The position numbers and the translations under genes are program-made. DNA of 64,000 bases, taken from the IMG/VR virus record IMGVR_UViG_3300032157_000001, positions 307,505 to 371,504 of that record, one strand, 5' to 3'. Origin of the DNA: a virus. Below are positions 1 through 64,000 of the stretch, piece by piece (position 1 is the first letter of the stretch; each line of letters starts with the position of its first letter). Below the pieces are notes generated by a model that was not told the DNA's origin, ran no database searches, and saw only the letters and a list, made by a program, of their open reading frames with translations.

Positions 1-336
1 TGAAAACCCCGCAGCCCTTGCTAATGTTTCTCCGTCATAAGTAGGTTTGTAGTCTGCAAAAAGAGACTTGATCCAAACTTCGTCATGGAAATGATTTCTC
101 AGACTCTCAGTTCCAAGTTGTTGCAACATTTTACGTCTTGTCATTCCCCAATCCTCAAGCATTCCCTCTTTACCTTCTTGAGTCTCAAACAATTTGATGT
201 CATCACCAGTTAAGATTGATGCAATCAGCTTCAATTTGTATGCAAAGTATTTTTCAACAAATGGAAAATTTTCTTTGATGAATGTTGCTGCGGTAGACTT
301 ACCGCTTTTAATGTGACCCGATAATCCAATAATCAT
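1..336 (-). CDS. Deoxynucleoside monophosphate kinase-like P-loop protein (3' end outside window)
   Basis: The reading frame starts at 336 and runs off the window edge after 112 codons. The N-terminus has a Walker A loop (GLSGHIKSGKST, residues 4-15), followed by a region resembling T4 gp1-type dNMP kinases (MTRRKMLQQLGTE about residue 78). Such enzymes phosphorylate dNMPs to dNDPs for phage DNA synthesis in the cytoplasm. It is the last visible gene of a minus-strand run. The family call rests on the P-loop and overall look; a related small nucleotide kinase is possible. Confidence 0.7.
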   Translation of the reverse strand, partial: MIIGLSGHIKSGKSTAATFIKENFPFVEKYFAYKLKLIASILTGDDIKLFETQEGKEGMLEDWGMTRRKMLQQLGTESLRNHFHDEVWIKSLFADYKPTYDGETLARAAGFS

Positions 337-347
337 ATGTTGTTGTT

Positions 348-704
348 TTAATTGAATACTTTAACGCCGTATGTCTTCTCTAATTGGTAGAGCGGCCCTT
401 GATCATTAGTTTCCCACATTTCAAGATGCTCATCAATTGAATAGATTTCAAGTTCTTCTTTTGATATGTCGTGATTAACAACGGTTTCCTCAATTTCCTG
501 TTGGGTTTTTGGTGTTCTCTTCGTTACAATTGAACAGTACGCCCTGACATGGCCGGGAGGTAAATCTGGATGGCTTACGATTCGAAGACTTCCATGAGGA
601 CGTGGGTCGTTGTCAGCAAACAAAACCCATCTTGCATCAATTTTGTGTTCTGATACAAAACCAAATTTTCGTTTCCACTTTTTTTGTATTACTACTTCAG
701 CCAT
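348..704 (-). CDS. Hypothetical protein, 118 aa
   Basis: Uninterrupted frame with ATG, ending 11 nt before the kinase gene and 2 nt after its upstream neighbour, so it is part of the same minus-strand operon. The protein is mixed charged and soluble, with no membrane segment or recognisable motif. Function unknown. Confidence 0.75.
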   Translation of the reverse strand: MAEVVIQKKWKRKFGFVSEHKIDARWVLFADNDPRPHGSLRIVSHPDLPPGHVRAYCSIVTKRTPKTQQEIEETVVNHDISKEELEIYSIDEHLEMWETNDQGPLYQLEKTYGVKVFN

Positions 705-706
705 GA

Positions 707-1063
707 TTAACGATTAGCTTTCCGAGATTGACTTGTCAGTCTTCTTTTAGCTTTAATCTTTTTCTTTTGAGTTGGGGTGTAGTCTGTGCCAGTATAACGT
801 TGCTTTGGCAATCTCAAAGTTGCCCATGCGATTCTTTTTTTATCATCTTCAGTCAGTTCTTCCTTTTCAATTAGGAAAAGTGTTTCTGTCTGCTTTGGAG
901 TCAACACTTTTTGTGGTGGTAGTGCTCTGACTTTTTCGATTGCCAGCTTTAGTTGTAAAGCTTGTGCTTCTTCAATTTTTTGAAGAAGTTCTTGTGCATC
1001 GTAATTTTCGTTGGTGTCTTTTTGATTTTTCGCATCTTCCGATGCGTTGTTCTGTTCGTTCAT
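707..1063 (-). CDS. Hypothetical protein with acidic N-terminus and very basic C-terminus, 118 aa
   Basis: The protein starts rich in N, D and E, has a helical LLQKIEEAQALQLKLAIEK stretch, and ends in a Lys/Arg tail (about residues 98-118) that could bind nucleic acid. It is 2 nt from the next gene in the same operon. No family recognised. Confidence 0.75.
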   Translation of the reverse strand: MNEQNNASEDAKNQKDTNENYDAQELLQKIEEAQALQLKLAIEKVRALPPQKVLTPKQTETLFLIEKEELTEDDKKRIAWATLRLPKQRYTGTDYTPTQKKKIKAKRRLTSQSRKANR

Positions 1064-1131
1064 GTGTTGTTTCCATATACGATAAGATTATTTCACTGTA
1101 AATCTATTTAATAGCATTGCAAATTGCAAAT

Positions 1132-1428
1132 TTATTTGTCTTTAATCCCAAAAATAAATTCCCGAACTAAAGCAAAATTCTCGAAAGAACTACACATAGT
1201 TTTGAACTGATCGTTATCTTTCCCCGCTTGATAAATGTACTTCTCATTTGGGAGAATGGTCTTCCGTAATTTAGTGGTATCTATCCCCCACCCCGCTCTC
1301 TGTTCTTCTGTGGTGTTCTCTATGAGGTACTTATAAGCATCGCAATCCCGCTCATATTGCGATGTGGGGTAGGTTCGTTTGAGATGTATGAATTCCTTCA
1401 TAGAAGGTAAATATACGCAATTTAGCAT
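1132..1428 (-). CDS. Hypothetical protein, 98 aa
   Basis: ATG-initiated minus-strand frame with 68 nt of AT-rich spacer to the next gene. No motif or membrane segment is seen. The frame is clean and fits the operon packing, so it is probably real. Function unknown. Confidence 0.65.
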   Translation of the reverse strand: MLNCVYLPSMKEFIHLKRTYPTSQYERDCDAYKYLIENTTEEQRAGWGIDTTKLRKTILPNEKYIYQAGKDNDQFKTMCSSFENFALVREFIFGIKDK

Positions 1429-1440
1429 TAAAAAAGGAGC

Positions 1441-2028
1441 CTAAGCTCCCATTTTATTAAGTACCTGCCTACCCCTTTTGTCGATCTGTTTCCATTTGAT
1501 TTTGAAGGAAGTTGACTCCATTCCCCCAAACATGGATGCGTTGGCGTGGACTTCCGATAAGCCCGTGAGCATTAAGGAGACCGCTTGTGGCCGACTTGCA
1601 AACTCATCAACACCCTCGCCTTTCAGACAATGAATATCCATATCTTGGCGAATCATGGTGCCAACAATTGGGTCTTCCACTCTTCCGAAAATATGATCCC
1701 ACACTTCAAATGACTTTGCAGCATGATCCGGAAAGTGTTGCTTCCCTTCAATATCAACAGTCCTGCAATATGGCTTACCACAATCGTGATATATCTGGTA
1801 TGCTTTCATGATGTCGTCATCGTATACCTTTGACAAGATCAAATCTTTGTGTCGATAAATCCATTCAGGAAGTAACCAGCCCAATTCTAAAAGATAATCA
1901 TCACGTAAATGTCGCATCAGGTCGTTGTAATATTTGTATACTAACTCTCCGTGTTCCAGTACTGTCATCCCTTTTGTTTGCTCACATGCAGACATATCCT
2001 TGATAAGCTGCTTCAAATGTAAATCCAT
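1441..2028 (-). CDS. HD-domain-like protein, 195 aa
   Basis: A central YHDCGKP motif (about residue 81) followed by HFPDHAAKS resembles the metal-binding His-Asp pair of HD phosphohydrolases. Further downstream an RQDMDIHCLKGEG segment could supply more metal ligands. HD proteins in phages usually act on nucleotides or nucleotide second messengers; the substrate here cannot be told. Start ATG at 2028 sits 16 nt after the upstream gene. HD assignment is by motif only. Confidence 0.65.
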   Translation of the reverse strand: MDLHLKQLIKDMSACEQTKGMTVLEHGELVYKYYNDLMRHLRDDYLLELGWLLPEWIYRHKDLILSKVYDDDIMKAYQIYHDCGKPYCRTVDIEGKQHFPDHAAKSFEVWDHIFGRVEDPIVGTMIRQDMDIHCLKGEGVDEFASRPQAVSLMLTGLSEVHANASMFGGMESTSFKIKWKQIDKRGRQVLNKMGA

Positions 2029-2044
2029 CTATAACATGGCTTAA

Positions 2045-2701
2045 TTATTTAATTGACCAATCTTGACCTTTCTCAGGATCGTACTTCCATACATAGTACT
2101 CTCCTTCCTTTTCGTAATAAAATTTTCCGCTGGCTATAACTGCCCAACATTCTCCCTGACAAAACACTTCGTCCTTTTGTCCATTCAGTCCGTATGCCTT
2201 CATGCAATGATAATACCCAATTGGTTTACTAACTGGTTGCTTAACAACAAAGTTGCCACCAAAATAATTGTCAGCCGTCTTTTGTGTCCACTCGATGAGT
2301 GATGCTTCAGTATGAGTTTTAGCATACCTAGCTTCGTCCTCAATTGATTTCCACATTCTCTCTTCACGATCTGATCGTTGGGATTTTATCGCATAATTAT
2401 CAAACTCGAACCTGAATCTAGGTTTAATGTTTTCCATCTTACCTTCTTCTTCCCACACTATCGACGTGCTATCAATTATGTGAATGTCGACCTTCGATCC
2501 TAGACTACTCGTAACGAGTCTGGTGTTATCATATGATCTTGGTTTGTTTGGATCGAGAGGTTCCAAGTACTGGTATGGCCCATCCCAATATCCTTCTTTG
2601 TGTTCGGCAAAATATGGTGCTCCACCTCCGGGGAGACGTACATACGCCTCTCCGGATGGGTCTGCTTCTTGGAGCATCTTAATGAAATCTTTTGTCTTCA
2701 T
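2045..2701 (-). CDS. Hypothetical protein, 218 aa
   Basis: The frame stays open up to 2836, but the upstream part overlaps the next gene and is an unlikely Arg/Lys-rich run. The ATG at 2701 lies 1 nt after the upstream stop and gives a soluble protein starting MKTKDFIKMLQ, which is preferred. The C-terminus is Tyr, Gly and Trp rich. No family recognised. Confidence 0.75.
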   Translation of the reverse strand: MKTKDFIKMLQEADPSGEAYVRLPGGGAPYFAEHKEGYWDGPYQYLEPLDPNKPRSYDNTRLVTSSLGSKVDIHIIDSTSIVWEEEGKMENIKPRFRFEFDNYAIKSQRSDREERMWKSIEDEARYAKTHTEASLIEWTQKTADNYFGGNFVVKQPVSKPIGYYHCMKAYGLNGQKDEVFCQGECWAVIASGKFYYEKEGEYYVWKYDPEKGQDWSIK

Positions 2702-2702
2702 C

Positions 2703-3137
2703 TTACTTAATTGTCTCTGCTTTTTCAGATAATTTCTTCTTGTAGAAGTCACCCTTCTCAAGTTGATAAGCTTCCTTCGCTTTAAGCATTGCTGCTCTTG
2801 CATCGGTGAATGCTTTTCTCTTTGCTTCGATGTCAAGTTCTTTCTGTGACTTAATGATTCGAATTCTCGAATCAGACTTTAAGAAACTCTTCATGAAGGT
2901 GTGTAGGAATAAGTTGGTGTTCGACAACGTTGGGTGGTTGTTAACTTTCCACATTCCTTTTGCAATCTTCTTCTTCGTTCTACCACTAGCTTTCGCCAAT
3001 GCTTCGTTGAATTCTTCCTCAGTGATAGTTCTGAAGATACCTTTGATTTGGTAGTTATTCTCTGCAACGAAATTTTTGATCGTTGCCATTGTGTTTTTGT
3101 ATGCTTCGTATGAAGCGGTGTATGTTATGTGTTCCAT
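2703..3137 (-). CDS. Hypothetical basic, helical protein, 144 aa
   Basis: First gene of the run that continues into 2045-2701 (1 nt spacing). Lys-rich, with a long predicted C-terminal helix (about residues 100-144) of coiled-coil character. No catalytic motif. Upstream 3138-3259 holds no gene; a CCGTA/TACGG hairpin lies near 3195-3210. Confidence 0.7.
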   Translation of the reverse strand: MEHITYTASYEAYKNTMATIKNFVAENNYQIKGIFRTITEEEFNEALAKASGRTKKKIAKGMWKVNNHPTLSNTNLFLHTFMKSFLKSDSRIRIIKSQKELDIEAKRKAFTDARAAMLKAKEAYQLEKGDFYKKKLSEKAETIK

Positions 3138-3259
3138 AATTGTTTTATACCGTTTTGGTATTGTTTAAGTGTTTTTGTGATTTATTATACTAAATCCGTA
3201 TAGTTACGGCTATGTGCTTAACCACAATTATGGAGGTCTCGGATGTATCTATAAGTGTT

Positions 3260-3604
3260 TCATACTGTTTGTGGTTTTAATTTCTTTTCTCTTAGAGCTA
3301 AAGGATAGCTGCTCAACATTTTTCTGATCTCAGGAGTACCGTAAACGCATAGTGCGGTCATCTGATCATCAATGTCAGGTTCTCTAAAGGAAATAAGATG
3401 CGGTGTTAATTTTTCTAACCTTGTGTAAAGGTCGAGCAAGGACTGCTCATCTTTTGCTGCTAACGTAATTACCGAGTTTGATTCGGATTTCCATTGCCTG
3501 AATACCTCATTGTGATGGTAGGCAAATTCTAATGCAGCGTGTTTGGTTTGTGCTACTTGGTAGCCGGGAGTGATGTCTTGTCTCGTTACTGTGACGAGCT
3601 TCAC
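3260..3604 (-). CDS. Peptidyl-tRNA hydrolase type 2 (PTH2)-like protein, 114 aa
   Basis: The N-terminal VTRQDITPGYQVAQTKHAAL and the later W-x-x-x-S-x-S-V-I-T-L-A-A-K and FREPDIDDQMTAL segments match the layout of PTH2/Bit1 proteins, which release peptides from stalled peptidyl-tRNA. Length fits the family (about 115 aa). The only in-frame start near the expected N-terminus is GTG at 3604; an out-of-frame ATG TGA overlaps it. A GTATTTAT motif lies at 3672-3679 upstream. In a genome with this many tRNAs the role in tRNA recycling is plausible but not shown. Confidence 0.65.
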   Translation of the reverse strand: MKLVTVTRQDITPGYQVAQTKHAALEFAYHHNEVFRQWKSESNSVITLAAKDEQSLLDLYTRLEKLTPHLISFREPDIDDQMTALCVYGTPEIRKMLSSYPLALREKKLKPQTV

Positions 3605-3671
3605 ATCGTTTAGTTTGTTAATCTACAAGTTTTTCATGGTCGTGAAATTTTGTTTTATTTTGGTTTCTCCA

Positions 3672-3679
3672 ATAAATAC
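3672..3679 (-). promoter_or_regulatory. GTATTTAT motif upstream of the PTH2-like gene
   Basis: Sense-strand GTATTTAT about 67 nt before the GTG start; same word as before many other genes here. Confidence 0.45.
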
Positions 3680-3722
3680 AATGCAATATACGTATTGTAA
3701 CCAATAAAAGTTGCTGAAACTC

Positions 3723-3760
3723 AAAAAATATTTGGTGGAACCCTAAAATTCCACCAAATA
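3723..3760 (-). terminator. Intrinsic terminator after the VWA gene
   Basis: A 12-bp perfect inverted repeat (arms 3729-3740 and 3749-3760, sense TATTTGGTGGAA) followed on the minus strand by six T. It lies just downstream of the 3769 stop. Confidence 0.85.
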
Positions 3761-3768
3761 CCGTGTTT

Positions 3769-4578
3769 TTAAACTAAATTATCTTGATCGGCAAGAGTTT
3801 CTTTAGCGTCTGGCTGATCTGTTTCGTCTTCGGCCATCAAATTATTTGAGACTTTTGAGAATGTTTTGCTTCTTACGCTGGTTGAACGATACATTGTCGC
3901 TGCACCCGCTACTGCAGAAAACATTGCTGCATTTCCTTGGGAATCGTTGCTGTACTTATATGTGTTTCCTTTTGAGAAACCAAGGTCTTCTGCAGTTAAT
4001 GCAGTGTCCTCAGTAGAACACATAAAGATGAACTGCCAATTTTCTTCTTTACGCTTGAGAACAAGTTTCTTTACTTCATCGATCTTAGTCTTTGGATATT
4101 CTCTGCTGTCATTCTCTTCACCATCTGTTATAATGACAACCAGAATTTTATCTGGTCTCTTTGATGGCTTCATGTCGTTGACCTTAAGTTTCAATTTTGA
4201 CATTGATTGAACCATTGCATCATGCAATGCTGTGGAGCCATACGGAGCATAAGTTTCTTCGGTCAATTCATCAATTTTGCTCACTTCAAGAATCTGATCT
4301 TCATACAAGTACTGGATTTTATTCCAATCAGAAAACAACACCACGTTCATTGTGGCCTTGTCTTTCAATTTCTTCTGAGACCTCAGAAAGGTGTTGAACC
4401 CATTTATTGCATCCATTCTGACTCTGCTCATAGATGATGACTTATCTATGATCGCAAGAATGTGCGTTTTTTCTACCTTCTTCTTCGACTTTGTTTTCTT
4501 GGCCTTAGCTTTAGGTGCAGCTTTCTTTTTTGTCTTAGCCTTTGCTGAGTTCGGCTTCTTTTTTGTATTTGTTTTCAT
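3769..4578 (-). CDS. Von Willebrand factor A (VWA) domain protein, 269 aa
   Basis: The first 35 residues are almost only Lys, Ala and Ser. A VWA fold follows, with MIDAS metal site D-K-S-S-S (residues 45-49), a conserved T (GSTALHDA) and VVIITDGEEND. VWA domains bind metal and protein ligands. The gene is single, has a strong terminator after it and shares a divergent spacer with the + strand metallopeptidase gene at 4678. A larger VWA protein lies at 19284. Partner unknown. Confidence 0.85.
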   Translation of the reverse strand: MKTNTKKKPNSAKAKTKKKAAPKAKAKKTKSKKKVEKTHILAIIDKSSSMSRVRMDAINGFNTFLRSQKKLKDKATMNVVLFSDWNKIQYLYEDQILEVSKIDELTEETYAPYGSTALHDAMVQSMSKLKLKVNDMKPSKRPDKILVVIITDGEENDSREYPKTKIDEVKKLVLKRKEENWQFIFMCSTEDTALTAEDLGFSKGNTYKYSNDSQGNAAMFSAVAGAATMYRSTSVRSKTFSKVSNNLMAEDETDQPDAKETLADQDNLV

Positions 4579-4664
4579 TGTTGTGTTGTTATCCTCTTGG
4601 TAAATCTAGGGGATAGAAATCTGATTGTCAATCTTTTTGAGTTTTATTTTGTGGTGAATTTATA

Positions 4665-4672
4665 GTATTTAT
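4665..4672 (+). promoter_or_regulatory. GTATTTAT motif before the metallopeptidase-like gene
   Basis: The motif ends 5 nt before the ATG at 4678, leaving almost no leader if it acts as a -10 element. Confidence 0.5.
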
Positions 4673-4677
4673 GCTTG

Positions 4678-5076
4678 ATGATTAGTGTTTTCAAACGTCC
4701 GTCCCAAGAGGTTTCAGATGAATACCTTGACCACATATATGATTTTGCCCAATTCATAATGACAAAACTCCCGTTCAAAACGGATGTTCAGATATACCTA
4801 ATTAACCGTAACGACCGCGAAGGATGCTCTACGGGACAATATGATCCAGAAGAGGATAAAATATACGCCGTAACAGATGGTCGTGCCTTGGTTGATATTT
4901 TGCGTACTATAGCCCATGAAATGGTTCACATGAAGCAGAACGGGATGGGTCAGATTGACCCGGAGAAATACACCGACATTGGTGGATTTGCCGAAGGAGA
5001 GGCGAATGTGAAAGCTGGAAATTTTATCAAAATGTACGTGAAGGAAAGAGACAAGGAAAGTATCTACGACATCTAA
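4678..5076 (+). CDS. HExxH metallopeptidase-like protein, 132 aa
   Basis: The motif HEMVH (about residues 81-85) in a helix, followed about 25 residues on by EGEANVKAGNF, is a zincin arrangement with a possible third Glu ligand. A TTG at 4675 could also start, but ATG at 4678 is preferred. The gene ends 1 nt before the 3' end of the convergent tRNA-Cys. Substrate unknown; similar small phage zincins are usually uncharacterised. Confidence 0.75.
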   Translation: MISVFKRPSQEVSDEYLDHIYDFAQFIMTKLPFKTDVQIYLINRNDREGCSTGQYDPEEDKIYAVTDGRALVDILRTIAHEMVHMKQNGMGQIDPEKYTDIGGFAEGEANVKAGNFIKMYVKERDKESIYDI

Positions 5077-5077
5077 G

Positions 5078-5147
5078 AGTCGGTGAAGCGAATCGAACGC
5101 TTTTCATCAGTTTTGCAGACTGACCGGCTTCCATAACCACCACCGAC
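5078..5147 (-). tRNA. tRNA-Cys(GCA)
   Basis: Full cloverleaf: acceptor GTCGGTG/CACCGAC, anticodon stem TCAGT/ACTGA with loop CTGCAAA, discriminator U as usual for Cys. It converges tightly with the + strand gene ending at 5076. Confidence 0.9.
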
Positions 5148-5150
5148 ATA

Positions 5151-5390
5151 TTATTTCGGAACAGAGTCCCAAACAATTTTATTCATTTTGTTGGAAAATT
5201 CTAACAACGATTGATATTGTTCAAACGTTAAAATCAACGTTGCTTTATTCTTGAGCATTTCTTCACCAGAGCCTTGATCTTGGTAGTCCCAAAATTCTAA
5301 ATTTACGGTCTTGGTTTCTTCATAAACAAGAATTTCCCAAGTTCCATCTTCAGATTCCCAATTCCACGTTGTCTCCCAAAATTTTTTCAT
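5151..5390 (-). CDS. Hypothetical protein, 79 aa, starting 1 nt after tRNA-Leu
   Basis: ATG at 5390 lies 1 nt after the discriminator base of tRNA-Leu(UAG), so a tRNA-processed transcript would be leaderless. The protein is Trp- and Glu-rich at the N-terminus and soluble. No family recognised. Confidence 0.7.
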   Translation of the reverse strand: MKKFWETTWNWESEDGTWEILVYEETKTVNLEFWDYQDQGSGEEMLKNKATLILTFEQYQSLLEFSNKMNKIVWDSVPK

Positions 5391-5391
5391 G

Positions 5392-5475
5392 TACCCCTTG
5401 AGAGATTCGAACTCTCATACCACTGAAGGCGACAGGTTCTAAGCCTGTTGTGTCTAGCCGTTCCACCAAAGGGGC
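5392..5475 (-). tRNA. tRNA-Leu(UAG)
   Basis: Type II tRNA with long variable arm, acceptor GCCCCTT/AAGGGGT with G1-U72 wobble, anticodon loop CTTAGAA. The next gene starts 1 nt beyond its 3' end. Confidence 0.92.
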
Positions 5476-5477
5476 AT

Positions 5478-5687
5478 TTAATATTTTATTTTACCGTATA
5501 TCACCGGTATACTTTTTTCAAAATCCAGTAGTTTCATTAGCGACATATAATCGTATCTGGCATATTCAACACCATGAAGACTATTTCTGACAAAGTTCCT
5601 TATGAACTCTTTTCTCATGTCGTAAAGTTCCCGCTCGTCATATAAATTTTCAATCTCATTGAAGAAATTGATTTGCTTCTCTTCCAT
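5478..5687 (-). CDS. Hypothetical protein, 69 aa
   Basis: Ends 2 nt before tRNA-Leu(UAG) and starts directly at the stop of 5688-6008. It carries a charged FFNEIENLYDERELYDMRKEF segment, but does not clearly share the motif of the paralog array upstream. Function unknown. Confidence 0.65.
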   Translation of the reverse strand: MEEKQINFFNEIENLYDERELYDMRKEFIRNFVRNSLHGVEYARYDYMSLMKLLDFEKSIPVIYGKIKY

Positions 5688-6008
5688 CTATGTTCCATTA
5701 ATATCGATATTTAAGGTTATAAATTGTTGTCTTGGTACTAATTGTACATTCACATTCATTGAGTGACTATCAAGTTGTGTTACTTCGGTATCACCAACAA
5801 TATAGTCTGAGTTGGCACCAAATGATGATGTTCTCGTCAAATCTTTCAAAATCTCATTATCAATTTCTCTCGCCAACGCTTCAGATAATGCGGCAATTAA
5901 TTCAAGTTCGAACGGAGATTTGTTTTCAAAAAAAACCCGCTTCTCGATCTCTATTTCTTGACGAATTAATTCATCAATATATTCGTCGTAAAAGTCTATT
6001 CCGTCCAT
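5688..6008 (-). CDS. Small paralog-array protein with YDxxIxxxhxxEI motif, 106 aa
   Basis: The N-terminus DFYDEYIDELIRQEIEIEKR matches the motif shared by four neighbours (5996-6947). The rest is beta-rich, ending in VNVQLVPRQQFITLNIDING. It overlaps the next gene upstream by 13 nt. No known family; the array may encode variants of one small structural or interaction module. Confidence 0.7.
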   Translation of the reverse strand: MDGIDFYDEYIDELIRQEIEIEKRVFFENKSPFELELIAALSEALAREIDNEILKDLTRTSSFGANSDYIVGDTEVTQLDSHSMNVNVQLVPRQQFITLNIDINGT

Positions 6009-6196
6009 AGTTTTGGTGATCTGTCAATGTGCTCTTCACTCCCATTAAAAAGAACCGCAACGATTGATGAATAAAACGTACCATTGGCAAATCCATTAGA
6101 AAGAAATTCTTTTTCAGACTGCTCGGTTTCATCATCAATCATCTTGCGAATGATGTAGTCATAAATGTTATTATCGTGAATAGTGTTGCTCAACAT
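5996..6196 (-). CDS. Small paralog-array protein, 66 aa
   Basis: Contains IYDYIIRKMIDDETEQSEK near the N-terminus, the array motif, then a short Gly/Ser/Phe segment. Overlaps both neighbours by a few nucleotides. Function unknown. Confidence 0.65.
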   Translation of the reverse strand: MLSNTIHDNNIYDYIIRKMIDDETEQSEKEFLSNGFANGTFYSSIVAVLFNGSEEHIDRSPKLWTE

Positions 6197-6426
6197 AAAT
6201 TTAATGTAAACGTATTTCCAACAGCAATTGATGTTTGACCGACTGCACCAGAATTTTGTTCTATTGCAAGACTAATATCTCCAACCGCATTTGACACATA
6301 TCCAACATTAAACCACGTACCTCCATTCATTATCCTATTTAATTCATAAAGAAATTCAGAACTTCTGATTTCCTCATCAAGCATTTCGTCTATAAGCTTA
6401 TCATAAAAACCATCATTGTGCCCCAT
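6190..6426 (-). CDS. Small paralog-array protein, 78 aa
   Basis: Array motif FYDKLIDEMLDEEIRSSEF, then GGTWFNVGYVSNAVGD, a beta-rich tail. A start at 6435 is possible; ATG at 6426 reduces overlap with the upstream gene. Function unknown. Confidence 0.65.
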   Translation of the reverse strand: MGHNDGFYDKLIDEMLDEEIRSSEFLYELNRIMNGGTWFNVGYVSNAVGDISLAIEQNSGAVGQTSIAVGNTFTLNLC

Positions 6427-6634
6427 AACCACCAACGTTTACTTCTCTAGGTAATTTAGAATGCTGACCAATTATTTCAAATTGACTCGAAAGAAGACCG
6501 TCTGATCCATATGAATGACTGAATACATATGTAACATTATTCAAGTAATGGTATCGTACAGATTCTTCAATCTCTTTAGCAACCATCTCACGAATTATGT
6601 CGTCATAAACATCGTTAGAATTCGATTTTTTCAT
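6413..6634 (-). CDS. Small paralog-array protein, 73 aa
   Basis: Array motif VYDDIIREMVAKEIEESVR at residues 8-26. The frame is open to 6673 but ATG at 6634 best matches its neighbours. It overlaps both flanking genes slightly. Confidence 0.65.
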   Translation of the reverse strand: MKKSNSNDVYDDIIREMVAKEIEESVRYHYLNNVTYVFSHSYGSDGLLSSQFEIIGQHSKLPREVNVGGYGAQ

Positions 6635-6947
6635 AGAACTTCTTGTCCACCTTGGTAGTGGCATATCTATCAAGTAATTTCTTAGGAATTTTTGCTATCT
6701 CCATATCCACAACTTCTGGTGTTCTGTAGACCGGTATGTAAGGAGCATACACATAACCAGCATCCATAAACTGACCGCCTCTAAGTATTATATTTGCAGC
6801 AAATATCTTCTTACTTGTAATGATTTCCTCAACTATCATCAAGTCAATGATGAGATCGGCAAGCGTGTTCATAGTAACACCACGATTGATAGTTTCTATA
6901 AACTTATCCATACGTTCAGATTCGAATTTTTTTTCTGGTAATGTCAT
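6615..6947 (-). CDS. Small paralog-array protein, 110 aa
   Basis: Most upstream array member. It has a longer N-terminus, then LADLIIDLMIVEEIITSKKIF (degenerate array motif) and GGQFMDAGYVYAPYIP, which parallels GGTWFNVGYV in 6190-6426. Overlaps 6916-7131 by 32 nt. Confidence 0.65.
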   Translation of the reverse strand: MTLPEKKFESERMDKFIETINRGVTMNTLADLIIDLMIVEEIITSKKIFAANIILRGGQFMDAGYVYAPYIPVYRTPEVVDMEIAKIPKKLLDRYATTKVDKKFYEKIEF

Positions 6948-7131
6948 TGAGAAAATGTCTGGTCATAAGTGCACAGAATATAAAAACGGTGCTGAAAGGA
7001 ATACAGAGTATAAGAAGGTCTAACAAAAAGAAAAGAGCCAGTACTGGTTGTGAATTACCTTTGGCCTTGTATGTTGTTGCCAATGGTAACACCGCCAAAT
7101 ACCAATTCACCTCTTTTAACTTCTTTAACAT
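6916..7131 (-). CDS. Small membrane protein, 71 aa, starting 1 nt after tRNA-Leu(AAG)
   Basis: ATG at 7131 is 1 nt after the tRNA discriminator. A hydrophobic stretch (about residues 30-56, LALFFLLDLLILCIPF then VFIFCALM) predicts one or two membrane segments, with a basic tail. The 3' end overlaps the paralog array. Function unknown. Confidence 0.55.
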   Translation of the reverse strand: MLKKLKEVNWYLAVLPLATTYKAKGNSQPVLALFFLLDLLILCIPFSTVFIFCALMTRHFLNDITRKKIRI

Positions 7132-7132
7132 G

Positions 7133-7217
7133 TACCTTCGGTCGGACTCGAACCGACACGCCCATTACAGGCACGAGCTTCTTAGACTCGCGTGGCTACC
7201 AATTACACCACGAAGGC
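7133..7217 (-). tRNA. tRNA-Leu(AAG)
   Basis: Type II fold with long variable arm, acceptor GCCTTCG/CGAAGGT (G1-U72), anticodon loop CTAAGAA. An A34 in a Leu tRNA is unusual for bacteria; the anticodon stem has a T-G end pair. Confidence 0.82.
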
Positions 7218-7219
7218 AT

Positions 7220-7372
7220 TTATACTGTCCAACCCATTTCATCAGAAACTTTTTTTATAGCTTTTGCCAATTTGTTTTGCCAATCTTCTTTTCTCTGATC
7301 CATAACCGCTTTAGTTTCTCTTTCTTTGATCAGCTTTTCATATGCGGCCCATGATTTGATCTTCTTTTCCAT
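7220..7372 (-). CDS. Hypothetical helical protein, 50 aa
   Basis: Short Lys/Glu-rich frame (MEKKIKSWAAYEKLIKERE...) that stops 2 nt before tRNA-Leu(AAG). Preceded by about 180 nt without genes that carry a GTATTTAT motif and a GAGTGG/CCACTC hairpin. Likely a real small protein; function unknown. Confidence 0.55.
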   Translation of the reverse strand: MEKKIKSWAAYEKLIKERETKAVMDQRKEDWQNKLAKAIKKVSDEMGWTV

Positions 7373-7571
7373 AATACAAAGTTAAAAGATTGTGTGAAAT
7401 CATAGGTCTTTTAGACAGATTTATTGTCGGACTGTAGATATTTCATTCACCGATGACTGCTGTAATTTCATGCCCCCTTCAGGATTAAGAGTGGATTTGT
7501 ACACCACTCGCAATTGCTGCCCTGCCTAGCTTAAAAGCCACAATCTTTGAAATAAATACTGCAAAATGCCA
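7373..7571 (-). other. Non-coding leader with hairpin upstream of 7220-7372
   Basis: No convincing frame. The sense strand holds a 6-bp GAGTGG/CCACTC hairpin with a 9-nt loop and several G-rich and C-rich patches. It could be an untranslated leader or small RNA. Confidence 0.35.
7552..7559 (-). promoter_or_regulatory. GTATTTAT motif
   Basis: Sense-orientation motif at the head of the non-coding stretch before 7220-7372. Confidence 0.4.
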
Positions 7572-7859
7572 TTATTTCTGAGGAAAAAGCTGCTTGTATC
7601 TTTTCTTGATGTAAGCCTTTTCTCTCTTCAACGCTTCAGCTTCAACTTGTTGTGTTTGTTCTTCAGTCAATGCATTGTCATCATCACATGCATTACAACT
7701 TATACACCACCAAGTTCCTCCATCAGAAACGGCAGCACTAAACGGTGGAAGAGTACCACAATGTTCACAATCCGGGCCTTCGCCAAATTCATTTGTAAAT
7801 TTGACATGACCTTCACCACAATTTAAATCTTCATTTACTTTTGCAATCTTTATTTTCAT
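7572..7859 (-). CDS. Cys-rich putative zinc-binding protein, 95 aa
   Basis: Contains CEHCG (residues 31-35) and WWCISCNACDD (about residues 51-61), two CxxC knuckles able to bind zinc, followed by a charged helical C-terminus. Start ATG overlaps the stop of 7856-7993 (ATGA), indicating translational coupling. Confidence 0.7.
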   Translation of the reverse strand: MKIKIAKVNEDLNCGEGHVKFTNEFGEGPDCEHCGTLPPFSAAVSDGGTWWCISCNACDDDNALTEEQTQQVEAEALKREKAYIKKRYKQLFPQK

Positions 7860-14717: not shown

Positions 14718-14771
14718 ATGGAGCCAAGGGGCAGTCCTCCGACTGTGAGTTCCCTTTCAACTTGGCATTTG
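14718..14771 (-). other. Nested hairpin spacer between two tRNA-Gly genes
   Basis: Minus-strand GCCAAG/CTTGGC encloses GGG/CCC and CAGTC-GGAG-GACTG, giving a three-tier hairpin that fills the gap between the two tRNAs. Confidence 0.45.
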
Positions 14772-14843
14772 AGCAGATGATGAGAATCGAACTCACGACC
14801 CGTCCTTGGCAAGGACATGTGTTACCACTAGCACCACATCTGC
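14772..14843 (-). tRNA. tRNA-Gly(GCC)
   Basis: Acceptor GCAGATG/CATCTGC, discriminator U, anticodon loop TTGCCAA. D- and T-arms are nearly identical to tRNA-Gly(UCC), so the two are duplicates that diverged at acceptor and anticodon. Confidence 0.92.
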
Positions 14844-14879
14844 ATAGGCACCTAACCGCTTTCGCTAAATCAGGTATGT

Positions 14880-15032
14880 TTATTCTTCAACTTTTATTAA
14901 AGGGTATTTGAAGAATTTTTTTCTTACCCTTGTTCGAGTTCTTAATCTCGAATCATCACCTTCACACAAATAACAAAAGCAATATCTTCGTTGGTGTCGT
15001 TTCCAAGATTTCTTACTTTTCTTCTTTTGCAT
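14880..15032 (-). CDS. Small basic Cys-containing protein, 50 aa
   Basis: MQKKKSKKSWKRHQRRYCFC then LCEG: a strongly basic N-terminus plus three Cys. A GTATTTAT motif ends 4 nt before the ATG. Likely a real late small protein that binds nucleic acid; unrecognised. Confidence 0.55.
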   Translation of the reverse strand: MQKKKSKKSWKRHQRRYCFCYLCEGDDSRLRTRTRVRKKFFKYPLIKVEE

Positions 15033-15036
15033 GTTT

Positions 15037-15044
15037 ATAAATAC
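15037..15044 (-). promoter_or_regulatory. GTATTTAT motif before 14880-15032
   Basis: Sense-orientation motif 4 nt upstream of ATG. Confidence 0.5.
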
Positions 15045-15446
15045 TTACTTAAAATTTTCAAAATCTTTGGCGTAACGTATGCCTTGTCTATTTTGACCAG
15101 ATTTATCTAATCTCAAACAAAATATTTTAAGGTCAGGCAATTCATTTAATTTGATATAATAAATTTTGTCGTTATCGGGACAGTATACAATATAGTAATC
15201 AATTTTTGATCTATCAATCATTATTTTTTTACCGTTTACCACATTTTCAAGAGGAACATCAATAGTACCTCTCTTACTTTTTTGACGATACTTTACTTGT
15301 ATTCGTTTTAAATTCATTGAGTCATCGCCAACGATTAAATCAACACACGTGGTGTCAGTAAATGGTAAGAAACAATTATAACCCTTTTCCACTAATTCTG
15401 CCACAACCTTGGCTAAACCAATGTTTCCCTTTTCGTTAGTATTCAT
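15045..15446 (-). CDS. PD-(D/E)XK nuclease-like protein (intron-associated endonuclease family), 133 aa
   Basis: KGNIGLAKVVAELVEKGYNCFLPF..CVDLIVGD..RIQVKYRQ follows the E-xn-D-xn-QVKY core of the PD-(D/E)XK group that includes the tRNA-intron enzyme I-Ssp6803I. Active-site candidates are E18, D36 and Q53/K55. The start at 15446 lies 2 nt after tRNA-Ser(GCU); the upstream frame crosses the tRNA. It sits among tRNAs, one of which (16040-16214) is interrupted. Homing activity is inferred only. Confidence 0.7.
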   Translation of the reverse strand: MNTNEKGNIGLAKVVAELVEKGYNCFLPFTDTTCVDLIVGDDSMNLKRIQVKYRQKSKRGTIDVPLENVVNGKKIMIDRSKIDYYIVYCPDNDKIYYIKLNELPDLKIFCLRLDKSGQNRQGIRYAKDFENFK

Positions 15447-15448
15447 AG

Positions 15449-15534
15449 CAGAGAGTATCAGATTCGAACTGATGGTGCCTTTCGACACGGCACTTTAGCA
15501 AAGTGCTGGATTAATCCATCTCTCCCAACTCTCT
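15449..15534 (-). tRNA. tRNA-Ser(GCU)
   Basis: Type II, acceptor AGAGAGT/ACTCTCT, discriminator G, anticodon stem GCACT/AGTGC with loop TTGCTAA. Confidence 0.93.
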
Positions 15535-15538
15535 ATTG

Positions 15539-15611
15539 TACTCATAGAGGGACTCGAACCCCCACTCTTGATGATATAAGCATCCTGCTTTAACCGTTAA
15601 GCTATACGAGC
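15539..15611 (-). tRNA. tRNA-Ile(UAU)
   Basis: Acceptor GCTCGTA/TATGAGT (G1-U72), anticodon loop CTTATAT, which reads AUA directly rather than through a lysidine-modified CAU. Only 4 nt from tRNA-Ser(GCU). Confidence 0.85.
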
Positions 15612-15614
15612 TAA

Positions 15615-16034
15615 TTAAAATAATCCACTAAATTTTTGTATTGCTAAAATATATCTTGCATCATCATCTGCATAATTAAAGTTGTCAGATGGTGTTAACT
15701 CCAACTCAAGATATATTCCACTTTTATGAGGATCATGAGACACCCCCCATCTATATATCATAATTATACCGGTATAAAATTCACCCATCCACAAAACTTG
15801 CACCGGAGAGTTCGCATTATGATTAGGAAGTGCTGATTGAAGTTGGGAACACACCCTGTAAAAATTTTTACTCTTAGCAAGAATAGTTTCTTCAGTAAAA
15901 TTTTTAGGACACCGACTAATGTATGTATTATGCATCGTACCAAGTCCATTAATTGTTAAGCGGTTGCCAAGTTGGGCTACCATACAATCAATCAATTTTA
16001 TGGTAACATTTCCAATCCTAATTCTTTTACTCAT
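15615..16034 (-). CDS. Hypothetical protein, 139 aa
   Basis: Soluble alpha-beta protein ending 3 nt before tRNA-Ile(UAU) and starting 5 nt after the interrupted tRNA-like element. Contains VQVLWMGEFYTGIIMIYRWG. No family recognised. Confidence 0.7.
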   Translation of the reverse strand: MSKRIRIGNVTIKLIDCMVAQLGNRLTINGLGTMHNTYISRCPKNFTEETILAKSKNFYRVCSQLQSALPNHNANSPVQVLWMGEFYTGIIMIYRWGVSHDPHKSGIYLELELTPSDNFNYADDDARYILAIQKFSGLF

Positions 16035-16039
16035 ATCGC

Positions 16040-16214
16040 TGTGAAGGTTGGGGTCGAACCAACACGTGGAGATTAGGCTTACTACGCAACGATAATTTCT
16101 TTACCGGACAGGGGATTCATTGATTACCAACCAATGAAAAATACGTTTCAGCTTTTTTTCTGTTTCCACTCCCAAGAGACCGTTGGGTAATGTCTGCCAA
16201 TTTCACCACTTCAC
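16040..16214 (-). tRNA. tRNA-like gene interrupted by a structured insertion of about 100 nt
   Basis: Acceptor GTGAAG/CTTCAC, a Leu-type D-arm (TGAAATTGGCAGAC) and T-arm GTTGG-TTCGACC-CCAAC are clear, but about 115 nt separate D and T arms. The insert has CCCAA-CGGTCTC-TTGGG and CATTG/CAATG hairpins, and ATTACC upstream can pair with GGTAAT in the second loop. No usual anticodon loop is found. It could be an intron-bearing tRNA or a tRNA-like RNA. Confidence 0.55.
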
Positions 16215-16220
16215 AATTTG

Positions 16221-16293
16221 TAGTCCCGGTGAGAGTCGAACTCACTACATCCACATTATCAGTGTGGCTATCTAACCGTTGATATACGCGACC
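16221..16293 (-). tRNA. tRNA-Ile(GAU), copy 1
   Basis: Acceptor GGTCGCG/CGGGACT with one G-G mismatch, anticodon stem CCACA/TGTGG with loop CTGATAA, T-arm GTGAG-TTCGACT-CTCAC. Confidence 0.87.
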
Positions 16294-16295
16294 AT

Positions 16296-16508
16296 TTAAT
16301 TATTCAAATAATCTTCTACATCTTTTTTGTACTCTTGTCTTTGACGCACATTATCTTTATGAAGTTCAGAGCTTTCATGTACTCTTTTAAAAAACGACAC
16401 CATCTCTGCACCGTTTCGCTCTAACATTAGTTTGTTAGCACCTGAAGATTCAATTTCAGTGATAAGATTACAATAAACACATTCATAATATGATATTTTT
16501 TTCATCAT
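16296..16508 (-). CDS. Small C2H2-like protein, 70 aa (paralog group)
   Basis: YECVYCNL (residues 8-15) with His residues at about 44 and 50 gives a CxxC...HxxxxxH pattern shared with 16509-16754 and 16819-17013. Ends 2 nt before tRNA-Ile. Function unknown. Confidence 0.68.
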   Translation of the reverse strand: MMKKISYYECVYCNLITEIESSGANKLMLERNGAEMVSFFKRVHESSELHKDNVRQRQEYKKDVEDYLNN

Positions 16509-16754
16509 TTAATCACTATCTATATACTCAACCAAATTCTCACAATAAAACTTAAAATCTTCCCGCTCTAAACGATGTATTCTTTCTACTTTCCAACGAT
16601 GATTCGCACCATAAGCAAAAAAATGATTGTGAAGAACCAATTGAACTTTTTCTATTGCTGTCAGTTTTGATTCTAACGGATCATCACTTTCACACGTCTC
16701 TGAAAAAATTTCATCACATAACGTACATTTTGCCGTTGCTGTACTTTTATACAT
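16509..16754 (-). CDS. Small C2H2-like protein, 81 aa, starting 1 nt after tRNA-Ile
   Basis: AKCTLCDEIF (residues 8-17) with later His residues (HNHFF, NHRWK, IHRL). Directly abuts its paralog 16296-16508. ATG is 1 nt after the tRNA-Ile discriminator. Confidence 0.68.
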   Translation of the reverse strand: MYKSTATAKCTLCDEIFSETCESDDPLESKLTAIEKVQLVLHNHFFAYGANHRWKVERIHRLEREDFKFYCENLVEYIDSD

Positions 16755-16755
16755 G

Positions 16756-16828
16756 TCCTCAAGGCTGGACTCGAACCAGCACTCTCCAAGGTATCAGCTT
16801 GGCGATTTAACCATTAATCTACAAGAGG
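16756..16828 (-). tRNA. tRNA-Ile(GAU), copy 2
   Basis: Anticodon stem CCAAG/CTTGG with loop CTGATAC, T-arm GCTGG-TTCGAGT-CCAGC. The acceptor has two T-T mismatches (CCTCTTG/CTTGAGG). Its U8-A9-G10 gives the stop of 16819-17013. Confidence 0.82.
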
Positions 16829-17013
16829 TTGATATAACTTTTTATTTCAGAGTAAATGGCGTGTTTTTCGGTTCTCTTATGCTTTTCAACTTTTTCTGTC
16901 AACCGCTTTGTTGCCATTCTTTTAGCAGCAACATGACCATTAGCACGACCCCAACTTTTAATTTCAAGATCACACACAACACATTTATATCTTACAGTAA
17001 TATATGATGTCAC
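16819..17013 (-). CDS. Small C2H2-like protein, 64 aa, stop codon inside tRNA-Ile
   Basis: YKCVVCDLEI (residues 9-18) and C-terminal KHKRTEKH supply a CxxC...HxxxxxH zinc site as in the two neighbours. The last residues and the TAG stop lie within the first 10 nt of tRNA-Ile(GAU). Confidence 0.68.
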   Translation of the reverse strand: MTSYITVRYKCVVCDLEIKSWGRANGHVAAKRMATKRLTEKVEKHKRTEKHAIYSEIKSYINLL

Positions 17014-17198
17014 TCTTTCTTACGTAAATAATAATTCTCTACTTCAGATAACGACATGAGATAATTTTGTTCAAGCAATTTTATCCTATACAACAAAGTA
17101 AAACTACCAGCACTATCACCTTGAGGAATATGTTTCTTGTCAAGATGTTCGTGTGCTTTCTTAACTTCTGCTTCGTAAGTGTTGTGGTTCTTACTCAT
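17010..17198 (-). CDS. Hypothetical helical protein, 62 aa
   Basis: Starts 6 nt after tRNA-Arg(ACG) at MSKNHNTYEAEVKKAHEHL; the longer upstream frame lies in the tRNA. Overlaps the next gene by 4 nt. Function unknown. Confidence 0.62.
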   Translation of the reverse strand: MSKNHNTYEAEVKKAHEHLDKKHIPQGDSAGSFTLLYRIKLLEQNYLMSLSEVENYYLRKKE

Positions 17199-17204
17199 GT
17201 TTAG

Positions 17205-17278
17205 TACCCTCAGTAGGAGTCGAACCCACAATCTTTTGGTTCGTAGCCAAATGATTTATCCAGTTAATCTATGAGAGC
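17205..17278 (-). tRNA. tRNA-Arg(ACG)
   Basis: Acceptor GCTCTCA/TGAGGGT (G1-U72), anticodon stem TTTGG/CCAAA with loop CTACGAA. Confidence 0.9.
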
Positions 17279-17288
17279 ATATTTGCCA

Positions 17289-17534
17289 TTAAATGGCAAA
17301 TTCATACGTTGTTATATTTTCACTTCTCAAATCTGCTTTGATTCTTGAACTGATGGCAGATTTTAATTCGCTGTTGAAGAGCATGTCGAAAAATCCAACG
17401 TGTATTACGACATGTTTCTTTCCGTTTCTCATTTTTACATCTACAGATTCAACATCTTCAATCAATTGAATGTCCGTGTCATTCTGTAAAATGAGTCTAC
17501 CCGCAGCTAGGTCTCTAAGTGTGTACTTTTCCAT
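17289..17534 (-). CDS. Hypothetical protein, 81 aa
   Basis: Alpha-beta protein with a central VDVKMRNGKKHVVIHVGF strand region. 4 nt from the upstream stop. No family recognised. Confidence 0.7.
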   Translation of the reverse strand: MEKYTLRDLAAGRLILQNDTDIQLIEDVESVDVKMRNGKKHVVIHVGFFDMLFNSELKSAISSRIKADLRSENITTYEFAI

Positions 17535-17538
17535 ACAA

Positions 17539-17721
17539 TTATTTTTTATAATTTAAAATTTTACTGTGTTGCAATTCAGAAAGAACAATCATAAAATCAA
17601 AATCGTTAATTTTAAGTTTCGGTTCTTCCTTACTTTTAAAGTTGTTCATCGTCTTGAGAATTTCTAATTTGATTTCCTCACGGACTCTCCAACGTTTAAT
17701 TTGTTCTTTCGTTAAATTCAT
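17539..17721 (-). CDS. Hypothetical protein, 60 aa, starting 1 nt after tRNA-Arg(UCU)
   Basis: MNLTKEQIKRWRVREEIKLEI is a basic helix. ATG is 1 nt beyond the tRNA-Arg(UCU) discriminator. Function unknown. Confidence 0.65.
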   Translation of the reverse strand: MNLTKEQIKRWRVREEIKLEILKTMNNFKSKEEPKLKINDFDFMIVLSELQHSKILNYKK

Positions 17722-17722
17722 G

Positions 17723-17796
17723 TGTCCCCAAAGGGAGTCGAACCCTTAGTCGTCTGCTTAGAAGGCAGAAGCTTTATCCAATTAAGCTACAGGAAC
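17723..17796 (-). tRNA. tRNA-Arg(UCU)
   Basis: Acceptor GTTCCTG/TGGGGAC, anticodon stem TCTGC/GCAGA with loop CTTCTAA. Confidence 0.92.
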
Positions 17797-17805
17797 AAAA
17801 TATTG

Positions 17806-17877
17806 AGCCGAAGGTCGGACTCGAACCGACAACCAACTGATTACAAATCAGCTATTCTACCATTGAACTACCCCGGC
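17806..17877 (-). tRNA. tRNA-Thr(UGU)
   Basis: Acceptor GCCGGGG/CTTCGGC, anticodon stem GCTGA/TCAGT with loop TTTGTAA. A GTATTTAT motif lies 17 nt upstream. Confidence 0.9.
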
Positions 17878-17894
17878 AAAATGCGAAACACTAC

Positions 17895-17902
17895 ATAAAT
17901 AC
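17895..17902 (-). promoter_or_regulatory. GTATTTAT motif before the tRNA-Thr(UGU) array
   Basis: Sense-orientation motif 17 nt before the tRNA 5' end, the only good case directly in front of a tRNA. Confidence 0.5.
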
Positions 17903-18010
17903 CCGAAAGTAAATGTATGCAATGTTTCACAAAATATCACCTATTTTGTTAAAAATTTCCAACATGTCAATGAGCTTGTCGTTGTTTAATCTTTGGTAGG
18001 TGACCGCAGA

Positions 18011-18307
18011 TTAATCAACTTTTACTGCTTTTGCAGCCGCTTCCTTCTCAAGAAGCATTTCAATGTGTCCAATCGGGCTTACACCCGGAGGAAGTAACTC
18101 AATATTCTTGAAGCCGTTTGCCTCAGTGATTATTGAATCGTCAGGATGCACAGCACCCGGATATTTTTCACCATATGAACCAGTAACTTTCTTTGTAACG
18201 GGATCAACATCACCCCAATCACTGCCCCTACCGACATGTTTGTCGATGGGTTCAACGCAGAAGGTTCTCTCTCCTATCGTCACATAAAATCGTCCCGTGT
18301 GGCTCAT
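18011..18307 (-). CDS. Hypothetical protein, 98 aa
   Basis: The open frame extends through tRNA-Asn, so ATG at 18307 (MSHTGRFYVTIGERTF) is chosen, 14 nt after the tRNA. Ends in a helix rich in Glu and Ala. No family recognised. Confidence 0.7.
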   Translation of the reverse strand: MSHTGRFYVTIGERTFCVEPIDKHVGRGSDWGDVDPVTKKVTGSYGEKYPGAVHPDDSIITEANGFKNIELLPPGVSPIGHIEMLLEKEAAAKAVKVD

Positions 18308-18321
18308 ATAACTATCTTTTG

Positions 18322-18393
18322 AGGGAAGGGTGGGGGTCGAACCCACAACCTGCTGATTAACAATCAGATGATCTACCATTGATCTACCGACCC
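18322..18393 (-). tRNA. tRNA-Asn(GUU), copy 2
   Basis: Anticodon loop TTGTTAA, T-arm GTGGG-TTCGACC-CCCAC. The acceptor GGGTCGG/CCTTCCC has two mismatches in the middle. Confidence 0.84.
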
Positions 18394-18401
18394 ATAACAA
18401 T

Positions 18402-18428
18402 AAAAAAGCCCGACTTTTTGGGTCGGGC
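18402..18428 (-). terminator. Intrinsic terminator upstream of tRNA-Asn
   Basis: GCCCGAC/GTCGGGC stem followed by six T on the minus strand; closes the small gene 18460-18594. Confidence 0.85.
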
Positions 18429-18459
18429 CTTCGTTTGATTTTATATTCTATCTCACATT

Positions 18460-18594
18460 TTAGATAGTGTTTATGTCAAACATTGACCCGACAATAGAAT
18501 TATTACTGCCTCTAAATGAGAGCGTAATAATCCCCGATGTAGTTATATTCCCACACCAGTTGCTTCGGTTAATATTTGACATTAGAACTTTCAT
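18460..18594 (-). CDS. Small protein, 44 aa, in its own promoter-terminator unit
   Basis: ATG at 18594 lies 17 nt after a strong host-type promoter (18612-18641), and an intrinsic terminator follows. The protein is Ser/Asn/Gly rich (GNITTSGIITLSFRGSNNS). The frame is open further upstream into the DHFR gene, but the promoter supports this start. Confidence 0.6.
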   Translation of the reverse strand: MKVLMSNINRSNWCGNITTSGIITLSFRGSNNSIVGSMFDINTI

Positions 18595-18611
18595 GACTTT
18601 TAAATCTTTTG

Positions 18612-18641
18612 CAAATTTACATATACATACGGGATAATCAA
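18612..18641 (-). promoter_or_regulatory. Bacteroidota-type promoter of 18460-18594
   Basis: TTG, 19-nt spacer, TAAATTTG; overlaps the 3' end of the DHFR gene. Confidence 0.7.
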
Positions 18642-19192
18642 GAAAAAGTTGCGAAATTTTTAAGTTTTTTTTCATACGTAACAAAATCGAATGAAAAAGC
18701 ATGCTTCGCATCAGCATGATGATTAACTCTTGACACCTCTTCCAGTACCTGATTTCTCACTGCGAATTCAAGACTAGATTTTTTTAAACTTGGCATAACT
18801 ATATCGCCTTCAACATCAGCATTAATTTCAGTGATCATGAATGTTTTTACGTGTGGCATTGCAAGCCAATAAATTTCAGCACCACCGATGATGAAAACTT
18901 TTCCAGTACTAGCTGCTATCGCAGCATCAATGTCGTTAAAAACTTCTGCTCCGTCAAACTGGTCAGTCATAATCAATCGTTGTCTGGTGATAACGATGTT
19001 ACGTCTGTTTGGGAGAGGTCTGTATTTCTTAGGAATTGAGTCCCAAGATTTTCTTCCCATGATAACGGTATGATTTGTCGTTACCTCAGCAAAGTACCTC
19101 ATATCGTCGGGTAATTTCCAAGGTAGTGTGTTTCCGTTGCCAATAACCCCATTTTGGGCCACTGCGGCTATTAAAATAATCTCTTTTTCCAT
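18638..19192 (-). CDS. folA: Dihydrofolate reductase, 184 aa
   Basis: IILIAAVAQNGVIGNGNTLPWKLPDDMRYF (from residue 5), VIMGRKSWDSIP, and KVFIIGGAEIY are the classic DHFR substrate, NADPH-binding and GG motifs. It reduces dihydrofolate to tetrahydrofolate for thymidylate synthesis. A TTG at 19198 is rejected for ATG at 19192. C-terminus about 20 residues longer than the E. coli enzyme. Confidence 0.93.
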   Translation of the reverse strand: MEKEIILIAAVAQNGVIGNGNTLPWKLPDDMRYFAEVTTNHTVIMGRKSWDSIPKKYRPLPNRRNIVITRQRLIMTDQFDGAEVFNDIDAAIAASTGKVFIIGGAEIYWLAMPHVKTFMITEINADVEGDIVMPSLKKSSLEFAVRNQVLEEVSRVNHHADAKHAFSFDFVTYEKKLKNFATFS

Positions 19193-19212
19193 GATCAAAA
19201 GTAGTGTTTTTA

Positions 19213-19244
19213 TTTGGATTTGTCCTAATAAAAAGTTACATTTG
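19213..19244 (+). promoter_or_regulatory. Bacteroidota-type promoter of the large VWA gene
   Basis: TTTG, 20-nt spacer, TACATTTG, about 40 nt before ATG at 19284. Confidence 0.65.
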
Positions 19245-19283
19245 TTTTCTTTAAAATAACATAATACTGATTAAAATTTAACT

Positions 19284-21557
19284 ATGAAGAACATCAAATT
19301 CAACGACTCATTTTACCTCACCATTCAAGACGTAAATGTCGGTGCGGAAAATCACAAAACCCTTAAACAGGCTGCAACAAATTTCATTACGATCATCGAC
19401 GTTTCCGGTTCGATGTCTTATGAACTCGGATCAATCCGAACCCAATTAAAGAACAAGCTTTCAAATCTTGTCAAAGAAGGTGACACCATCACCATCATCT
19501 GGTTCTCCGGTAATCGCGATGCCGGAATCTTAAAAGAAGAAGTTGAGATCAAATCTCTCAAGTCTCTTCAAGACCTCAACAATGCCATTGACAAATTCAT
19601 TCGTCCAATCGGCGCAACAGCATTCCACAAACCACTCGAACTTGCTCACGAAGCAATCGGTCGTATCAAAAAGAACAGACCAAACAGCATGTTCTCATTG
19701 ATCTTCTTGACTGACGGTTACAACAACGACTGTGCATGGAGTGATGTAATTGCATCGTTGAAGAAGCTTGAACCAAATCTTGCTGCATCAACTTTTGTTG
19801 AGTACGGCTATTATGCGGACAGCAGAAGAATTGCTGAGATGGCCGAGCTTATCGGTGGCGAAAAGATTGAGGCTCAGAAATTCGACGATTACGATGTGAT
19901 CTTCGAATCTAAGATTCAAAAGACATACTCTTCTGCAAAGAAGGTTCTTGTCGACCTGCCAACAAACGTGAAGTTCGATTTCGCTTTCACTATCAGTGAA
20001 GACAACGAAGTTATTCTTTATGGTATCAAAGAAAGACAAGTACTGGTTCCCGAAAACACCAAGTCACTTCTTTATTTCACAAGCGGTGCCGCGAAGTTCG
20101 TAACATACGACGATCCTTCAGATCAGGAGTTGAACAAACTCATGTACGGAAGTGTGTACGTATTGAGCGAGAAACTTCAAACCGAATACGTTGATGATGT
20201 ATTCAAAGTGTTGGGCGACCAAAAACTTTATAAGACATTTTCAAACGCTTTTGGTAAGCAGAAATTGTTTGCCTTCAAAGGTTTGGTTAAGGAATGTATT
20301 GGCGACAAGTCAAAACAATTCATCTCCGGAAGATCAACCAATATGGTATTGGACGAAAACGCTTATTGCGTGATGAATCTGATCGACGATATAACATCTG
20401 ACGAGAACGCTCTGGTCTATCCATTGCACGAAGAATTCAACTACAATAGAATTGGAGCTAAAAAAGTTTCCAAGGCTGAAAGTCTCAATGAAGATCAAAA
20501 GAAAAAGATTGCCAGTGCAACCACAATTGAAGAGATTAAGGCTCTTGCCGATGAAATGGTTGAAACAACTTCATTGAAGTTCGAGTATAACGACAAGAAA
20601 AAGGGCTATCCAATCAATGGTCTTGTCTGGTCATCTGATCGTGCAAACTTGTCGATCAAAATCCAGTACGATGGTTACGTAACGCTTCCCGAAAATAATT
20701 TCGGTTTGACCAAATTTGATACGTTCATCTACAGAACATACACGATCATCAAGGATGGTATTTTGAATCTTTCACAGCTTCCGATGAAATTATCTGAATC
20801 CACGTTGGATAAGATTTCAAAGCAGTCTGGCGTTAACGTAGTGTACGCATCTGATGGTAGCAACATCGGGATTGTTGAATTTTCTGAACTTCCAATCATC
20901 AACAAAAAGATGGTTAAGTCGATCTCAGCAAAAAAACTCGCTATGTTGGAGTATGAGCTACTTCAAACTCAAGCACTTGAGAAGGTTTACAAATATTTCG
21001 AAGCAAGCCACTTCCCTAAAGAGTCTAAAGGATTCGTTGAGAAGTATGGTAAAGAAGCTGAGGAATGGTTAAAGACGTTGGGTCTTACCGAATCAAATGG
21101 GTACAACGAGCCGGGAATGACTCTTGAGAAAGGTACTGACTTCTACATGGCACCAGTACTGGAAACAAAGATCGCGAAACACTCTTCAAGTCCGAAAGTT
21201 CTTGATGTCATCAATAAGATGAAAGAGGGTAAGGCACTTAATCCATATGACCAGTTGTTGAAAGTGGCCATCGATGACTACAATGCGGTTGTTACATCCA
21301 GCTTGTATGTTGGATTGACTGACACCAAATTGAAGGATGAGGCTCTTAGGAATTGGTTAAAGTCTGTGAAGACTGCAATGAACAAGAAGAGAAAATCTTT
21401 GTTGCAAGACATTGCTCAGATAAAATTCTCATTGATTCTTTCCAAAAAGTGGTTTGAGGAATTCAGTTCTTTTGACGAAAACACTTTGAGCTTGAAAGTC
21501 GGTAAGGATGATTTGGGTATCGTATTCGACTACAAGGAGAAGCAGGTTAACCTGTAA
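19284..21557 (+). CDS. Large VWA-domain protein, 757 aa
   Basis: The VWA domain spans about residues 30-215 with MIDAS DVSGSMS (residues 39-45), conserved T (GATAFHKP) and LIFLTDGYNND. The remaining 540 residues are an alpha-beta mix without recognised domains, ending in a helical segment. Single-gene unit with a host-type promoter and a terminator at 21581. Similar proteins in bacteria act in chaperone or stress complexes, but the role here is unknown. Confidence 0.82.
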   Translation: MKNIKFNDSFYLTIQDVNVGAENHKTLKQAATNFITIIDVSGSMSYELGSIRTQLKNKLSNLVKEGDTITIIWFSGNRDAGILKEEVEIKSLKSLQDLNNAIDKFIRPIGATAFHKPLELAHEAIGRIKKNRPNSMFSLIFLTDGYNNDCAWSDVIASLKKLEPNLAASTFVEYGYYADSRRIAEMAELIGGEKIEAQKFDDYDVIFESKIQKTYSSAKKVLVDLPTNVKFDFAFTISEDNEVILYGIKERQVLVPENTKSLLYFTSGAAKFVTYDDPSDQELNKLMYGSVYVLSEKLQTEYVDDVFKVLGDQKLYKTFSNAFGKQKLFAFKGLVKECIGDKSKQFISGRSTNMVLDENAYCVMNLIDDITSDENALVYPLHEEFNYNRIGAKKVSKAESLNEDQKKKIASATTIEEIKALADEMVETTSLKFEYNDKKKGYPINGLVWSSDRANLSIKIQYDGYVTLPENNFGLTKFDTFIYRTYTIIKDGILNLSQLPMKLSESTLDKISKQSGVNVVYASDGSNIGIVEFSELPIINKKMVKSISAKKLAMLEYELLQTQALEKVYKYFEASHFPKESKGFVEKYGKEAEEWLKTLGLTESNGYNEPGMTLEKGTDFYMAPVLETKIAKHSSSPKVLDVINKMKEGKALNPYDQLLKVAIDDYNAVVTSSLYVGLTDTKLKDEALRNWLKSVKTAMNKKRKSLLQDIAQIKFSLILSKKWFEEFSSFDENTLSLKVGKDDLGIVFDYKEKQVNL

Positions 21558-21580
21558 GATTCAAAATAGAAGAAAAGCAA

Positions 21581-21608
21581 AAGGCTCGTTTAACTACGAG
21601 CCTTTTTT
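21581..21608. terminator. Bidirectional intrinsic terminator
   Basis: AAGGCTCG/CGAGCCTT hairpin with T run on the + strand; its loop holds the stop of the convergent gene 21590-21973. Confidence 0.85.
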
Positions 21609-21973
21609 ATTTGCTTTCTTTTTGCTGGCTTTGTCGTTTTGGATAACTCAGCCAATCTATCTACAGTCCAATGTGGTTGGTAGATTGCTTGATCCTTGTA
21701 CTTGAAAGCCTCTCTTGCCTCGTGTATGATAAAGTCCTGACATGCGTACCATGCCTTATTAACGACCTCATCTTTTAACGCAAACGAAGAGAGATAATGT
21801 TTTCCCCCTCTTTGATCAGACATCTTTCCGGTTTCATTGTCGACCATGTGACAAGAAAGTTGAATTAAGAATCCATCACCTTTTTCGAACACTCTCCATG
21901 TAAATGGGTGTTGGAACAATGTGAAAGAAATTTCTTCAGTTAGGATTTTTTGGATTTTTTTAATGGTCATCAT
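21590..21973 (-). CDS. Hypothetical protein, 127 aa
   Basis: Coupled to the PARG-like gene by an ATGA overlap. Contains QLSCHMVDNETGKMSDQRGGKHYLSS and a basic C-terminal tail. No family recognised. Confidence 0.75.
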   Translation of the reverse strand: MMTIKKIQKILTEEISFTLFQHPFTWRVFEKGDGFLIQLSCHMVDNETGKMSDQRGGKHYLSSFALKDEVVNKAWYACQDFIIHEAREAFKYKDQAIYQPHWTVDRLAELSKTTKPAKRKQIKKARS

Positions 21974-22713
21974 GGGTTTAAGATTTGTTTGAATATTTCA
22001 TAATTGTTGGCTACGCTGTTGTGATCGTTGATGACGGCGAATATGACGTTGTTAAAAACCTTCGCGCCCTCATCTTCATCCAGTACTTTTTTGAATATGT
22101 TAGCAATGAATGTGGGGTCATTTGCAAATACTCCACATCCCCACGCACCAAGAATAAGATTTTCAACGTAGTTACGTGCAGCCAACTTAATAATAAATCT
22201 GATCTTTGTCTCGGTTATTGATAGATAATCTTGCTCAGATAAATTTTCCTTCCGTAGATTAATGGCAGCACACGTTATGACATCACAAGTAATTGCTTGT
22301 TGTTTGTTGTAATTGAAATCTTTGAAGAAAACAGCACCGGTTGTGTAGAGAGCTTCTGTATGTCTTAGCGGGTAGTGTGATTTCGAAATACACAAACCTA
22401 AATTAGAACAACGAAACAGTCCCTCTTCTTGAGCCTTTGCACCCCAACTTACTCCCCCACCCGGACGCTTATATGATGCCATATTTAATACGGCATTGTG
22501 ATCGCCCCTGAATTTAGATAGAGCCGTAATTGTGTCGACTGGTAACACTTCAACGTTACCCTTCATTGCTCTTTCACCGTTGATTTTCATATCATAGAAT
22601 CCTTGGTGATCGATCTTGATTGTTTTTCCAAGAGGATAATCTGTGGCAAGGAGAAGTGAGTCTTTGTATACCTCAACTAATTTATCGTCAGTTTTTTTAT
22701 AGTCCGGTTCCAT
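21970..22713 (-). CDS. PARG-like glycohydrolase (TIGR02452 family), 247 aa
   Basis: VLNMASYKRPGGGVSWGAKAQEEGLFR (about residues 75-101) holds the GGG-x6-QEE signature of microbial poly(ADP-ribose) glycohydrolases, and LILGAWGCGVFAN is typical of this macrodomain-related fold. It probably removes ADP-ribose from proteins or nucleic acids. It overlaps the RNA ligase gene by 17 nt. A role in reversing host defence ADP-ribosylation is inferred. Confidence 0.85.
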   Translation of the reverse strand: MEPDYKKTDDKLVEVYKDSLLLATDYPLGKTIKIDHQGFYDMKINGERAMKGNVEVLPVDTITALSKFRGDHNAVLNMASYKRPGGGVSWGAKAQEEGLFRCSNLGLCISKSHYPLRHTEALYTTGAVFFKDFNYNKQQAITCDVITCAAINLRKENLSEQDYLSITETKIRFIIKLAARNYVENLILGAWGCGVFANDPTFIANIFKKVLDEDEGAKVFNNVIFAVINDHNSVANNYEIFKQILNP

Positions 22714-23737
22714 TATCTATGAGTTTATTTGGTGTTACTTTTCCTTGCATCCAATGCTTGTCGCTGTTTATTACAAACCGACTTGACACAAATTTGGCTA
22801 TTGATGTTTCAAAATCATCGAAGTAGTAACCTCCCGCCAATCGAATTACATATCCTTCGGTTTTGTTTCCTTTGTATTCTTCAGGAAAAGCTTTATGAAT
22901 TTCTTCTTGATTGTAAACACCACGATAAAAGACCGGTACAGTTATTAAGCCGAACAATGTAGCCCACTCGACCGTTTCATCCCACGACATGCAATAGTCT
23001 TTATCCCATATAGAAAAGACATTGAAGTATGATTCCAGATTCTCATAGGGTATGGTGTGTAGAGCATAAAGATTTTCTCCACATATTCTCCAATCTTGTG
23101 GGATTTGATAACCAGTATTCGCCCACAATCCCTTTACCCAATCGCGAGAAGGATGATTATCTGAATTGATTGATCGTGCATGAATCTTATCATCATACAT
23201 TGTCGTGTTCTCACCATCCATTTTAATGGACACAACAACATCCCGTCCTTCGAAATGATCAACGTTCTTAAGACGTTTATCATCATCAGTAGCTTTCTCG
23301 CTCCAAGGGAGATGAGGTGTTCGCGGATATTTGGTATATTTCACGTTGAATTCTTTATAGTATGCCCCCTGATTGATTAAATTTTGTACTGGTACACTTC
23401 GAAACATGGGGCCGGGATACATCATGTTAAATGCCGCTACTTCGTTACCCCACTTGTCGTATGTTACTTCAGGATCAAAGTCATGAGGTAATACAACATT
23501 CGTAATTCCAGCCCTTCTTCTTAGTTCATCCGGAGTTAAGGTTATATCCTCAGCAAGCACATGACATCGATGACATAAACTAACACCATTGTCAATGTAA
23601 TATCCACCGTCCTCAAATAATTTTCGGTCTAAAATGTGGTGTGCATCATTGGCGGGTTTGCCACAAACTACGCATTTGCACTTATCCCGCTCAAAAACGG
23701 CTCCCCTAAAATCACCACGAGTTAAGAGTTTATTCAT
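22697..23737 (-). CDS. HNH nuclease-RNA ligase fusion (Rnl2-like), 346 aa
   Basis: Residues 20-60 form an HNH-type zinc module (CKCVVC, DAHHI, N50, CHRCH). Residues 160-322 hold the nucleotidyltransferase motifs of Rnl2-type RNA ligases: motif I IKMDGEN (K172 adenylated), RICGENLY, TEGYVIR and KFVSSRFV. RNA ligase seals 3'-OH/5'-P breaks, for example in cleaved tRNA anticodon loops. ATG at 23737 is preferred over a longer upstream frame; TAAATTTG lies at 23752-23759. Confidence 0.85.
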   Translation of the reverse strand: MNKLLTRGDFRGAVFERDKCKCVVCGKPANDAHHILDRKLFEDGGYYIDNGVSLCHRCHVLAEDITLTPDELRRRAGITNVVLPHDFDPEVTYDKWGNEVAAFNMMYPGPMFRSVPVQNLINQGAYYKEFNVKYTKYPRTPHLPWSEKATDDDKRLKNVDHFEGRDVVVSIKMDGENTTMYDDKIHARSINSDNHPSRDWVKGLWANTGYQIPQDWRICGENLYALHTIPYENLESYFNVFSIWDKDYCMSWDETVEWATLFGLITVPVFYRGVYNQEEIHKAFPEEYKGNKTEGYVIRLAGGYYFDDFETSIAKFVSSRFVINSDKHWMQGKVTPNKLIDNGTGL

Positions 23738-23771
23738 CCTTCGGTTATACGCAAATTTAGGGATTTTGGTT

Positions 23772-23779
23772 GTATTTAT
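23772..23779 (+). promoter_or_regulatory. GTATTTAT motif overlapping a start codon
   Basis: The last two bases belong to the ATG of 23778-24491, so either the start or the promoter role needs revising here. Confidence 0.35.
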
Positions 23780-24491
23780 GAAAAAGATAACCGTGAAGCT
23801 AACAGAGGCCATTTCAGAGGAATTAAGCAAGTATTACTTCAATATTTCAGAGGACTATCCACCATCCTTCGATAAAGAGGTATTCTATGGCCTCAGATCG
23901 TTCGCAGAAAGAATCAGGTATTGCTCTCAACATCTTGAAAAGATCGCTGCAGGGACTGGTAGAGTCGTTTTTAAGGTGGATGACAAGACAGCCTTAAAGC
24001 TGGCCAAAAACCCTAAAGGAATTGCTCAAAACGCACAGGAAGCTCAACTTGGTGCAGATAACTACATTTCAGATATTGTTGCCAACGTTTTTAATTCAGA
24101 CAACGACGATAAGTGGATTGAATCTGAACTTGCAACGAAGGTTAAGCCAAATAGATTTAAAGAACTTGTTGGCGTTGATATAGATACTGCGGGTAAATAT
24201 TTGATGCAAAGAGAGAAAGAAGAGGAACGTAGATCAAGATCAATGTCGGGTTACAATTTCATGGATACAAAATCCGAATTGTATACACAACTACACGAAA
24301 ATGAATTCTTACAAAGAGTTGTCGAATTGATGTTCAACTATAACATCAAAGCAGGTGATTTTTCCAAATTGAATTCCTATGGAGAAGTTAACCGAGAGGG
24401 GCATCCAACAATTGTTGTGGTTGACTATGGATTGAGTGATGAAGTGTATCAGACTCACTATATGCCAAAATCACTTCGTCGCGGTTATTAA
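23778..24491 (+). CDS. Kinase-like fold protein, 237 aa
   Basis: GTGRVVFKVDDKTALKLAKN (about residues 60-79) resembles a glycine-rich strand plus invariant Lys, and VVVDYGLSDEVY near the C-terminus resembles a DFG-like segment, as in degenerate protein kinases. Catalytic residues are not all evident. A longer upstream frame overlaps the RNA ligase antisense and is rejected. Confidence 0.55.
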   Translation: MKKITVKLTEAISEELSKYYFNISEDYPPSFDKEVFYGLRSFAERIRYCSQHLEKIAAGTGRVVFKVDDKTALKLAKNPKGIAQNAQEAQLGADNYISDIVANVFNSDNDDKWIESELATKVKPNRFKELVGVDIDTAGKYLMQREKEEERRSRSMSGYNFMDTKSELYTQLHENEFLQRVVELMFNYNIKAGDFSKLNSYGEVNREGHPTIVVVDYGLSDEVYQTHYMPKSLRRGY

Positions 24492-24906
24492 CCTCTGCTG
24501 GTGTTACATTTCCAACATCAAAGAGTTTATAGTCACCAAGATTTATTAAGTTTCTCGAACTTAACAGTCCAATAATCGCATTAGTCATAAACCCAATTCT
24601 TTCACCAAGACCATCCAAAGGAAGAAACGTGTTTATGCGTTGTACAGTATCATTCCAAACGGCCCAATAATATTTGTTCCTCCAATCAATGAGGTAATGA
24701 TATTTTGATTTGTCTCTTATCTCACGATAAAGTAACACAATATTACATCCTCTGAATTGGCCTTTGGAGCCATTGCCAGATTCTTTAAATTGTTTGATCT
24801 CTTTTGAAAGACGAAATATGTCATCAGACAACCAAAGTCCATATCTCTCTTTTGCTCTTTTCCGAGCATGTATTGTGATGCTTTCTTGGTGTGTTAGTGA
24901 TCTCAT
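24388..24906 (-). CDS. Hypothetical protein, 172 aa
   Basis: HARKRAKERYGLWLSDD near the N-terminus and a compact alpha-beta core. The last 104 nt overlap the convergent gene 23778-24491, so the two cannot both be freely varied. No family recognised. Confidence 0.7.
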   Translation of the reverse strand: MRSLTHQESITIHARKRAKERYGLWLSDDIFRLSKEIKQFKESGNGSKGQFRGCNIVLLYREIRDKSKYHYLIDWRNKYYWAVWNDTVQRINTFLPLDGLGERIGFMTNAIIGLLSSRNLINLGDYKLFDVGNVTPAEVNNRDEVILAYSESDTLHHSIHSQPQQLLDAPLG

Positions 24907-24918
24907 GGTATGTATTGG

Positions 24919-26130
24919 TTACTTCCATTTCTTCGACGTTCTCTTTAAATATCCTTTTGCCCACAAACCCAAATTTTCATCATGACTATCATCGTCATGT
25001 TCATTCATTACAATCCACGATGCCATCCCCACATTTAACAACAAAGTCAATGAGAAAATAATAACGATGGCAGTCATTGATGGTTGTATTGTCAGTATGT
25101 CAAACTCGTGGAAATTTCTGATAATCCATTTGTTTTCTATTTCTTTATACGTAAAATCAACCAAAGAAGATAAGTCAAGCGTATTCTGTGACAACAAATA
25201 ATCTCTGGTCTCAACTTTTGTTTCCTCTACTTCAGTCCACGAAAAATCATAAGCCCACTTTACCTTGTTCTCATTATCGATACCGATGGTGATTACAAAT
25301 TCATTCTTATTACTTCCTTCCCAATAACGCTCCTGTAAATGACCAGCTTCAATTGGTTGATTCTTGAATACCAAAATAAAGACACGAACATGTTTTGTTC
25401 CGCCCAATTTCGCATTGAGCACTGCAAGTTTTTTCTCCGCAATAGGGTCGTTGAAACCGAGTATACCTTGTTGATAACGGTGTCTGTTTACAATTGGATA
25501 GTTAAAAAGTTTGTATTGTTTTATATCCATCGTGTCTACTTCCTGAAAACGGTAGATACTTTGTGAAGCCTTCGGTCTGTTCTCATAACTTTCTTCGACA
25601 GTCACCGGAACCAATGTTTCATCTTGTAAATCCCACTTACCAAAATACATATCACCATCAATGGTGTGATAATGGCGATTCATATCATGAAACGATGGCT
25701 TTTCAATTTTAAACACATCATGAAGAATATTCTTATAGCGATCCTCAGAAATTGAAAGCGAACCCAACGTAGTTTCTTCAGTCCAATGAGGGCCGTGATA
25801 GTCAACATCGTATGCATGATAATGACCAACAGTTCTTGTTGTACAGTGTCTATTCTTCCCGGAGCCAGTACAAGTTGTTTGCCTAATCGGGTGACGACAA
25901 GAAACCTTTTCATTCCAAGGCTCATAGTATCTGACCTCTTTGACATAACCTCCCAAGTATTGGGTGTCTCTAGTCAAAGAATTTATTGCCATATACTTTC
26001 CGGCAAATATGAAGATCAGACTTACTCCGAGAGGTATTGCAAATTCCCACCACACAGTTTTGTGCCGGAAGAAGAAAAATAACACACCCAAGGTGAGTAT
26101 CGGAATTAACAAGCAAAGATAGATTCCCAT
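24919..26130 (-). CDS. Membrane protein with two N-terminal and one C-terminal TM segments, 403 aa
   Basis: TM segments at about residues 3-20, 30-48 and 352-375 flank a large, probably extracytoplasmic region with CRHPIRQTTCTGSGKNRHC. Similar bacterial proteins often sit next to LemA genes, and a LemA-like gene is two genes upstream here. Function unknown. Confidence 0.72.
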   Translation of the reverse strand: MGIYLCLLIPILTLGVLFFFFRHKTVWWEFAIPLGVSLIFIFAGKYMAINSLTRDTQYLGGYVKEVRYYEPWNEKVSCRHPIRQTTCTGSGKNRHCTTRTVGHYHAYDVDYHGPHWTEETTLGSLSISEDRYKNILHDVFKIEKPSFHDMNRHYHTIDGDMYFGKWDLQDETLVPVTVEESYENRPKASQSIYRFQEVDTMDIKQYKLFNYPIVNRHRYQQGILGFNDPIAEKKLAVLNAKLGGTKHVRVFILVFKNQPIEAGHLQERYWEGSNKNEFVITIGIDNENKVKWAYDFSWTEVEETKVETRDYLLSQNTLDLSSLVDFTYKEIENKWIIRNFHEFDILTIQPSMTAIVIIFSLTLLLNVGMASWIVMNEHDDDSHDENLGLWAKGYLKRTSKKWK

Positions 26131-26131
26131 C

Positions 26132-26416
26132 TTAATATGAGTTGTAGAAACGAATTTTGGTTACCTCTTTTGGGAGCTTTGTAAGATCAACTTCAAACCC
26201 TTCTCGCATTTCATCTTGCCACTTTGTATAGTGATCGTCCCTTTTAAGTATAAATTGTAATTTTTCTTCTGGTTCATCACAGGTGCCGAAATAATCCGCA
26301 GTTTCTTTTGGAAGGCTGACATTTTCTTTTTTGCACATTGTTAGAATGCGAAGATGTTTTTGGTATGTGGGGTCGTTATCGGGGATAAACGCCTTAAGGT
26401 GTGATGACATTCCCAT
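26132..26416 (-). CDS. Hypothetical protein, 94 aa
   Basis: Between the two membrane-associated genes, 1-2 nt spacing on both sides. Mixed charge, no motif. Function unknown. Confidence 0.72.
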   Translation of the reverse strand: MGMSSHLKAFIPDNDPTYQKHLRILTMCKKENVSLPKETADYFGTCDEPEEKLQFILKRDDHYTKWQDEMREGFEVDLTKLPKEVTKIRFYNSY

Positions 26417-26418
26417 GA

Positions 26419-26955
26419 TTATTTCTTGAAAAGTTCTACATCATCTTCCTTGCCACTCTTGAAGACAGCTTCTGTCTTTGTACTAGTCACGATTTTCAAA
26501 TCCGGAATTGGTCGACCACCAACAAAGAATCGAGATGGGGCCGTTGTTACGAGGTTGGTTATTTCCTGATGGGTGGCTACAAGTTTACGTTGTACATTGG
26601 TGAACTTGGCACGTTGTGATTCAATTGTGCTCATGAGTTTCATGTACATATCTTGAGAGAATAATGGGTTTTGTTCTTGAATCCATTTCATTGCAACACC
26701 ACCGCTTTCATATCGAGCATCCATCATTTGAACGTAAATCTCTTTGAAGTTTTCTGCGTACTGGTCGCTGACCTGCGCTTGTTGTTGAACAACTTTCCAC
26801 ACCTCATCGTAGATGACTTGGTTCTCTGAAATCTGTGCATTGTATTTGTTGACCAGCGTTATGTAGCTGGTATCATAACTGTAATAGAATACAACAGCCC
26901 CGATGCCGACAACTGCAGCGATAATTAATGTGATAAATAACCCTTTGTTTTTCAT
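26419..26955 (-). CDS. LemA-family-like membrane protein, 178 aa
   Basis: One N-terminal TM (residues 6-26) followed by LVNKYNAQISENQVIYDEVWKVV, the long helical pattern of LemA proteins (helices separated by YN and W positions). Likely membrane-anchored with periplasmic helices. Operon with the 403-aa membrane protein. Confidence 0.65.
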   Translation of the reverse strand: MKNKGLFITLIIAAVVGIGAVVFYYSYDTSYITLVNKYNAQISENQVIYDEVWKVVQQQAQVSDQYAENFKEIYVQMMDARYESGGVAMKWIQEQNPLFSQDMYMKLMSTIESQRAKFTNVQRKLVATHQEITNLVTTAPSRFFVGGRPIPDLKIVTSTKTEAVFKSGKEDDVELFKK

Positions 26956-26966
26956 TTTTTGTTTGA

Positions 26967-27221
26967 TTAAATTTTTATTGAATGTAAAAAATCTTTATCT
27001 GACATGTTTCCGATTCTATCGATCTTGTCGCTTTTCAATTTAGCTACGACCAATTTTTCAAGGAAGTCATAATCAATGACAACATAGTCTTCAGAATCTT
27101 TTGAGACCCACACAGCATCACTATCCAATCTGACCTCAATGCCTCCGCTATAGTCTGAATTGTGTACGACCTTTACTCTTTTGTTTTTGTCGCCAAAATA
27201 AATTGTGGATGTGTGACTCAT
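26967..27221 (-). CDS. Hypothetical protein, 84 aa
   Basis: Beta-rich soluble protein. Its ATG overlaps the stop of 27218-27370 (ATGA). Function unknown. Confidence 0.7.
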   Translation of the reverse strand: MSHTSTIYFGDKNKRVKVVHNSDYSGGIEVRLDSDAVWVSKDSEDYVVIDYDFLEKLVVAKLKSDKIDRIGNMSDKDFLHSIKI

Positions 27222-27370
27222 CTTTTTTTAGTTTTTAACATTTGTAGAATTCCACCAAGAAGTACAATGCCAAACACAACTGGTGAGTATGGATAATATA
27301 GTCCCATTATTACTATGTGTAGTAAAAACCCGATAAGGAACCATTGTATTGCAATTGAAACTCGACCCAT
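27218..27370 (-). CDS. Small membrane protein, 50 aa
   Basis: Two hydrophobic stretches (about residues 8-24 and 30-43) with a basic KTKKR tail. Coupled to the downstream gene by ATGA. Likely an inner-membrane miniprotein. Confidence 0.6.
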   Translation of the reverse strand: MGRVSIAIQWFLIGFLLHIVIMGLYYPYSPVVFGIVLLGGILQMLKTKKR

Positions 27371-27461
27371 AATTTGATTATACGTAAAAAATTATCCTAA
27401 AGTTGGCAGAACAAATATAGCAAAATTTCCGTATAATAGAAAATTGACCTATTTTTGTATT

Positions 27462-28370
27462 ATGGGAAAGGATAAAGAAATCGACTGTAAAATCTTAATT
27501 GGGGTGCCAGCATCCGGAAAAAGTACGTGGTCAACGGAATTTGTGCGAAATAACCCAAATTATCTCCGTTTGAACAGGGACAGCTACCGCTATATGCTGA
27601 AGGATCAGGGCTGGTGCGAACCCAAGGTCGAAGATATGATCACAGACATGTTTTTCGACGCAATTGATATTGCCTTGACAAGAAAAATGAGCTTGATTCT
27701 GGATAACACAAATTTAAAAAGAGGTGTTATCGATGAACTTGTCAAGTACGTGGAGACTCGATCAAACGTGTCCTTCATGGTGTTTGATATTTCATTGGAG
27801 ACAGCTATCGAAAGAGACGCTGCTAGACCAAAGCCAGTTGGTGAAGAGGTTATCAAGAAGATGTACAAGGCGTACACTGATTTGATGGATTCATATAATT
27901 ATTCCGATCAAAGGAAAAAAGTATTTATCTACAGAGAACCACTTTGGTTACCAAACCTTCCAAAGATTGTAATCTTTGATCTTGATGGTACGTTGACTCA
28001 CGCGAACGGAAGAAGAGGATATTTCGATTGGGATAGATGTGATCGTGATACTCGCGATGAAATTGTATTCAGAGCATATGAGCGTCACGTAACTGCTGGT
28101 GATACAATCTTCTTTATTACTGGTCGGGCTGAAGAAGCTCGTGCTAGTACTGAATTATGGTTACAAACTTATGCCCCAACATATGAAAGATTGTTGATGC
28201 GTAAGTCTGAAGATTATCGTCAGGATTATGTGGTGAAGGAGGAAATCTACAACCACTATATCAAGGGCAAGTATAATGTTGAGGTCATCTATGAGGACAA
28301 GCAAAAGGTTGTCGATATGTGGAGAAGAATCGGCCTCAAAGTATTTCAGGTTAGTAAGGGCGATCATTAG
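27462..28370 (+). CDS. pseT: Polynucleotide 5'-kinase/3'-phosphatase (T4 Pnkp type), 302 aa
   Basis: N-terminal kinase with P-loop GVPASGKST (residues 14-22), LNRDSYRYML and DNTNLKR. C-terminal phosphatase of the DxDGT family, DLDGTLT (residues 173-179), then FITGRAEEAR and EDKQKVVDMWR. Length is nearly that of T4 Pnkp (301 aa). It heals cleaved tRNA ends, making 3'-OH/5'-P for an RNA ligase such as 22697-23737. ATG at 27462 follows a TATTTTTG box. Terminator at 28358. Confidence 0.93.
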   Translation: MGKDKEIDCKILIGVPASGKSTWSTEFVRNNPNYLRLNRDSYRYMLKDQGWCEPKVEDMITDMFFDAIDIALTRKMSLILDNTNLKRGVIDELVKYVETRSNVSFMVFDISLETAIERDAARPKPVGEEVIKKMYKAYTDLMDSYNYSDQRKKVFIYREPLWLPNLPKIVIFDLDGTLTHANGRRGYFDWDRCDRDTRDEIVFRAYERHVTAGDTIFFITGRAEEARASTELWLQTYAPTYERLLMRKSEDYRQDYVVKEEIYNHYIKGKYNVEVIYEDKQKVVDMWRRIGLKVFQVSKGDH

Positions 28371-28386
28371 TCGCCCTTCTTTTTTT
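28358..28386 (+). terminator. Intrinsic terminator after Pnkp
   Basis: GGGCGA/TCGCCC hairpin and an 8-T run, ending directly before the next ATG. Confidence 0.85.
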
Positions 28387-28800
28387 ATGAGAATGCGTGT
28401 AATGTATTTGGAGGAAATCGCCGATCAATACGATCAGGATTTCAAAAGACTTCTTAAACAAGAGGCCAAATACTTTATTGACGAATTTTTAAATTCGTTG
28501 GAAATCATATTTCGTGGTGATGAGTACTCACGATTTGGTACACAAATTAATCTTACCACAGGTAAGCCAATGTTACGCAGAAACACTCATTTCGAATTTA
28601 GAACATTACACTGTCACATATATTTCAACGACGATCTTCATCATGAAAATAATATGATGATGTTACTACGATATGAATTTCTTTTAGATAAAGATGAGAT
28701 TAAGGAACTTCTCTCAAGAGGAATAAAAAAATTTTTAAGAGAAAATAACTATGTGATTGAGCGAAAGATAAAGGTATTCGGGGGAGGAAATTTTCATTAG
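28387..28800 (+). CDS. Hypothetical protein, 137 aa
   Basis: Starts immediately after the Pnkp terminator; the longer upstream frame overlaps Pnkp and is rejected. Rich in His around HCHIYFNDDLHHEN. No family recognised. Overlaps the convergent gene by 4 nt. Confidence 0.68.
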   Translation: MRMRVMYLEEIADQYDQDFKRLLKQEAKYFIDEFLNSLEIIFRGDEYSRFGTQINLTTGKPMLRRNTHFEFRTLHCHIYFNDDLHHENNMMMLLRYEFLLDKDEIKELLSRGIKKFLRENNYVIERKIKVFGGGNFH

Positions 28801-29075
28801 TTCTTTACAAGATATTCGTCGCAGAAAGTGTCGAACAGGATCGGGAGGATTTCTTTTTCGGGGAGACCAATGGAACGAAGTTTATGTGCCAAGCTTGACT
28901 TCATAAACTTATCCCAATCTTTTTCTAAATCAAGTAAGGGAGCATAGGTATAAAAATCCATTATGTTGGGATTATATCCTAACGATCTAAGTTCCTGTAA
29001 ATAGACCATGCGTTCGCGAGTTTGAAAATTTCCCGCAAGTGCTAATTTAATTTCTTCTAAATATCTTTCGTTCAT
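28797..29075 (-). CDS. Hypothetical protein, 92 aa
   Basis: Helical protein (MNERYLEEIKLALAGNFQTRERMVYL). Convergent with 28387-28800. Function unknown. Confidence 0.7.
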   Translation of the reverse strand: MNERYLEEIKLALAGNFQTRERMVYLQELRSLGYNPNIMDFYTYAPLLDLEKDWDKFMKSSLAHKLRSIGLPEKEILPILFDTFCDEYLVKN

Positions 29076-29091
29076 TCATGCATTATTACCA

Positions 29092-29343
29092 TTAGGTAAT
29101 CCATTTAAAATCCGAATCATACTTACTGACTTCTCTCTTCTTTGCCTCTTTAGGAAAAGTAACACCAGTTAGTACCTTCTCGTTGAACAATAAACTGCTG
29201 CCAACTTTCTGGTCATATTCGAACCAGACTCCCGCAGTGTAGTATTCACTTTCACTTTTTACTTCTTCCAGACTTGGAACAGCGGCCAATAGTTTTGTCT
29301 GTTGTTTGTCTGTGTACAATGTGTAATATTTGACTATCTCCAT
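29092..29343 (-). CDS. Hypothetical protein, 83 aa
   Basis: ATG at 29343 (MEIVKYYTLYTDK) lies 11 nt after a GTATTTAT motif; an upstream TTG is rejected. Alpha-beta soluble protein. Confidence 0.7.
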   Translation of the reverse strand: MEIVKYYTLYTDKQQTKLLAAVPSLEEVKSESEYYTAGVWFEYDQKVGSSLLFNEKVLTGVTFPKEAKKREVSKYDSDFKWIT

Positions 29344-29354
29344 ATTGTTTTTTG

Positions 29355-29362
29355 ATAAATAC
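29355..29362 (-). promoter_or_regulatory. GTATTTAT motif before 29092-29343
   Basis: 11 nt upstream of ATG, sense orientation. Confidence 0.5.
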
Positions 29363-29390
29363 AATCAAACATAGCAATTGTAATGCAAAT

Positions 29391-29415
29391 AAAAAAGCCC
29401 AAGATCAACTTGGGC
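29391..29415 (-). terminator. Intrinsic terminator after 29422-29697
   Basis: GCCCAAG/CTTGGGC stem with six T on the minus strand. Confidence 0.87.
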
Positions 29416-29421
29416 CAAACT

Positions 29422-29697
29422 TTATTCTATAATATGTTCTTGTTTCGGAATAATTTCCTTAACGGGTACGAATCCTTCCTCGATTTCGTTCATTGATTCG
29501 ATGTCACCAATGAGACGCATTTTTCTTTTAGTTTTCTTAATGTCGTCATGATCCCAAAACCAAAAACAATTTGTAGATGAATCCCACATACCAACGATCA
29601 TGGGTTGATTTTCGCTAATGATGCAATAATGTTGGAGTGCATATCCGGAGTAATAGTAGCCGTCACGTAGTGCGGTTTTTTTTATTTGTTGTATCAT
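29422..29697 (-). CDS. Hypothetical protein, 91 aa
   Basis: Trp- and Asp-containing small protein (GMWDSSTNCFWFWDHDD). Ends just before a strong terminator. Function unknown. Confidence 0.72.
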   Translation of the reverse strand: MIQQIKKTALRDGYYYSGYALQHYCIISENQPMIVGMWDSSTNCFWFWDHDDIKKTKRKMRLIGDIESMNEIEEGFVPVKEIIPKQEHIIE

Positions 29698-29748
29698 ATT
29701 TATGTTAAAATATAATCAAGTTATTTATGTCAAGTCTGGCGGTTTCAA

Positions 29749-29756
29749 GTATTTAT
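29749..29756 (+). promoter_or_regulatory. GTATTTAT motif before the lipoprotein gene
   Basis: Overlaps the first possible ATG (29755); the second in-frame ATG at 29761 is 4 nt downstream. Confidence 0.45.
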
Positions 29757-30000
29757 GAATATGAAACCCACAAACCAAACAGTTGTAAAAATTTATAAAG
29801 CTGCTGTCCTTTTCTTTATCCTTTTGGCGTTATGTGCAGATTGTGCATGTTCACCAAAATTAAAAAGATTTATCCACCAAGACTACATGAATCCTTGTGG
29901 TCATAATGAATTCAGTAATGCTGATGAGTGTGCAAATTGGAAGAAAAACTATCCAAAAGAGTACGAGAAGTACCAAAAAAGAAATGCTGTTAAGCATTAA
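29755..30000 (+). CDS. Small lipoprotein, 81 aa
   Basis: Signal peptide (residues 12-28, hydrophobic AAVLFFILLALCA) followed by Cys residues at 29 and 31-33 giving a lipobox-like ADCAC. Mature part is short and charged. ATG at 29761 is an equally good start. Perhaps a spanin-like or superinfection protein; not resolved. Confidence 0.68.
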   Translation: MNMKPTNQTVVKIYKAAVLFFILLALCADCACSPKLKRFIHQDYMNPCGHNEFSNADECANWKKNYPKEYEKYQKRNAVKH

Positions 30001-30004
30001 TGAG

Positions 30005-30089
30005 TAGGAAGAGAGGGATTTGAACCCCCGAACTCCGAAGAGACTGCGTTTACAGCGCAGCGCATTTGACCAGACTTTGCTACCTTCCT
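30005..30089 (-). tRNA. tRNA-Tyr(GUA), copy 1
   Basis: Type II variable arm, acceptor AGGAAGG/TCTTCCT, anticodon stem CTGCG/CGCAG with loop CTGTAAA. Confidence 0.92.
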
Positions 30090-30160
30090 ATGATCTACTG
30101 ACTTAACAAATGTATACTTTATGCAGTTTACATCCAAATCTTTTTTAAGATTTTTTTTCG

Positions 30161-30243
30161 TGGGCAGGGAGGGATTCGAACCCCCGAACTCAAAAGAGAG
30201 AAGTTTTACAGACTTCCGCCATTAACCACTCGGCCACCTACCC
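30161..30243 (-). tRNA. tRNA-Tyr(GUA), copy 2
   Basis: Acceptor GGGTAGG/CCTGCCC, anticodon stem GAAGT/ACTTC with loop CTGTAAA, long variable arm. Confidence 0.92.
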
Positions 30244-30278
30244 ATTTGATGGTAACTCTCCAACACCAGAGGCGACTT

Positions 30279-30470
30279 TTAAGTCTCTCCTAAGCACTTT
30301 AAGTTGTGTCCACCCATCAATTTTTTTTCATCCTCATAAGGATGAAATGTTTCAACATTACATTCTTTACAATAACACCACACTTCCCATATCTGACCGA
30401 TCATGGCTGTGTTAACGATCTCCCATCGTTCACAATCTTTGCCACAATCCATGCACACGGTGTTAATCAT
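30279..30470 (-). CDS. Zinc-ribbon-like protein, 63 aa, starting 1 nt after tRNA-Lys(CUU)
   Basis: VCMDCGKDC (residues 5-13) and WCYCKECN (about residues 31-38) form a zinc ribbon. The longer frame runs into the tRNA; ATG at 30470 follows the discriminator by 1 nt. Confidence 0.72.
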   Translation of the reverse strand: MINTVCMDCGKDCERWEIVNTAMIGQIWEVWCYCKECNVETFHPYEDEKKLMGGHNLKCLGET

Positions 30471-30471
30471 G

Positions 30472-30543
30472 TACCCTCGGTGAGGAACGATCTCACGACC
30501 CACCGCTTAAGAGGCGGCTACTCTACCACTGAGCTACGAAGGC
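30472..30543 (-). tRNA. tRNA-Lys(CUU)
   Basis: Acceptor GCCTTCG/CGAGGGT, anticodon stem GCCGC/GCGGT with loop CTCTTAA, T-loop ATCGTTC. Preceded by a GACTGTTT hairpin leader. Confidence 0.9.
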
Positions 30544-30612
30544 GTTTCAATTTCTATGAACCCACGTTTTACCGGGTACGTGTTCTATGCAATTGATAAA
30601 CAGTCTGCCACA
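30544..30612 (-). ncRNA. GACTGTTT hairpin leader, copy C (before tRNA-Lys)
   Basis: Minus strand: GACTGTTT, stem TCAATT/AATTGA, GCATAGAAC, inner GAAC/GTTC pairing, CATAGAA. It ends at the tRNA-Lys 5' end. Shares sequence and layout with two + strand copies. Confidence 0.55.
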
Positions 30613-30618
30613 CCTTAG

Positions 30619-30690
30619 TACCCCCTGTGCGGATCGAACGCACGACTCACGTGTTAAAAGCACGTTACTCTACCACTGAGTTAAGGAGGC
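30619..30690 (-). tRNA. tRNA-Lys(UUU)
   Basis: Acceptor GCCTCCT/AGGGGGT, anticodon stem ACGTG/CACGT with loop CTTTTAA. Confidence 0.93.
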
Positions 30691-30730
30691 AATTGTTTTT
30701 CAACCACACTCCATTAACTGAAGTGTAGTT

Positions 30731-30913
30731 TTATTGTTTTCGTTTAATTTTTTCCACGTCTATCATGAGCCAATTTTCTTCTTTGTATTCTTCATCCTGA
30801 GCTTCACACACTTTTGTCTTCTCACCCTTGTAATAGCAATCCTCATCGCATGCTATACTTGCATCCGTATTCGGATATAAAATCGTAAGAAGGCATTGTT
30901 TAATGTCGCACAT
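30731..30913 (-). CDS. Hypothetical Cys-containing protein, 60 aa
   Basis: The frame reaches 30955 but passes through a terminator hairpin, so ATG at 30913 (MCDIKQCLLTIL) is preferred. Several Cys and a charged tail. Function unknown. Confidence 0.55.
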   Translation of the reverse strand: MCDIKQCLLTILYPNTDASIACDEDCYYKGEKTKVCEAQDEEYKEENWLMIDVEKIKRKQ

Positions 30914-30917
30914 AAAA

Positions 30918-30946
30918 TAAAAAACCCGACCATTTCGGGATCGGGT
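30918..30946 (-). terminator. Intrinsic terminator after the 18-aa ORF
   Basis: ACCCGA/TCGGGT stem followed by six T on the minus strand. Confidence 0.8.
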
Positions 30947-30979
30947 ATGTTTCAATTATCGTTATTTCAATCACATACT

Positions 30980-31036
30980 TTATCCCTGTCTAACTAAAGA
31001 CTTTTTATAAGATTTATATGTATATGACTTTCTCAT
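30980..31036 (-). CDS. Tiny ORF, 18 aa, in its own promoter-terminator unit
   Basis: MRKSYTYKSYKKSLVRQG: basic, Tyr-rich. It lies between a host-type promoter (31053-31082) and an intrinsic terminator (30918-30946). It could equally be a small RNA. Confidence 0.4.
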   Translation of the reverse strand: MRKSYTYKSYKKSLVRQG

Positions 31037-31052
31037 TTCAGTTTTGATTTCA

Positions 31053-31082
31053 CAAATGTACGTATAAATACGAGATTTCCAA
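31053..31082 (-). promoter_or_regulatory. Bacteroidota-type promoter of the 18-aa unit
   Basis: TTG, 19-nt spacer, TACATTTG; the spacer contains GTATTTAT (31064-31071), exactly as in the promoter at 39505-39534. Confidence 0.7.
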
Positions 31083-31102
31083 CAAAAAGGTTTTAAAAAT
31101 CA

Positions 31103-31110
31103 GTATTTAT
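31103..31110 (+). promoter_or_regulatory. GTATTTAT motif before 31124-31669
   Basis: 13 nt upstream of ATG. Confidence 0.55.
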
Positions 31111-31123
31111 TTGAAAAAAGATT

Positions 31124-31669
31124 ATGGGAGCAAAGGATAACAAATGGCTGGTCGTTAAAGAAGGGGTGGTTTTAACACCCATAATTGAACCAGTAATCGC
31201 AGCTTTGGATGCATATTTTGAAAGACATAAGCTGAAAGCTTTTGTCACATCAGGTCTTCGTGATGCTGATGATCAACTCAGAGTTGTTAGATCATATCTT
31301 ACTCGTAAGGGTTTAAATCAAAAATATCCCGAAGCAATGCTTTGCAATGTTGGAGATAAAAATGCTGATGGTACTTATGTTTGGCAAATGGCTTGGTCAA
31401 ATCTTTTGAATGTTGGTGTTATTATTAATCCTCCATTCAGAGCAGTGTGCCTCATGAATTATGTTCGTAATGGTGTTAACAAGAAAGGTCAGTGGATTGG
31501 TCAAACACCACACGCATCTGGAACAGCATTCAATGTTGGTGGTGGTAACAACGGCATCATGGACGAATTAGCAGTACTCAACGAAGCTTTAAAAGAAAAA
31601 AAGATTCCGGGTTTGAAATCTTTTCTTGCCGAGCGTGAGAATAATGCTTTGCATTGTGATTGTCGTTAA
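31124..31669 (+). CDS. DD-peptidase (M15/VanY-like) fold protein, 181 aa
   Basis: FVTSGLRDADDQ (about residue 40) resembles the SGxR motif, and HASGTAFNVGGG (about residue 129) the HxxGxAxD motif of Hedgehog/M15 metallopeptidases, with a C-terminal HCDC. The Asp of HxxGxAxD is Asn, so activity is uncertain. May be an endolysin-type enzyme or a structural relative. Confidence 0.65.
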   Translation: MGAKDNKWLVVKEGVVLTPIIEPVIAALDAYFERHKLKAFVTSGLRDADDQLRVVRSYLTRKGLNQKYPEAMLCNVGDKNADGTYVWQMAWSNLLNVGVIINPPFRAVCLMNYVRNGVNKKGQWIGQTPHASGTAFNVGGGNNGIMDELAVLNEALKEKKIPGLKSFLAERENNALHCDCR

Positions 31670-32001
31670 TTAAATTTAAAATGCTTCTTCAAGTCCTTGG
31701 TGAATTCGTTTTTTATTTGCAGGTCTTTCTTCTTTTTCTTTTCGACAGCAGCTTTCATTCCTTCAAGCATTATGCGGTCACCTTCTTCGATCATTTCACC
31801 ATAAACTTGTGCTGCAGTTCGACCACTTTTTTGAATGGCAATCCTTGTATTTTCCTTTTCAGCTTCTTTGTTGAATTTCTTTGTTAGATCATCAACAGCA
31901 TATGCTGTGACAAGAATGGACTTGCCATCTTTGTTTGGTTTAGAGTAACCAATCAATTGTTTAGTTCTCTTGTTGTACGCTATGTTCAATTTCAAACTCA
32001 T
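31666..32001 (-). CDS. Hypothetical helical basic protein, 111 aa
   Basis: Lys-rich helical C-terminal half (MKAAVEKKKKKDLQIKNEF). Overlaps the phosphatase gene by 41 nt and the convergent gene by 4 nt. Confidence 0.68.
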   Translation of the reverse strand: MSLKLNIAYNKRTKQLIGYSKPNKDGKSILVTAYAVDDLTKKFNKEAEKENTRIAIQKSGRTAAQVYGEMIEEGDRIMLEGMKAAVEKKKKKDLQIKNEFTKDLKKHFKFN

Positions 32002-32803
32002 AAAATTTTGTTATTTGTGGATATTCTTTTACTACTGGTTTCATATCAGGGAACTGTTCTCTGATAGCTTTGTCGTAATCATTATTTCTACCCCACTTTT
32101 GTTCTGCTTTGAGCTTATCTTGTTCTTGGAAGTATACCTCATTCAAAACATCGATGTAGCGTATTGTACCCTTCTCATCACCAAACAAAGTTATTTGATT
32201 TATTGGAGTATGTCCAACGATTTGATGATAGCCATCAAGATAATTTTCCATTGTCTCAACTCTATCTGCCCAAGTTACACCGCCAAACTGATACATCCCC
32301 CCTCTTCTTCTACTAACCATATGAAGAAGTCTGTTCTCTTTCATAGACAACATATGGTTCAAAGTGTCCGCAAGGTCTTTACAGTTGAATTCCTTTTGGA
32401 TTCTCTCTATATCGGGCTTGTTGTATTCATACCATCCATGACTAACACCAGCGTGTGTCCATAAGTAACGATCAATTTGATGGGCTATTTGAAACAAATC
32501 CTTGTTGTGTTTGAAGATCATCTTGAGGTTTTGAGCCATTGTGGGTCTAAATCCACTGCAACCAAATCCTTCGTCCAAGAACATGTACTGGATGTCGTGA
32601 TTTCCAAGCAAAAGAACAACCTTATCCGGGTTGTTCTTCTTCAATTCAATTATCTCAAGAAGATTTGTCTCTATTTCAACATCAGTCATTGGTGGAAATT
32701 GGTCAGTATAGTCCCCAACAAAAATTACCTTATCGTATTTTGTTACGTCGACTTCTTTCCAGTACTGTCTTCCGTGTATGTCACCAATGCTAATTATTTT
32801 CAT
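31961..32803 (-). CDS. Calcineurin-like metallophosphatase, 280 aa
   Basis: GDIHG (residues 7-11), GDYTD (about residue 30), LLGNHDIQYM (about residue 64) and GHTPINQI (about residue 197) are the metal-binding motifs of Ser/Thr phosphatase-like enzymes, as in lambda PP and other phage phosphatases. Overlaps its upstream gene by one base. Confidence 0.88.
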   Translation of the reverse strand: MKIISIGDIHGRQYWKEVDVTKYDKVIFVGDYTDQFPPMTDVEIETNLLEIIELKKNNPDKVVLLLGNHDIQYMFLDEGFGCSGFRPTMAQNLKMIFKHNKDLFQIAHQIDRYLWTHAGVSHGWYEYNKPDIERIQKEFNCKDLADTLNHMLSMKENRLLHMVSRRRGGMYQFGGVTWADRVETMENYLDGYHQIVGHTPINQITLFGDEKGTIRYIDVLNEVYFQEQDKLKAEQKWGRNNDYDKAIREQFPDMKPVVKEYPQITKFYEFEIEHSVQQEN

Positions 32804-33195
32804 TACAAATTTACCTCTTCTTTTTCTTCAATTATTATCCAACGGATCAAATGTTTGGCATCCATTCGTGCTTTGAAATCAGCATCACCCATGTCCGCTA
32901 TTGGTATCATGAATGGAATGTATCTGCTAACCTTAATTGGGGACTCACCTTCTGTATAGTGAACCAATGCCTTATAGTAAGCATATCCTTTCCGAATGTA
33001 ATCAAATTCTGCAACAGGATTATCCTTGTAGAGAATTTTCTTGATGTCGTTAAGTGTTTGTATGTTTCCCATAAGTTTTTCAAATCTTTCTTTACGAAAT
33101 TTAGTTATTGACCCATCACTATCACAGTATGCACACCCCGGTCTAAGGCAGTCACAACATATTTGTCTTGGCCCAAATTTTGGTGATCTCAACAT
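32803..33195 (-). CDS. Hypothetical Cys-rich N-terminus protein, 130 aa
   Basis: QICCDCLRPGCAYCDSDG (residues 11-28) looks like a DnaJ-type zinc knuckle. The rest is helical. First gene of the phosphatase operon. Confidence 0.7.
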   Translation of the reverse strand: MLRSPKFGPRQICCDCLRPGCAYCDSDGSITKFRKERFEKLMGNIQTLNDIKKILYKDNPVAEFDYIRKGYAYYKALVHYTEGESPIKVSRYIPFMIPIADMGDADFKARMDAKHLIRWIIIEEKEEVNL

Positions 33196-33432
33196 AATTA
33201 TAATGGGTTAGAGGCTAGGGAGTCTGCCTTACTTGCTCCAAGGTACTTTTACACTACTAGGATTAGATGTATCCGCAAGAGTCGATTGCCTCTATCCTGT
33301 TTCACCTACATCTTGTGTCTCTTTATGCTTTCTCAACCTTTCACAGTTTATCTGCAGATAATGTGAATCGCTTTCGCCGCCTTATCCCTACTCACGAAAA
33401 GGTACGATTCGCTACCGTAACTTTTACCTCAG
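33196..33432 (-). ncRNA. Candidate structured non-coding RNA, about 235 nt
   Basis: No frame. On the minus strand: GAATCG/CGATTC, TTCACA/TGTGAA enclosing a TTATCTGCAGATAA palindrome, AGATGTA/TACATCT interleaved with AGGAT/ATCCT (H-type pseudoknot), GGAG/CTCC, and TAGAGGC pairing with GCCTCTA near the end. It follows tRNA-Val(UAC) 3'. No tag ORF or TTCGANT arm, so not an obvious tmRNA. Confidence 0.5.
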
Positions 33433-33504
33433 TACCCCATGAGAGAATCGAACTCTCGACATTCTGTATGTAAGACAGACGCTCTACCGCTGAACTAATG
33501 GGGC
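33433..33504 (-). tRNA. tRNA-Val(UAC), copy 1
   Basis: Acceptor GCCCCAT/ATGGGGT, anticodon stem TCTGT/ACAGA with loop CTTACAT. Confidence 0.92.
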
Positions 33505-33507
33505 ATT

Positions 33508-33786
33508 TTATATATAATTTGTCTTATGAAATTTGACAAATGAAAACTTTTCGTCTACACATTTTTCACAGATGTCTGCTGTCCATCTTTCTGTGTCTTT
33601 GTTGGAATGATAACCCCAATCAACGATGAGTTTCATCGATTCAAAAACATAAAACTTTTGACCAAAATCTGGTCTTACTTCATTGTCAACAATAGATTCG
33701 TAAACTTTACAGGACTTGCCGCAAGAATCACAAATTACATCGCATATAACTTCAATGTTTTGATTTTGAGTTTCTTTTTTCTCCAT
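33508..33786 (-). CDS. Cys-rich zinc-binding-like protein, 92 aa
   Basis: VICDVICDSCGKSC (about residues 13-26) and ADICEKCVDE (about residues 70-79) suggest zinc. ATG at 33786 lies inside the 3' end of the next gene; the longer upstream frame is rejected. Ends 3 nt before tRNA-Val. Confidence 0.62.
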   Translation of the reverse strand: MEKKETQNQNIEVICDVICDSCGKSCKVYESIVDNEVRPDFGQKFYVFESMKLIVDWGYHSNKDTERWTADICEKCVDEKFSFVKFHKTNYI

Positions 33787-33971
33787 ATATATTTTACGTT
33801 TGGATGAAACCAAGTGCATCCACACTTTCCCGGATGTTTGTGTTCGCTGTGATGACACCAACCATTACTTTGATAATGATCTTTTTGTGTATGACCACAG
33901 TCACATTTAATATTACCGTGAACTCTATTTTTCAATTTTTTCCAATCTGTCGTAATAGTCTGGTAATTCAA
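33735..33971 (-). CDS. Cys/His-rich protein, 78 aa
   Basis: KCDCGHTQKDH then WCHHSEHKHPGKCGCTWFHPN (residues 22-57) supply many zinc ligands. Overlaps both neighbours by about 50 nt in other frames. Confidence 0.62.
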   Translation of the reverse strand: MNYQTITTDWKKLKNRVHGNIKCDCGHTQKDHYQSNGWCHHSEHKHPGKCGCTWFHPNVKYIWRKKKLKIKTLKLYAM

Positions 33972-34188
33972 CCAGATGATCCTTTGCTATTTTTGAAGCA
34001 ATAGATTTGTCATCTGTGTGTTCCATTTCAACCTTAATACCCTTTTCATGTTGCTTCTTGATTTTTTCAAGAGAAACTTTATGTTTCTTAGCAATGTCTT
34101 CAAGAGATAAGTTGTCAGACAAACCACCTGTTATTTTTTTCAATTCCTCATTAATGAGGACTAGTATTTGATCATGTATTGTTTCCAT
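33925..34188 (-). CDS. DUF5661-like protein, 87 aa
   Basis: KGIKVEMEHTDDKSIASKIAKDHLVELPDYYDRLEKIE (residues 49-86) matches the GMxVExEH...IAxDHLxExPDYYxxL pattern of DUF5661, unknown function. A GTATTTAT motif ends 4 nt before its ATG. Confidence 0.8.
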   Translation of the reverse strand: METIHDQILVLINEELKKITGGLSDNLSLEDIAKKHKVSLEKIKKQHEKGIKVEMEHTDDKSIASKIAKDHLVELPDYYDRLEKIEK

Positions 34189-34192
34189 GAAT

Positions 34193-34200
34193 ATAAATAC
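34193..34200 (-). promoter_or_regulatory. GTATTTAT motif before DUF5661 gene
   Basis: 4 nt upstream of ATG, between tRNA-Val and the gene. Confidence 0.5.
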
Positions 34201-34204
34201 TGCG

Positions 34205-34277
34205 TAGTCTCGGTGGGACTCGAACCCACGATACCTTGCTTGTAATGCAAGAGCCTTAGCCGCTAGACGACGAGACT
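34205..34277 (-). tRNA. tRNA-Val(UAC), copy 2
   Basis: Acceptor AGTCTCG/CGAGACT, anticodon stem CTTGC/GCAAG with loop ATTACAA. Confidence 0.92.
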
Positions 34278-34338
34278 ATGAACGGTGTTTTTATTAACGC
34301 ACAGATTGTACATTAAAACGTGTACCCACCAAACGGAG

Positions 34339-34423
34339 CGGTGAATTAAGGACTCGAACCTCGCCAACCCCTCAGCGCGGGGCCATGCTTCCTTGCCCTT
34401 ACGGGCAATTACACCAAATCACC
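34339..34423 (-). tRNA. tRNA-like gene with GNRA hairpin insert in the D-loop
   Basis: Acceptor GGTGATT/ATTCACC, discriminator G, T-arm CGAGG-TTCGAGT-CCTTA. A perfect TTGCCC-GTAA-GGGCAA hairpin is inserted in the D-loop. Anticodon arm CCCC-GCGCTGA-GGGG reads GCU only if position 33 is C. Assignment (Ser?) is uncertain. Confidence 0.45.
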
Positions 34424-34434
34424 ATTTGAAGCAA

Positions 34435-34479
34435 TTGAGATAATTGCAAATGCTCAAGCTACCTGCCGAGCTATCTCAA
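34435..34479 (-). ncRNA. Mini tRNA-like element (acceptor plus D-arm only)
   Basis: A perfect 7-bp stem TTGAGAT/ATCTCAA encloses a D-arm-like GCTC-GGCAGGTAGCTT-GAGC and 10 more nucleotides; no T-arm or anticodon arm. Confidence 0.4.
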
Positions 34480-34493
34480 CCTACTTCTTTTGT

Positions 34494-34562
34494 TGCAATA
34501 AAAGGACTCGAACCTCTGACCTTCCTCCTGAATGAGGACGAGCTACCCCTGCTCTATATTGC
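34494..34562 (-). tRNA. tRNA with 6-nt anticodon loop (possibly UCA)
   Basis: Acceptor GCAATAT/TTATTGC (one mismatch), D-arm GAGC-AGGGGTA-GCTC, T-arm AGAGG-TTCGAGT-CCTTT. Anticodon stem TCCTC/GAGGA with a 6-nt loop ATTCAG: UCA if U33 is the first T. May be degenerate. Confidence 0.5.
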
Positions 34563-34630
34563 GGAAACTCAAAGGCTGCGTATACTCAGTGACGTTGAGA
34601 ACCTAGTCTTATAGCTTGCGCCTTCAACTT
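34563..34630 (-). other. tRNA-like remnant
   Basis: Minus strand CTCAACGTCACTGAG repeats the unusual D-loop AACGTCA of element P1; GGCGC/GCAGCC can close it. No complete tRNA. Confidence 0.3.
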
Positions 34631-34845
34631 AGATTTTTTTTATCTTTAATTGGTTGACAATTTCCCGGATATGCCTTTGTCCATGAACCGTTGTCAAGTT
34701 CGATCAAGTACATTGTGTTACCAGAATCCAGAATTTTGTCGATAATTTTTCCTTCACCACTTTCAACTGAAACCGTGAGAGACCCAAAAAGTCCACCAGA
34801 TTCTTTGAAATGTTTTGAAGTAAATTTTACTCTTGTACCAACCAT
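34624..34845 (-). CDS. Hypothetical protein, 73 aa
   Basis: Beta-rich: MVGTRVKFTSKHFKES...GKIIDKILDSGNTMYLIELDNG, like a small SH3-type barrel. ATG at 34845 lies 14 nt after tRNA-fMet; the longer frame overlaps the tRNA. Confidence 0.7.
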   Translation of the reverse strand: MVGTRVKFTSKHFKESGGLFGSLTVSVESGEGKIIDKILDSGNTMYLIELDNGSWTKAYPGNCQPIKDKKNLS

Positions 34846-34859
34846 ACAATTAAATTTAG

Positions 34860-34931
34860 TAGCGGGAGCGGGAATTGCACCCACGACCTTGAGCTTATGA
34901 GGCTCACGAGCTACTGCTGCTCCATCCCGCG
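34860..34931 (-). tRNA. tRNA-Met(CAU), initiator-like
   Basis: Acceptor CGCGGGA/TCCCGCT with an unpaired C1-U72, an initiator mark, D-arm GGAGCAGCAGTAGCTC, anticodon stem TGAGC/GCTCA with loop CTCATAA, T-loop TGCAATT. Confidence 0.85.
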
Positions 34932-34963
34932 ATATTGTTCATGTCTTTCCATGATGTCGTTTG

Positions 34964-35047
34964 TAGCGGGGGAAGGACTCGAACCTTCGGGGTCTTTCGA
35001 CAAGAGGTTATGAGCCTCTCAAGCTGCCATCTACTGACTACCCCGCG
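34964..35047 (-). tRNA. Type II tRNA with CAU anticodon
   Basis: Acceptor CGCGGGG/CCCCGCT with C1-U72, anticodon stem AGAGG/CCTCT with loop CTCATAA, and a long variable arm with a GTC-GAAA-GAC hairpin. A long variable arm with CAU is unusual. Confidence 0.72.
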
Positions 35048-35053
35048 ATGTTG

Positions 35054-35126
35054 TAGCGATACAGGGAATCGAACCCGTGTTTTTCCGCTTATGAGACGGA
35101 CGTACTAACCATTGTACTATATCGCC
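35054..35126 (-). tRNA. tRNA-Met(CAU), elongator or Ile2
   Basis: Acceptor GGCGATA/TATCGCT, anticodon stem TCCGT/GCGGA with loop CTCATAA, T-loop TTCGATT. Confidence 0.85.
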
Positions 35127-35230
35127 ATATTCTCCCTTGCGGGAGACATGTTTAATTTTCTTTCGGTGTTGTCTCACCAGCACTACTTTCATTCGTCATT
35201 GTAACTTGTAGGTGTTACACGACTACATTT
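35127..35230 (-). other. Short non-coding gap with GNRA hairpin
   Basis: TCTCCC-GCAA-GGGAGA hairpin and a GTAAC/GTTAC hairpin; a 15-codon frame is not convincing. Confidence 0.3.
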
Positions 35231-35485
35231 CTAATCTACCAGACAAAGCTTACGCCCCATCTTTGGATTCGATGCTAAATGCAACAAGCCTTCTGCTTTA
35301 ATCAGAGCATCCTGTTGCGTTCTTGCCTTCACATAAAAACTTCGAACATCACCACTCGTAAGGGTTAGTTCAATCATCCAGTAACGGACGACTTCTCGAT
35401 TACCGACATATGATGGTTGAGGCACCCTTGCATCGAGCGAAGGAATTACCCATCTTCTGTCGTCTTCTCTACTTTGAGAGTACAT
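35231..35485 (-). CDS. Hypothetical protein, 84 aa
   Basis: Contains YWMIELTLTSGDVRSFYVKARTQQDAL, a small alpha-beta domain. Basic N-terminus. Function unknown. Confidence 0.7.
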   Translation of the reverse strand: MYSQSREDDRRWVIPSLDARVPQPSYVGNREVVRYWMIELTLTSGDVRSFYVKARTQQDALIKAEGLLHLASNPKMGRKLCLVD

Positions 35486-35583
35486 ACACTAATTGTTAAC
35501 CAAGAAAAACAATCAGGTTGTGTTGTATGTAATTTGCATTTTGTAATGTTAACAAATAAAACTATTATTTCAAAGAACTATTG

Positions 35584-35655
35584 TCACCCATAGGGGAGTT
35601 GAACCCCTGTCTCGACATTGAAAGTGTCGCGTCATAACCATTAGACTAATGGGTG
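35584..35655 (-). tRNA. tRNA-Glu(UUC)
   Basis: Acceptor CACCCAT/ATGGGTG, anticodon stem CGACA/TGTCG with loop CTTTCAA. Confidence 0.92.
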
Positions 35656-35665
35656 ATTATGTTTG

Positions 35666-35737
35666 TGCTCTGAATGGGATTCGAACCCATGAATGGCCCC
35701 CGAAAGGGGCAGACTTTGGCCGCTTGTCTACCAGAAC
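35666..35737 (-). tRNA. tRNA-Glu-like (UUC, weak loop)
   Basis: Acceptor GTTCTGG/TCAGAGC, T-arm ATGGG-TTCGAAT-CCCAT. The anticodon hairpin GCCCC-TTTCG-GGGGC can close two extra pairs; with a 7-nt loop CTTTCGG it reads UUC. Confidence 0.65.
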
Positions 35738-35743
35738 TTTTTG

Positions 35744-35817
35744 TACCTCAGATGGGACTCGAACCCACACAATTCAGGGTTTAAGCCTGACACGTTTACC
35801 AGTTACGTCACTGAGGC
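35744..35817 (-). tRNA. tRNA-Leu(UAA), short variable loop
   Basis: Acceptor GCCTCAG/CTGAGGT (G1-U72), anticodon stem TCAGG/CCTGA with loop CTTAAAC. Variable region is short, unlike normal Leu tRNAs. Confidence 0.82.
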
Positions 35818-35846
35818 ATATGCTCTCAGTGCTACATAATCGTATT

Positions 35847-36083
35847 TTATTTTTCATTTTTCAATTGTTTTACAAATTCGTCAATTTCATTTTGTTCTTC
35901 CGGAGTTCGCTTTGCACGAGCAGCAGCAATATGCTGTGCCAACAATTTACGATCTTCTTCTCTTTCTTCTTCCGATTCATACTCGTGAGGAAAAATCGGA
36001 ACTCGTTCAAAAATTTCTTCGTCAGTTAGACCTTCGGCTTTTAATTTATCCCAAACTCTTTGTCCTTCTTTCGTTAGTTTCAT
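35847..36083 (-). CDS. Hypothetical acidic helical protein, 78 aa
   Basis: Glu/Arg/Lys-rich helices, KLTKEGQRVWDKLKAEGLTDEEIFERV. ATG overlaps the stop of 36080-36250 (ATGA). Function unknown. Confidence 0.72.
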   Translation of the reverse strand: MKLTKEGQRVWDKLKAEGLTDEEIFERVPIFPHEYESEEEREEDRKLLAQHIAAARAKRTPEEQNEIDEFVKQLKNEK

Positions 36084-36250
36084 TTCAATGCAATTAATTC
36101 TTTTTTCAAATTGTTAATCTTTGTTGTTTGTTCAGCGACATTGATCTCTCTTGTCGTTGAAGTTTTCTTCGTCAATGATTCTATCAACTCATTTTCAAGA
36201 AAATTAATTCTTTCAACAATCTTCTCTCTTTTCTTTTCAATCTTTCCCAT
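36080..36250 (-). CDS. Coiled-coil protein, 56 aa, starting 1 nt after tRNA-Ala
   Basis: MGKIEKKREKIVERINFLENEL then KINNLKKELIALK shows heptad spacing of hydrophobics. ATG is 1 nt past the tRNA-Ala discriminator; stop overlaps the next ATG. Confidence 0.62.
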   Translation of the reverse strand: MGKIEKKREKIVERINFLENELIESLTKKTSTTREINVAEQTTKINNLKKELIALK

Positions 36251-36251
36251 G

Positions 36252-36323
36252 TGGAGGTATAGGGATTCGAACCCTAATTGTCTGAGTGCAAGTCAGAAGT
36301 AATAGCCATTATACCATACCCCC
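36252..36323 (-). tRNA. tRNA-Ala(UGC)
   Basis: Acceptor GGGGGTA/TACCTCC has the G3-U70 pair that marks Ala; anticodon stem TCTGA/TCAGA with loop CTTGCAC. Confidence 0.92.
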
Positions 36324-36407
36324 ATAGTGAGAGTGACACCTTACTCTCGATTCAGTGAACTCGGATAGACCTGCCGTGTCTCGCTCTTTCATGTTCACCA
36401 ACTTTGC

Positions 36408-36528
36408 TGAAGTGACAGGACTCGAACCTGTATGACTATCGCTCGTTTTCCCAAATTCCTAGTATAATATCTCGTCAGGACTTTATACCGCTATCCGCTT
36501 TTAGCTCTAGCTTTAGGGATTACACTTC
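36408..36528 (-). ncRNA. tRNA-like element with pseudoknot in place of anticodon arm
   Basis: Acceptor GAAGTG/CACTTC plus A and T-arm ACAGG-TTCGAGT-CCTGT are clear. The other 90 nt lack a D-arm and anticodon arm; TCCC-t-AAA pairs with TTTGGGA, and TATAA/TTATA interleaves with TCCT/AGGA as a pseudoknot. The design recalls tmRNA but is far too short. Confidence 0.5.
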
Positions 36529-36532
36529 TAAG

Positions 36533-36614
36533 TACCCTCAGTCGGAGTCGAACCGACACGCCTTTCAGCACTACATTTTGAGTGTAGCATGACTACCAAT
36601 TCCATCATGAGGGC
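36533..36614 (-). tRNA. tRNA-Leu(CAA)
   Basis: Type II, acceptor GCCCTCA/TGAGGGT (G1-U72), anticodon stem CTACA/TGTAG with loop CTCAAAA. The upstream gene 36605-36802 ends inside its 5' end. Confidence 0.9.
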
Positions 36615-36802
36615 TTCTGTTTTGCTTTCGCCATTGCGATAAGTTTTTCAGTCGCATTTTTTTCTCGAACATTAATATAAAATCCAACCACTCTAAGTTT
36701 GAAGCCTTTGATGTATTTGTATTTTCCATACAAGAATAACCAACTCTTCAAATCCTTGAAGGAATAACCCCAAGGTGTCGTAAATATTATATCAACATCC
36801 AT
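36605..36802 (-). CDS. Hypothetical protein, 65 aa, starting 1 nt after tRNA-Asp
   Basis: MDVDIIFTTPWGYSFKDLKSWL, compact alpha-beta. ATG at 36802 is 1 nt beyond the tRNA-Asp discriminator; the upstream frame runs into the tRNA. Its last 10 nt overlap tRNA-Leu(CAA). Confidence 0.68.
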   Translation of the reverse strand: MDVDIIFTTPWGYSFKDLKSWLFLYGKYKYIKGFKLRVVGFYINVREKNATEKLIAMAKAKQKPS

Positions 36803-36803
36803 G

Positions 36804-36876
36804 CAGTCCCAACGGGAATCGAACCCGCTTCTTCCGGGTGACAACCGGAAATTCATAACCAACGTACCCTGAGACT
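36804..36876 (-). tRNA. tRNA-Asp(GUC), copy 1
   Basis: Acceptor AGTCTCA/TGGGACT, discriminator G, anticodon stem TCCGG/CCGGA with loop TTGTCAC. Confidence 0.9.
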
Positions 36877-36890
36877 ATATTCTATACTAG

Positions 36891-36965
36891 CGGTTTATAC
36901 GGGATTCGAACCCGTGATCTTCTGCGTGACAGGCAGACAGGGACGGCCAACTCCCCTAATAAACC
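36891..36965 (-). tRNA. tRNA-Asp(GUC), copy 2
   Basis: Acceptor GGTTTAT/ATAAACC, discriminator G, anticodon stem TCTGC/GCAGA with loop CTGTCAC. Confidence 0.9.
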
Positions 36966-36974
36966 ATATAAAAC

Positions 36975-37000
36975 AAAAAACCCGACTTTGTGGGTCGGGT
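36975..37000 (-). terminator. Intrinsic terminator after 37025-37141
   Basis: ACCCGAC/GTCGGGT stem with six T on the minus strand. Confidence 0.85.
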
Positions 37001-37024
37001 CTTTCTGATATTGTGAATCGAAAT

Positions 37025-37141
37025 TTAAATCAACTCAGTATCTTTAGACCCAACGAAACTATCATCCTCCACCAAGGCCACGGCCATAGTAGTAGATGCT
37101 TCCATCGCTAAAGTTTCTAAAGATAATATTGAAGTTTTCAT
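37025..37141 (-). CDS. Small protein, 38 aa, in its own promoter-terminator unit
   Basis: MKTSILSLETLAMEASTTMAV then an acidic tail. It lies between a GTATTTAT motif plus host-type promoter and an intrinsic terminator. Function unknown. Confidence 0.55.
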   Translation of the reverse strand: MKTSILSLETLAMEASTTMAVALVEDDSFVGSKDTELI

Positions 37142-37166
37142 TTTCGAATTTTTTACTTGTTTTGTG

Positions 37167-37174
37167 ATAAATAC
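37167..37174 (-). promoter_or_regulatory. GTATTTAT motif before 37025-37141
   Basis: 25 nt upstream of ATG. Confidence 0.5.
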
Positions 37175-37178
37175 GATA

Positions 37179-37209
37179 CAAACCTAAAAAAGGTTGCGTT
37201 CTTGTGCAA
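37179..37209 (-). promoter_or_regulatory. Bacteroidota-type promoter of 37025-37141
   Basis: TTG, 20-nt spacer, TAGGTTTG. Confidence 0.55.
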
Positions 37210-37234
37210 GTATTTTCAAATATTTATTTTTGAC

Positions 37235-38098
37235 CTACTTGAGAAACCCTATGTTTTCGACCCTATACCCTCTGAATTTGATCACATCATACATCCCATT
37301 TTCCCCCAATTTATAGAATCCTTGGATGCGATAATTGTATGGTTGACCATAATCGTCGTTAAAAGAAACAGCAACAATGTTGATGATCTCATTGAACATT
37401 TCACCATAAGAATGTGCAATGTCTTTGAGTCCAACATTCTTTGGAATATAAAACTCTAGGATTCTTCCATTTCTTTCTGATGCAAGTTCTTTAACGTGAA
37501 GATACTCGGTGATATGTTCAAGATTATATTTTGTTTGAAACATACGTTGAACATTGATACTGTACTTGTAGATTGGTTTAGCACCAATCGAATGATCGAG
37601 AACGTTCTGAAGATGTTTACGATTTGTCACCATCTTTTCAATTGCAAAGTTGTCGTCAACAGTTGTTCTTCTTCTTTGTTCCTCTCTTCGTACTTGTTGT
37701 ATTGATTTATCTCCGTGTGTTACTGCACGTTTCTTATCAAGCAAATCATAACGAGCCAATGCTTGTCCTCCCATTCCATATCTCTCTGCGAGTAATCTCA
37801 TTTGTTCGGGAGTTGAGTTATTGACAAGATCATCCGCTTTCTTCAAAACCTCATAGAAATAGTTTACGTACTCAGAATTGTACTCACCCTGTCTCATGCT
37901 CTCTAGTAAGCTTGCTGGTGACTGTCTTCTATATCCTTGTTGTTGCTGTCTTTGTCCGTGCTGTGGTGTTGGGACTGCATCTACCGATCTTACATCCTGC
38001 TCAACATTCTTCATCGCTATTGAAGAATTCAAGAGGGCTGAGATGACTATGTTTTTGACACTGTCTGGCAGCGCCTCAACAAATTTTAATATATCCAT
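37235..38098 (-). CDS. Hypothetical protein, 287 aa, possibly structural
   Basis: N-terminal third is Gln-rich and low complexity (HGQRQQQQGYRRQSP), then helical, then a beta-rich C-terminus. A GTATTTAT motif is 25 nt upstream, as for virion genes. No family recognised. Confidence 0.72.
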   Translation of the reverse strand: MDILKFVEALPDSVKNIVISALLNSSIAMKNVEQDVRSVDAVPTPQHGQRQQQQGYRRQSPASLLESMRQGEYNSEYVNYFYEVLKKADDLVNNSTPEQMRLLAERYGMGGQALARYDLLDKKRAVTHGDKSIQQVRREEQRRRTTVDDNFAIEKMVTNRKHLQNVLDHSIGAKPIYKYSINVQRMFQTKYNLEHITEYLHVKELASERNGRILEFYIPKNVGLKDIAHSYGEMFNEIINIVAVSFNDDYGQPYNYRIQGFYKLGENGMYDVIKFRGYRVENIGFLK

Positions 38099-38123
38099 AG
38101 TATAAAAATGTTACTTGTAACAA

Positions 38124-38131
38124 ATAAATAC
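38124..38131 (-). promoter_or_regulatory. GTATTTAT motif before 37235-38098
   Basis: 25 nt upstream of ATG. Confidence 0.55.
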
Positions 38132-38160
38132 TTGGTCTACAGTAAATTAGTCGATTTTGA

Positions 38161-38643
38161 TTAGTCTTGGCACTTGCATTTGCCGCCACACGGACATTCT
38201 TCTTCGGGTTGAGTGTCGATAACTTCGGCCAACCCCGAAGCATTTACGGTCTTAAGATAAGACAATATATAGCCCTTCATGTTGGCTGTGCCAACAGGAT
38301 TCATGCTGTGAATGTACCACATTGGAAACTCTGCCTTCTTATCCATGCAGTATTCTACAAGCCACTTAACACAATCATGGCCAGTTTTTTCGGAAGTGGT
38401 TTCCAAATATTTCATGTAAACTTTACCGTCCTGATACATTGATTCGTGATAATGTGCATCGGCCAGATCGTGGTCAAAAGATACCATAGATGGCAAACCA
38501 TTTTCTGTAACGAATTTCACAAATTGATCGTATGATCTTACGATCTCCCAATTTTCAGAATTGTAAAGAGGATTTAATGTGTATTCAAATGCAGCTTCAG
38601 GAGTTCTTATGTCGTCAAGAAAAAGGTTGTATGCTTTGTTCAT
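38161..38643 (-). CDS. Cyclic-phosphate processing receiver (cPPR)-like protein, 160 aa
   Basis: NLFLDDIRTP (residues 6-15), IVRSYDQFVKF, SFDHDLADAHY and YIHSMNPVGTANM match the receiver-like domain predicted to process 2',3'-cyclic phosphates in RNA repair contexts. The C-terminus is CPCGGKCKCQD, a Cys cluster. With Pnkp and RNA ligase in the same window, a role in RNA end repair fits but is a prediction. Confidence 0.78.
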   Translation of the reverse strand: MNKAYNLFLDDIRTPEAAFEYTLNPLYNSENWEIVRSYDQFVKFVTENGLPSMVSFDHDLADAHYHESMYQDGKVYMKYLETTSEKTGHDCVKWLVEYCMDKKAEFPMWYIHSMNPVGTANMKGYILSYLKTVNASGLAEVIDTQPEEECPCGGKCKCQD

Positions 38644-39146
38644 TATACGTAGTTCTGTAATATTTCTTTTGTAACGCTTGAGCGTAATTCAGGTGTTAGC
38701 CATTTTATGTTAAGTTCGCTTCCATCTTGATCGAATAAACCTAAGTCTAATCCGCTTCCCATGTTCTTGTAGTCTACGGTTACTGCGCCACCTTCTGGTG
38801 GTGTGAACCAGTTACCACGTTTATGTGGAGTAACATCGAAAGGCACTTCACCACTGATTATGATTGATAAGGGGATGATCTTGTCACCAAACTTATACTT
38901 GAAATCAAAAATATAGTTAACACCGAACGTGTCAGCAATGCTGTGTGGATCGATGTCGTCAGTTGTTCCTTTACCATCAACAAGTTTCCATTCAACAACG
39001 TTCCTCTTCTTATTTCTAAGATCATCAATCAGCTTGGTTATGAATTCTCTTGAGTTGAGAATAGCATCAAGCTCATCTACATTATTTACGATCTCATCGA
39101 GATTGGCTGTGTTCTTTGTGATTGACTCGTTGGTTGTTGTTTTCAT
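38643..39146 (-). CDS. Hypothetical protein, 167 aa
   Basis: Ser/Thr/Asn-rich N-terminus then VVEWKLVDGKGTTDDIDPHSIADTFG, a soluble alpha-beta protein. GTATTTAT motif 15 nt upstream; shares one base with the cPPR gene. Confidence 0.72.
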   Translation of the reverse strand: MKTTTNESITKNTANLDEIVNNVDELDAILNSREFITKLIDDLRNKKRNVVEWKLVDGKGTTDDIDPHSIADTFGVNYIFDFKYKFGDKIIPLSIIISGEVPFDVTPHKRGNWFTPPEGGAVTVDYKNMGSGLDLGLFDQDGSELNIKWLTPELRSSVTKEILQNYV

Positions 39147-39161
39147 GGTAATCAGTATACC

Positions 39162-39169
39162 ATAAATAC
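39162..39169 (-). promoter_or_regulatory. GTATTTAT motif before 38643-39146
   Basis: 15 nt upstream of ATG. Confidence 0.55.
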
Positions 39170-39189
39170 TTGACTAAGTTTCAATGGTA

Positions 39190-39459
39190 TTATTTGTTCT
39201 CACTGTTTTTCCCAAGGTGATACCCATCACACCAGAGACACTTATAATTGGAGAAGTACTTGCCCTTCTTTTCAAGCATCTGTTTTGCAACTTTCTGTGC
39301 CGTTGCTTTGGTGTTATACATAACTTTAGGGGAGCCATCATCTCGGAGGTGGGATCGCTTTGATGCCAATCCAATCAAATGTCCCTTCATAAGATTACGT
39401 AAAAATCTCTGTGGAGGCATTTGATCTTTTATAGCCAATATGACATTTTTGAGCTTCAT
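39190..39459 (-). CDS. Small Cys/His-containing basic protein, 89 aa
   Basis: C-terminal NYKCLWCDGYHLGKN (about residues 71-85) is a CxxC...H zinc-like motif common in small phage proteins; the middle is Lys/Arg-rich. Nucleic-acid binding is plausible. Confidence 0.7.
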   Translation of the reverse strand: MKLKNVILAIKDQMPPQRFLRNLMKGHLIGLASKRSHLRDDGSPKVMYNTKATAQKVAKQMLEKKGKYFSNYKCLWCDGYHLGKNSENK

Positions 39460-39504
39460 TAATCAAAGGTACAAAAAATAATTTGACATTTTCGAAACTT
39501 ATTC

Positions 39505-39534
39505 TTGGATATTACGTATTTATCCGTACATTTG
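39505..39534 (+). promoter_or_regulatory. Bacteroidota-type promoter of the 29-aa unit
   Basis: TTG, 19-nt spacer, TACATTTG, 15 nt before ATG. GTATTTAT is at 39515-39522 in the spacer. Confidence 0.75.
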
Positions 39535-39549
39535 TAGCACATTAAGAAA

Positions 39550-39639
39550 ATGAACAAGAACATCATCATATCACAACACCCCCAACATCAGCCACAAAAC
39601 TTGATGCTTGGGAATGGTATGTACTTTGATGATTTTTAA
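39550..39639 (+). CDS. Small protein, 29 aa, in its own promoter-terminator unit
   Basis: His/Gln-rich (ISQHPQHQPQN) with a GNGMYFDDF end. Flanked by a strong host-type promoter and an intrinsic terminator, which argues for a real early gene. Confidence 0.55.
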   Translation: MNKNIIISQHPQHQPQNLMLGNGMYFDDF

Positions 39640-39663
39640 AAATAACAACACAAAGACTTATAA

Positions 39664-39690
39664 AACCCCAAGCGATCCTTGGGGTTTTTT
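39664..39690 (+). terminator. Intrinsic terminator after the 29-aa ORF
   Basis: AACCCCAAG/CTTGGGGTT hairpin and T run. Confidence 0.87.
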
Positions 39691-39700
39691 GTTTTTTACG

Positions 39701-39768
39701 GCTGGTGACTGTTTCGATATTTCATAGGAACCTAACATTCATGAGTGTTGGCGTAGAAATATCACTAT
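39701..39768 (+). ncRNA. GACTGTTT hairpin leader, copy A (before tRNA-Pro)
   Basis: GACTGTTT, stem GATATTTC/GAAATATC, ATAGGA, inner AACA/TGTT hairpin, GCGTA; ends at the tRNA-Pro 5' end. Confidence 0.6.
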
Positions 39769-39844
39769 CGGGTAGTGGAGAAGTTTGGTCGTTCTCGCTT
39801 GTTTTGGAAACAAGAGTTCGCTGGTTCAAATCCAGCTTACCCGA
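39769..39844 (+). tRNA. tRNA-Pro(UGG), copy 1
   Basis: Acceptor CGGGTAG/TTACCCG, anticodon stem CTTGT/ACAAG with loop TTTGGAA. Confidence 0.92.
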
Positions 39845-39850
39845 CATTAA

Positions 39851-39918
39851 AGTTGCTGTAGAGACTGTTTGAATGTTGCATAGGAGGTGTCAGTTATAAG
39901 CGTAGAAACATTCAGTAT
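39851..39918 (+). ncRNA. GACTGTTT hairpin leader, copy B (before tRNA-Pro)
   Basis: GACTGTTT, stem GAATGTT/AACATTC, GCATAGGA, GCGTAGA; the stem differs from copy A by compensating changes. Confidence 0.6.
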
Positions 39919-39994
39919 CGTGTAGTGGAGAAGCTTGGTCGTTCTCGCCTGACTCGGACTCAGGAGGTCGAAGGTTCAAATCCTTCCTATGCGA
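39919..39994 (+). tRNA. tRNA-Pro(CGG)
   Basis: Acceptor CGTGTAG/CTATGCG, anticodon stem CCTGA/TCAGG with loop CTCGGAC. Next gene starts 1 nt beyond. Confidence 0.92.
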
Positions 39995-39995
39995 C

Positions 39996-40220
39996 ATGAG
40001 AAGAGTTAAAGAAAAAGTAAAAGTAGCACCAGCGGTGTTAAACTCGTTGAGTGTTTATTGTCCAGTACTGGATAAGGAAATATCACTGTTGCTATCTGAT
40101 GTAAGCTTCGGCGGTTCAGAGAGTGAATGTGAGATGTGTGGGTCACATGGTAGTGTTACCTTGTCAATCTACAAATGTCAATGTGGTGGGATGCACGACA
40201 TTGTTTTGAAAGAATGGTAA
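39996..40220 (+). CDS. Zinc-ribbon-like protein, 74 aa, starting 1 nt after tRNA-Pro(CGG)
   Basis: YCPVLD, ECEMCGSHG and YKCQCGGMH supply Cys ligands for zinc. Starts directly after the tRNA. Confidence 0.7.
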   Translation: MRRVKEKVKVAPAVLNSLSVYCPVLDKEISLLLSDVSFGGSESECEMCGSHGSVTLSIYKCQCGGMHDIVLKEW

Positions 40221-40221
40221 T

Positions 40222-40268
40222 GTTCGTTATCACGAACAAAATCAGTTAATATGTTCGCTATAGTGAAC
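40222..40268 (+). promoter_or_regulatory. Tandem similar dyads before tRNA-His
   Basis: GTTCGTTATCACGAAC (40222-40237) and GTTCGCTATAGTGAAC (40253-40268), 15 nt apart, share GTTCG-YTAT and GAAC. Could be an operator or two RNA hairpins with UAUC/UAUA loops. Confidence 0.5.
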
Positions 40269-40275
40269 ATTATAT

Positions 40276-40350
40276 GGTGGTCGTAGCTTAGTTGGTTAAA
40301 GCGCAAGATTGTGGCTCTTGAGAGCGCGAGTTCGAACCTCGTCGATCACC
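40276..40350 (+). tRNA. tRNA-His(GUG)
   Basis: Acceptor GTGGTCG/CGATCAC with encoded G-1 and C73, the His identity pair; anticodon stem CAAGA/TCTTG with loop TTGTGGC. Confidence 0.93.
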
Positions 40351-40447
40351 CAAATGGCATCTTAAAAAAGATTAAAGTCTTAGAGACGGCCTAGTAGTTT
40401 ATCGACCCATGAAATGGTCTACTATAAAAAACATTGGAATGGGAACA
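40351..40447 (+). other. Structured spacer between tRNA-His and tRNA-Pro
   Basis: TAGTAG/CTACTA stem enclosing a GACC..GGTC hairpin; no gene. Confidence 0.35.
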
Positions 40448-40520
40448 CGGGATTTAGTTCAGTTGGCAGAACGCTGAGTTTGGGACTCAGAGGCCGAAGG
40501 TTCGAGTCCTTCAATCCCGA
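40448..40520 (+). tRNA. tRNA-Pro(UGG), copy 2
   Basis: Acceptor CGGGATT/AATCCCG, anticodon stem CTGAG/CTCAG with loop TTTGGGA. Confidence 0.9.
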
Positions 40521-40521
40521 C

Positions 40522-40722
40522 ATGAAAATTGAAGAAGTAAACATTGGCGACTTAGTACTGGATGGAAAGGTCGTTGAGAGAATTGTAAACAAGACAACCA
40601 ATTCTATTGAGGTAACACGCACGAAGCGTGGGCCTGATGGGATTAATTGTGCACAGTGGTTTACATGGAAGGATTTTACAGATAATTTTAAAAAGGTAAA
40701 GTATGAAACCTCTATACACTAA
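40522..40722 (+). CDS. Hypothetical protein, 66 aa, starting 1 nt after tRNA-Pro
   Basis: MKIEEVNIGDLVLDGKVVERIV, a small beta-rich domain. The longer frame from 40414 runs through the tRNA. Overlaps the AlkB-like gene by 20 nt. Confidence 0.7.
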   Translation: MKIEEVNIGDLVLDGKVVERIVNKTTNSIEVTRTKRGPDGINCAQWFTWKDFTDNFKKVKYETSIH

Positions 40723-41260
40723 AGATTATGTTGCTGATATAGCACCATCTTGTGTAGATTATTTGAAAAATAATTTGGAGTGGTTGAAAGCAACCGATGC
40801 TAGATACGAATACTTCATGTCTAAGGAAGAAATTTCTTATACATATGGTAGTGGCAACGGTGCTCGTACTTATACTTCGAAACCATTTGATGTTGTCGTT
40901 GGAAGTATAATGACAAAATTGAATGATGATTTTGGAACCGACTTCGATATTTGTTTCTTGAATAGATACGATAACGAAAAGATGTGGTTGGGTTGGCATG
41001 CTGATAACTCTCCGGAGATTGACATCAACCATCCGATTGCTGTCGTAAGTTTTGGTGCTGAAAGAGAGATATGGGTTAAGGAGATGTCTTATAAAGGTGA
41101 AATACCAAAAGAAGACAGGTACTTGTTGAATGATGGATCGTTATTTATGATGCCAGCGGGGTTTCAAAAGACGAACTTGCACAAAATACCTAAATGGTTT
41201 GTGCCTTGTTCAACAAGAATAAGCTTGACGTATAGAAAGTATATGGCTGTGGTAGTTTAA
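40703..41260 (+). CDS. AlkB-like 2OG-Fe(II) oxygenase, 185 aa
   Basis: MWLGWHADNSPEI (HxD of the Fe site, about residues 96-98), VVSFGAEREIW, NLHKIPKW (distal His) and RISLTYRK (2OG-binding Arg) match AlkB-type dioxygenases that demethylate nucleic acids. Its last codons overlap the tRNA-like element at 41246-41318. Role in repair of DNA or RNA damage is inferred. Confidence 0.85.
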   Translation: MKPLYTKDYVADIAPSCVDYLKNNLEWLKATDARYEYFMSKEEISYTYGSGNGARTYTSKPFDVVVGSIMTKLNDDFGTDFDICFLNRYDNEKMWLGWHADNSPEIDINHPIAVVSFGAEREIWVKEMSYKGEIPKEDRYLLNDGSLFMMPAGFQKTNLHKIPKWFVPCSTRISLTYRKYMAVVV

Positions 41261-41318
41261 TTGAGAAAACGCTGCCCATTGGGGGCAGAGAAAACAGGTT
41301 AGAATCCTGTACATGGCC
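41246..41318 (+). tRNA. tRNA-like gene with A56 T-loop, overlapping a CDS end
   Basis: Acceptor GCTGTGG/ACATGGC (6 pairs), T-arm ACAGG-TTAGAAT-CCTGT lacking C56, D-loop with GA instead of GG. The anticodon hairpin CTGCC-CATTGGG-GGCAG has no U33. The AlkB-like gene stop lies in its D-arm. Confidence 0.45.
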
Positions 41319-41323
41319 CTTAT

Positions 41324-41396
41324 TGTCCTGTGGTGGAATTGGCAACACGCTCGACTTTGAATCGAGAGAATTCAGGTTCGACCCCTGACAGGACAA
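41324..41396 (+). tRNA. tRNA-Gln(UUG)
   Basis: Acceptor TGTCCTG/CAGGACA, anticodon stem CTCGA/TCGAG with loop CTTTGAA. Confidence 0.92.
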
Positions 41397-41412
41397 CTTA
41401 CGAGTAGTGAAC

Positions 41413-41420
41413 GTATTTAT
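41413..41420 (+). promoter_or_regulatory. GTATTTAT motif before 41425-41919
   Basis: 4 nt upstream of ATG. Confidence 0.5.
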
Positions 41421-41424
41421 TAGT

Positions 41425-41919
41425 ATGAAATACGTTTTACTACTCATTCTTTTTTTTGTGGTCTCTTTAGCCCATGCTCAAGATGGGTATTATCTCACAA
41501 GACAGCAGCACGAACAAATCAAAAAAAATTTAAGAGATTATCGATCTTTGATCTATAATTTTGACGAACAAAAGAAAGAATTTGAGAAATTAAAATCTCA
41601 ATTTGAATTGATAAGGAAGTTGCACTCTTCTAAAATGGAAGAGTTGGAGAGATTCAAAAGTGATCGAACTGAAATCAGCAATCTTAATGTTAAAATATCT
41701 AATTTAGAAGGTCAAAATCAAGCTCTGGTACTAAGAATTAATTCGATGCAGAACGAGCTTGACTACAAAAACAAATCTCTAAACTCTTACAAAAGTAAAT
41801 ATTTGAGAGAATATGCATCCAATAGGGGAGATCGTATTATTCGTAGTGTTGTTTATGGGATGTTCGGACTTGTCGCCGTGTGGGGAATCTATATCTCTGT
41901 TGAAGCCAACTATCATTAA
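41425..41919 (+). CDS. Exported coiled-coil protein with C-terminal TM, 164 aa
   Basis: Signal peptide MKYVLLLILFFVVSLAHA then a long coiled coil (residues 25-125) and a C-terminal TM (about residues 138-158). The topology could suit a spanin-like or envelope protein. ATG at 41425 is chosen over an upstream frame. Confidence 0.68.
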   Translation: MKYVLLLILFFVVSLAHAQDGYYLTRQQHEQIKKNLRDYRSLIYNFDEQKKEFEKLKSQFELIRKLHSSKMEELERFKSDRTEISNLNVKISNLEGQNQALVLRINSMQNELDYKNKSLNSYKSKYLREYASNRGDRIIRSVVYGMFGLVAVWGIYISVEANYH

Positions 41920-41920
41920 A

Positions 41921-42409
41921 TTAGTGATAAATAACAAGTTCTCTCTTTTTATAATCAATGATTGCATCGTTTGTTCTAAAAAAATCTGACCCAACAACAC
42001 CAGCAATAGATAAACCAGATTCCATAAATGATGTACTGATCGATTTTAAATCCGCGCCATACGGATACATTCTTAGTGTTGTTGTGTCATGATCAATCTT
42101 ATATTTTGTTAATCGATAGCGGTTTGATAATCCACCAACACCAACAAACATTTGATCTGTTTTATTAAATTCAAAATTGAATTCGTTTGCTTGATTTATG
42201 TCTAGTAGTGATGCTGCAGCACCCGTGTCGACAAGTAGATTTGCATTGCGGTTATTTATCTTTACCTTGATAAAGTATAAATTTTTGTGATAATGTAGCG
42301 CAATGGTTTGCAGTTTTTTTTCGGCAGGAATCGATTTCGTGTTTTTTGGTGTTGGTAAGGAGGCTGTTAGTATTAAAAATAGTGATATGTAAATCACAAA
42401 CCTTCTCAT
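41921..42409 (-). CDS. Exported retropepsin-like aspartic protease, 162 aa
   Basis: Signal peptide (residues 1-20), then LLVDTGAAASLLD (about residues 58-70), the D-T-G-A/S active site of retropepsin-type proteases, and a later SGLSIAGVVGSDFF segment. Likely periplasmic or surface. GTATTTAT motif 6 nt upstream. Confidence 0.78.
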   Translation of the reverse strand: MRRFVIYISLFLILTASLPTPKNTKSIPAEKKLQTIALHYHKNLYFIKVKINNRNANLLVDTGAAASLLDINQANEFNFEFNKTDQMFVGVGGLSNRYRLTKYKIDHDTTTLRMYPYGADLKSISTSFMESGLSIAGVVGSDFFRTNDAIIDYKKRELVIYH

Positions 42410-42415
42410 GTTTCC

Positions 42416-42423
42416 ATAAATAC
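42416..42423 (-). promoter_or_regulatory. GTATTTAT motif before the aspartic protease
   Basis: 6 nt upstream of ATG. Confidence 0.5.
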
Positions 42424-42453
42424 TACTACATTAGAGAAACCAGTATTAAGAAA

Positions 42454-42732
42454 TTATTTCTTATTTGATTCTTTCTCGATTTTGGCGTTCATATCAACAA
42501 TGAACACTCTTGATTTTTCGTCAAGGAAACAACACTCTCTGCTTTCCTCATCTATAAATCCACTTACTATTGGGGCATCGAGTGCATAATAGTAGTCACT
42601 GTTCTCCTTTTCGTCCTTCTCTTTATCTTCTTCGGAAGTTTCTAGTCCATCATATTTTCTGAAGACTAAATTCATGTCGTCAAAATTCGCTGGCAATGCT
42701 TTCAGCCAACCTCTCAAATCACCAATTGTCAT
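42454..42732 (-). CDS. Hypothetical acidic protein, 92 aa
   Basis: MTIGDLRGWLKALPANFDDMNLVFRKYDG then an acidic linker (EEDKEKDEKENSDYY) and a beta-rich C-terminus. Function unknown. Confidence 0.72.
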   Translation of the reverse strand: MTIGDLRGWLKALPANFDDMNLVFRKYDGLETSEEDKEKDEKENSDYYYALDAPIVSGFIDEESRECCFLDEKSRVFIVDMNAKIEKESNKK

Positions 42733-42755
42733 TTACTGTTGTTGTTAATATAAAA

Positions 42756-43211
42756 TTACCATCCACCAAAGATTTTTTTATCATCTTTATGAATTGCGTG
42801 TGCTACTCCTTGTCCAAAAAACATTTGAAAAATATAACCTCTATACTTGGACATGTCATCGCTAAATCCCGTTTGATGCTTTTGGAATTCTTCATCTTCC
42901 TCAAACAATAATTCTCCCCCATCTTCCGAGAAAACAAACTCAAAAAGTAACGACATTTTATTTGTCGGCATTGGTTGAATTCCTTTACTGTACCAGAGGT
43001 CTTTTAGTTTATCGGTGTGCTCACCAAGAAGTCTCATCATCAAAGTATGAAACTGATCGTCACTCAATGAATTTAAATACTCACCCGTTCTTTTTAATCT
43101 GGCTAACTTAATTGCACGTTCATTATCTCTCACAACCTGATCTAATTTAAATTGATCAGAATCAAAATATTCTTGAAGTAATCTTAGCGATTTTTGTAGC
43201 TGAGTTTCCAT
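42756..43211 (-). CDS. Hypothetical protein, 151 aa
   Basis: Helical acidic protein with MRLLGEHTDKLKDLWYSKGIQPMP. No family recognised. Confidence 0.72.
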   Translation of the reverse strand: METQLQKSLRLLQEYFDSDQFKLDQVVRDNERAIKLARLKRTGEYLNSLSDDQFHTLMMRLLGEHTDKLKDLWYSKGIQPMPTNKMSLLFEFVFSEDGGELLFEEDEEFQKHQTGFSDDMSKYRGYIFQMFFGQGVAHAIHKDDKKIFGGW

Positions 43212-43231
43212 AATCTTGCGAAGATACGAAA

Positions 43232-43239
43232 GTATTTAT
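43232..43239 (+). promoter_or_regulatory. GTATTTAT motif before 43244-43897
   Basis: 4 nt upstream of ATG. Confidence 0.5.
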
Positions 43240-43243
43240 TCAT

Positions 43244-43897
43244 ATGCAAATACTCACAGACGACTGGCTAACCGAAGCCCCAATAGACTTCGAATATAAG
43301 AAGTATCTCCTGCTTGCCTATGACCAAAAATTAACCAAAGAATGTGACGAAAAAAAGATATACCCATGCTTTAACGATATAGTCGATAAGATGAAAATAG
43401 TTAATGATTTTTTAGATAACGTCAAATATTTTGAACAGTCAAGGATGGGTATCACTTCAATCGATTGGAACACCAAAAAAATCGTATACCAGTCGTTACT
43501 TATCGACCCAAACTTTGATGAAGTTAAGGCCATCGCTCTCTATTCAAAAATATTGCTTACAGATTTATATGACAAATACAGAAAACTTATCGACGATGTT
43601 GATAACAGCATATCCATTTCTGGAAGCAGGGTTGAAATATTCAACCTCTATGATGGTTATATTATTCTGAGAGGGTATGGTATTGAAAAGGTATTGGAGT
43701 ATGAGGTCGTTAGATTACTCCAACCAAAACCGCACTATGTTTTGAAGACCAGAAAGGCCGATCTTAAGGAGTACTATTTAAAGAGATACACAAAAAATGT
43801 CTTCGACGTTATTTTTAAAGAATCGTTTCCATTAAAAGAGTCTACCCTACCGGTATACAAACGTAAGTTTTTAGAGAATTTGTTTGGGTTCTGCTGA
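43244..43897 (+). CDS. Hypothetical protein, 217 aa
   Basis: Soluble mixed protein, acidic N-terminus (MQILTDDWLTEAPIDFEYKKY). Lies at the start of the virion gene region. Function unknown. Confidence 0.72.
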   Translation: MQILTDDWLTEAPIDFEYKKYLLLAYDQKLTKECDEKKIYPCFNDIVDKMKIVNDFLDNVKYFEQSRMGITSIDWNTKKIVYQSLLIDPNFDEVKAIALYSKILLTDLYDKYRKLIDDVDNSISISGSRVEIFNLYDGYIILRGYGIEKVLEYEVVRLLQPKPHYVLKTRKADLKEYYLKRYTKNVFDVIFKESFPLKESTLPVYKRKFLENLFGFC

Positions 43898-43912
43898 TTA
43901 ACATTTTGTTAG

Positions 43913-44122
43913 TTACCATTTGTTAATTGGACATCTCTTAGGTGTTGATCTGATAGCTTTTCCAATTGGACATCCACATAGCTTACATTTGTTCGACTTA
44001 AGTGTTCTCCATTCACAAGTAATGCATATTCTTGCTCTTTTTTCAGCTAATGCTTCAGAGGCTGGATTTGGAAAGATATAATTTTTCCACCCACTAAGTA
44101 TTTCACTTAAAATATCAATCAT
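43913..44122 (-). CDS. Small zinc-binding-like protein, 69 aa
   Basis: ICITCEWRTLKSNKCKLCGCPIGKA (residues 32-56) has CxxC and CxxCxC ligands. Shares one base with the end of the surface protein gene upstream. Confidence 0.72.
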   Translation of the reverse strand: MIDILSEILSGWKNYIFPNPASEALAEKRARICITCEWRTLKSNKCKLCGCPIGKAIRSTPKRCPINKW

Positions 44123-46119
44123 TATCTGTGAATTATTCTACCACCCTTATCAATCTGAAGTCCATACGCATCATTAAGACCTTCAATTCTTGCGTTGTGT
44201 AATACTTCTTGTGAGTTGAATGCTCTGTCGTAGATTCTCAATTTCTGAATACTGCCTATAAACGAGTTATCATATAGTTGTTGAATCAACAAGTTGTCTT
44301 TTGTGTGATCTTGATTCAACACATCTGCTCCACGATATATGAATTTGTCAAAATATACCTTGAAATCCGGAACCAAAGTTGTATCAGACATTATGTATAT
44401 TCCAACCAGTACCTTTGTCAGGCCAGTATTGTTTTTAGTTTTGATAACACTCTTAATTGGAGTCCACGTATAGCTGTTGTTTACGTTAGCGTCAAATATT
44501 ATTGTTTCTCCTGTTGTTATGACATCAGTTTCACCAGAGAAGAAGAATCCTATCTTACCCGTGTGATATGGTTGGAATATATTCTCTTCATAAACGTTTG
44601 TTGAGAAGATATAGTCTCTGTTGCTCAACAATTCAAGTTCTGTTGTATAGAGTATGAAATATTGATTCAACGCAGTTGTGGTTGCGGTAATACCAGTACT
44701 GCCAGTAATTATATTACTATGATTTTCAATTCGAAGAACCGTATTTGCAGTCATACCAGTACCACACATGTCCGGATAAACAAATGTTGTTGAATCTCCC
44801 GTGATAGTTGTTCCCGTGATGTCGCTAGGTAATGGTGGTACTGGACATAAAGGATCGTTCCAGAAAGGATCGGTTGTGAATGTAAATCCACTACCAATCT
44901 CTGCAGCAATGCTATCTTGATCAAAGATTACATATTTGTGAAGGTCATAATGATATGAATGCTTCAATCCAAACGTTCCCCCACCCCAACTTATGTTGTA
45001 TGGTACACCCAATTGTTTTTCTCTATCGTTCTTAAATCCTTTGAAGTAGTATTCATCAAAGTTTTCGATCTTCCAGAATCTTCTACCGTTAACGTAAACA
45101 GTAAAATCTCCTTTTCTTAAAGGAGCACAATCGAGAGTCTTTCTATCTGTGATAATGTCGTATGGTAGGAACACAATGTCAATTATTGTCCATCCAGTAC
45201 CAGCCAACATATTTTGTGAAACATCTGATTCGGTTATACCACTTGGATTAATCCTAGTATATCCTATTCTTCTATCTGAAGTAATGTTGAAGCCGATTGT
45301 GTTCCCGTTTCGGCCAAGGTCATCGGTTGCTACTGGTTCGGTTTTATATAGCTGTCCGTTTGATGAACCAGCAAGAAGAACTTGGGTGTCAATGTAATTA
45401 TTAAGGAAGTGGCTTTCGCTTGTTGTGATACCACTAAACATAACTGATCTGGTTGTTCTAATACCAGAAGAACTGAAGCTACTGGTTGTCGCCGCAGTTG
45501 TTGTTGCCGTGTACTGGTATACTTCTCCGGAGAAAGACGGGACATACTTATCCTCTGCTCTTGCACCCATGAAGTAAAAATAACCGTCATTGAAAGACTC
45601 AGGGGTTAATCTTATAATGGTTTCGATTGTTATTCCACTACCATATCTAGGTGGAAGTAGCTCGTAGTTGTATTTCTTTAATTTGAAGAATCCTTGGAGA
45701 TAACCACCGTCAAGATCGAAGAAATTACCCGGAAAAGCACCGTAGTAGGTAACACCGGTTGTTGTTCCAGTACCGGTTCCGTGTGTAGATGTGATTGCTG
45801 ATGAAGTAACACCAGTAATTCCATAACCATCATAGAAAGTACCACCAGTTTCATTATTATATCCAACTCTGTACAGAGTTACTTTGTTTTCTGATGGCAA
45901 AATGGTTAGGGTGTCATACATTTTGTCTACTCTACCGTTATCGAAGGCTGTTAATCCGAAATCGTAAAGAAAGATATTATCTGAGATAGCCTTATTCCAC
46001 TTTGTTAAGCTAACAGAGGTGAATCCGGTATTCAAATTCCAAGAATTGATGCTAGTCAAATCGATGTGAACTGCTAAGTTGTCCGGGATGATTGTGTTAA
46101 GGCAAGATAAATCCTTCAT
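44122..46119 (-). CDS. LamG/concanavalin-like virion surface protein, 665 aa
   Basis: Very Thr/Gly-rich beta protein with aromatic motifs and repeated TTGVTYYG/ITSTHGTGTG stretches. GITIETIIRLTPES and KLRIYDRAFNSQEVLHNARIEG are typical of LamG/Laminin-G lectin domains used by phage fibres or capsid decorations to bind glycans. GTATTTAT motif 14 nt upstream supports late expression. Confidence 0.7.
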   Translation of the reverse strand: MKDLSCLNTIIPDNLAVHIDLTSINSWNLNTGFTSVSLTKWNKAISDNIFLYDFGLTAFDNGRVDKMYDTLTILPSENKVTLYRVGYNNETGGTFYDGYGITGVTSSAITSTHGTGTGTTTGVTYYGAFPGNFFDLDGGYLQGFFKLKKYNYELLPPRYGSGITIETIIRLTPESFNDGYFYFMGARAEDKYVPSFSGEVYQYTATTTAATTSSFSSSGIRTTRSVMFSGITTSESHFLNNYIDTQVLLAGSSNGQLYKTEPVATDDLGRNGNTIGFNITSDRRIGYTRINPSGITESDVSQNMLAGTGWTIIDIVFLPYDIITDRKTLDCAPLRKGDFTVYVNGRRFWKIENFDEYYFKGFKNDREKQLGVPYNISWGGGTFGLKHSYHYDLHKYVIFDQDSIAAEIGSGFTFTTDPFWNDPLCPVPPLPSDITGTTITGDSTTFVYPDMCGTGMTANTVLRIENHSNIITGSTGITATTTALNQYFILYTTELELLSNRDYIFSTNVYEENIFQPYHTGKIGFFFSGETDVITTGETIIFDANVNNSYTWTPIKSVIKTKNNTGLTKVLVGIYIMSDTTLVPDFKVYFDKFIYRGADVLNQDHTKDNLLIQQLYDNSFIGSIQKLRIYDRAFNSQEVLHNARIEGLNDAYGLQIDKGGRIIHR

Positions 46120-46133
46120 TTTCTCTTTTTCAG

Positions 46134-46141
46134 ATAAATAC
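46134..46141 (-). promoter_or_regulatory. GTATTTAT motif before the LamG-like gene
   Basis: 14 nt upstream of ATG. Confidence 0.6.
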
Positions 46142-46173
46142 TAAACGGCATTCGCATTTCTCCCCTTTTTTTC

Positions 46174-46181
46174 GTATTTAT
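46174..46181 (+). promoter_or_regulatory. GTATTTAT motif before 46206-47084
   Basis: 24 nt upstream of ATG. Confidence 0.6.
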
Positions 46182-46205
46182 AAAAAACTATATTTCAACC
46201 AGTAA

Positions 46206-47084
46206 ATGGCAACAACTAAGAAAAAACGCAAGAAGATAGCGATACCAATTATCCGTAGAAATTCGAAGCCGAGATATTGGTCAAGTCCATTCTGGAACGA
46301 TAATGATGTCAAAGATGTGCTCTCTGAGGTTATTAAACCAGACGAGATTGACATGTCTACGATTAAAATGAACGATCATTTGAACCCTCAGTTTTGGGGT
46401 AAGGATGAAATGTTAATTCCTTCAGTAAGACAAGCATTGCTTAAAATAGCTGCTGAGTTTATAAAGTATTGTAAGATGGATAACAGAAAGTTTTCTGATA
46501 TTCAATTTGTTGGAAGTAATGCGAGTTACAATTATACCCCGCAGTCGGACGTTGATTTACACATAATTATTGACTTTAGTCAGATTGATGTTGATGCCGA
46601 ACTCTTGGGTGAATTCTTCAAAACAAAAAAAGAGATGTGGTCGTTGGAACATAATGTAACAATAAACGATCAGGATGTGGAGTGTTACATTTTGGATTCT
46701 AACGAACCAAATATTTCTTCCGGTGTTTACTCTGTGATGAAGAATCAATGGTTGAGAAAACCGATGAAGAAATTCATATCGGTTGACGAGCCAGCCGTTC
46801 AAATGAAGGTTGCAGACATTGTGAATAGAATCGATATGTTGGTCGATGGTTTTCAGAAGGGTGAGGATGTAACGTTAAAAACAAACGCTGTTAAACAGAA
46901 AATCAAAAATATGAGAAAGACCGGTCTGTATAAAGAAGGTGAATTCTCACCTGAGAACCTTGCATTTAAGATTCTAAGAAACTCAGGGTATTTAGATAAG
47001 TTAACAAAACTTAAAAATGACAGCTTCGATAAAGAATTATCATTAGATGAACCAAATAAAGCACCAAGTAATGTCAACTCATAA
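46206..47084 (+). CDS. Nucleotidyltransferase-fold protein, 292 aa
   Basis: IQFVGSNASYNYTPQSDVDLHIII (about residues 99-122) contains the GS...DxD motif of DNA polymerase beta-type nucleotidyltransferases, followed by a helical C-terminal domain. Basic N-terminus. Substrate unknown; at the head of the virion operon. Confidence 0.78.
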   Translation: MATTKKKRKKIAIPIIRRNSKPRYWSSPFWNDNDVKDVLSEVIKPDEIDMSTIKMNDHLNPQFWGKDEMLIPSVRQALLKIAAEFIKYCKMDNRKFSDIQFVGSNASYNYTPQSDVDLHIIIDFSQIDVDAELLGEFFKTKKEMWSLEHNVTINDQDVECYILDSNEPNISSGVYSVMKNQWLRKPMKKFISVDEPAVQMKVADIVNRIDMLVDGFQKGEDVTLKTNAVKQKIKNMRKTGLYKEGEFSPENLAFKILRNSGYLDKLTKLKNDSFDKELSLDEPNKAPSNVNS

Positions 47085-48360
47085 AATTTATCAAGTAACA
47101 GAAGCGCAATTCAAAGCACTTCTCGAAAAAAAGAAGGTTGAAAGAGCCATCTTAAAAGAAATGATCGAAAAGATCGATCAAAAGAGAGCTACTTTGAATG
47201 AATCTGCAGCCCTTAATGAGGGTATCATTGAAACAATCGGTGATTATGTAAGAAAAGGATTAATGACAACAGCACTTGTCGCTTCGTTACTCGCATCAAA
47301 CAAAGTAAACGCTCAACAACTTCAAGCCGCAGGGGTTCCACAAAATCAAATTGAATTAGCTCAAGGTGGTGGCGATGGTGGATCATCTACACAATCTAAA
47401 ATACCACTTGAAAAAATCGAAGCTCGTTTGCTCCAAGCAATGAAAAGAGCAGGTCTTAAAGGAACAATCGATTCATATAACAAACTAACACCACAACAAA
47501 AACAAACTATCTTAACCGGTATTCAAGGTAAGATAAAATCATTGGATGATGTTGACCAGTACAATAGAGTATCTATTGGGGGCTGGACAAAAAATCAAAA
47601 CACAGCACAGAACGCAATTCAATTCGATCAACAACATCAAGTTAAGATAGAAGTTGATACATCTGCATCTATCGTTAGTGTTCCAATGAAGAACTTTTTC
47701 AAATTCAATTCATCAGAATTGACAAACCCACAAGAAGCACAAGCTTTCCTTAAAGAGAACTTGGGTAACTTCCAAGTTGTCGACAGTATCGTGATTAATT
47801 CATCTTCCTCTACGCTTAGAAACACTGGCGAGGCTGAAGGTATGACATGGAAAGAACTTTCACAAAAGAGAGCAGAATCGATTGTGGGTGTTCTTAACGG
47901 AACACAATTCGATCTTGGTAACCAAGGAGTGAATGAACCACAAACCGTAACAACAGAAATGATAACCGTTAATTCTGACGGTGCAAATGGTGACGGTACT
48001 TCCGGCCCAAAGAGTCCATACGAAGTAAGTCCAGAAGTTGTTGCCGCATACAATCAGAAAGGTATTGATGCTTCATTTTGGAAATCTGCAGCAACAGAAG
48101 CTCCACTACAAAACAAAGCAGAGTACGAGAAGTTTCAAATGGTTGATATTGTTATCTACGGTAGAATAGTTACATCAAACACAGAAGACGTACCTTCATA
48201 CAGATACATTGTGTTGAATGTGGCGAAAGAAGGCGGTAAAGTTGAGCTTAAGGGTGATACCAAGAAAGCAGACGTTTCTAAGTGTCCAGTTAAGTTCAAA
48301 GAAACGAAAGTAAAGATGCCGAAAGGTAGTGTTTTACAAGGAATGAAAACTAAACGTTAG
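47071..48360 (+). CDS. OmpA-like domain virion protein, 429 aa
   Basis: Helical N-terminus, one TM-like stretch (MTTALVASLLASNKVNA), Gln/Gly linker, then an OmpA/MotB-like region (FFKFNSSELTNPQEAQAFLKENLGNF ... SQKRAESIVGVLNG, about residues 205-280) that in bacteria binds peptidoglycan. ATG at 47071 overlaps the upstream stop by 14 nt. Confidence 0.7.
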   Translation: MSTHKIYQVTEAQFKALLEKKKVERAILKEMIEKIDQKRATLNESAALNEGIIETIGDYVRKGLMTTALVASLLASNKVNAQQLQAAGVPQNQIELAQGGGDGGSSTQSKIPLEKIEARLLQAMKRAGLKGTIDSYNKLTPQQKQTILTGIQGKIKSLDDVDQYNRVSIGGWTKNQNTAQNAIQFDQQHQVKIEVDTSASIVSVPMKNFFKFNSSELTNPQEAQAFLKENLGNFQVVDSIVINSSSSTLRNTGEAEGMTWKELSQKRAESIVGVLNGTQFDLGNQGVNEPQTVTTEMITVNSDGANGDGTSGPKSPYEVSPEVVAAYNQKGIDASFWKSAATEAPLQNKAEYEKFQMVDIVIYGRIVTSNTEDVPSYRYIVLNVAKEGGKVELKGDTKKADVSKCPVKFKETKVKMPKGSVLQGMKTKR

Positions 48361-48737
48361 TCTTCTTCTTCGACAAGTGATCCAAATCGCTGGTCAAGAG
48401 GTACTAAATAACTCTTTCCATTTTTAAAAGTAAAGACAAGGTCGTTGTCTATAAGTTGTGGCTCTCCGTAGAGTAATTTTGCGTTGATCAGTGAGTATTT
48501 TGTTTTCCGCTTGAAGTCATCCATCGAATCAAGTACTGGATATTTGGCAAAAAATGCGCTGGCTTCGGGATTTGGTTTTTTGCTGGCATTTAACTTGACT
48601 AGGTCTCGCATCTCATCGGCACCGCAATTAAGGTAAGCTTGGTGATAAGTATTCGTTGAAATATGCTTTCTGGAACGAGTTACATCCTGTGAAAAAGCCA
48701 CAGTTGTCGTCAATAATAAGAATGCTAGGACTTTCAT
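48357..48737 (-). CDS. Exported hypothetical protein, 126 aa
   Basis: Signal peptide MKVLAFLLLTTTVAFSQ, then a charged domain with one Cys and an acidic C-terminus. Convergent with the OmpA-like gene (4-nt overlap). Confidence 0.72.
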   Translation of the reverse strand: MKVLAFLLLTTTVAFSQDVTRSRKHISTNTYHQAYLNCGADEMRDLVKLNASKKPNPEASAFFAKYPVLDSMDDFKRKTKYSLINAKLLYGEPQLIDNDLVFTFKNGKSYLVPLDQRFGSLVEEED

Positions 48738-48819
48738 AGTTCTTTTTTCTTCTTATACGCAAAAAGGGGTGCAAATGTTATAAAAATCTGTAAAAAAAGT
48801 GTTTTTGGGATTCAACTTA

Positions 48820-48827
48820 GTATTTAT
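48820..48827 (+). promoter_or_regulatory. GTATTTAT motif before 48878-51061
   Basis: 50 nt upstream of ATG, the longest leader of the set. Confidence 0.55.
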
Positions 48828-48877
48828 TGGAAAGTTTGCATACGCATAAAAAATAAACTAAAAAATTTATCATACAA

Positions 48878-51061
48878 ATGGCAAAGTCATTTTCAAATCA
48901 AGAAAACTTCTATAAAAGACTCAGAGAATTGAGTAACGTCGATGCTCCAACAAAATCAGTGGGCTTGGACAAGCAATCATTGATTGAGTATTCAAGAGCT
49001 AACGATGGTTCAGCACTCGGTATCGTTAAAGAAGATAGCAGCTTCTATATCAAATCGTCAAACACTAAGGGTGACCTTGCTGTAGAACACTTTACTTATA
49101 TTGGTGGTTTGGAAAACAAACTTAAATACAAGTATGATAGTTTAGCTGAAGCTATAAAAGTTAAGAATTTTTATGTTGGCACTCTAAACGAAAGCTTAGA
49201 CAAAAGATTCACAGTTGGTATTTTGAAGGAAGAAAAAGAACTTCTTGCAAAATCTAATGCAGAGAAAGGTGAAGTAGCAACCGCTCAAGATAAGGCCGAC
49301 AAGTCTTCAAAGGGTGAAACTCTTAAAACTTCTGCACAAGAAAAAGAAATTGCTGATCCACTCAGCAAGGACGGTATTGCTAAAGCACAAGCTGAAGGTG
49401 ATAAAAAGAAATCTGACGATGCATCTGAAAAATTGAAGCAGGGTCATGAGTCATCAGAAACATCTTCTGGTGCTGCAAGAGGTGACATCGCAAAAGCTCA
49501 AACCAATGCAGATGGTACTACAAAAGGATCATACAGCGACAACGCTGCACAAAAAGAAATAGCAGTTCCAACTGCAAAAACTGGTGGTGCTGCAAAAGCA
49601 CAATCAGTAGCCGATGCTAACAAGTCAAATGATGCATCAGCAAAAATCAAAACAACTGAACCAAAAGAAGTTGAACCAGCAAGCGATGCAAAGAAAGAAA
49701 AAGCAATCGTTGTTGAAAATTTTGGTGAAGAAGAAATTGAAGTTTCTGAACCTGATGCCGATGCATCTGCAAGTGCTGCTGGTGCAGAGATGAGTGTTCC
49801 GGGTGGTGATGAAACTGCAGACTTAGACGCTGCTGCTTCTGCTCTCGATGCACTTGATATTAAAGCTGACGCAACCGCTGCTGATGCTGGTGCTCCTGAT
49901 CTTGGTGGCGCACCTGATTTAGGTGGTGCTCCCGCTTCTGCTGAAGTTCCTTCTGGTGACTTAGCTGGTGCTGGTGATGCTGCAATTGGCGGTGATGCTG
50001 GTGCTGATGGTGGCGAAGATGCTGGTGGTGTTAAAGACGTTGAGAAATTGGTTGGTAAGACTTCACAAAAAGTTAGATCAACTGAACTTACTGATGAAAT
50101 GGCTGGTGGTTTATTAAAATCACTTCTTGCTGGTTTTGAAGATAAGCTTGCAAGTCTTGACTCTGATTTGAGAAGAGAGCTTGCAAATAAAATATTAAAG
50201 GCCGGTGAAGAAGGTGAAGAAACTAATGGTTCTCCCGCATCTGCCGCAGACGCTATTCCTAGCGCATCTGCATCTCCCGATGCTGGTGCTGAAGGTGGTG
50301 AAGATGCTGCTCCTGACGCTGGTGCTGAAGAAGCAATTCCGGGTGATCAAGAAATTGAAGAAGCAATCAATCAACATTTGGCTGAGATGGGCATGGCCGA
50401 TCAAGGTGGTGTTGGTGCTGCTGCTCCCGCTGCAGAACCTCAAACAGGTTTCAAGAAGTATATGGCTGAAAGAGGTTATAGTCCAGCAGATGAAAACATT
50501 TCTATTAATGAAATGGTATCACTTGTTAACGGTTATGCAAATGAATGTGGTGACAACTACGCAAATGCTGACATGCAAACTATCGCTGAATACATGAGTC
50601 CAGAAGTTAAACAAGGTGTAACTGAATGTGGTTATGGTAAATTTGCTGAAGGTGTTGAGGTATTCAACATTAAGCCAAAGGCATACAAGTCAAAAGAACC
50701 AATTGTAGAAATTCAGGAAGAAGTAATTGAAGAAAAGAAAGAAATTGGATTTGCACCAGAGGGTCAATCTTTGAATAAAACAGAAAAGGAAGAGAAGGAA
50801 GAAAAAGGAGAGAAGGAAGAAAAGGGTGAGAAAGAAGAAAAGGGTGAGAAAGAAGAAGTTAAGGAAGCTGTTTCTGAAAGTGCAAAGCTTAAGTTAAGAT
50901 CAATTATTAACACAAAAATTCAAGAACAACTTGGATTGAAGAAGCCATCAATCAATGAGGCATATAAGTCATCGTTTTCTAAAAAATTGGATGAAATGAT
51001 TGCTGCAGAAATTGAAAAAGGGAAACACGCTCTAAAAGTTAAAAGAGCAAACAAGAAGTAA
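48878..51061 (+). CDS. Low-complexity virion-region protein, 727 aa
   Basis: N-terminal 110 residues look folded (FYKRLRELSNVDAPTKSVGLDKQ). Residues 125-520 are Ala/Gly/Asp/Ser low complexity with repeated GGAPDLGG-type blocks. Near the C-terminus KGEKEE is repeated four times, followed by a basic helical tail. Highly acidic overall. Possibly an internal head or scaffold-associated protein; function not shown. Confidence 0.72.
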   Translation: MAKSFSNQENFYKRLRELSNVDAPTKSVGLDKQSLIEYSRANDGSALGIVKEDSSFYIKSSNTKGDLAVEHFTYIGGLENKLKYKYDSLAEAIKVKNFYVGTLNESLDKRFTVGILKEEKELLAKSNAEKGEVATAQDKADKSSKGETLKTSAQEKEIADPLSKDGIAKAQAEGDKKKSDDASEKLKQGHESSETSSGAARGDIAKAQTNADGTTKGSYSDNAAQKEIAVPTAKTGGAAKAQSVADANKSNDASAKIKTTEPKEVEPASDAKKEKAIVVENFGEEEIEVSEPDADASASAAGAEMSVPGGDETADLDAAASALDALDIKADATAADAGAPDLGGAPDLGGAPASAEVPSGDLAGAGDAAIGGDAGADGGEDAGGVKDVEKLVGKTSQKVRSTELTDEMAGGLLKSLLAGFEDKLASLDSDLRRELANKILKAGEEGEETNGSPASAADAIPSASASPDAGAEGGEDAAPDAGAEEAIPGDQEIEEAINQHLAEMGMADQGGVGAAAPAAEPQTGFKKYMAERGYSPADENISINEMVSLVNGYANECGDNYANADMQTIAEYMSPEVKQGVTECGYGKFAEGVEVFNIKPKAYKSKEPIVEIQEEVIEEKKEIGFAPEGQSLNKTEKEEKEEKGEKEEKGEKEEKGEKEEVKEAVSESAKLKLRSIINTKIQEQLGLKKPSINEAYKSSFSKKLDEMIAAEIEKGKHALKVKRANKK

Positions 51062-51063
51062 AA

Positions 51064-51549
51064 ATGAACAAAGACGATCTTAAACTCTGTTATGTTTTAA
51101 AGATCGGTTACAAATCAAATGGGAAGGGTCTTTATGAATTTTTATTCAGTAGAGACCCTTCTGTTATTGATACCGATGCTTTGGGGTGGGAGGAAGTACC
51201 CGCAAGTACTAACGCCGATCCTCCACCAAGTGAGAATGTGCACATGGTTCTAAGTCTTGAAACCAAAAAAATAGACTTCATATGTCTCCACGAATTAACT
51301 GACCGTGCATATCGTGACGGTTACTACACTATTCATTGCCTAGCATACGAGAACACAGAACATGACAATCATGATGTTATGTATGATGAAACACCATTAC
51401 TAGTATTTCATTACGGCATGAAAGCATCTGAAGTTAAAGAGATATTTTTAAGCCGCGACATCATGCTAAAAGAGGTTGAAGTTGAAAATTCTCACGCAGT
51501 TGAAGAGCAAGAAGAACCCGAAGAAGAGGAAGAGGAAGAGGATGCATAA
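51064..51549 (+). CDS. Hypothetical protein with acidic tail, 161 aa
   Basis: Directly upstream of the terminase gene; soluble alpha-beta core and a C-terminal run of Glu (EEPEEEEEEEDA). The position suggests a small-terminase or head role, but no family match is clear. Confidence 0.65.
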   Translation: MNKDDLKLCYVLKIGYKSNGKGLYEFLFSRDPSVIDTDALGWEEVPASTNADPPPSENVHMVLSLETKKIDFICLHELTDRAYRDGYYTIHCLAYENTEHDNHDVMYDETPLLVFHYGMKASEVKEIFLSRDIMLKEVEVENSHAVEEQEEPEEEEEEEDA

Positions 51550-51580
51550 ATCCAAATTCATCTATTTTCTTGACACCTAA

Positions 51581-51588
51581 GTATTTAT
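51581..51588 (+). promoter_or_regulatory. GTATTTAT motif before the terminase gene
   Basis: 15 nt upstream of ATG. Confidence 0.65.
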
Positions 51589-51603
51589 AAAAAACTATAG
51601 TAG

Positions 51604-53616
51604 ATGTCAAAGAAAAATGACGAAGATGAATATGATTTCCTGCCAGACAATAATGAGCGACCTTTAACGGCAGAGGAAATTGCCAAAATTGAACTCAAAA
51701 AGAGGGTTAAAGAATTACGTTCAAAATACGTTGACCAACCAATTGTTGTTACTAAAGATGGGACAGCTAAACCAGCAAACTCTTTAACAATTGTAGAACA
51801 AACAGATGAATTCATCAAATGTTCTATAAATCCCATATATTTTATTGAAACTTATTTGACGGTATTTGACCAGACTCAAGGTGATGGTGGTCTTATCGTT
51901 CCATTCAAACTTTTTGAATTTCAAAAAGACTTAATTCAGGCATACCAAGGATTCAAGGAAAACGTAGCTAATAAGTACAGACAGGCGGGAGTTTCGACTA
52001 CAACCTGTGCATACATTTCATGGTATTTAATGTTTACCAAGAATAGATACGTTGCTGTAATTGCCGATAAATTGGAAACAGCACGTGATGAGTTAATGAG
52101 TGACATCAAGGACTTTATTGAAGGTTGTCCTGCATATCTTAGACCTAAAGTGGGTAATAAGGATTCTGCCCATCACATGCGTTACACTAATGGTAGTCAA
52201 ATTAAGGCCTTTGCTGCCACAAAGCTTAGAGGGCCAACCCCAACACTTATATTTTGGGATGAAACTGCATGGACTGAAAAGGGTGAAAAATTTTGGGAAT
52301 CTGCTGGTGCTGCCGTTAGAAATACTGGTGGTAGAGTAATTTTCGTATCTACTCCAAATGGTTTAGACCCTATTTTCTATAAGACTTTTGAAACTGCACG
52401 AACAAAAGGTAAACCATTTCACGCAATTGAGTTGTGGTGGTATAATGATCCTAGATATAATAAGGGTCTCTCGTGGATAAAGAATGAAGGTAGAGACAAT
52501 GAAATGCGTATTGAAGATACAAATTTCACAAAGGATCAAAGAAAAAAACTTATCAATGATGGCTTTTCCGCAACAAGCGTTTGGTTTGAAAATGCTAAAG
52601 CTGGTTACAATGGAGACAATAGAAGATTAGCTCAAGAAATTTTATGTTCATTTTTAGGTTCTGGTGATAACTTCATCAGTGAAGAATTTATAAAAAGAAT
52701 TGAAGACGAAGAATTAGTACAGCCATTACGCACTGAGTATAACGACAAACTCATGTACATTTTTGAAGACCCTCTTCCGGAGGCCAAATACGTTATGTCT
52801 CTCGATGCTTCAAGCGGTTATGCTGCCGATTACTCAACGTTAAACATGCTTAAAATAACAGATATTATTACTGATAGAAAGTATGTAGATAACGGAGTAC
52901 AAAAATCCAAAAGAGTTAAAAGAAGAGTAGCTGAACAGGTTGCGGAATATTGTGGAAAAGTAACACCACAACAACTTGCAGAAATGGCATATTATTATGG
53001 ATCAAAATATAATAATGCATATTGTATTGTTGACGTTAGCGGTGGGTGGGGTGCATTTACTGTTGAAAGTTTAAAAGGATTTGGGTATCAAAACATACAC
53101 TACTCTGAGCTTGCCCATAAGCCAACTAAGGACAGATTGAATGTTTATGTGAAGACTATCAGCAAGGATATTGGTGGTGGTAATATTGTTCAGGTAGATT
53201 TACTTCCGGGATTTTATATAGGTAACAACCGTCCTCTGGTATTACAGGAAATGGAGCGTTGTGTCCGTATGCAAGATGTTATTATTCGTTCTGTTAGAAT
53301 GACAAACGAATTTAAAACATTCATTATTGTAGAAAATAAAGCTAGACTCGCAGATCACAGAAGATCATTTCATGATGATAACATCATGGGACTTGCAATG
53401 GGGTTATATGTGATAAACTGTGAGATGGATAAACTTACTGATGACACAGAAAAGATCAAATCTATGCTAAATGCGATCCTTGTCGTGAATGATAGTGAGC
53501 ATCTTCAACCAGACCAAAGAAGATACCCATTACCGGACGATTATAGGGTTCATAAGAACAATCCAAACGGAAGTTTTGACTGGATGTTCAAGGGACTCGA
53601 TAAAAGGAATAAATAA
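51604..53616 (+). CDS. Terminase large subunit (T4 gp17-like), 670 aa
   Basis: Variant Walker A YRQAGVSTT (residues 125-133), Walker B TLIFWDE (residues 214-220), coupling motif FVSTPNG (residues 247-253), then a RNase H-like nuclease with MSLDASSG (about residue 398), IVDVSGGWG and SFHDDNIMG acidic residues. It packages DNA into the prohead and cuts headful-style. Next gene is the portal. Confidence 0.93.
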   Translation: MSKKNDEDEYDFLPDNNERPLTAEEIAKIELKKRVKELRSKYVDQPIVVTKDGTAKPANSLTIVEQTDEFIKCSINPIYFIETYLTVFDQTQGDGGLIVPFKLFEFQKDLIQAYQGFKENVANKYRQAGVSTTTCAYISWYLMFTKNRYVAVIADKLETARDELMSDIKDFIEGCPAYLRPKVGNKDSAHHMRYTNGSQIKAFAATKLRGPTPTLIFWDETAWTEKGEKFWESAGAAVRNTGGRVIFVSTPNGLDPIFYKTFETARTKGKPFHAIELWWYNDPRYNKGLSWIKNEGRDNEMRIEDTNFTKDQRKKLINDGFSATSVWFENAKAGYNGDNRRLAQEILCSFLGSGDNFISEEFIKRIEDEELVQPLRTEYNDKLMYIFEDPLPEAKYVMSLDASSGYAADYSTLNMLKITDIITDRKYVDNGVQKSKRVKRRVAEQVAEYCGKVTPQQLAEMAYYYGSKYNNAYCIVDVSGGWGAFTVESLKGFGYQNIHYSELAHKPTKDRLNVYVKTISKDIGGGNIVQVDLLPGFYIGNNRPLVLQEMERCVRMQDVIIRSVRMTNEFKTFIIVENKARLADHRRSFHDDNIMGLAMGLYVINCEMDKLTDDTEKIKSMLNAILVVNDSEHLQPDQRRYPLPDDYRVHKNNPNGSFDWMFKGLDKRNK

Positions 53617-53638
53617 ACGGATTTTCAACAAAATTCGA

Positions 53639-53646
53639 GTATTTAT
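53639..53646 (+). promoter_or_regulatory. GTATTTAT motif before the portal gene
   Basis: 24 nt upstream of ATG. Confidence 0.65.
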
Positions 53647-53670
53647 AATAAACTATAAAAAACTGTAAAA

Positions 53671-55722
53671 ATGGCTGACAACAACAAAAAGACGATTTAC
53701 TCCCAATTGAATTCATTTTTGAATTTGGACGGGTTTGGATTTGGTGCACAACAACAAAAGGATACTGAGCAGGAAAGAAAGACTATTATCAAAGCCGAAA
53801 CTCCTGAAGAAATCAATAGAATTGCCCTTGAGATGCAGCAAAGAGAGGTTATCTTTGACAAATTCTATAAGGTTCAACAACATGGTTTTCAAAAAGCCAT
53901 GCAATACGAAGCTGCTCGTCAACCAGCATACGTTGATTATGAGGGTATGGAATACTACCCACTTATTGCATCAGCACTTGATTTGTTAGCTGAAGAATCT
54001 ACAACCATCGGAGATAATGGGAAGGTTCTAAATATTTACTCAAAGAAAGAAAGAATCAAAACTATACTTGAAGACTTCTTCTATGGTGTTGCTAATGTTA
54101 ATGTAAACCTACACTTTTGGGCACGTAACTTGGCTAAATATGGTGACAACTTCGTGTATCTTCTTGGTGAAAAGGGAAAGGGTATTCGTTACGTTCGTCA
54201 AATGGTTAACTTCGACATCGAAAGAAAAGATGAAGTTAAAGACAGAAAAGCAAGAACAATTTTTAGAAACAGAACAACAGGAGACGAATTCAACTTGTTT
54301 GAAATTGCTCACTTTAGATTACTTGGTGACGATAAATATTTGCCATATGGGTCGTCAGTACTTAACAAGGTGAGAAGAGTATTCAGACAGTTGGTTATGG
54401 CCGAAGATGCGATGTTAACATATCGTATATTAAGAGCGGGTGAGAAGAGAGTTTACAAAATTGAAGTTGGTAATTTGGATGATAAAGACATAGAGGCATA
54501 CGTTTACAAGGTAGCAACCAAATTCAAAAAGCAACAACAAGTCTACAACAACACAGGTCAAATCGACTATAGATTCAACATCTTGGGTAATGACGAAGAC
54601 ATTTTCGTGCCAGTACGTGATGGGAAAAGTACTGTCATTGAAACATTGCCGGGAGCAACCAACCTTGATGCTATAGCTGACATTGCATACTTAAGAGATA
54701 ACTTATTTAGTGGTCTTGGTATTCCAAAGCCATTCCTTGGTTTCTCTGGTTCTGCGGGTGAAGGTAAAAACTTAGCACAAATGGATGTCCGTTTCGCTAA
54801 GAAAGTAAACAGACTACAACAGGCTCTTATTCAAGAATTGAATAAGATGGCTATCGTGCACTTATATCTTAAAGGTTATGAAGATGATCTTCATGAATTC
54901 AGTTTGACGTTGAACAATCCTTCAACACAAGCTGACAAATTGAAGACTGAGACAATGACCGCAAAGATTCAATTGTACACTGAGGCAACTAGAAACGAAG
55001 GTTCTGGTATTGCTGCGGTATCACACACATGGGCGAAGAGAAACATTCTTGGATGGTCAGATAAAGAGATTATCGATGATTTCGAGAATCAAAGAATGGA
55101 ACGTGCGATCAGCCAAGAGTTACAAGACACTCCTGTCATCATTCCTAAGACTGGCGTATTTGACGACATCGATCAGAAGTATGGTAATCCGGGAGCAGCA
55201 GCAATTCAACAACAAGGCCCACCACCAGCACCGGGAGAAGGACAACCAGAGTCAAATCAACCACCAGCAGGTGGCGCAACTAATGCACCACAAAGTCCGG
55301 GTGATCTTCCTGAGCCACAAGGATTAGTAGCGGGAGGGCCAGCAGCACCAGCACCGGGAGCAGCGCCAAAACAAGAGTCGGTTAGACCAACAAAAGGTAG
55401 ACTTGCAGAAGATTTTACTACGTTAGTAAACAACTTAGTGAGTAGACAAAATGTCGAAAGCCAAAAGAAAACTGAAGAAGCTTTCCAGTCTAAAAACGAT
55501 GCTTTGAACAAAACGGCAAAGCAGATGATCAATGAGATCGACAAGCTTTTATATGAGAAGGGCGAATTCAACTCTGTGATGGACAATCCTTTAAACTTTG
55601 AGTACAAAGAAAATAAGGAAGAGAACCGTAAATTAAATGAGGGAGAAGAGACTCCGGGGTCTGAGGATGACGAGTATAGAGGGCTTGACGATATATCAGA
55701 TACTCTTGGAAAGATCGAATAA
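53671..55722 (+). CDS. Portal protein (T4 gp20-like), 683 aa
   Basis: Long helical-beta portal pattern with MEYYPLIASALDLLAEESTTIGDNGKVL near residue 93 and a FLGFSGSAGEGKNLAQMDVRFAKKVN segment (about residues 358-383), as in T4-type portals. The C-terminal 150 residues include a Pro/Gly/Ala-rich linker and an acidic tail. Forms the dodecameric ring for DNA entry and tail attachment. Follows terminase. Confidence 0.88.
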   Translation: MADNNKKTIYSQLNSFLNLDGFGFGAQQQKDTEQERKTIIKAETPEEINRIALEMQQREVIFDKFYKVQQHGFQKAMQYEAARQPAYVDYEGMEYYPLIASALDLLAEESTTIGDNGKVLNIYSKKERIKTILEDFFYGVANVNVNLHFWARNLAKYGDNFVYLLGEKGKGIRYVRQMVNFDIERKDEVKDRKARTIFRNRTTGDEFNLFEIAHFRLLGDDKYLPYGSSVLNKVRRVFRQLVMAEDAMLTYRILRAGEKRVYKIEVGNLDDKDIEAYVYKVATKFKKQQQVYNNTGQIDYRFNILGNDEDIFVPVRDGKSTVIETLPGATNLDAIADIAYLRDNLFSGLGIPKPFLGFSGSAGEGKNLAQMDVRFAKKVNRLQQALIQELNKMAIVHLYLKGYEDDLHEFSLTLNNPSTQADKLKTETMTAKIQLYTEATRNEGSGIAAVSHTWAKRNILGWSDKEIIDDFENQRMERAISQELQDTPVIIPKTGVFDDIDQKYGNPGAAAIQQQGPPPAPGEGQPESNQPPAGGATNAPQSPGDLPEPQGLVAGGPAAPAPGAAPKQESVRPTKGRLAEDFTTLVNNLVSRQNVESQKKTEEAFQSKNDALNKTAKQMINEIDKLLYEKGEFNSVMDNPLNFEYKENKEENRKLNEGEETPGSEDDEYRGLDDISDTLGKIE

Positions 55723-55739
55723 CTTTTAGCAAATAACTA

Positions 55740-55747
55740 GTATTTAT
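55740..55747 (+). promoter_or_regulatory. GTATTTAT motif before 55763-56533
   Basis: 15 nt upstream of ATG. Confidence 0.6.
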
Positions 55748-55762
55748 TATAAAATTTCCCAT

Positions 55763-56533
55763 ATGGCAAAGCATAACTTTGGAGTGATCAAAGCTACGTT
55801 TACGAATTACCTTAATGAGTCTGAAAATCTTCACGCAAAGGAGCAATTCGCAGATTTTATGAAGCTAATGAAGGAATCTGTATCTCTTCGTACAATACAC
55901 AAGTTCTATACAAACTTAGAGGAAATGTACATCGCAAATGAAAATCTTGCCATAAAATATATCGATGGGAACATCAACACAATCAAGACCGTTCTCCCCT
56001 CTCTTAATGAAACCAACAACAAACTTCAATCGCTTGTTGAAGGACTTAATATTAGAGTGTCTCCAAAGAAATTTGAATTATATTCACACATCGAAACCCT
56101 TCTTGAAGAATCGATAAAATTAGCACCGGATGCTAACAAGATACATACGTCATTCACGTTCGTTCTTGAGCACATCAAAAACAACAAACCAACCATCACT
56201 GAATCATCAGTTGGTTACACACAAATTCCTAAAGAATTCTTGATCAGAAAAGCAATCGAAAAATTCAACGACAGATTTAGTTCTTTAAATGAATCCGATA
56301 AGGCAATCTTCAAAAGTATTGTGTCTGGTGATGTTGTTGAAAAAGAAAAGGTTTTCATCACACTTAAAGAAGAAACAGTTTCAACATTGAAGTCTTTGCT
56401 GAAGGATGGTGATATTGATTCTATTAGGGTGAATGAGTCCGTTGACAAAATCAACAAAATGAAGTTCAACACAGATTCATATTCGAATGATGTGTTAACT
56501 CTTGCCACTCTTAAATCAGATATTACGCAGTAA
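55763..56533 (+). CDS. Hypothetical helical protein, 256 aa
   Basis: Almost wholly helical and charged, positioned right after the portal. In T4-like phages this place holds head assembly factors, so a head role is a guess. Convergent with the lytic gene (11-nt overlap). Confidence 0.72.
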   Translation: MAKHNFGVIKATFTNYLNESENLHAKEQFADFMKLMKESVSLRTIHKFYTNLEEMYIANENLAIKYIDGNINTIKTVLPSLNETNNKLQSLVEGLNIRVSPKKFELYSHIETLLEESIKLAPDANKIHTSFTFVLEHIKNNKPTITESSVGYTQIPKEFLIRKAIEKFNDRFSSLNESDKAIFKSIVSGDVVEKEKVFITLKEETVSTLKSLLKDGDIDSIRVNESVDKINKMKFNTDSYSNDVLTLATLKSDITQ

Positions 56534-58115
56534 GGGCTATACTGTGTAGCTTTCCAACATTTGCCATTTGTTTTTTAAACACCTCCGGATATATTGATGA
56601 GTTCAAGTTTTTATTCCATCCTGAGTTTGCTTGTAGTGCAATTCTTGTTCCCAACGTTAAGTCGTTAACATCGTTAAAACTATTCAATCCATATCTTTTG
56701 GATGGAATACCAAGTCTTGTTGCTGTGTCAAAAAAATCTTTAAAGTATACGGCAACACCCTCTGCAGCAACACTGATTGTGTTCAATTGATCCGGATTTG
56801 TAACAATGTCAACACCAATTACAGATGCTATTCTTTGGTATAGAGACTTGAATGTAATCTGGTTGAACCCTCTCCCACGATATTTATATCCATCTCCAAA
56901 AGTTGTGTTACCATATGCAGCGCCAAATTTACCTTCATATACTGCAGCATAGAAATTTATATCATTGGCTTTTAGAGCCGTTAATTGATTTTCGGTCAAA
57001 TTCGATAATCGAGTTCCAAAGATTAATCTCAATCTGTCGTTACTTGTCTTTGAATAACTTAATTCAGACTGAGGAAAAAACGAACCTTCTGTGGATATAA
57101 CAGCCAATATTCCAGACTGTAGATATTGATTTGTTATACCATATTTTTCTAAGGCTCTAACAATAGTTCTGACAGTTTCTTCGGGATACGTACCCTTATT
57201 ACCAACAGGAGGGTAATTAGTTCCTTGGTTTATGATAACTGTACCTGAAAGATTTTTGTTGGCTTGATCGTTTATTGTGTTGTCATAGACATAATCTTTA
57301 CCGAATCCGGGAAGACTGGTTTTATATTTACCACCCAATACCTTAAATATTTTTTCTACGTAGTCAATTCCGGGCTTAACTTGTAGGTTGGCTTTAGCTG
57401 CATTGTTTATTACTTCGTTGTATGTTTTTGATGCTAAGTAACCGTCTGTTGCATATGCAAATAATGAAGATGCTGCAAGGTTGTTATTTCTATCACCAAT
57501 TTCACTCATGAATCTACATAGACCCTGAATTACAATTTCAGTGTTATTCATGATATTTTGAAATAATTGTTTTCTATTAGCCAATGCAATTGCATTTGTT
57601 TCTGGCGTTGAGTTGTCTAGGTATGGTACAATATTTCTTATGTCGGTGATGTCCCCACTTAAATTCAAACCAATAATGTCAGTTTGGTCGTCATATAATG
57701 TTTGATCTTTAGGAAGTGCAACTTCTTCATTTGGTGTTGTGAAAAACAAATCCCAAATTTCATTATCGTACAATTGGGTGATACCCATCGCACTACTTTT
57801 GACCGAGTCTCCACTATTTGAATACTCCCACAATCTGTATCCGCTTTCCACATATACCTGAGCGGCCATAATATTTGCATCCAAGGTGTACTCTTCACAA
57901 TATTGATTAAACCAAAATATTAGTGCAGCACCATAATCTTGTGCTGATGTTATCGGAGCACCACGGTACATTGGATTACCGGTATACACAGTGTTTGGTA
58001 CTTCGTTACTTCTTCCTAAAGCATAAGGTAACGACCCGCTGAAGTTTGAACTTCCGGTCAACGAAACAACTTGGTTTATAAATGCTTCTGCGTTTTTAGT
58101 TAGTGGCTTAAACAT
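56523..58115 (-). CDS. Peptidoglycan-degrading virion protein with lytic transglycosylase-like and GH19-like regions, 530 aa
   Basis: Residues 60-125 (ANIMAAQVYVESGYRLWEYS then AMGITQLYDN) resemble an SLT lysozyme-like domain. Residues 310-500 contain FGAAYGNTTFGDGYKYRGRGFNQIT and ALYQRIASVIG-like segments typical of GH19 chitinase-like muramidases. Two cell-wall hydrolase domains in one protein. It directly follows the 1456-aa tail gene (4 nt), so it probably acts at the tail tip. Confidence 0.8.
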   Translation of the reverse strand: MFKPLTKNAEAFINQVVSLTGSSNFSGSLPYALGRSNEVPNTVYTGNPMYRGAPITSAQDYGAALIFWFNQYCEEYTLDANIMAAQVYVESGYRLWEYSNSGDSVKSSAMGITQLYDNEIWDLFFTTPNEEVALPKDQTLYDDQTDIIGLNLSGDITDIRNIVPYLDNSTPETNAIALANRKQLFQNIMNNTEIVIQGLCRFMSEIGDRNNNLAASSLFAYATDGYLASKTYNEVINNAAKANLQVKPGIDYVEKIFKVLGGKYKTSLPGFGKDYVYDNTINDQANKNLSGTVIINQGTNYPPVGNKGTYPEETVRTIVRALEKYGITNQYLQSGILAVISTEGSFFPQSELSYSKTSNDRLRLIFGTRLSNLTENQLTALKANDINFYAAVYEGKFGAAYGNTTFGDGYKYRGRGFNQITFKSLYQRIASVIGVDIVTNPDQLNTISVAAEGVAVYFKDFFDTATRLGIPSKRYGLNSFNDVNDLTLGTRIALQANSGWNKNLNSSIYPEVFKKQMANVGKLHSIALTA

Positions 58116-58119
58116 ATTC

Positions 58120-61100
58120 TTATGGACTAAGTAGTCTTGAAGTTTGATCGTTAGTTATCGGATTAACAGTAGCATTAACCGCATTGTTATTGAATGCGTT
58201 TCCTATTACGTTAGGATCAGTTAAGTGTGCATCTGCAGAGCCTCCCTTAACTCCCGTAGCGGTAGCAAAGTCTCTTACAAATGGTTGCGGTACTTTTCTT
58301 ATTCTAACACCACTGAATGATGTTTTCATGTGGTTTGCTGTAATACCATGTTGAACCTGTAATATTAAATACGCGCCTCTAAACATGGGAACATTTTCCA
58401 ATACAAAATACTGTGTCGGCTGTATCATAATACAGCCAAGCATTTCTACTTTACATGTATAACTTCTTTGCTCATATGTTGAGAACAAATTCTGTCCTTT
58501 TGGAACCGGGGAAGAAGTACTCTGATCTTGTGCTATTTCAGACAATATCGCCAAGCTTTCATTTGTTTCTTTATGCTCGTTAGTGCTCAATTCCATATTT
58601 GTAAAAATGGATTGATTTTGTTTTGCAAACACAACTTTAAAAGCTTGTGTTGGACTATTTGAAAAATCAACCACACTTTCTAAATTTTGTATGCCATCAT
58701 CATCAAAATCACCAGCACCATCATCAAGTTGTGATGACGTTCCACCGATGTACATGCAAACAAACTTAGGAGATGATTTTATTTGAACTTTTTGACTACT
58801 TGATATTTTAAATGTATCGTCAAACTTTGCGTTACCATCAGTACTTCCATAGTCGATAAAATTTTGTAGAGGAAAGAATTCAAATCCATTCAATGAAAGG
58901 ATTCTCGACATTACTGTAAACACGCTAACATCAAAATCTTTTGACATCTCAATTAAAGGTCTAAAATCTATAACAACCTTCTCACCAATATCATTACCTG
59001 CTCTATCAATAAATTTGAAATCATCAATTAGTGGGGTTGTCTTACCCATAATACCTTGTTGTCCAAATCCGAGAACCCATCTGTCTGATATGTTTTTAAA
59101 CGAATAATAGCATTGAGTTTTAATGTCATTGTCCTGAATACTGGATTGGAACTTATCCTCAATTCTTCTAAGTTCTTTCTTTCTATCTTCAATCAATCTT
59201 ATTGTTTCGGTGAAGAAGAGAGTAAAGAATGTATCGTTTGCGGTTTTGGCTGCAGGGTCTTGGTTTATAATAGCCAACGGTGTAAAGTCATCAACAGGGG
59301 TGTCCGTAGGATAGAAAGTGGTTTGAGAATAGTTCAACAAATAAACCGCTCTCTTAAGTTTTTCCGTGATAATCTTAGAATAGTCTGTTTCAGTGTTCTG
59401 TAAATCAGTTGCGGATAATCTTCTATAGTATTGATCAAATTTGTCGTCAACGTCTGTTAAATTCAATGCTTTAACTTCTGTTATTAAAGCCTTCAATTTA
59501 TTTTGAAAAACAAGATACCCATCCTCACCAGTATTTGTGGTGAATCCTGTGAAATATCCGATCAATTCTTTATAATCTGTTTTGGAGATAAGCTGAATTT
59601 GCTGAGTCGCATCATCTCCGTTTGATGCTTTATATGTTGTGTTGATTTTGAATCTATTTCCATACTTGCTATTGAAGTAGTTGATTTCTGCAATTCCGTT
59701 TGTGGTTGCACCTGTGGTATAAAAATACGACAATGCACCCATGTGCAAGTGAGCAAATCTTGGAATCTCAACAACGGCAGGGAAGGCAAACTTTTGATTT
59801 GTTTTTTCATCCAAATCAAAATATGGAATGGCTTTACCAAATAACGTCGAGAAGATATATGCCTTTACATTGTTGGTTATAAGAGGATCAACATCATTCA
59901 TCACAGATAAGAAAAAATCATCACCAGTACTGAAATAACCGCCCATAATAACGGGTATGTTTTGATTTCTTTGTTTTGAATTTGTGGTGAATAAATTTTT
60001 AACAATGTCTGTTGTAAACCAAGAGCCGTCTTTTATGAAGTCACTGTCAAATTCATTTTCTTCTTCTGCAGCCACATCTTTAACATACATGATGTTTTGT
60101 TTTGTGAAGTCGTTAAATGCAACCTTATCACCAGCAAACAAGAAGTTTCTAAGTGTGTCTGTTGAGTAGCGATCCAAGAACTTGTCTACAGCATTTTCAT
60201 TACCAGTATTTCCACCAGAGTCATTTGGTGTTCTTAATGGAGGCTTACCAGTACTCAACAATTCAAATCCTTTGTAGTTTACATTTTTTCTGTCTTTGGT
60301 TACAACTTGACCATTTAACAACAAGAATGATGTTGCATCATTCGGATCATCATTAATAAAATCAGCCCCCGGTTGTCCGGGAAGTTCAAAGCTGTTGTAG
60401 ATATTTACACCAACACCAGTCGGCCCTTTTACACTTACGTTATTCTTTAGGGTGTCATAGAAATTATTATTGTTCAGTGCAATTCCTTGCTTCCAGTTGT
60501 TAGCTTGTACTGATAATGCATTTAGTAAGTTTGAGTCTGTGATTGAGTTCACGATGTTTGCTGCTTCACCTTTCGCAATGAAAGTTAAAAGGTCTAGCTG
60601 TTTGCTGTCTACACCAAAGAATTTAGTGATTGCATTTGCATCATCGTGATAGAAAAATTTATCATAACTAAACTGACTTAATATGTAGAATCTGTTTAAT
60701 ATTTCAGATATTAAATCCGGTATTGGATTGAACTTACTGAAATAAGGTGTGATCGCAGCAATTCTACCGTTTACTGCAGAGTCTAGCGGATTAATTGGCA
60801 TCCACTTATTGTTACCATCTTCATCTACGTTGTTTTTGAGGTTTAATATTTCCTCAGATTTAACGATGTTCAGGTAGGTTGATATGAATGATTCGACGAA
60901 AGCAACTTCCGGAAATGTTTCTATATCGATAAATATTTCTGCAGGATAGGCTCTTTCATCTCTATTCAAAGCTGTAGAACCAGCACCAGAGTTTTTATCA
61001 GTAACAACAGACCCTCTTTTGATAACCAAAGGGAAGGGTGATATTTTCTTTTTTGTGGATAAATTATTATCTACGATTTTACTGAAGAATTTTTCATGAT

Positions 61101-62490
61101 GTCTTTCCGCTAAAGAACCAACATCCTTTAGTTTGTTAAAAAATCTATCTACGTCATTGCACATCAATTCAAATATGAACTTTATGGTTGGGACTCTACC
61201 CAAAGCATTTGTCGATATTCTATTGACTTCACTTCTATATAAATCCTGCTTTGTCTCAAATTGAGTTTGCTTTGTTTGAATGTCTTTGTAAATTTTAACA
61301 TAGTATGGTGTTATGTCCATAACAACATAACCAGACCCGTCGACATATTTTGGATCAATGATGTCTCCCTCTTTTATCTCTCCATTTACATTAGTTGCTT
61401 CTTGAATAAGAATTTTTTTGGTGTAAGTCAACCCTGAGATAATTCTGTTTTTTAACGCAATACCTGTAGGGTCATTAGTTTTGTTTTTATACTCCGTAGC
61501 CAGTACTAGCTTTTGAGTAGGAATTGTGTTTGAGGTTGAAGAATTCTCTCTAATAATCGTATTGTAGTTATCCAAAGTTGTTGGATCAAATTGTGTTGCG
61601 CCTTGTGGGTTGTTGCTCTTTAGGTATAAATCGGTTATTTGCTGAAAATCAACATCCATACTATTCGCCGCTGAATTTATAGCGTTTAGTAAAGATTGTG
61701 CTGTGTAAAATTCTGTTCTAAATTGATCTGCTTCTCTAGCAAGAGTTGATTGGGTCTTGAACGTCTCAAGATCATCATATAGTTTCTGAGCCTTAATAAT
61801 AAGTTCTCTCGTATTTCTTGGTGGCTGTGAAGGATCAAGATTAATCCCACTATCAGTTGATGAGGTATTCATCAAAGGTACAACATCAATATATTTGAAA
61901 AGCACGTCTGTAAGTGGGGCATATTTCTGTCCAACGAAACTTGCACTGATATAATAATTACCAGACGCAGCATCAAATCTGGTTGTTTGTCTAACGAAGT
62001 GAAGTGTGTATGTCAACGCCAACCCATAATAACCTTTTACAGTGAGCGTAAAAATTGGTGGTGGAAAACTAAAGAAAACCGAGTATGGAGATTTGGAGCC
62101 GTATGTGAATAAGGTTGATCCTCTAACATCGACGAATTCAATATCTACTGTTGGAACATAGCTACTGTTCACGTTTATGTTTATATCTGTGATACCAAAC
62201 CCTTCAAGGTTCTGTTGTGTGCTACCGTAATTTTTAGACCACTTGGTTGTGTATGATCCTGAATTAGGGTCGAAGCCCATCATGTTGATACTGACATCCT
62301 GATCCTGTGCATTTAGCGTTACATTATTTGACGTTCCAATACCACTACTAACTAAAACACTACCCTCTCTTCGTTGGGCCGTTAGCTCTACGAAAAGATG
62401 CATTTTAGATAAATCTGGTATTCCATTTAACCCTTGTCCGAGTAGCGAAGGGTTTATGATAAGATCGTTTGGATCAATCGGTGAATTCAT
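58120..62490 (-). CDS. Very large tail or baseplate protein, 1456 aa
   Basis: Ser/Thr/Asn-rich beta and helical mixture without TM segments. The first 200 residues contain LTVKGYYGLALTYTLHFVRQTTRFD, seen in baseplate or tail-associated structural proteins. Followed by the lytic enzyme gene and preceded by a GTATTTAT motif. Precise role not determined. Confidence 0.7.
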   Translation of the reverse strand: MNSPIDPNDLIINPSLLGQGLNGIPDLSKMHLFVELTAQRREGSVLVSSGIGTSNNVTLNAQDQDVSINMMGFDPNSGSYTTKWSKNYGSTQQNLEGFGITDININVNSSYVPTVDIEFVDVRGSTLFTYGSKSPYSVFFSFPPPIFTLTVKGYYGLALTYTLHFVRQTTRFDAASGNYYISASFVGQKYAPLTDVLFKYIDVVPLMNTSSTDSGINLDPSQPPRNTRELIIKAQKLYDDLETFKTQSTLAREADQFRTEFYTAQSLLNAINSAANSMDVDFQQITDLYLKSNNPQGATQFDPTTLDNYNTIIRENSSTSNTIPTQKLVLATEYKNKTNDPTGIALKNRIISGLTYTKKILIQEATNVNGEIKEGDIIDPKYVDGSGYVVMDITPYYVKIYKDIQTKQTQFETKQDLYRSEVNRISTNALGRVPTIKFIFELMCNDVDRFFNKLKDVGSLAERHHEKFFSKIVDNNLSTKKKISPFPLVIKRGSVVTDKNSGAGSTALNRDERAYPAEIFIDIETFPEVAFVESFISTYLNIVKSEEILNLKNNVDEDGNNKWMPINPLDSAVNGRIAAITPYFSKFNPIPDLISEILNRFYILSQFSYDKFFYHDDANAITKFFGVDSKQLDLLTFIAKGEAANIVNSITDSNLLNALSVQANNWKQGIALNNNNFYDTLKNNVSVKGPTGVGVNIYNSFELPGQPGADFINDDPNDATSFLLLNGQVVTKDRKNVNYKGFELLSTGKPPLRTPNDSGGNTGNENAVDKFLDRYSTDTLRNFLFAGDKVAFNDFTKQNIMYVKDVAAEEENEFDSDFIKDGSWFTTDIVKNLFTTNSKQRNQNIPVIMGGYFSTGDDFFLSVMNDVDPLITNNVKAYIFSTLFGKAIPYFDLDEKTNQKFAFPAVVEIPRFAHLHMGALSYFYTTGATTNGIAEINYFNSKYGNRFKINTTYKASNGDDATQQIQLISKTDYKELIGYFTGFTTNTGEDGYLVFQNKLKALITEVKALNLTDVDDKFDQYYRRLSATDLQNTETDYSKIITEKLKRAVYLLNYSQTTFYPTDTPVDDFTPLAIINQDPAAKTANDTFFTLFFTETIRLIEDRKKELRRIEDKFQSSIQDNDIKTQCYYSFKNISDRWVLGFGQQGIMGKTTPLIDDFKFIDRAGNDIGEKVVIDFRPLIEMSKDFDVSVFTVMSRILSLNGFEFFPLQNFIDYGSTDGNAKFDDTFKISSSQKVQIKSSPKFVCMYIGGTSSQLDDGAGDFDDDGIQNLESVVDFSNSPTQAFKVVFAKQNQSIFTNMELSTNEHKETNESLAILSEIAQDQSTSSPVPKGQNLFSTYEQRSYTCKVEMLGCIMIQPTQYFVLENVPMFRGAYLILQVQHGITANHMKTSFSGVRIRKVPQPFVRDFATATGVKGGSADAHLTDPNVIGNAFNNNAVNATVNPITNDQTSRLLSP

Positions 62491-62508
62491 CAGTTGTGTT
62501 TATTTATA

Positions 62509-62516
62509 ATAAATAC
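62509..62516 (-). promoter_or_regulatory. GTATTTAT motif before the 1456-aa gene
   Basis: 18 nt upstream of ATG. Confidence 0.65.
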
Positions 62517-62555
62517 TAAAACTAAGTTTTTCACCAATTTATTGATGGTAAGTCA

Positions 62556-62563
62556 GTATTTAT
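62556..62563 (+). promoter_or_regulatory. GTATTTAT motif before the protease gene
   Basis: 19 nt upstream of ATG; divergent with the minus copy at 62509. Confidence 0.65.
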
Positions 62564-62582
62564 CATTAAAGTTTTCACGAAA

Positions 62583-63326
62583 ATGACAGTTGATAAGAAC
62601 AAAAGACTTAGAGAAAGTAAAATTCTAGGCCCGAATGATACAGGTTTTGGATTACTTATTGAAACCGATGCTGGATATGTCGATAGAAAAATGAACAAAG
62701 ATTTGTTCGACAGAATCCTTAACGAAAGTTTCGAGTTAAAGCCAAACCAACCAGTACTGATAAACTGTATCCTACAGAAATGGGGTGTTAAAAACAAGAA
62801 CGGGAGAATCTATCCCAAAGATGTGTTAGTTCCGGAAGTCGAAAGATATATGGAAATGGTCGACATCAATTCAGCCATCAGTGAAGCTGATCATCCCGAA
62901 TCTTCAGTTGTTTCATTACTTAACGTGTCACACCGTATCGTTAAAATGTGGTGGGGTAGCGGAGCCGACGAAAATATCCTTTATGGTACTTTAGAAATTA
63001 TTACATCACCAGCGTACATGAGAGACGGTATTGTCTGTATGATCGGTGATAAGATTGTTGAGTATCTTAAGAGAGGTATAAAGTTGGGAATATCAAGTAG
63101 AGGTGTTGGAAGTCTTGATGAGGTACGAGGCGAAAATATAGTTCAGGATGATTTTGAATTAATCTGTTTTGACCTTGTGGCATCGCCAAGCACACCGGGA
63201 GCATATCTATTTCCGGATGAATCTAGCACCAAGTTCGACGAGTCAAAACGTAGTAAAAAGGCTGTCATTCAGGAAAACGAAAAAGCAAAGAAGATTATGA
63301 CGGGTATTGATAAGTTCCTGTTGTAG
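62583..63326 (+). CDS. Prohead core protease (T4 gp21-like), 247 aa
   Basis: ISEADHPESSVVS (His about residue 102) and KLGISSRGVGS (Ser about residue 165) are the His and Ser of the S78/gp21 prohead protease active site, followed by DDFELICFDLVASPSTPGAY. It cleaves scaffold and capsid during maturation. Next gene is the scaffold-like protein. Confidence 0.9.
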   Translation: MTVDKNKRLRESKILGPNDTGFGLLIETDAGYVDRKMNKDLFDRILNESFELKPNQPVLINCILQKWGVKNKNGRIYPKDVLVPEVERYMEMVDINSAISEADHPESSVVSLLNVSHRIVKMWWGSGADENILYGTLEIITSPAYMRDGIVCMIGDKIVEYLKRGIKLGISSRGVGSLDEVRGENIVQDDFELICFDLVASPSTPGAYLFPDESSTKFDESKRSKKAVIQENEKAKKIMTGIDKFLL

Positions 63327-63378
63327 GATATTAATTTATCAGCAACAGTAAAAATTTATACTTTTGATATTTTCAGTT

Positions 63379-63386
63379 GTATTTAT
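63379..63386 (+). promoter_or_regulatory. GTATTTAT motif before the scaffold-like gene
   Basis: 32 nt upstream of ATG. Confidence 0.6.
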
Positions 63387-63418
63387 AGGAAATTATTTCA
63401 AAAAGGTAATATCAACAC

Positions 63419-64000
63419 ATGAAAGAAAAAGAAAAAAATGTGACCGAATCGGTAGTTCTAAAAGACGTTCTTTTAGAGTACGATGAAGTAATTAAGGCTG
63501 CTAAAGATAAACTTGCTGAAAACAATAGCAAGGAACTTAACAGCTTAATCGAAAAGTTTTTAAAGGAGTCTGACAATAAGAATGAGCCTTTCAACAAGGC
63601 GGGTAAAGAGGTTCAGGAATCGGCCACGATTCAGAAACCAATAGGCGAAGTAGTCAAAGAGGGATTCGAAACAGCACCAGCAGCAATCAACATGAAAGAA
63701 GCTTCCTTATCGGAAGTTGAAGCAGCGTTTGATAATGCTAACAGCGAAGATGAGTTCCAAGTAGTGAGATCGGATGATCAACAAGGTTTGCCTTCAGATG
63801 ACAATAATTTCGACCTCACATCTATCGAGAGTGAGATTGATGAAATGATGCAACAAGTTAATCAAGCTGAACAAATGCAACAACAAGCGCAACAATCAAC
63901 TGCCGCACCATCACCGGTAGCATCAGCTACGGTAGCAGCACCTCTTCAAAATGACCCTCTGGCCAAAATGAAAGAGATGTACGAAGGGATGGGTAAATTT
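63419..64000 (+). CDS. Prohead scaffold/core-like protein (C-terminus outside window)
   Basis: 194 codons are visible: Glu/Lys/Gln/Asn-rich, coiled-coil and low complexity (MMQQVNQAEQMQQQAQQ), with no hydrophobic core, as in T4 gp22-type scaffolds. It follows the protease gene, the usual place in T4-like heads. Runs past 64000. Confidence 0.75.
   Translation, partial: MKEKEKNVTESVVLKDVLLEYDEVIKAAKDKLAENNSKELNSLIEKFLKESDNKNEPFNKAGKEVQESATIQKPIGEVVKEGFETAPAAINMKEASLSEVEAAFDNANSEDEFQVVRSDDQQGLPSDDNNFDLTSIESEIDEMMQQVNQAEQMQQQAQQSTAAPSPVASATVAAPLQNDPLAKMKEMYEGMGKF

Follow-up and report, generated by a model that had tools for sequence, protein, structure and literature searches.

In this study, we describe 14 ORFs of a jumbo phage that start immediately, or one nucleotide, after the last encoded base of a tRNA. 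We consider it likely that this arrangement is a partial form of tRNA punctuation, in which 3' processing of the tRNAs would free leaderless or nearly leaderless mRNAs in a host that is probably a member of the Bacteroidota. Because the tRNA end coincides with the start codon, excision of the tRNA should also release an mRNA with almost no leader. The window, i.e., the whole stretch of 64,000 nucleotides analyzed here (G000:C1:307505-371504), is the terminal part of a 371,504-base (371.5-kb) virus record carrying phage terminase and portal genes.

RESULTS

Record and probable host

Upstream of the starts of 232 longer genes of the record, SD-like 4-mers occur at 7% against a background of 4%, thus without a Shine-Dalgarno signal, and A peaks at -3, -6, and -11 to -14. 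Such A-rich leaders lacking a Shine-Dalgarno sequence have been described for Flavobacterium johnsoniae (PMC6847099), and the combination that characterizes phages of Bacteroidota hosts (no Shine-Dalgarno signal, A-richness at -3, -6, and -12/-13) is found here, so that the leader pattern points to a host that is probably a member of the Bacteroidota. The nearest relative found to cover the tRNA region is a 366-kb record (G001); the relatives compared are metagenomic records and possibly partial.

The C before the start codon is tRNA position 74

ARAGORN detected 43 tRNAs in the window and five more in the remainder of the record, Rfam gave 42 tRNA matches in the window, and nearly all these tRNAs sit in arrays within its final 60 kb. 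Among the 46 tRNAs scored, from which tRNA-Ile(GAT) at 16755 was left out owing to mismatches in its acceptor stem, the base after the discriminator is always C, and only one encodes CCA. The same C74 is present in 52 of 53 tRNAs of G001 and in 458 of 469 tRNAs from other phage loci (97% of those without CCA), and C74 without CCA is found in 291 of 292 tRNA genes of Flavobacteriia. Since C74 without CCA is this general, the C is part of the tRNA rather than of a leader, and it always stands between discriminator and ATG because every scored tRNA of the phage encodes it. Thus, "discriminator, C, ATG" is tRNA position 74 followed by ATG, the true gap is 0 or 1 nucleotide after C74, and, as an ATG is unable to overlap C74, offset zero is the closest place possible.

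Three other readings of this pattern were rejected. C74 is not an ARAGORN artefact (tRNAs are detected equally well with A, G, or T at position 74), it is not a phage invention (the Flavobacteriia genes carry it too), and CATG is not in excess in the window (200 observed versus 220 expected). Why the tRNA genes of this phage encode C74 but not CCA is a question that these results raise.

Fourteen tRNA-ORF junctions

The ATG directly follows C74 at 11 junctions (5390, 7131, 9322, 13217, 16754, 17721, 30470, 36250, 36802, 39996, and 40522) and lies one further nucleotide away at three (7993, 8794, and 15446). A previous sequence-only reading had reported ATGs at 14 tRNA 3' ends, usually as discriminator, C, ATG. 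All 14 are present where it placed them, although the C turned out to be part of the tRNA, and the "many genes" of which it spoke involve only about 30% to a third of the tRNAs. The ORFs opened by these ATGs encode 45 to 133 amino acids (aa) each, and 12 of them are closed upstream by an in-frame stop codon inside the tRNA, 9 to 75 nucleotides before the ATG.

On the minus strand, tRNA-Leu(TAG) (5391-5475) directly adjoins a 79-aa ORF (5151-5390) whose stop codon lies 3 nucleotides before tRNA-Cys (5077-5147), and tRNA-Leu(AAG) (7132-7217) adjoins a 71-aa ORF (6916-7131) for which no homologue was found. tRNA-Phe(GAA) (9323-9395) is followed by a 116-aa ORF (8972-9322), and tRNA-Ser(TGA) (13218-13303) by a 130-aa DUF4326 protein (12825-13217; PF14216, E = 2.4e-27; phrog_464, E = 3.1e-38). 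The mismatched tRNA-Ile(GAT) (16755-16828) adjoins an 81-aa ORF (16509-16754), tRNA-Arg(TCT) (17722-17796) a 60-aa ORF (17539-17721), tRNA-Lys(CTT) (30471-30543) a 63-aa ORF (30279-30470), and tRNA-Asp(GTC) (36803-36876) a 65-aa ORF (36605-36802). The 56-aa ORF (36080-36250) behind tRNA-Ala(TGC) (36251-36323) is without a later in-frame ATG; in G001, tRNA-Ala(TGC) also adjoins an ORF. The three ATGs set off by 1 nucleotide are on this strand as well: that of a 45-aa ORF (7856-7993) behind tRNA-Thr(GGT) (7995-8069), the shortest and weakest of the 14; that of a 74-aa ORF (8570-8794) with only weak PHROG matches behind tRNA-Ser(GGA) (8796-8885); and that of a 133-aa PD-(D/E)XK endonuclease (15045-15446; PF11645, E = 3.1e-22) behind tRNA-Ser(GCT) (15448-15534), a tRNA absent from the Rfam gathering-score matches. 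On the plus strand, tRNA-Pro(CGG) (39919-39995) adjoins a 74-aa ORF (39996-40220), and tRNA-Pro(TGG) (40448-40521) adjoins a 66-aa ORF (40522-40722), a pairing that G001 has with a 1-nucleotide gap.

Abutment exceeds chance and is rare in other phages

ORF starts were counted for ORFs of at least 45 aa, a threshold on which the counts depend, and the chance expectation was taken from background C positions within the tRNA arrays. For the 46 scored tRNAs, 10 starts at offset zero were seen versus 0.17 expected (binomial tail, ~1e-15). A start 0 to 1 nucleotide after C74 was found for 13/46 tRNAs in this phage, 5/53 in G001, 4/447 in 14 other tRNA-rich phage records, and 0/292 in Flavobacteriia. 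The counts 13/46 and 4/447 differ with a P of ~1e-11 (Fisher's test); the control records were found through two gene families shared with them and through one terminase match, and they may not represent all phages. In these 14 records, the first same-strand downstream ORF is mostly at least 11 nucleotides from the tRNA, as expected for a leader; isolated C74-ATG junctions occur in G005 (a YAcAr gene after tRNA-Asn) and G011 (a DUF5522 gene after tRNA-Ala), and isolated junctions involve two genes in G013.

G001 is intermediate, with ten ORF starts at gaps of 0 to 4 nucleotides. It also shows tRNA-ORF gaps of 2 to 8 nucleotides, so that exact abutment is not obligatory in that relative. The same gene stands at the same tRNA in both phages at two junctions only, Lys(CTT) and Pro(TGG); beyond these, the same tRNA species adjoin different genes. 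When further relatives were sought with the Lys, Pro, and Phe junction genes, the scans returned G001 only.

Genome compaction alone could also bring genes and tRNAs together: the spacer would have been lost, translation of the ORFs would use unprocessed transcripts or barely occur, and the abutment would be mechanistically meaningless. Jumbo phages are gene-dense, and genes also end 2 to 3 nucleotides before a tRNA, with complete stop codons, at 8 places. We nevertheless regard this explanation as unlikely, given that the arrays are loosely packed (same-strand ORFs cover 55 to 76% of them and tRNAs 10 to 28%), that abutment is nearly absent from the 14 other tRNA-rich records, and that an uncleaved tRNA would cover the ribosome-binding region with a folded stem.

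The tRNA-abutting ATGs are the probable start codons

As another alternative, initiation could take place downstream, or many of the small ORFs could be no genes. Several of the ORFs are short and gave no homologue in Pfam and PHROG searches, and the Lys(CTT) gene has a further in-frame ATG at codon 7. However, between this gene and its orthologue at the same tRNA in G001 (L025:2969-3130), differences by codon position number 5/2/17 overall and 2/1/6 within the first 12 codons; the third-position differences extend up to the tRNA, and ahead of Met7 the residues are conserved while codons change silently. In the Pro(TGG) gene, no further ATG, GTG, or TTG occurs in frame, and its homology with G001 begins at the first residue, that is, at ATG 40522. 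The orthologue of the Phe(GAA) gene (L026:524-874 in G001) aligns from the first residues with a start about one residue away, and that of the Leu(TAG) gene (L026:2558-2779 in G001) starts one residue later; the homologue of the Ile(GAT) gene (L025:15492-15713 in G001) starts near the same place. None of these three G001 homologues has an adjoining tRNA: all have ordinary leaders, A-rich in the case of the Phe(GAA) orthologue. Lastly, residues 1 to 130 of the PD-(D/E)XK protein behind tRNA-Ser(GCT) match the PF11645 profile from positions 1 to 136, hence from residue 1.

Judged from the orthologues for the Lys, Pro, Phe, and Leu(TAG) genes and from the profile for the PD-(D/E)XK gene, the tRNA-abutting ATG is the true start, and it is a plausible one at the remaining junctions. 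True starts further downstream, which the sequence-only reading had named as one outcome that would speak against it, are not what is seen for genes with orthologues or a profile match. We thus hold it to be very improbable that false starts account for the junctions.

DISCUSSION

We propose a model in which tRNAs and small genes would presumably be cotranscribed as gene-tRNA-gene chains, from which each tRNA would be excised, its 5' end being cut by RNase P and its 3' end, which lacks CCA, by RNase Z, probably that of the host, or by a different endonuclease. The usual RNase Z site in precursors lacking CCA is behind the discriminator, and a cut there would leave a C-AUG 5' end; a cut after C74 would leave AUG itself, and at three junctions the end would be one base longer. 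Translation would then begin on an mRNA that is leaderless or has a leader of 1 to 2 nucleotides. As long as the tRNA is uncut, its acceptor and T arms would cover the ribosome-binding region, so that tRNA maturation and message release would be one event. The folding predictions are consistent with this model: in the uncut RNA, pairing involves most of positions -18 to -1, whose predicted unpaired probability is 0.32 versus 0.55 for ordinary genes, and with the tRNA removed the start is more open (0.71).

RNase Z scored above the cutoff in 8/8 Bacteroidota genomes tested, and no phage-encoded RNase Z was found in G000. The tRNA 3' end could be finished by a CCA-adding enzyme that the phage itself encodes and that carries a fused ADP-ribosyltransferase-like domain (in G001, a 2H phosphoesterase-like domain instead). 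Together with the RNA ligase and polynucleotide kinase-phosphatase that the record also encodes, this enzyme argues that the phage invests in tRNA upkeep. The Bacteroidota promoter motif TANNTTTG, weakly enriched in G000, showed no occurrence that implies a transcript start within a tRNA. The leaders of F. johnsoniae count against punctuation, since they exceed 10 nucleotides in 87% of predicted transcripts and leaderless mRNAs are not the rule (PMC6847099).

Retention of the tRNA or a tRNA-like fold on the mRNA as a structured leader serving stability or regulation, with translation by another route, is the explanation to which we give least credence: the conserved pairing of tRNA and gene at Lys(CTT) and Pro(TGG) would suit it, but most junction tRNAs score as ordinary tRNAs (Rfam), and F. 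johnsoniae translates mRNAs less well when the region of the start codon is structured (PMC6847099).

Altogether, the punctuation of the mitochondrial kind that had been suggested from the letters of the window is strengthened by the true starts wherever these could be assessed, the two conserved junctions, the predicted blocking of the ribosome-binding region by the intact tRNA, the RNase Z of the Bacteroidota genomes tested, and the lack of a host-type promoter motif inside the tRNAs, and has to be narrowed in that it is partial and leaves stop codons complete. On a wider reading, to which we give an even chance, this phage lineage would have evolved mitochondrial-style punctuation: at least 14 genes would obtain their leaderless mRNA only when the tRNA is excised, C74-AUG would combine the cut site with the start site, and tRNA maturation would serve as a translation switch. 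If true, tRNA punctuation would have arisen a second time, independently, in a bacterial virus; no report of tRNA punctuation in phages was found among the open papers searched. Punctuation would moreover mean that leaderless translation occurs in a host phylum that lacks Shine-Dalgarno signals and whose one mapped species is mostly leadered. Genes preceded by a tRNA in this phage but by an ordinary leader in G001 constitute natural test pairs.

Among known systems, the Bacteroidota jumbo phages with bS21 appear similar in being large, in carrying tRNA genes, and in having an unusual link to translation initiation; bS21 was found in neither G000 nor G001, and the accessible part of the report on those phages does not mention tRNA-gene junctions (PMC9723584). 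In Propionibacterium (Cutibacterium) acnes and Streptomyces coelicolor, dRNA-seq has located tRNA cuts behind C74, thus between the first and the second C of CCA (PMC3848588, PMC4681348), and this is the position that would leave an AUG 5' end in our phage. The tRNAs cut there encode CCA and belong to Actinobacteria, whereas no such cut was found mapped for Bacteroidota or G000. The leaderless mRNAs of Actinobacteria (Mycobacterium, P. acnes, Streptomyces) share the AUG at or within a few nucleotides of the 5' end that is predicted here, and in mycobacteria an ATG or GTG at the mRNA 5' end is necessary and sufficient for leaderless translation (PMC4633059); theirs arise by transcription initiation, whereas those of the phage would arise by tRNA 3' processing.

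The closest likeness is with animal mitochondria, where genes also lie between tRNAs, start 0 to 3 nucleotides after a tRNA (as at all 14 junctions here), and have their mRNA ends set by tRNA-end processing, as is proposed for the phage. In mitochondria, however, most mRNAs are flanked by tRNAs and incomplete stops are completed by polyadenylation, whereas in the phage only 13 of the 46 scored tRNAs, about a third, have an adjoining gene, the genes form a small accessory set, and stop codons are complete at the 8 places described above. The phage differs further as a bacterial virus that would rely on presumed host enzymes and in which the C before the AUG is the encoded C74 of the tRNA itself.

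tRNA genes and tRNA-related enzymes

Nearly all tRNA genes of the window, and of these phages in general, encode C74, the base after the discriminator, without encoding C75-A76, an encoded C74 that may be explained by contact with RNase P or by cleavage after C74. A weak and degenerate tRNA-like match without C74 (window 9459-9529; Rfam, 32 bits) is possibly a decayed tRNA. In both the phage record (G000) and the nearest relative found, a 366-kb record (G001), the CCA-adding enzyme is contained in a larger polyvalent protein. In G000 (locus L116, G000:C1 around 117092-117478) this protein also has an ART-PolyVal domain, and in G001 (locus L115) it has a 2H phosphoesterase or Acb1-like domain instead. 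The window also encodes an RNA ligase with an HNH domain (22697-23812) and a polynucleotide kinase-phosphatase (27462-28370), which could form a tRNA repair pair.

tRNAs with the anticodon CTA, of the amber suppressor type, are present in both phages (window 8264-8336; L017 10086-10159; two in the G001 locus L026, 3540-3613 and 5586-5659), and despite them TAG is still the stop codon of 29 of the 235 longer ORFs.

About one-quarter of the tRNAs of G000, G001, and other phages have a G1-U72 pair, which was found in none of the 292 Flavobacteriia tRNAs examined, a set spanning few isoacceptors only. Flavobacteriia tRNA genes (loci L117 to L196) likewise encode C74 without C75-A76 in nearly all cases, and position 75 is A or T there as in these phages.
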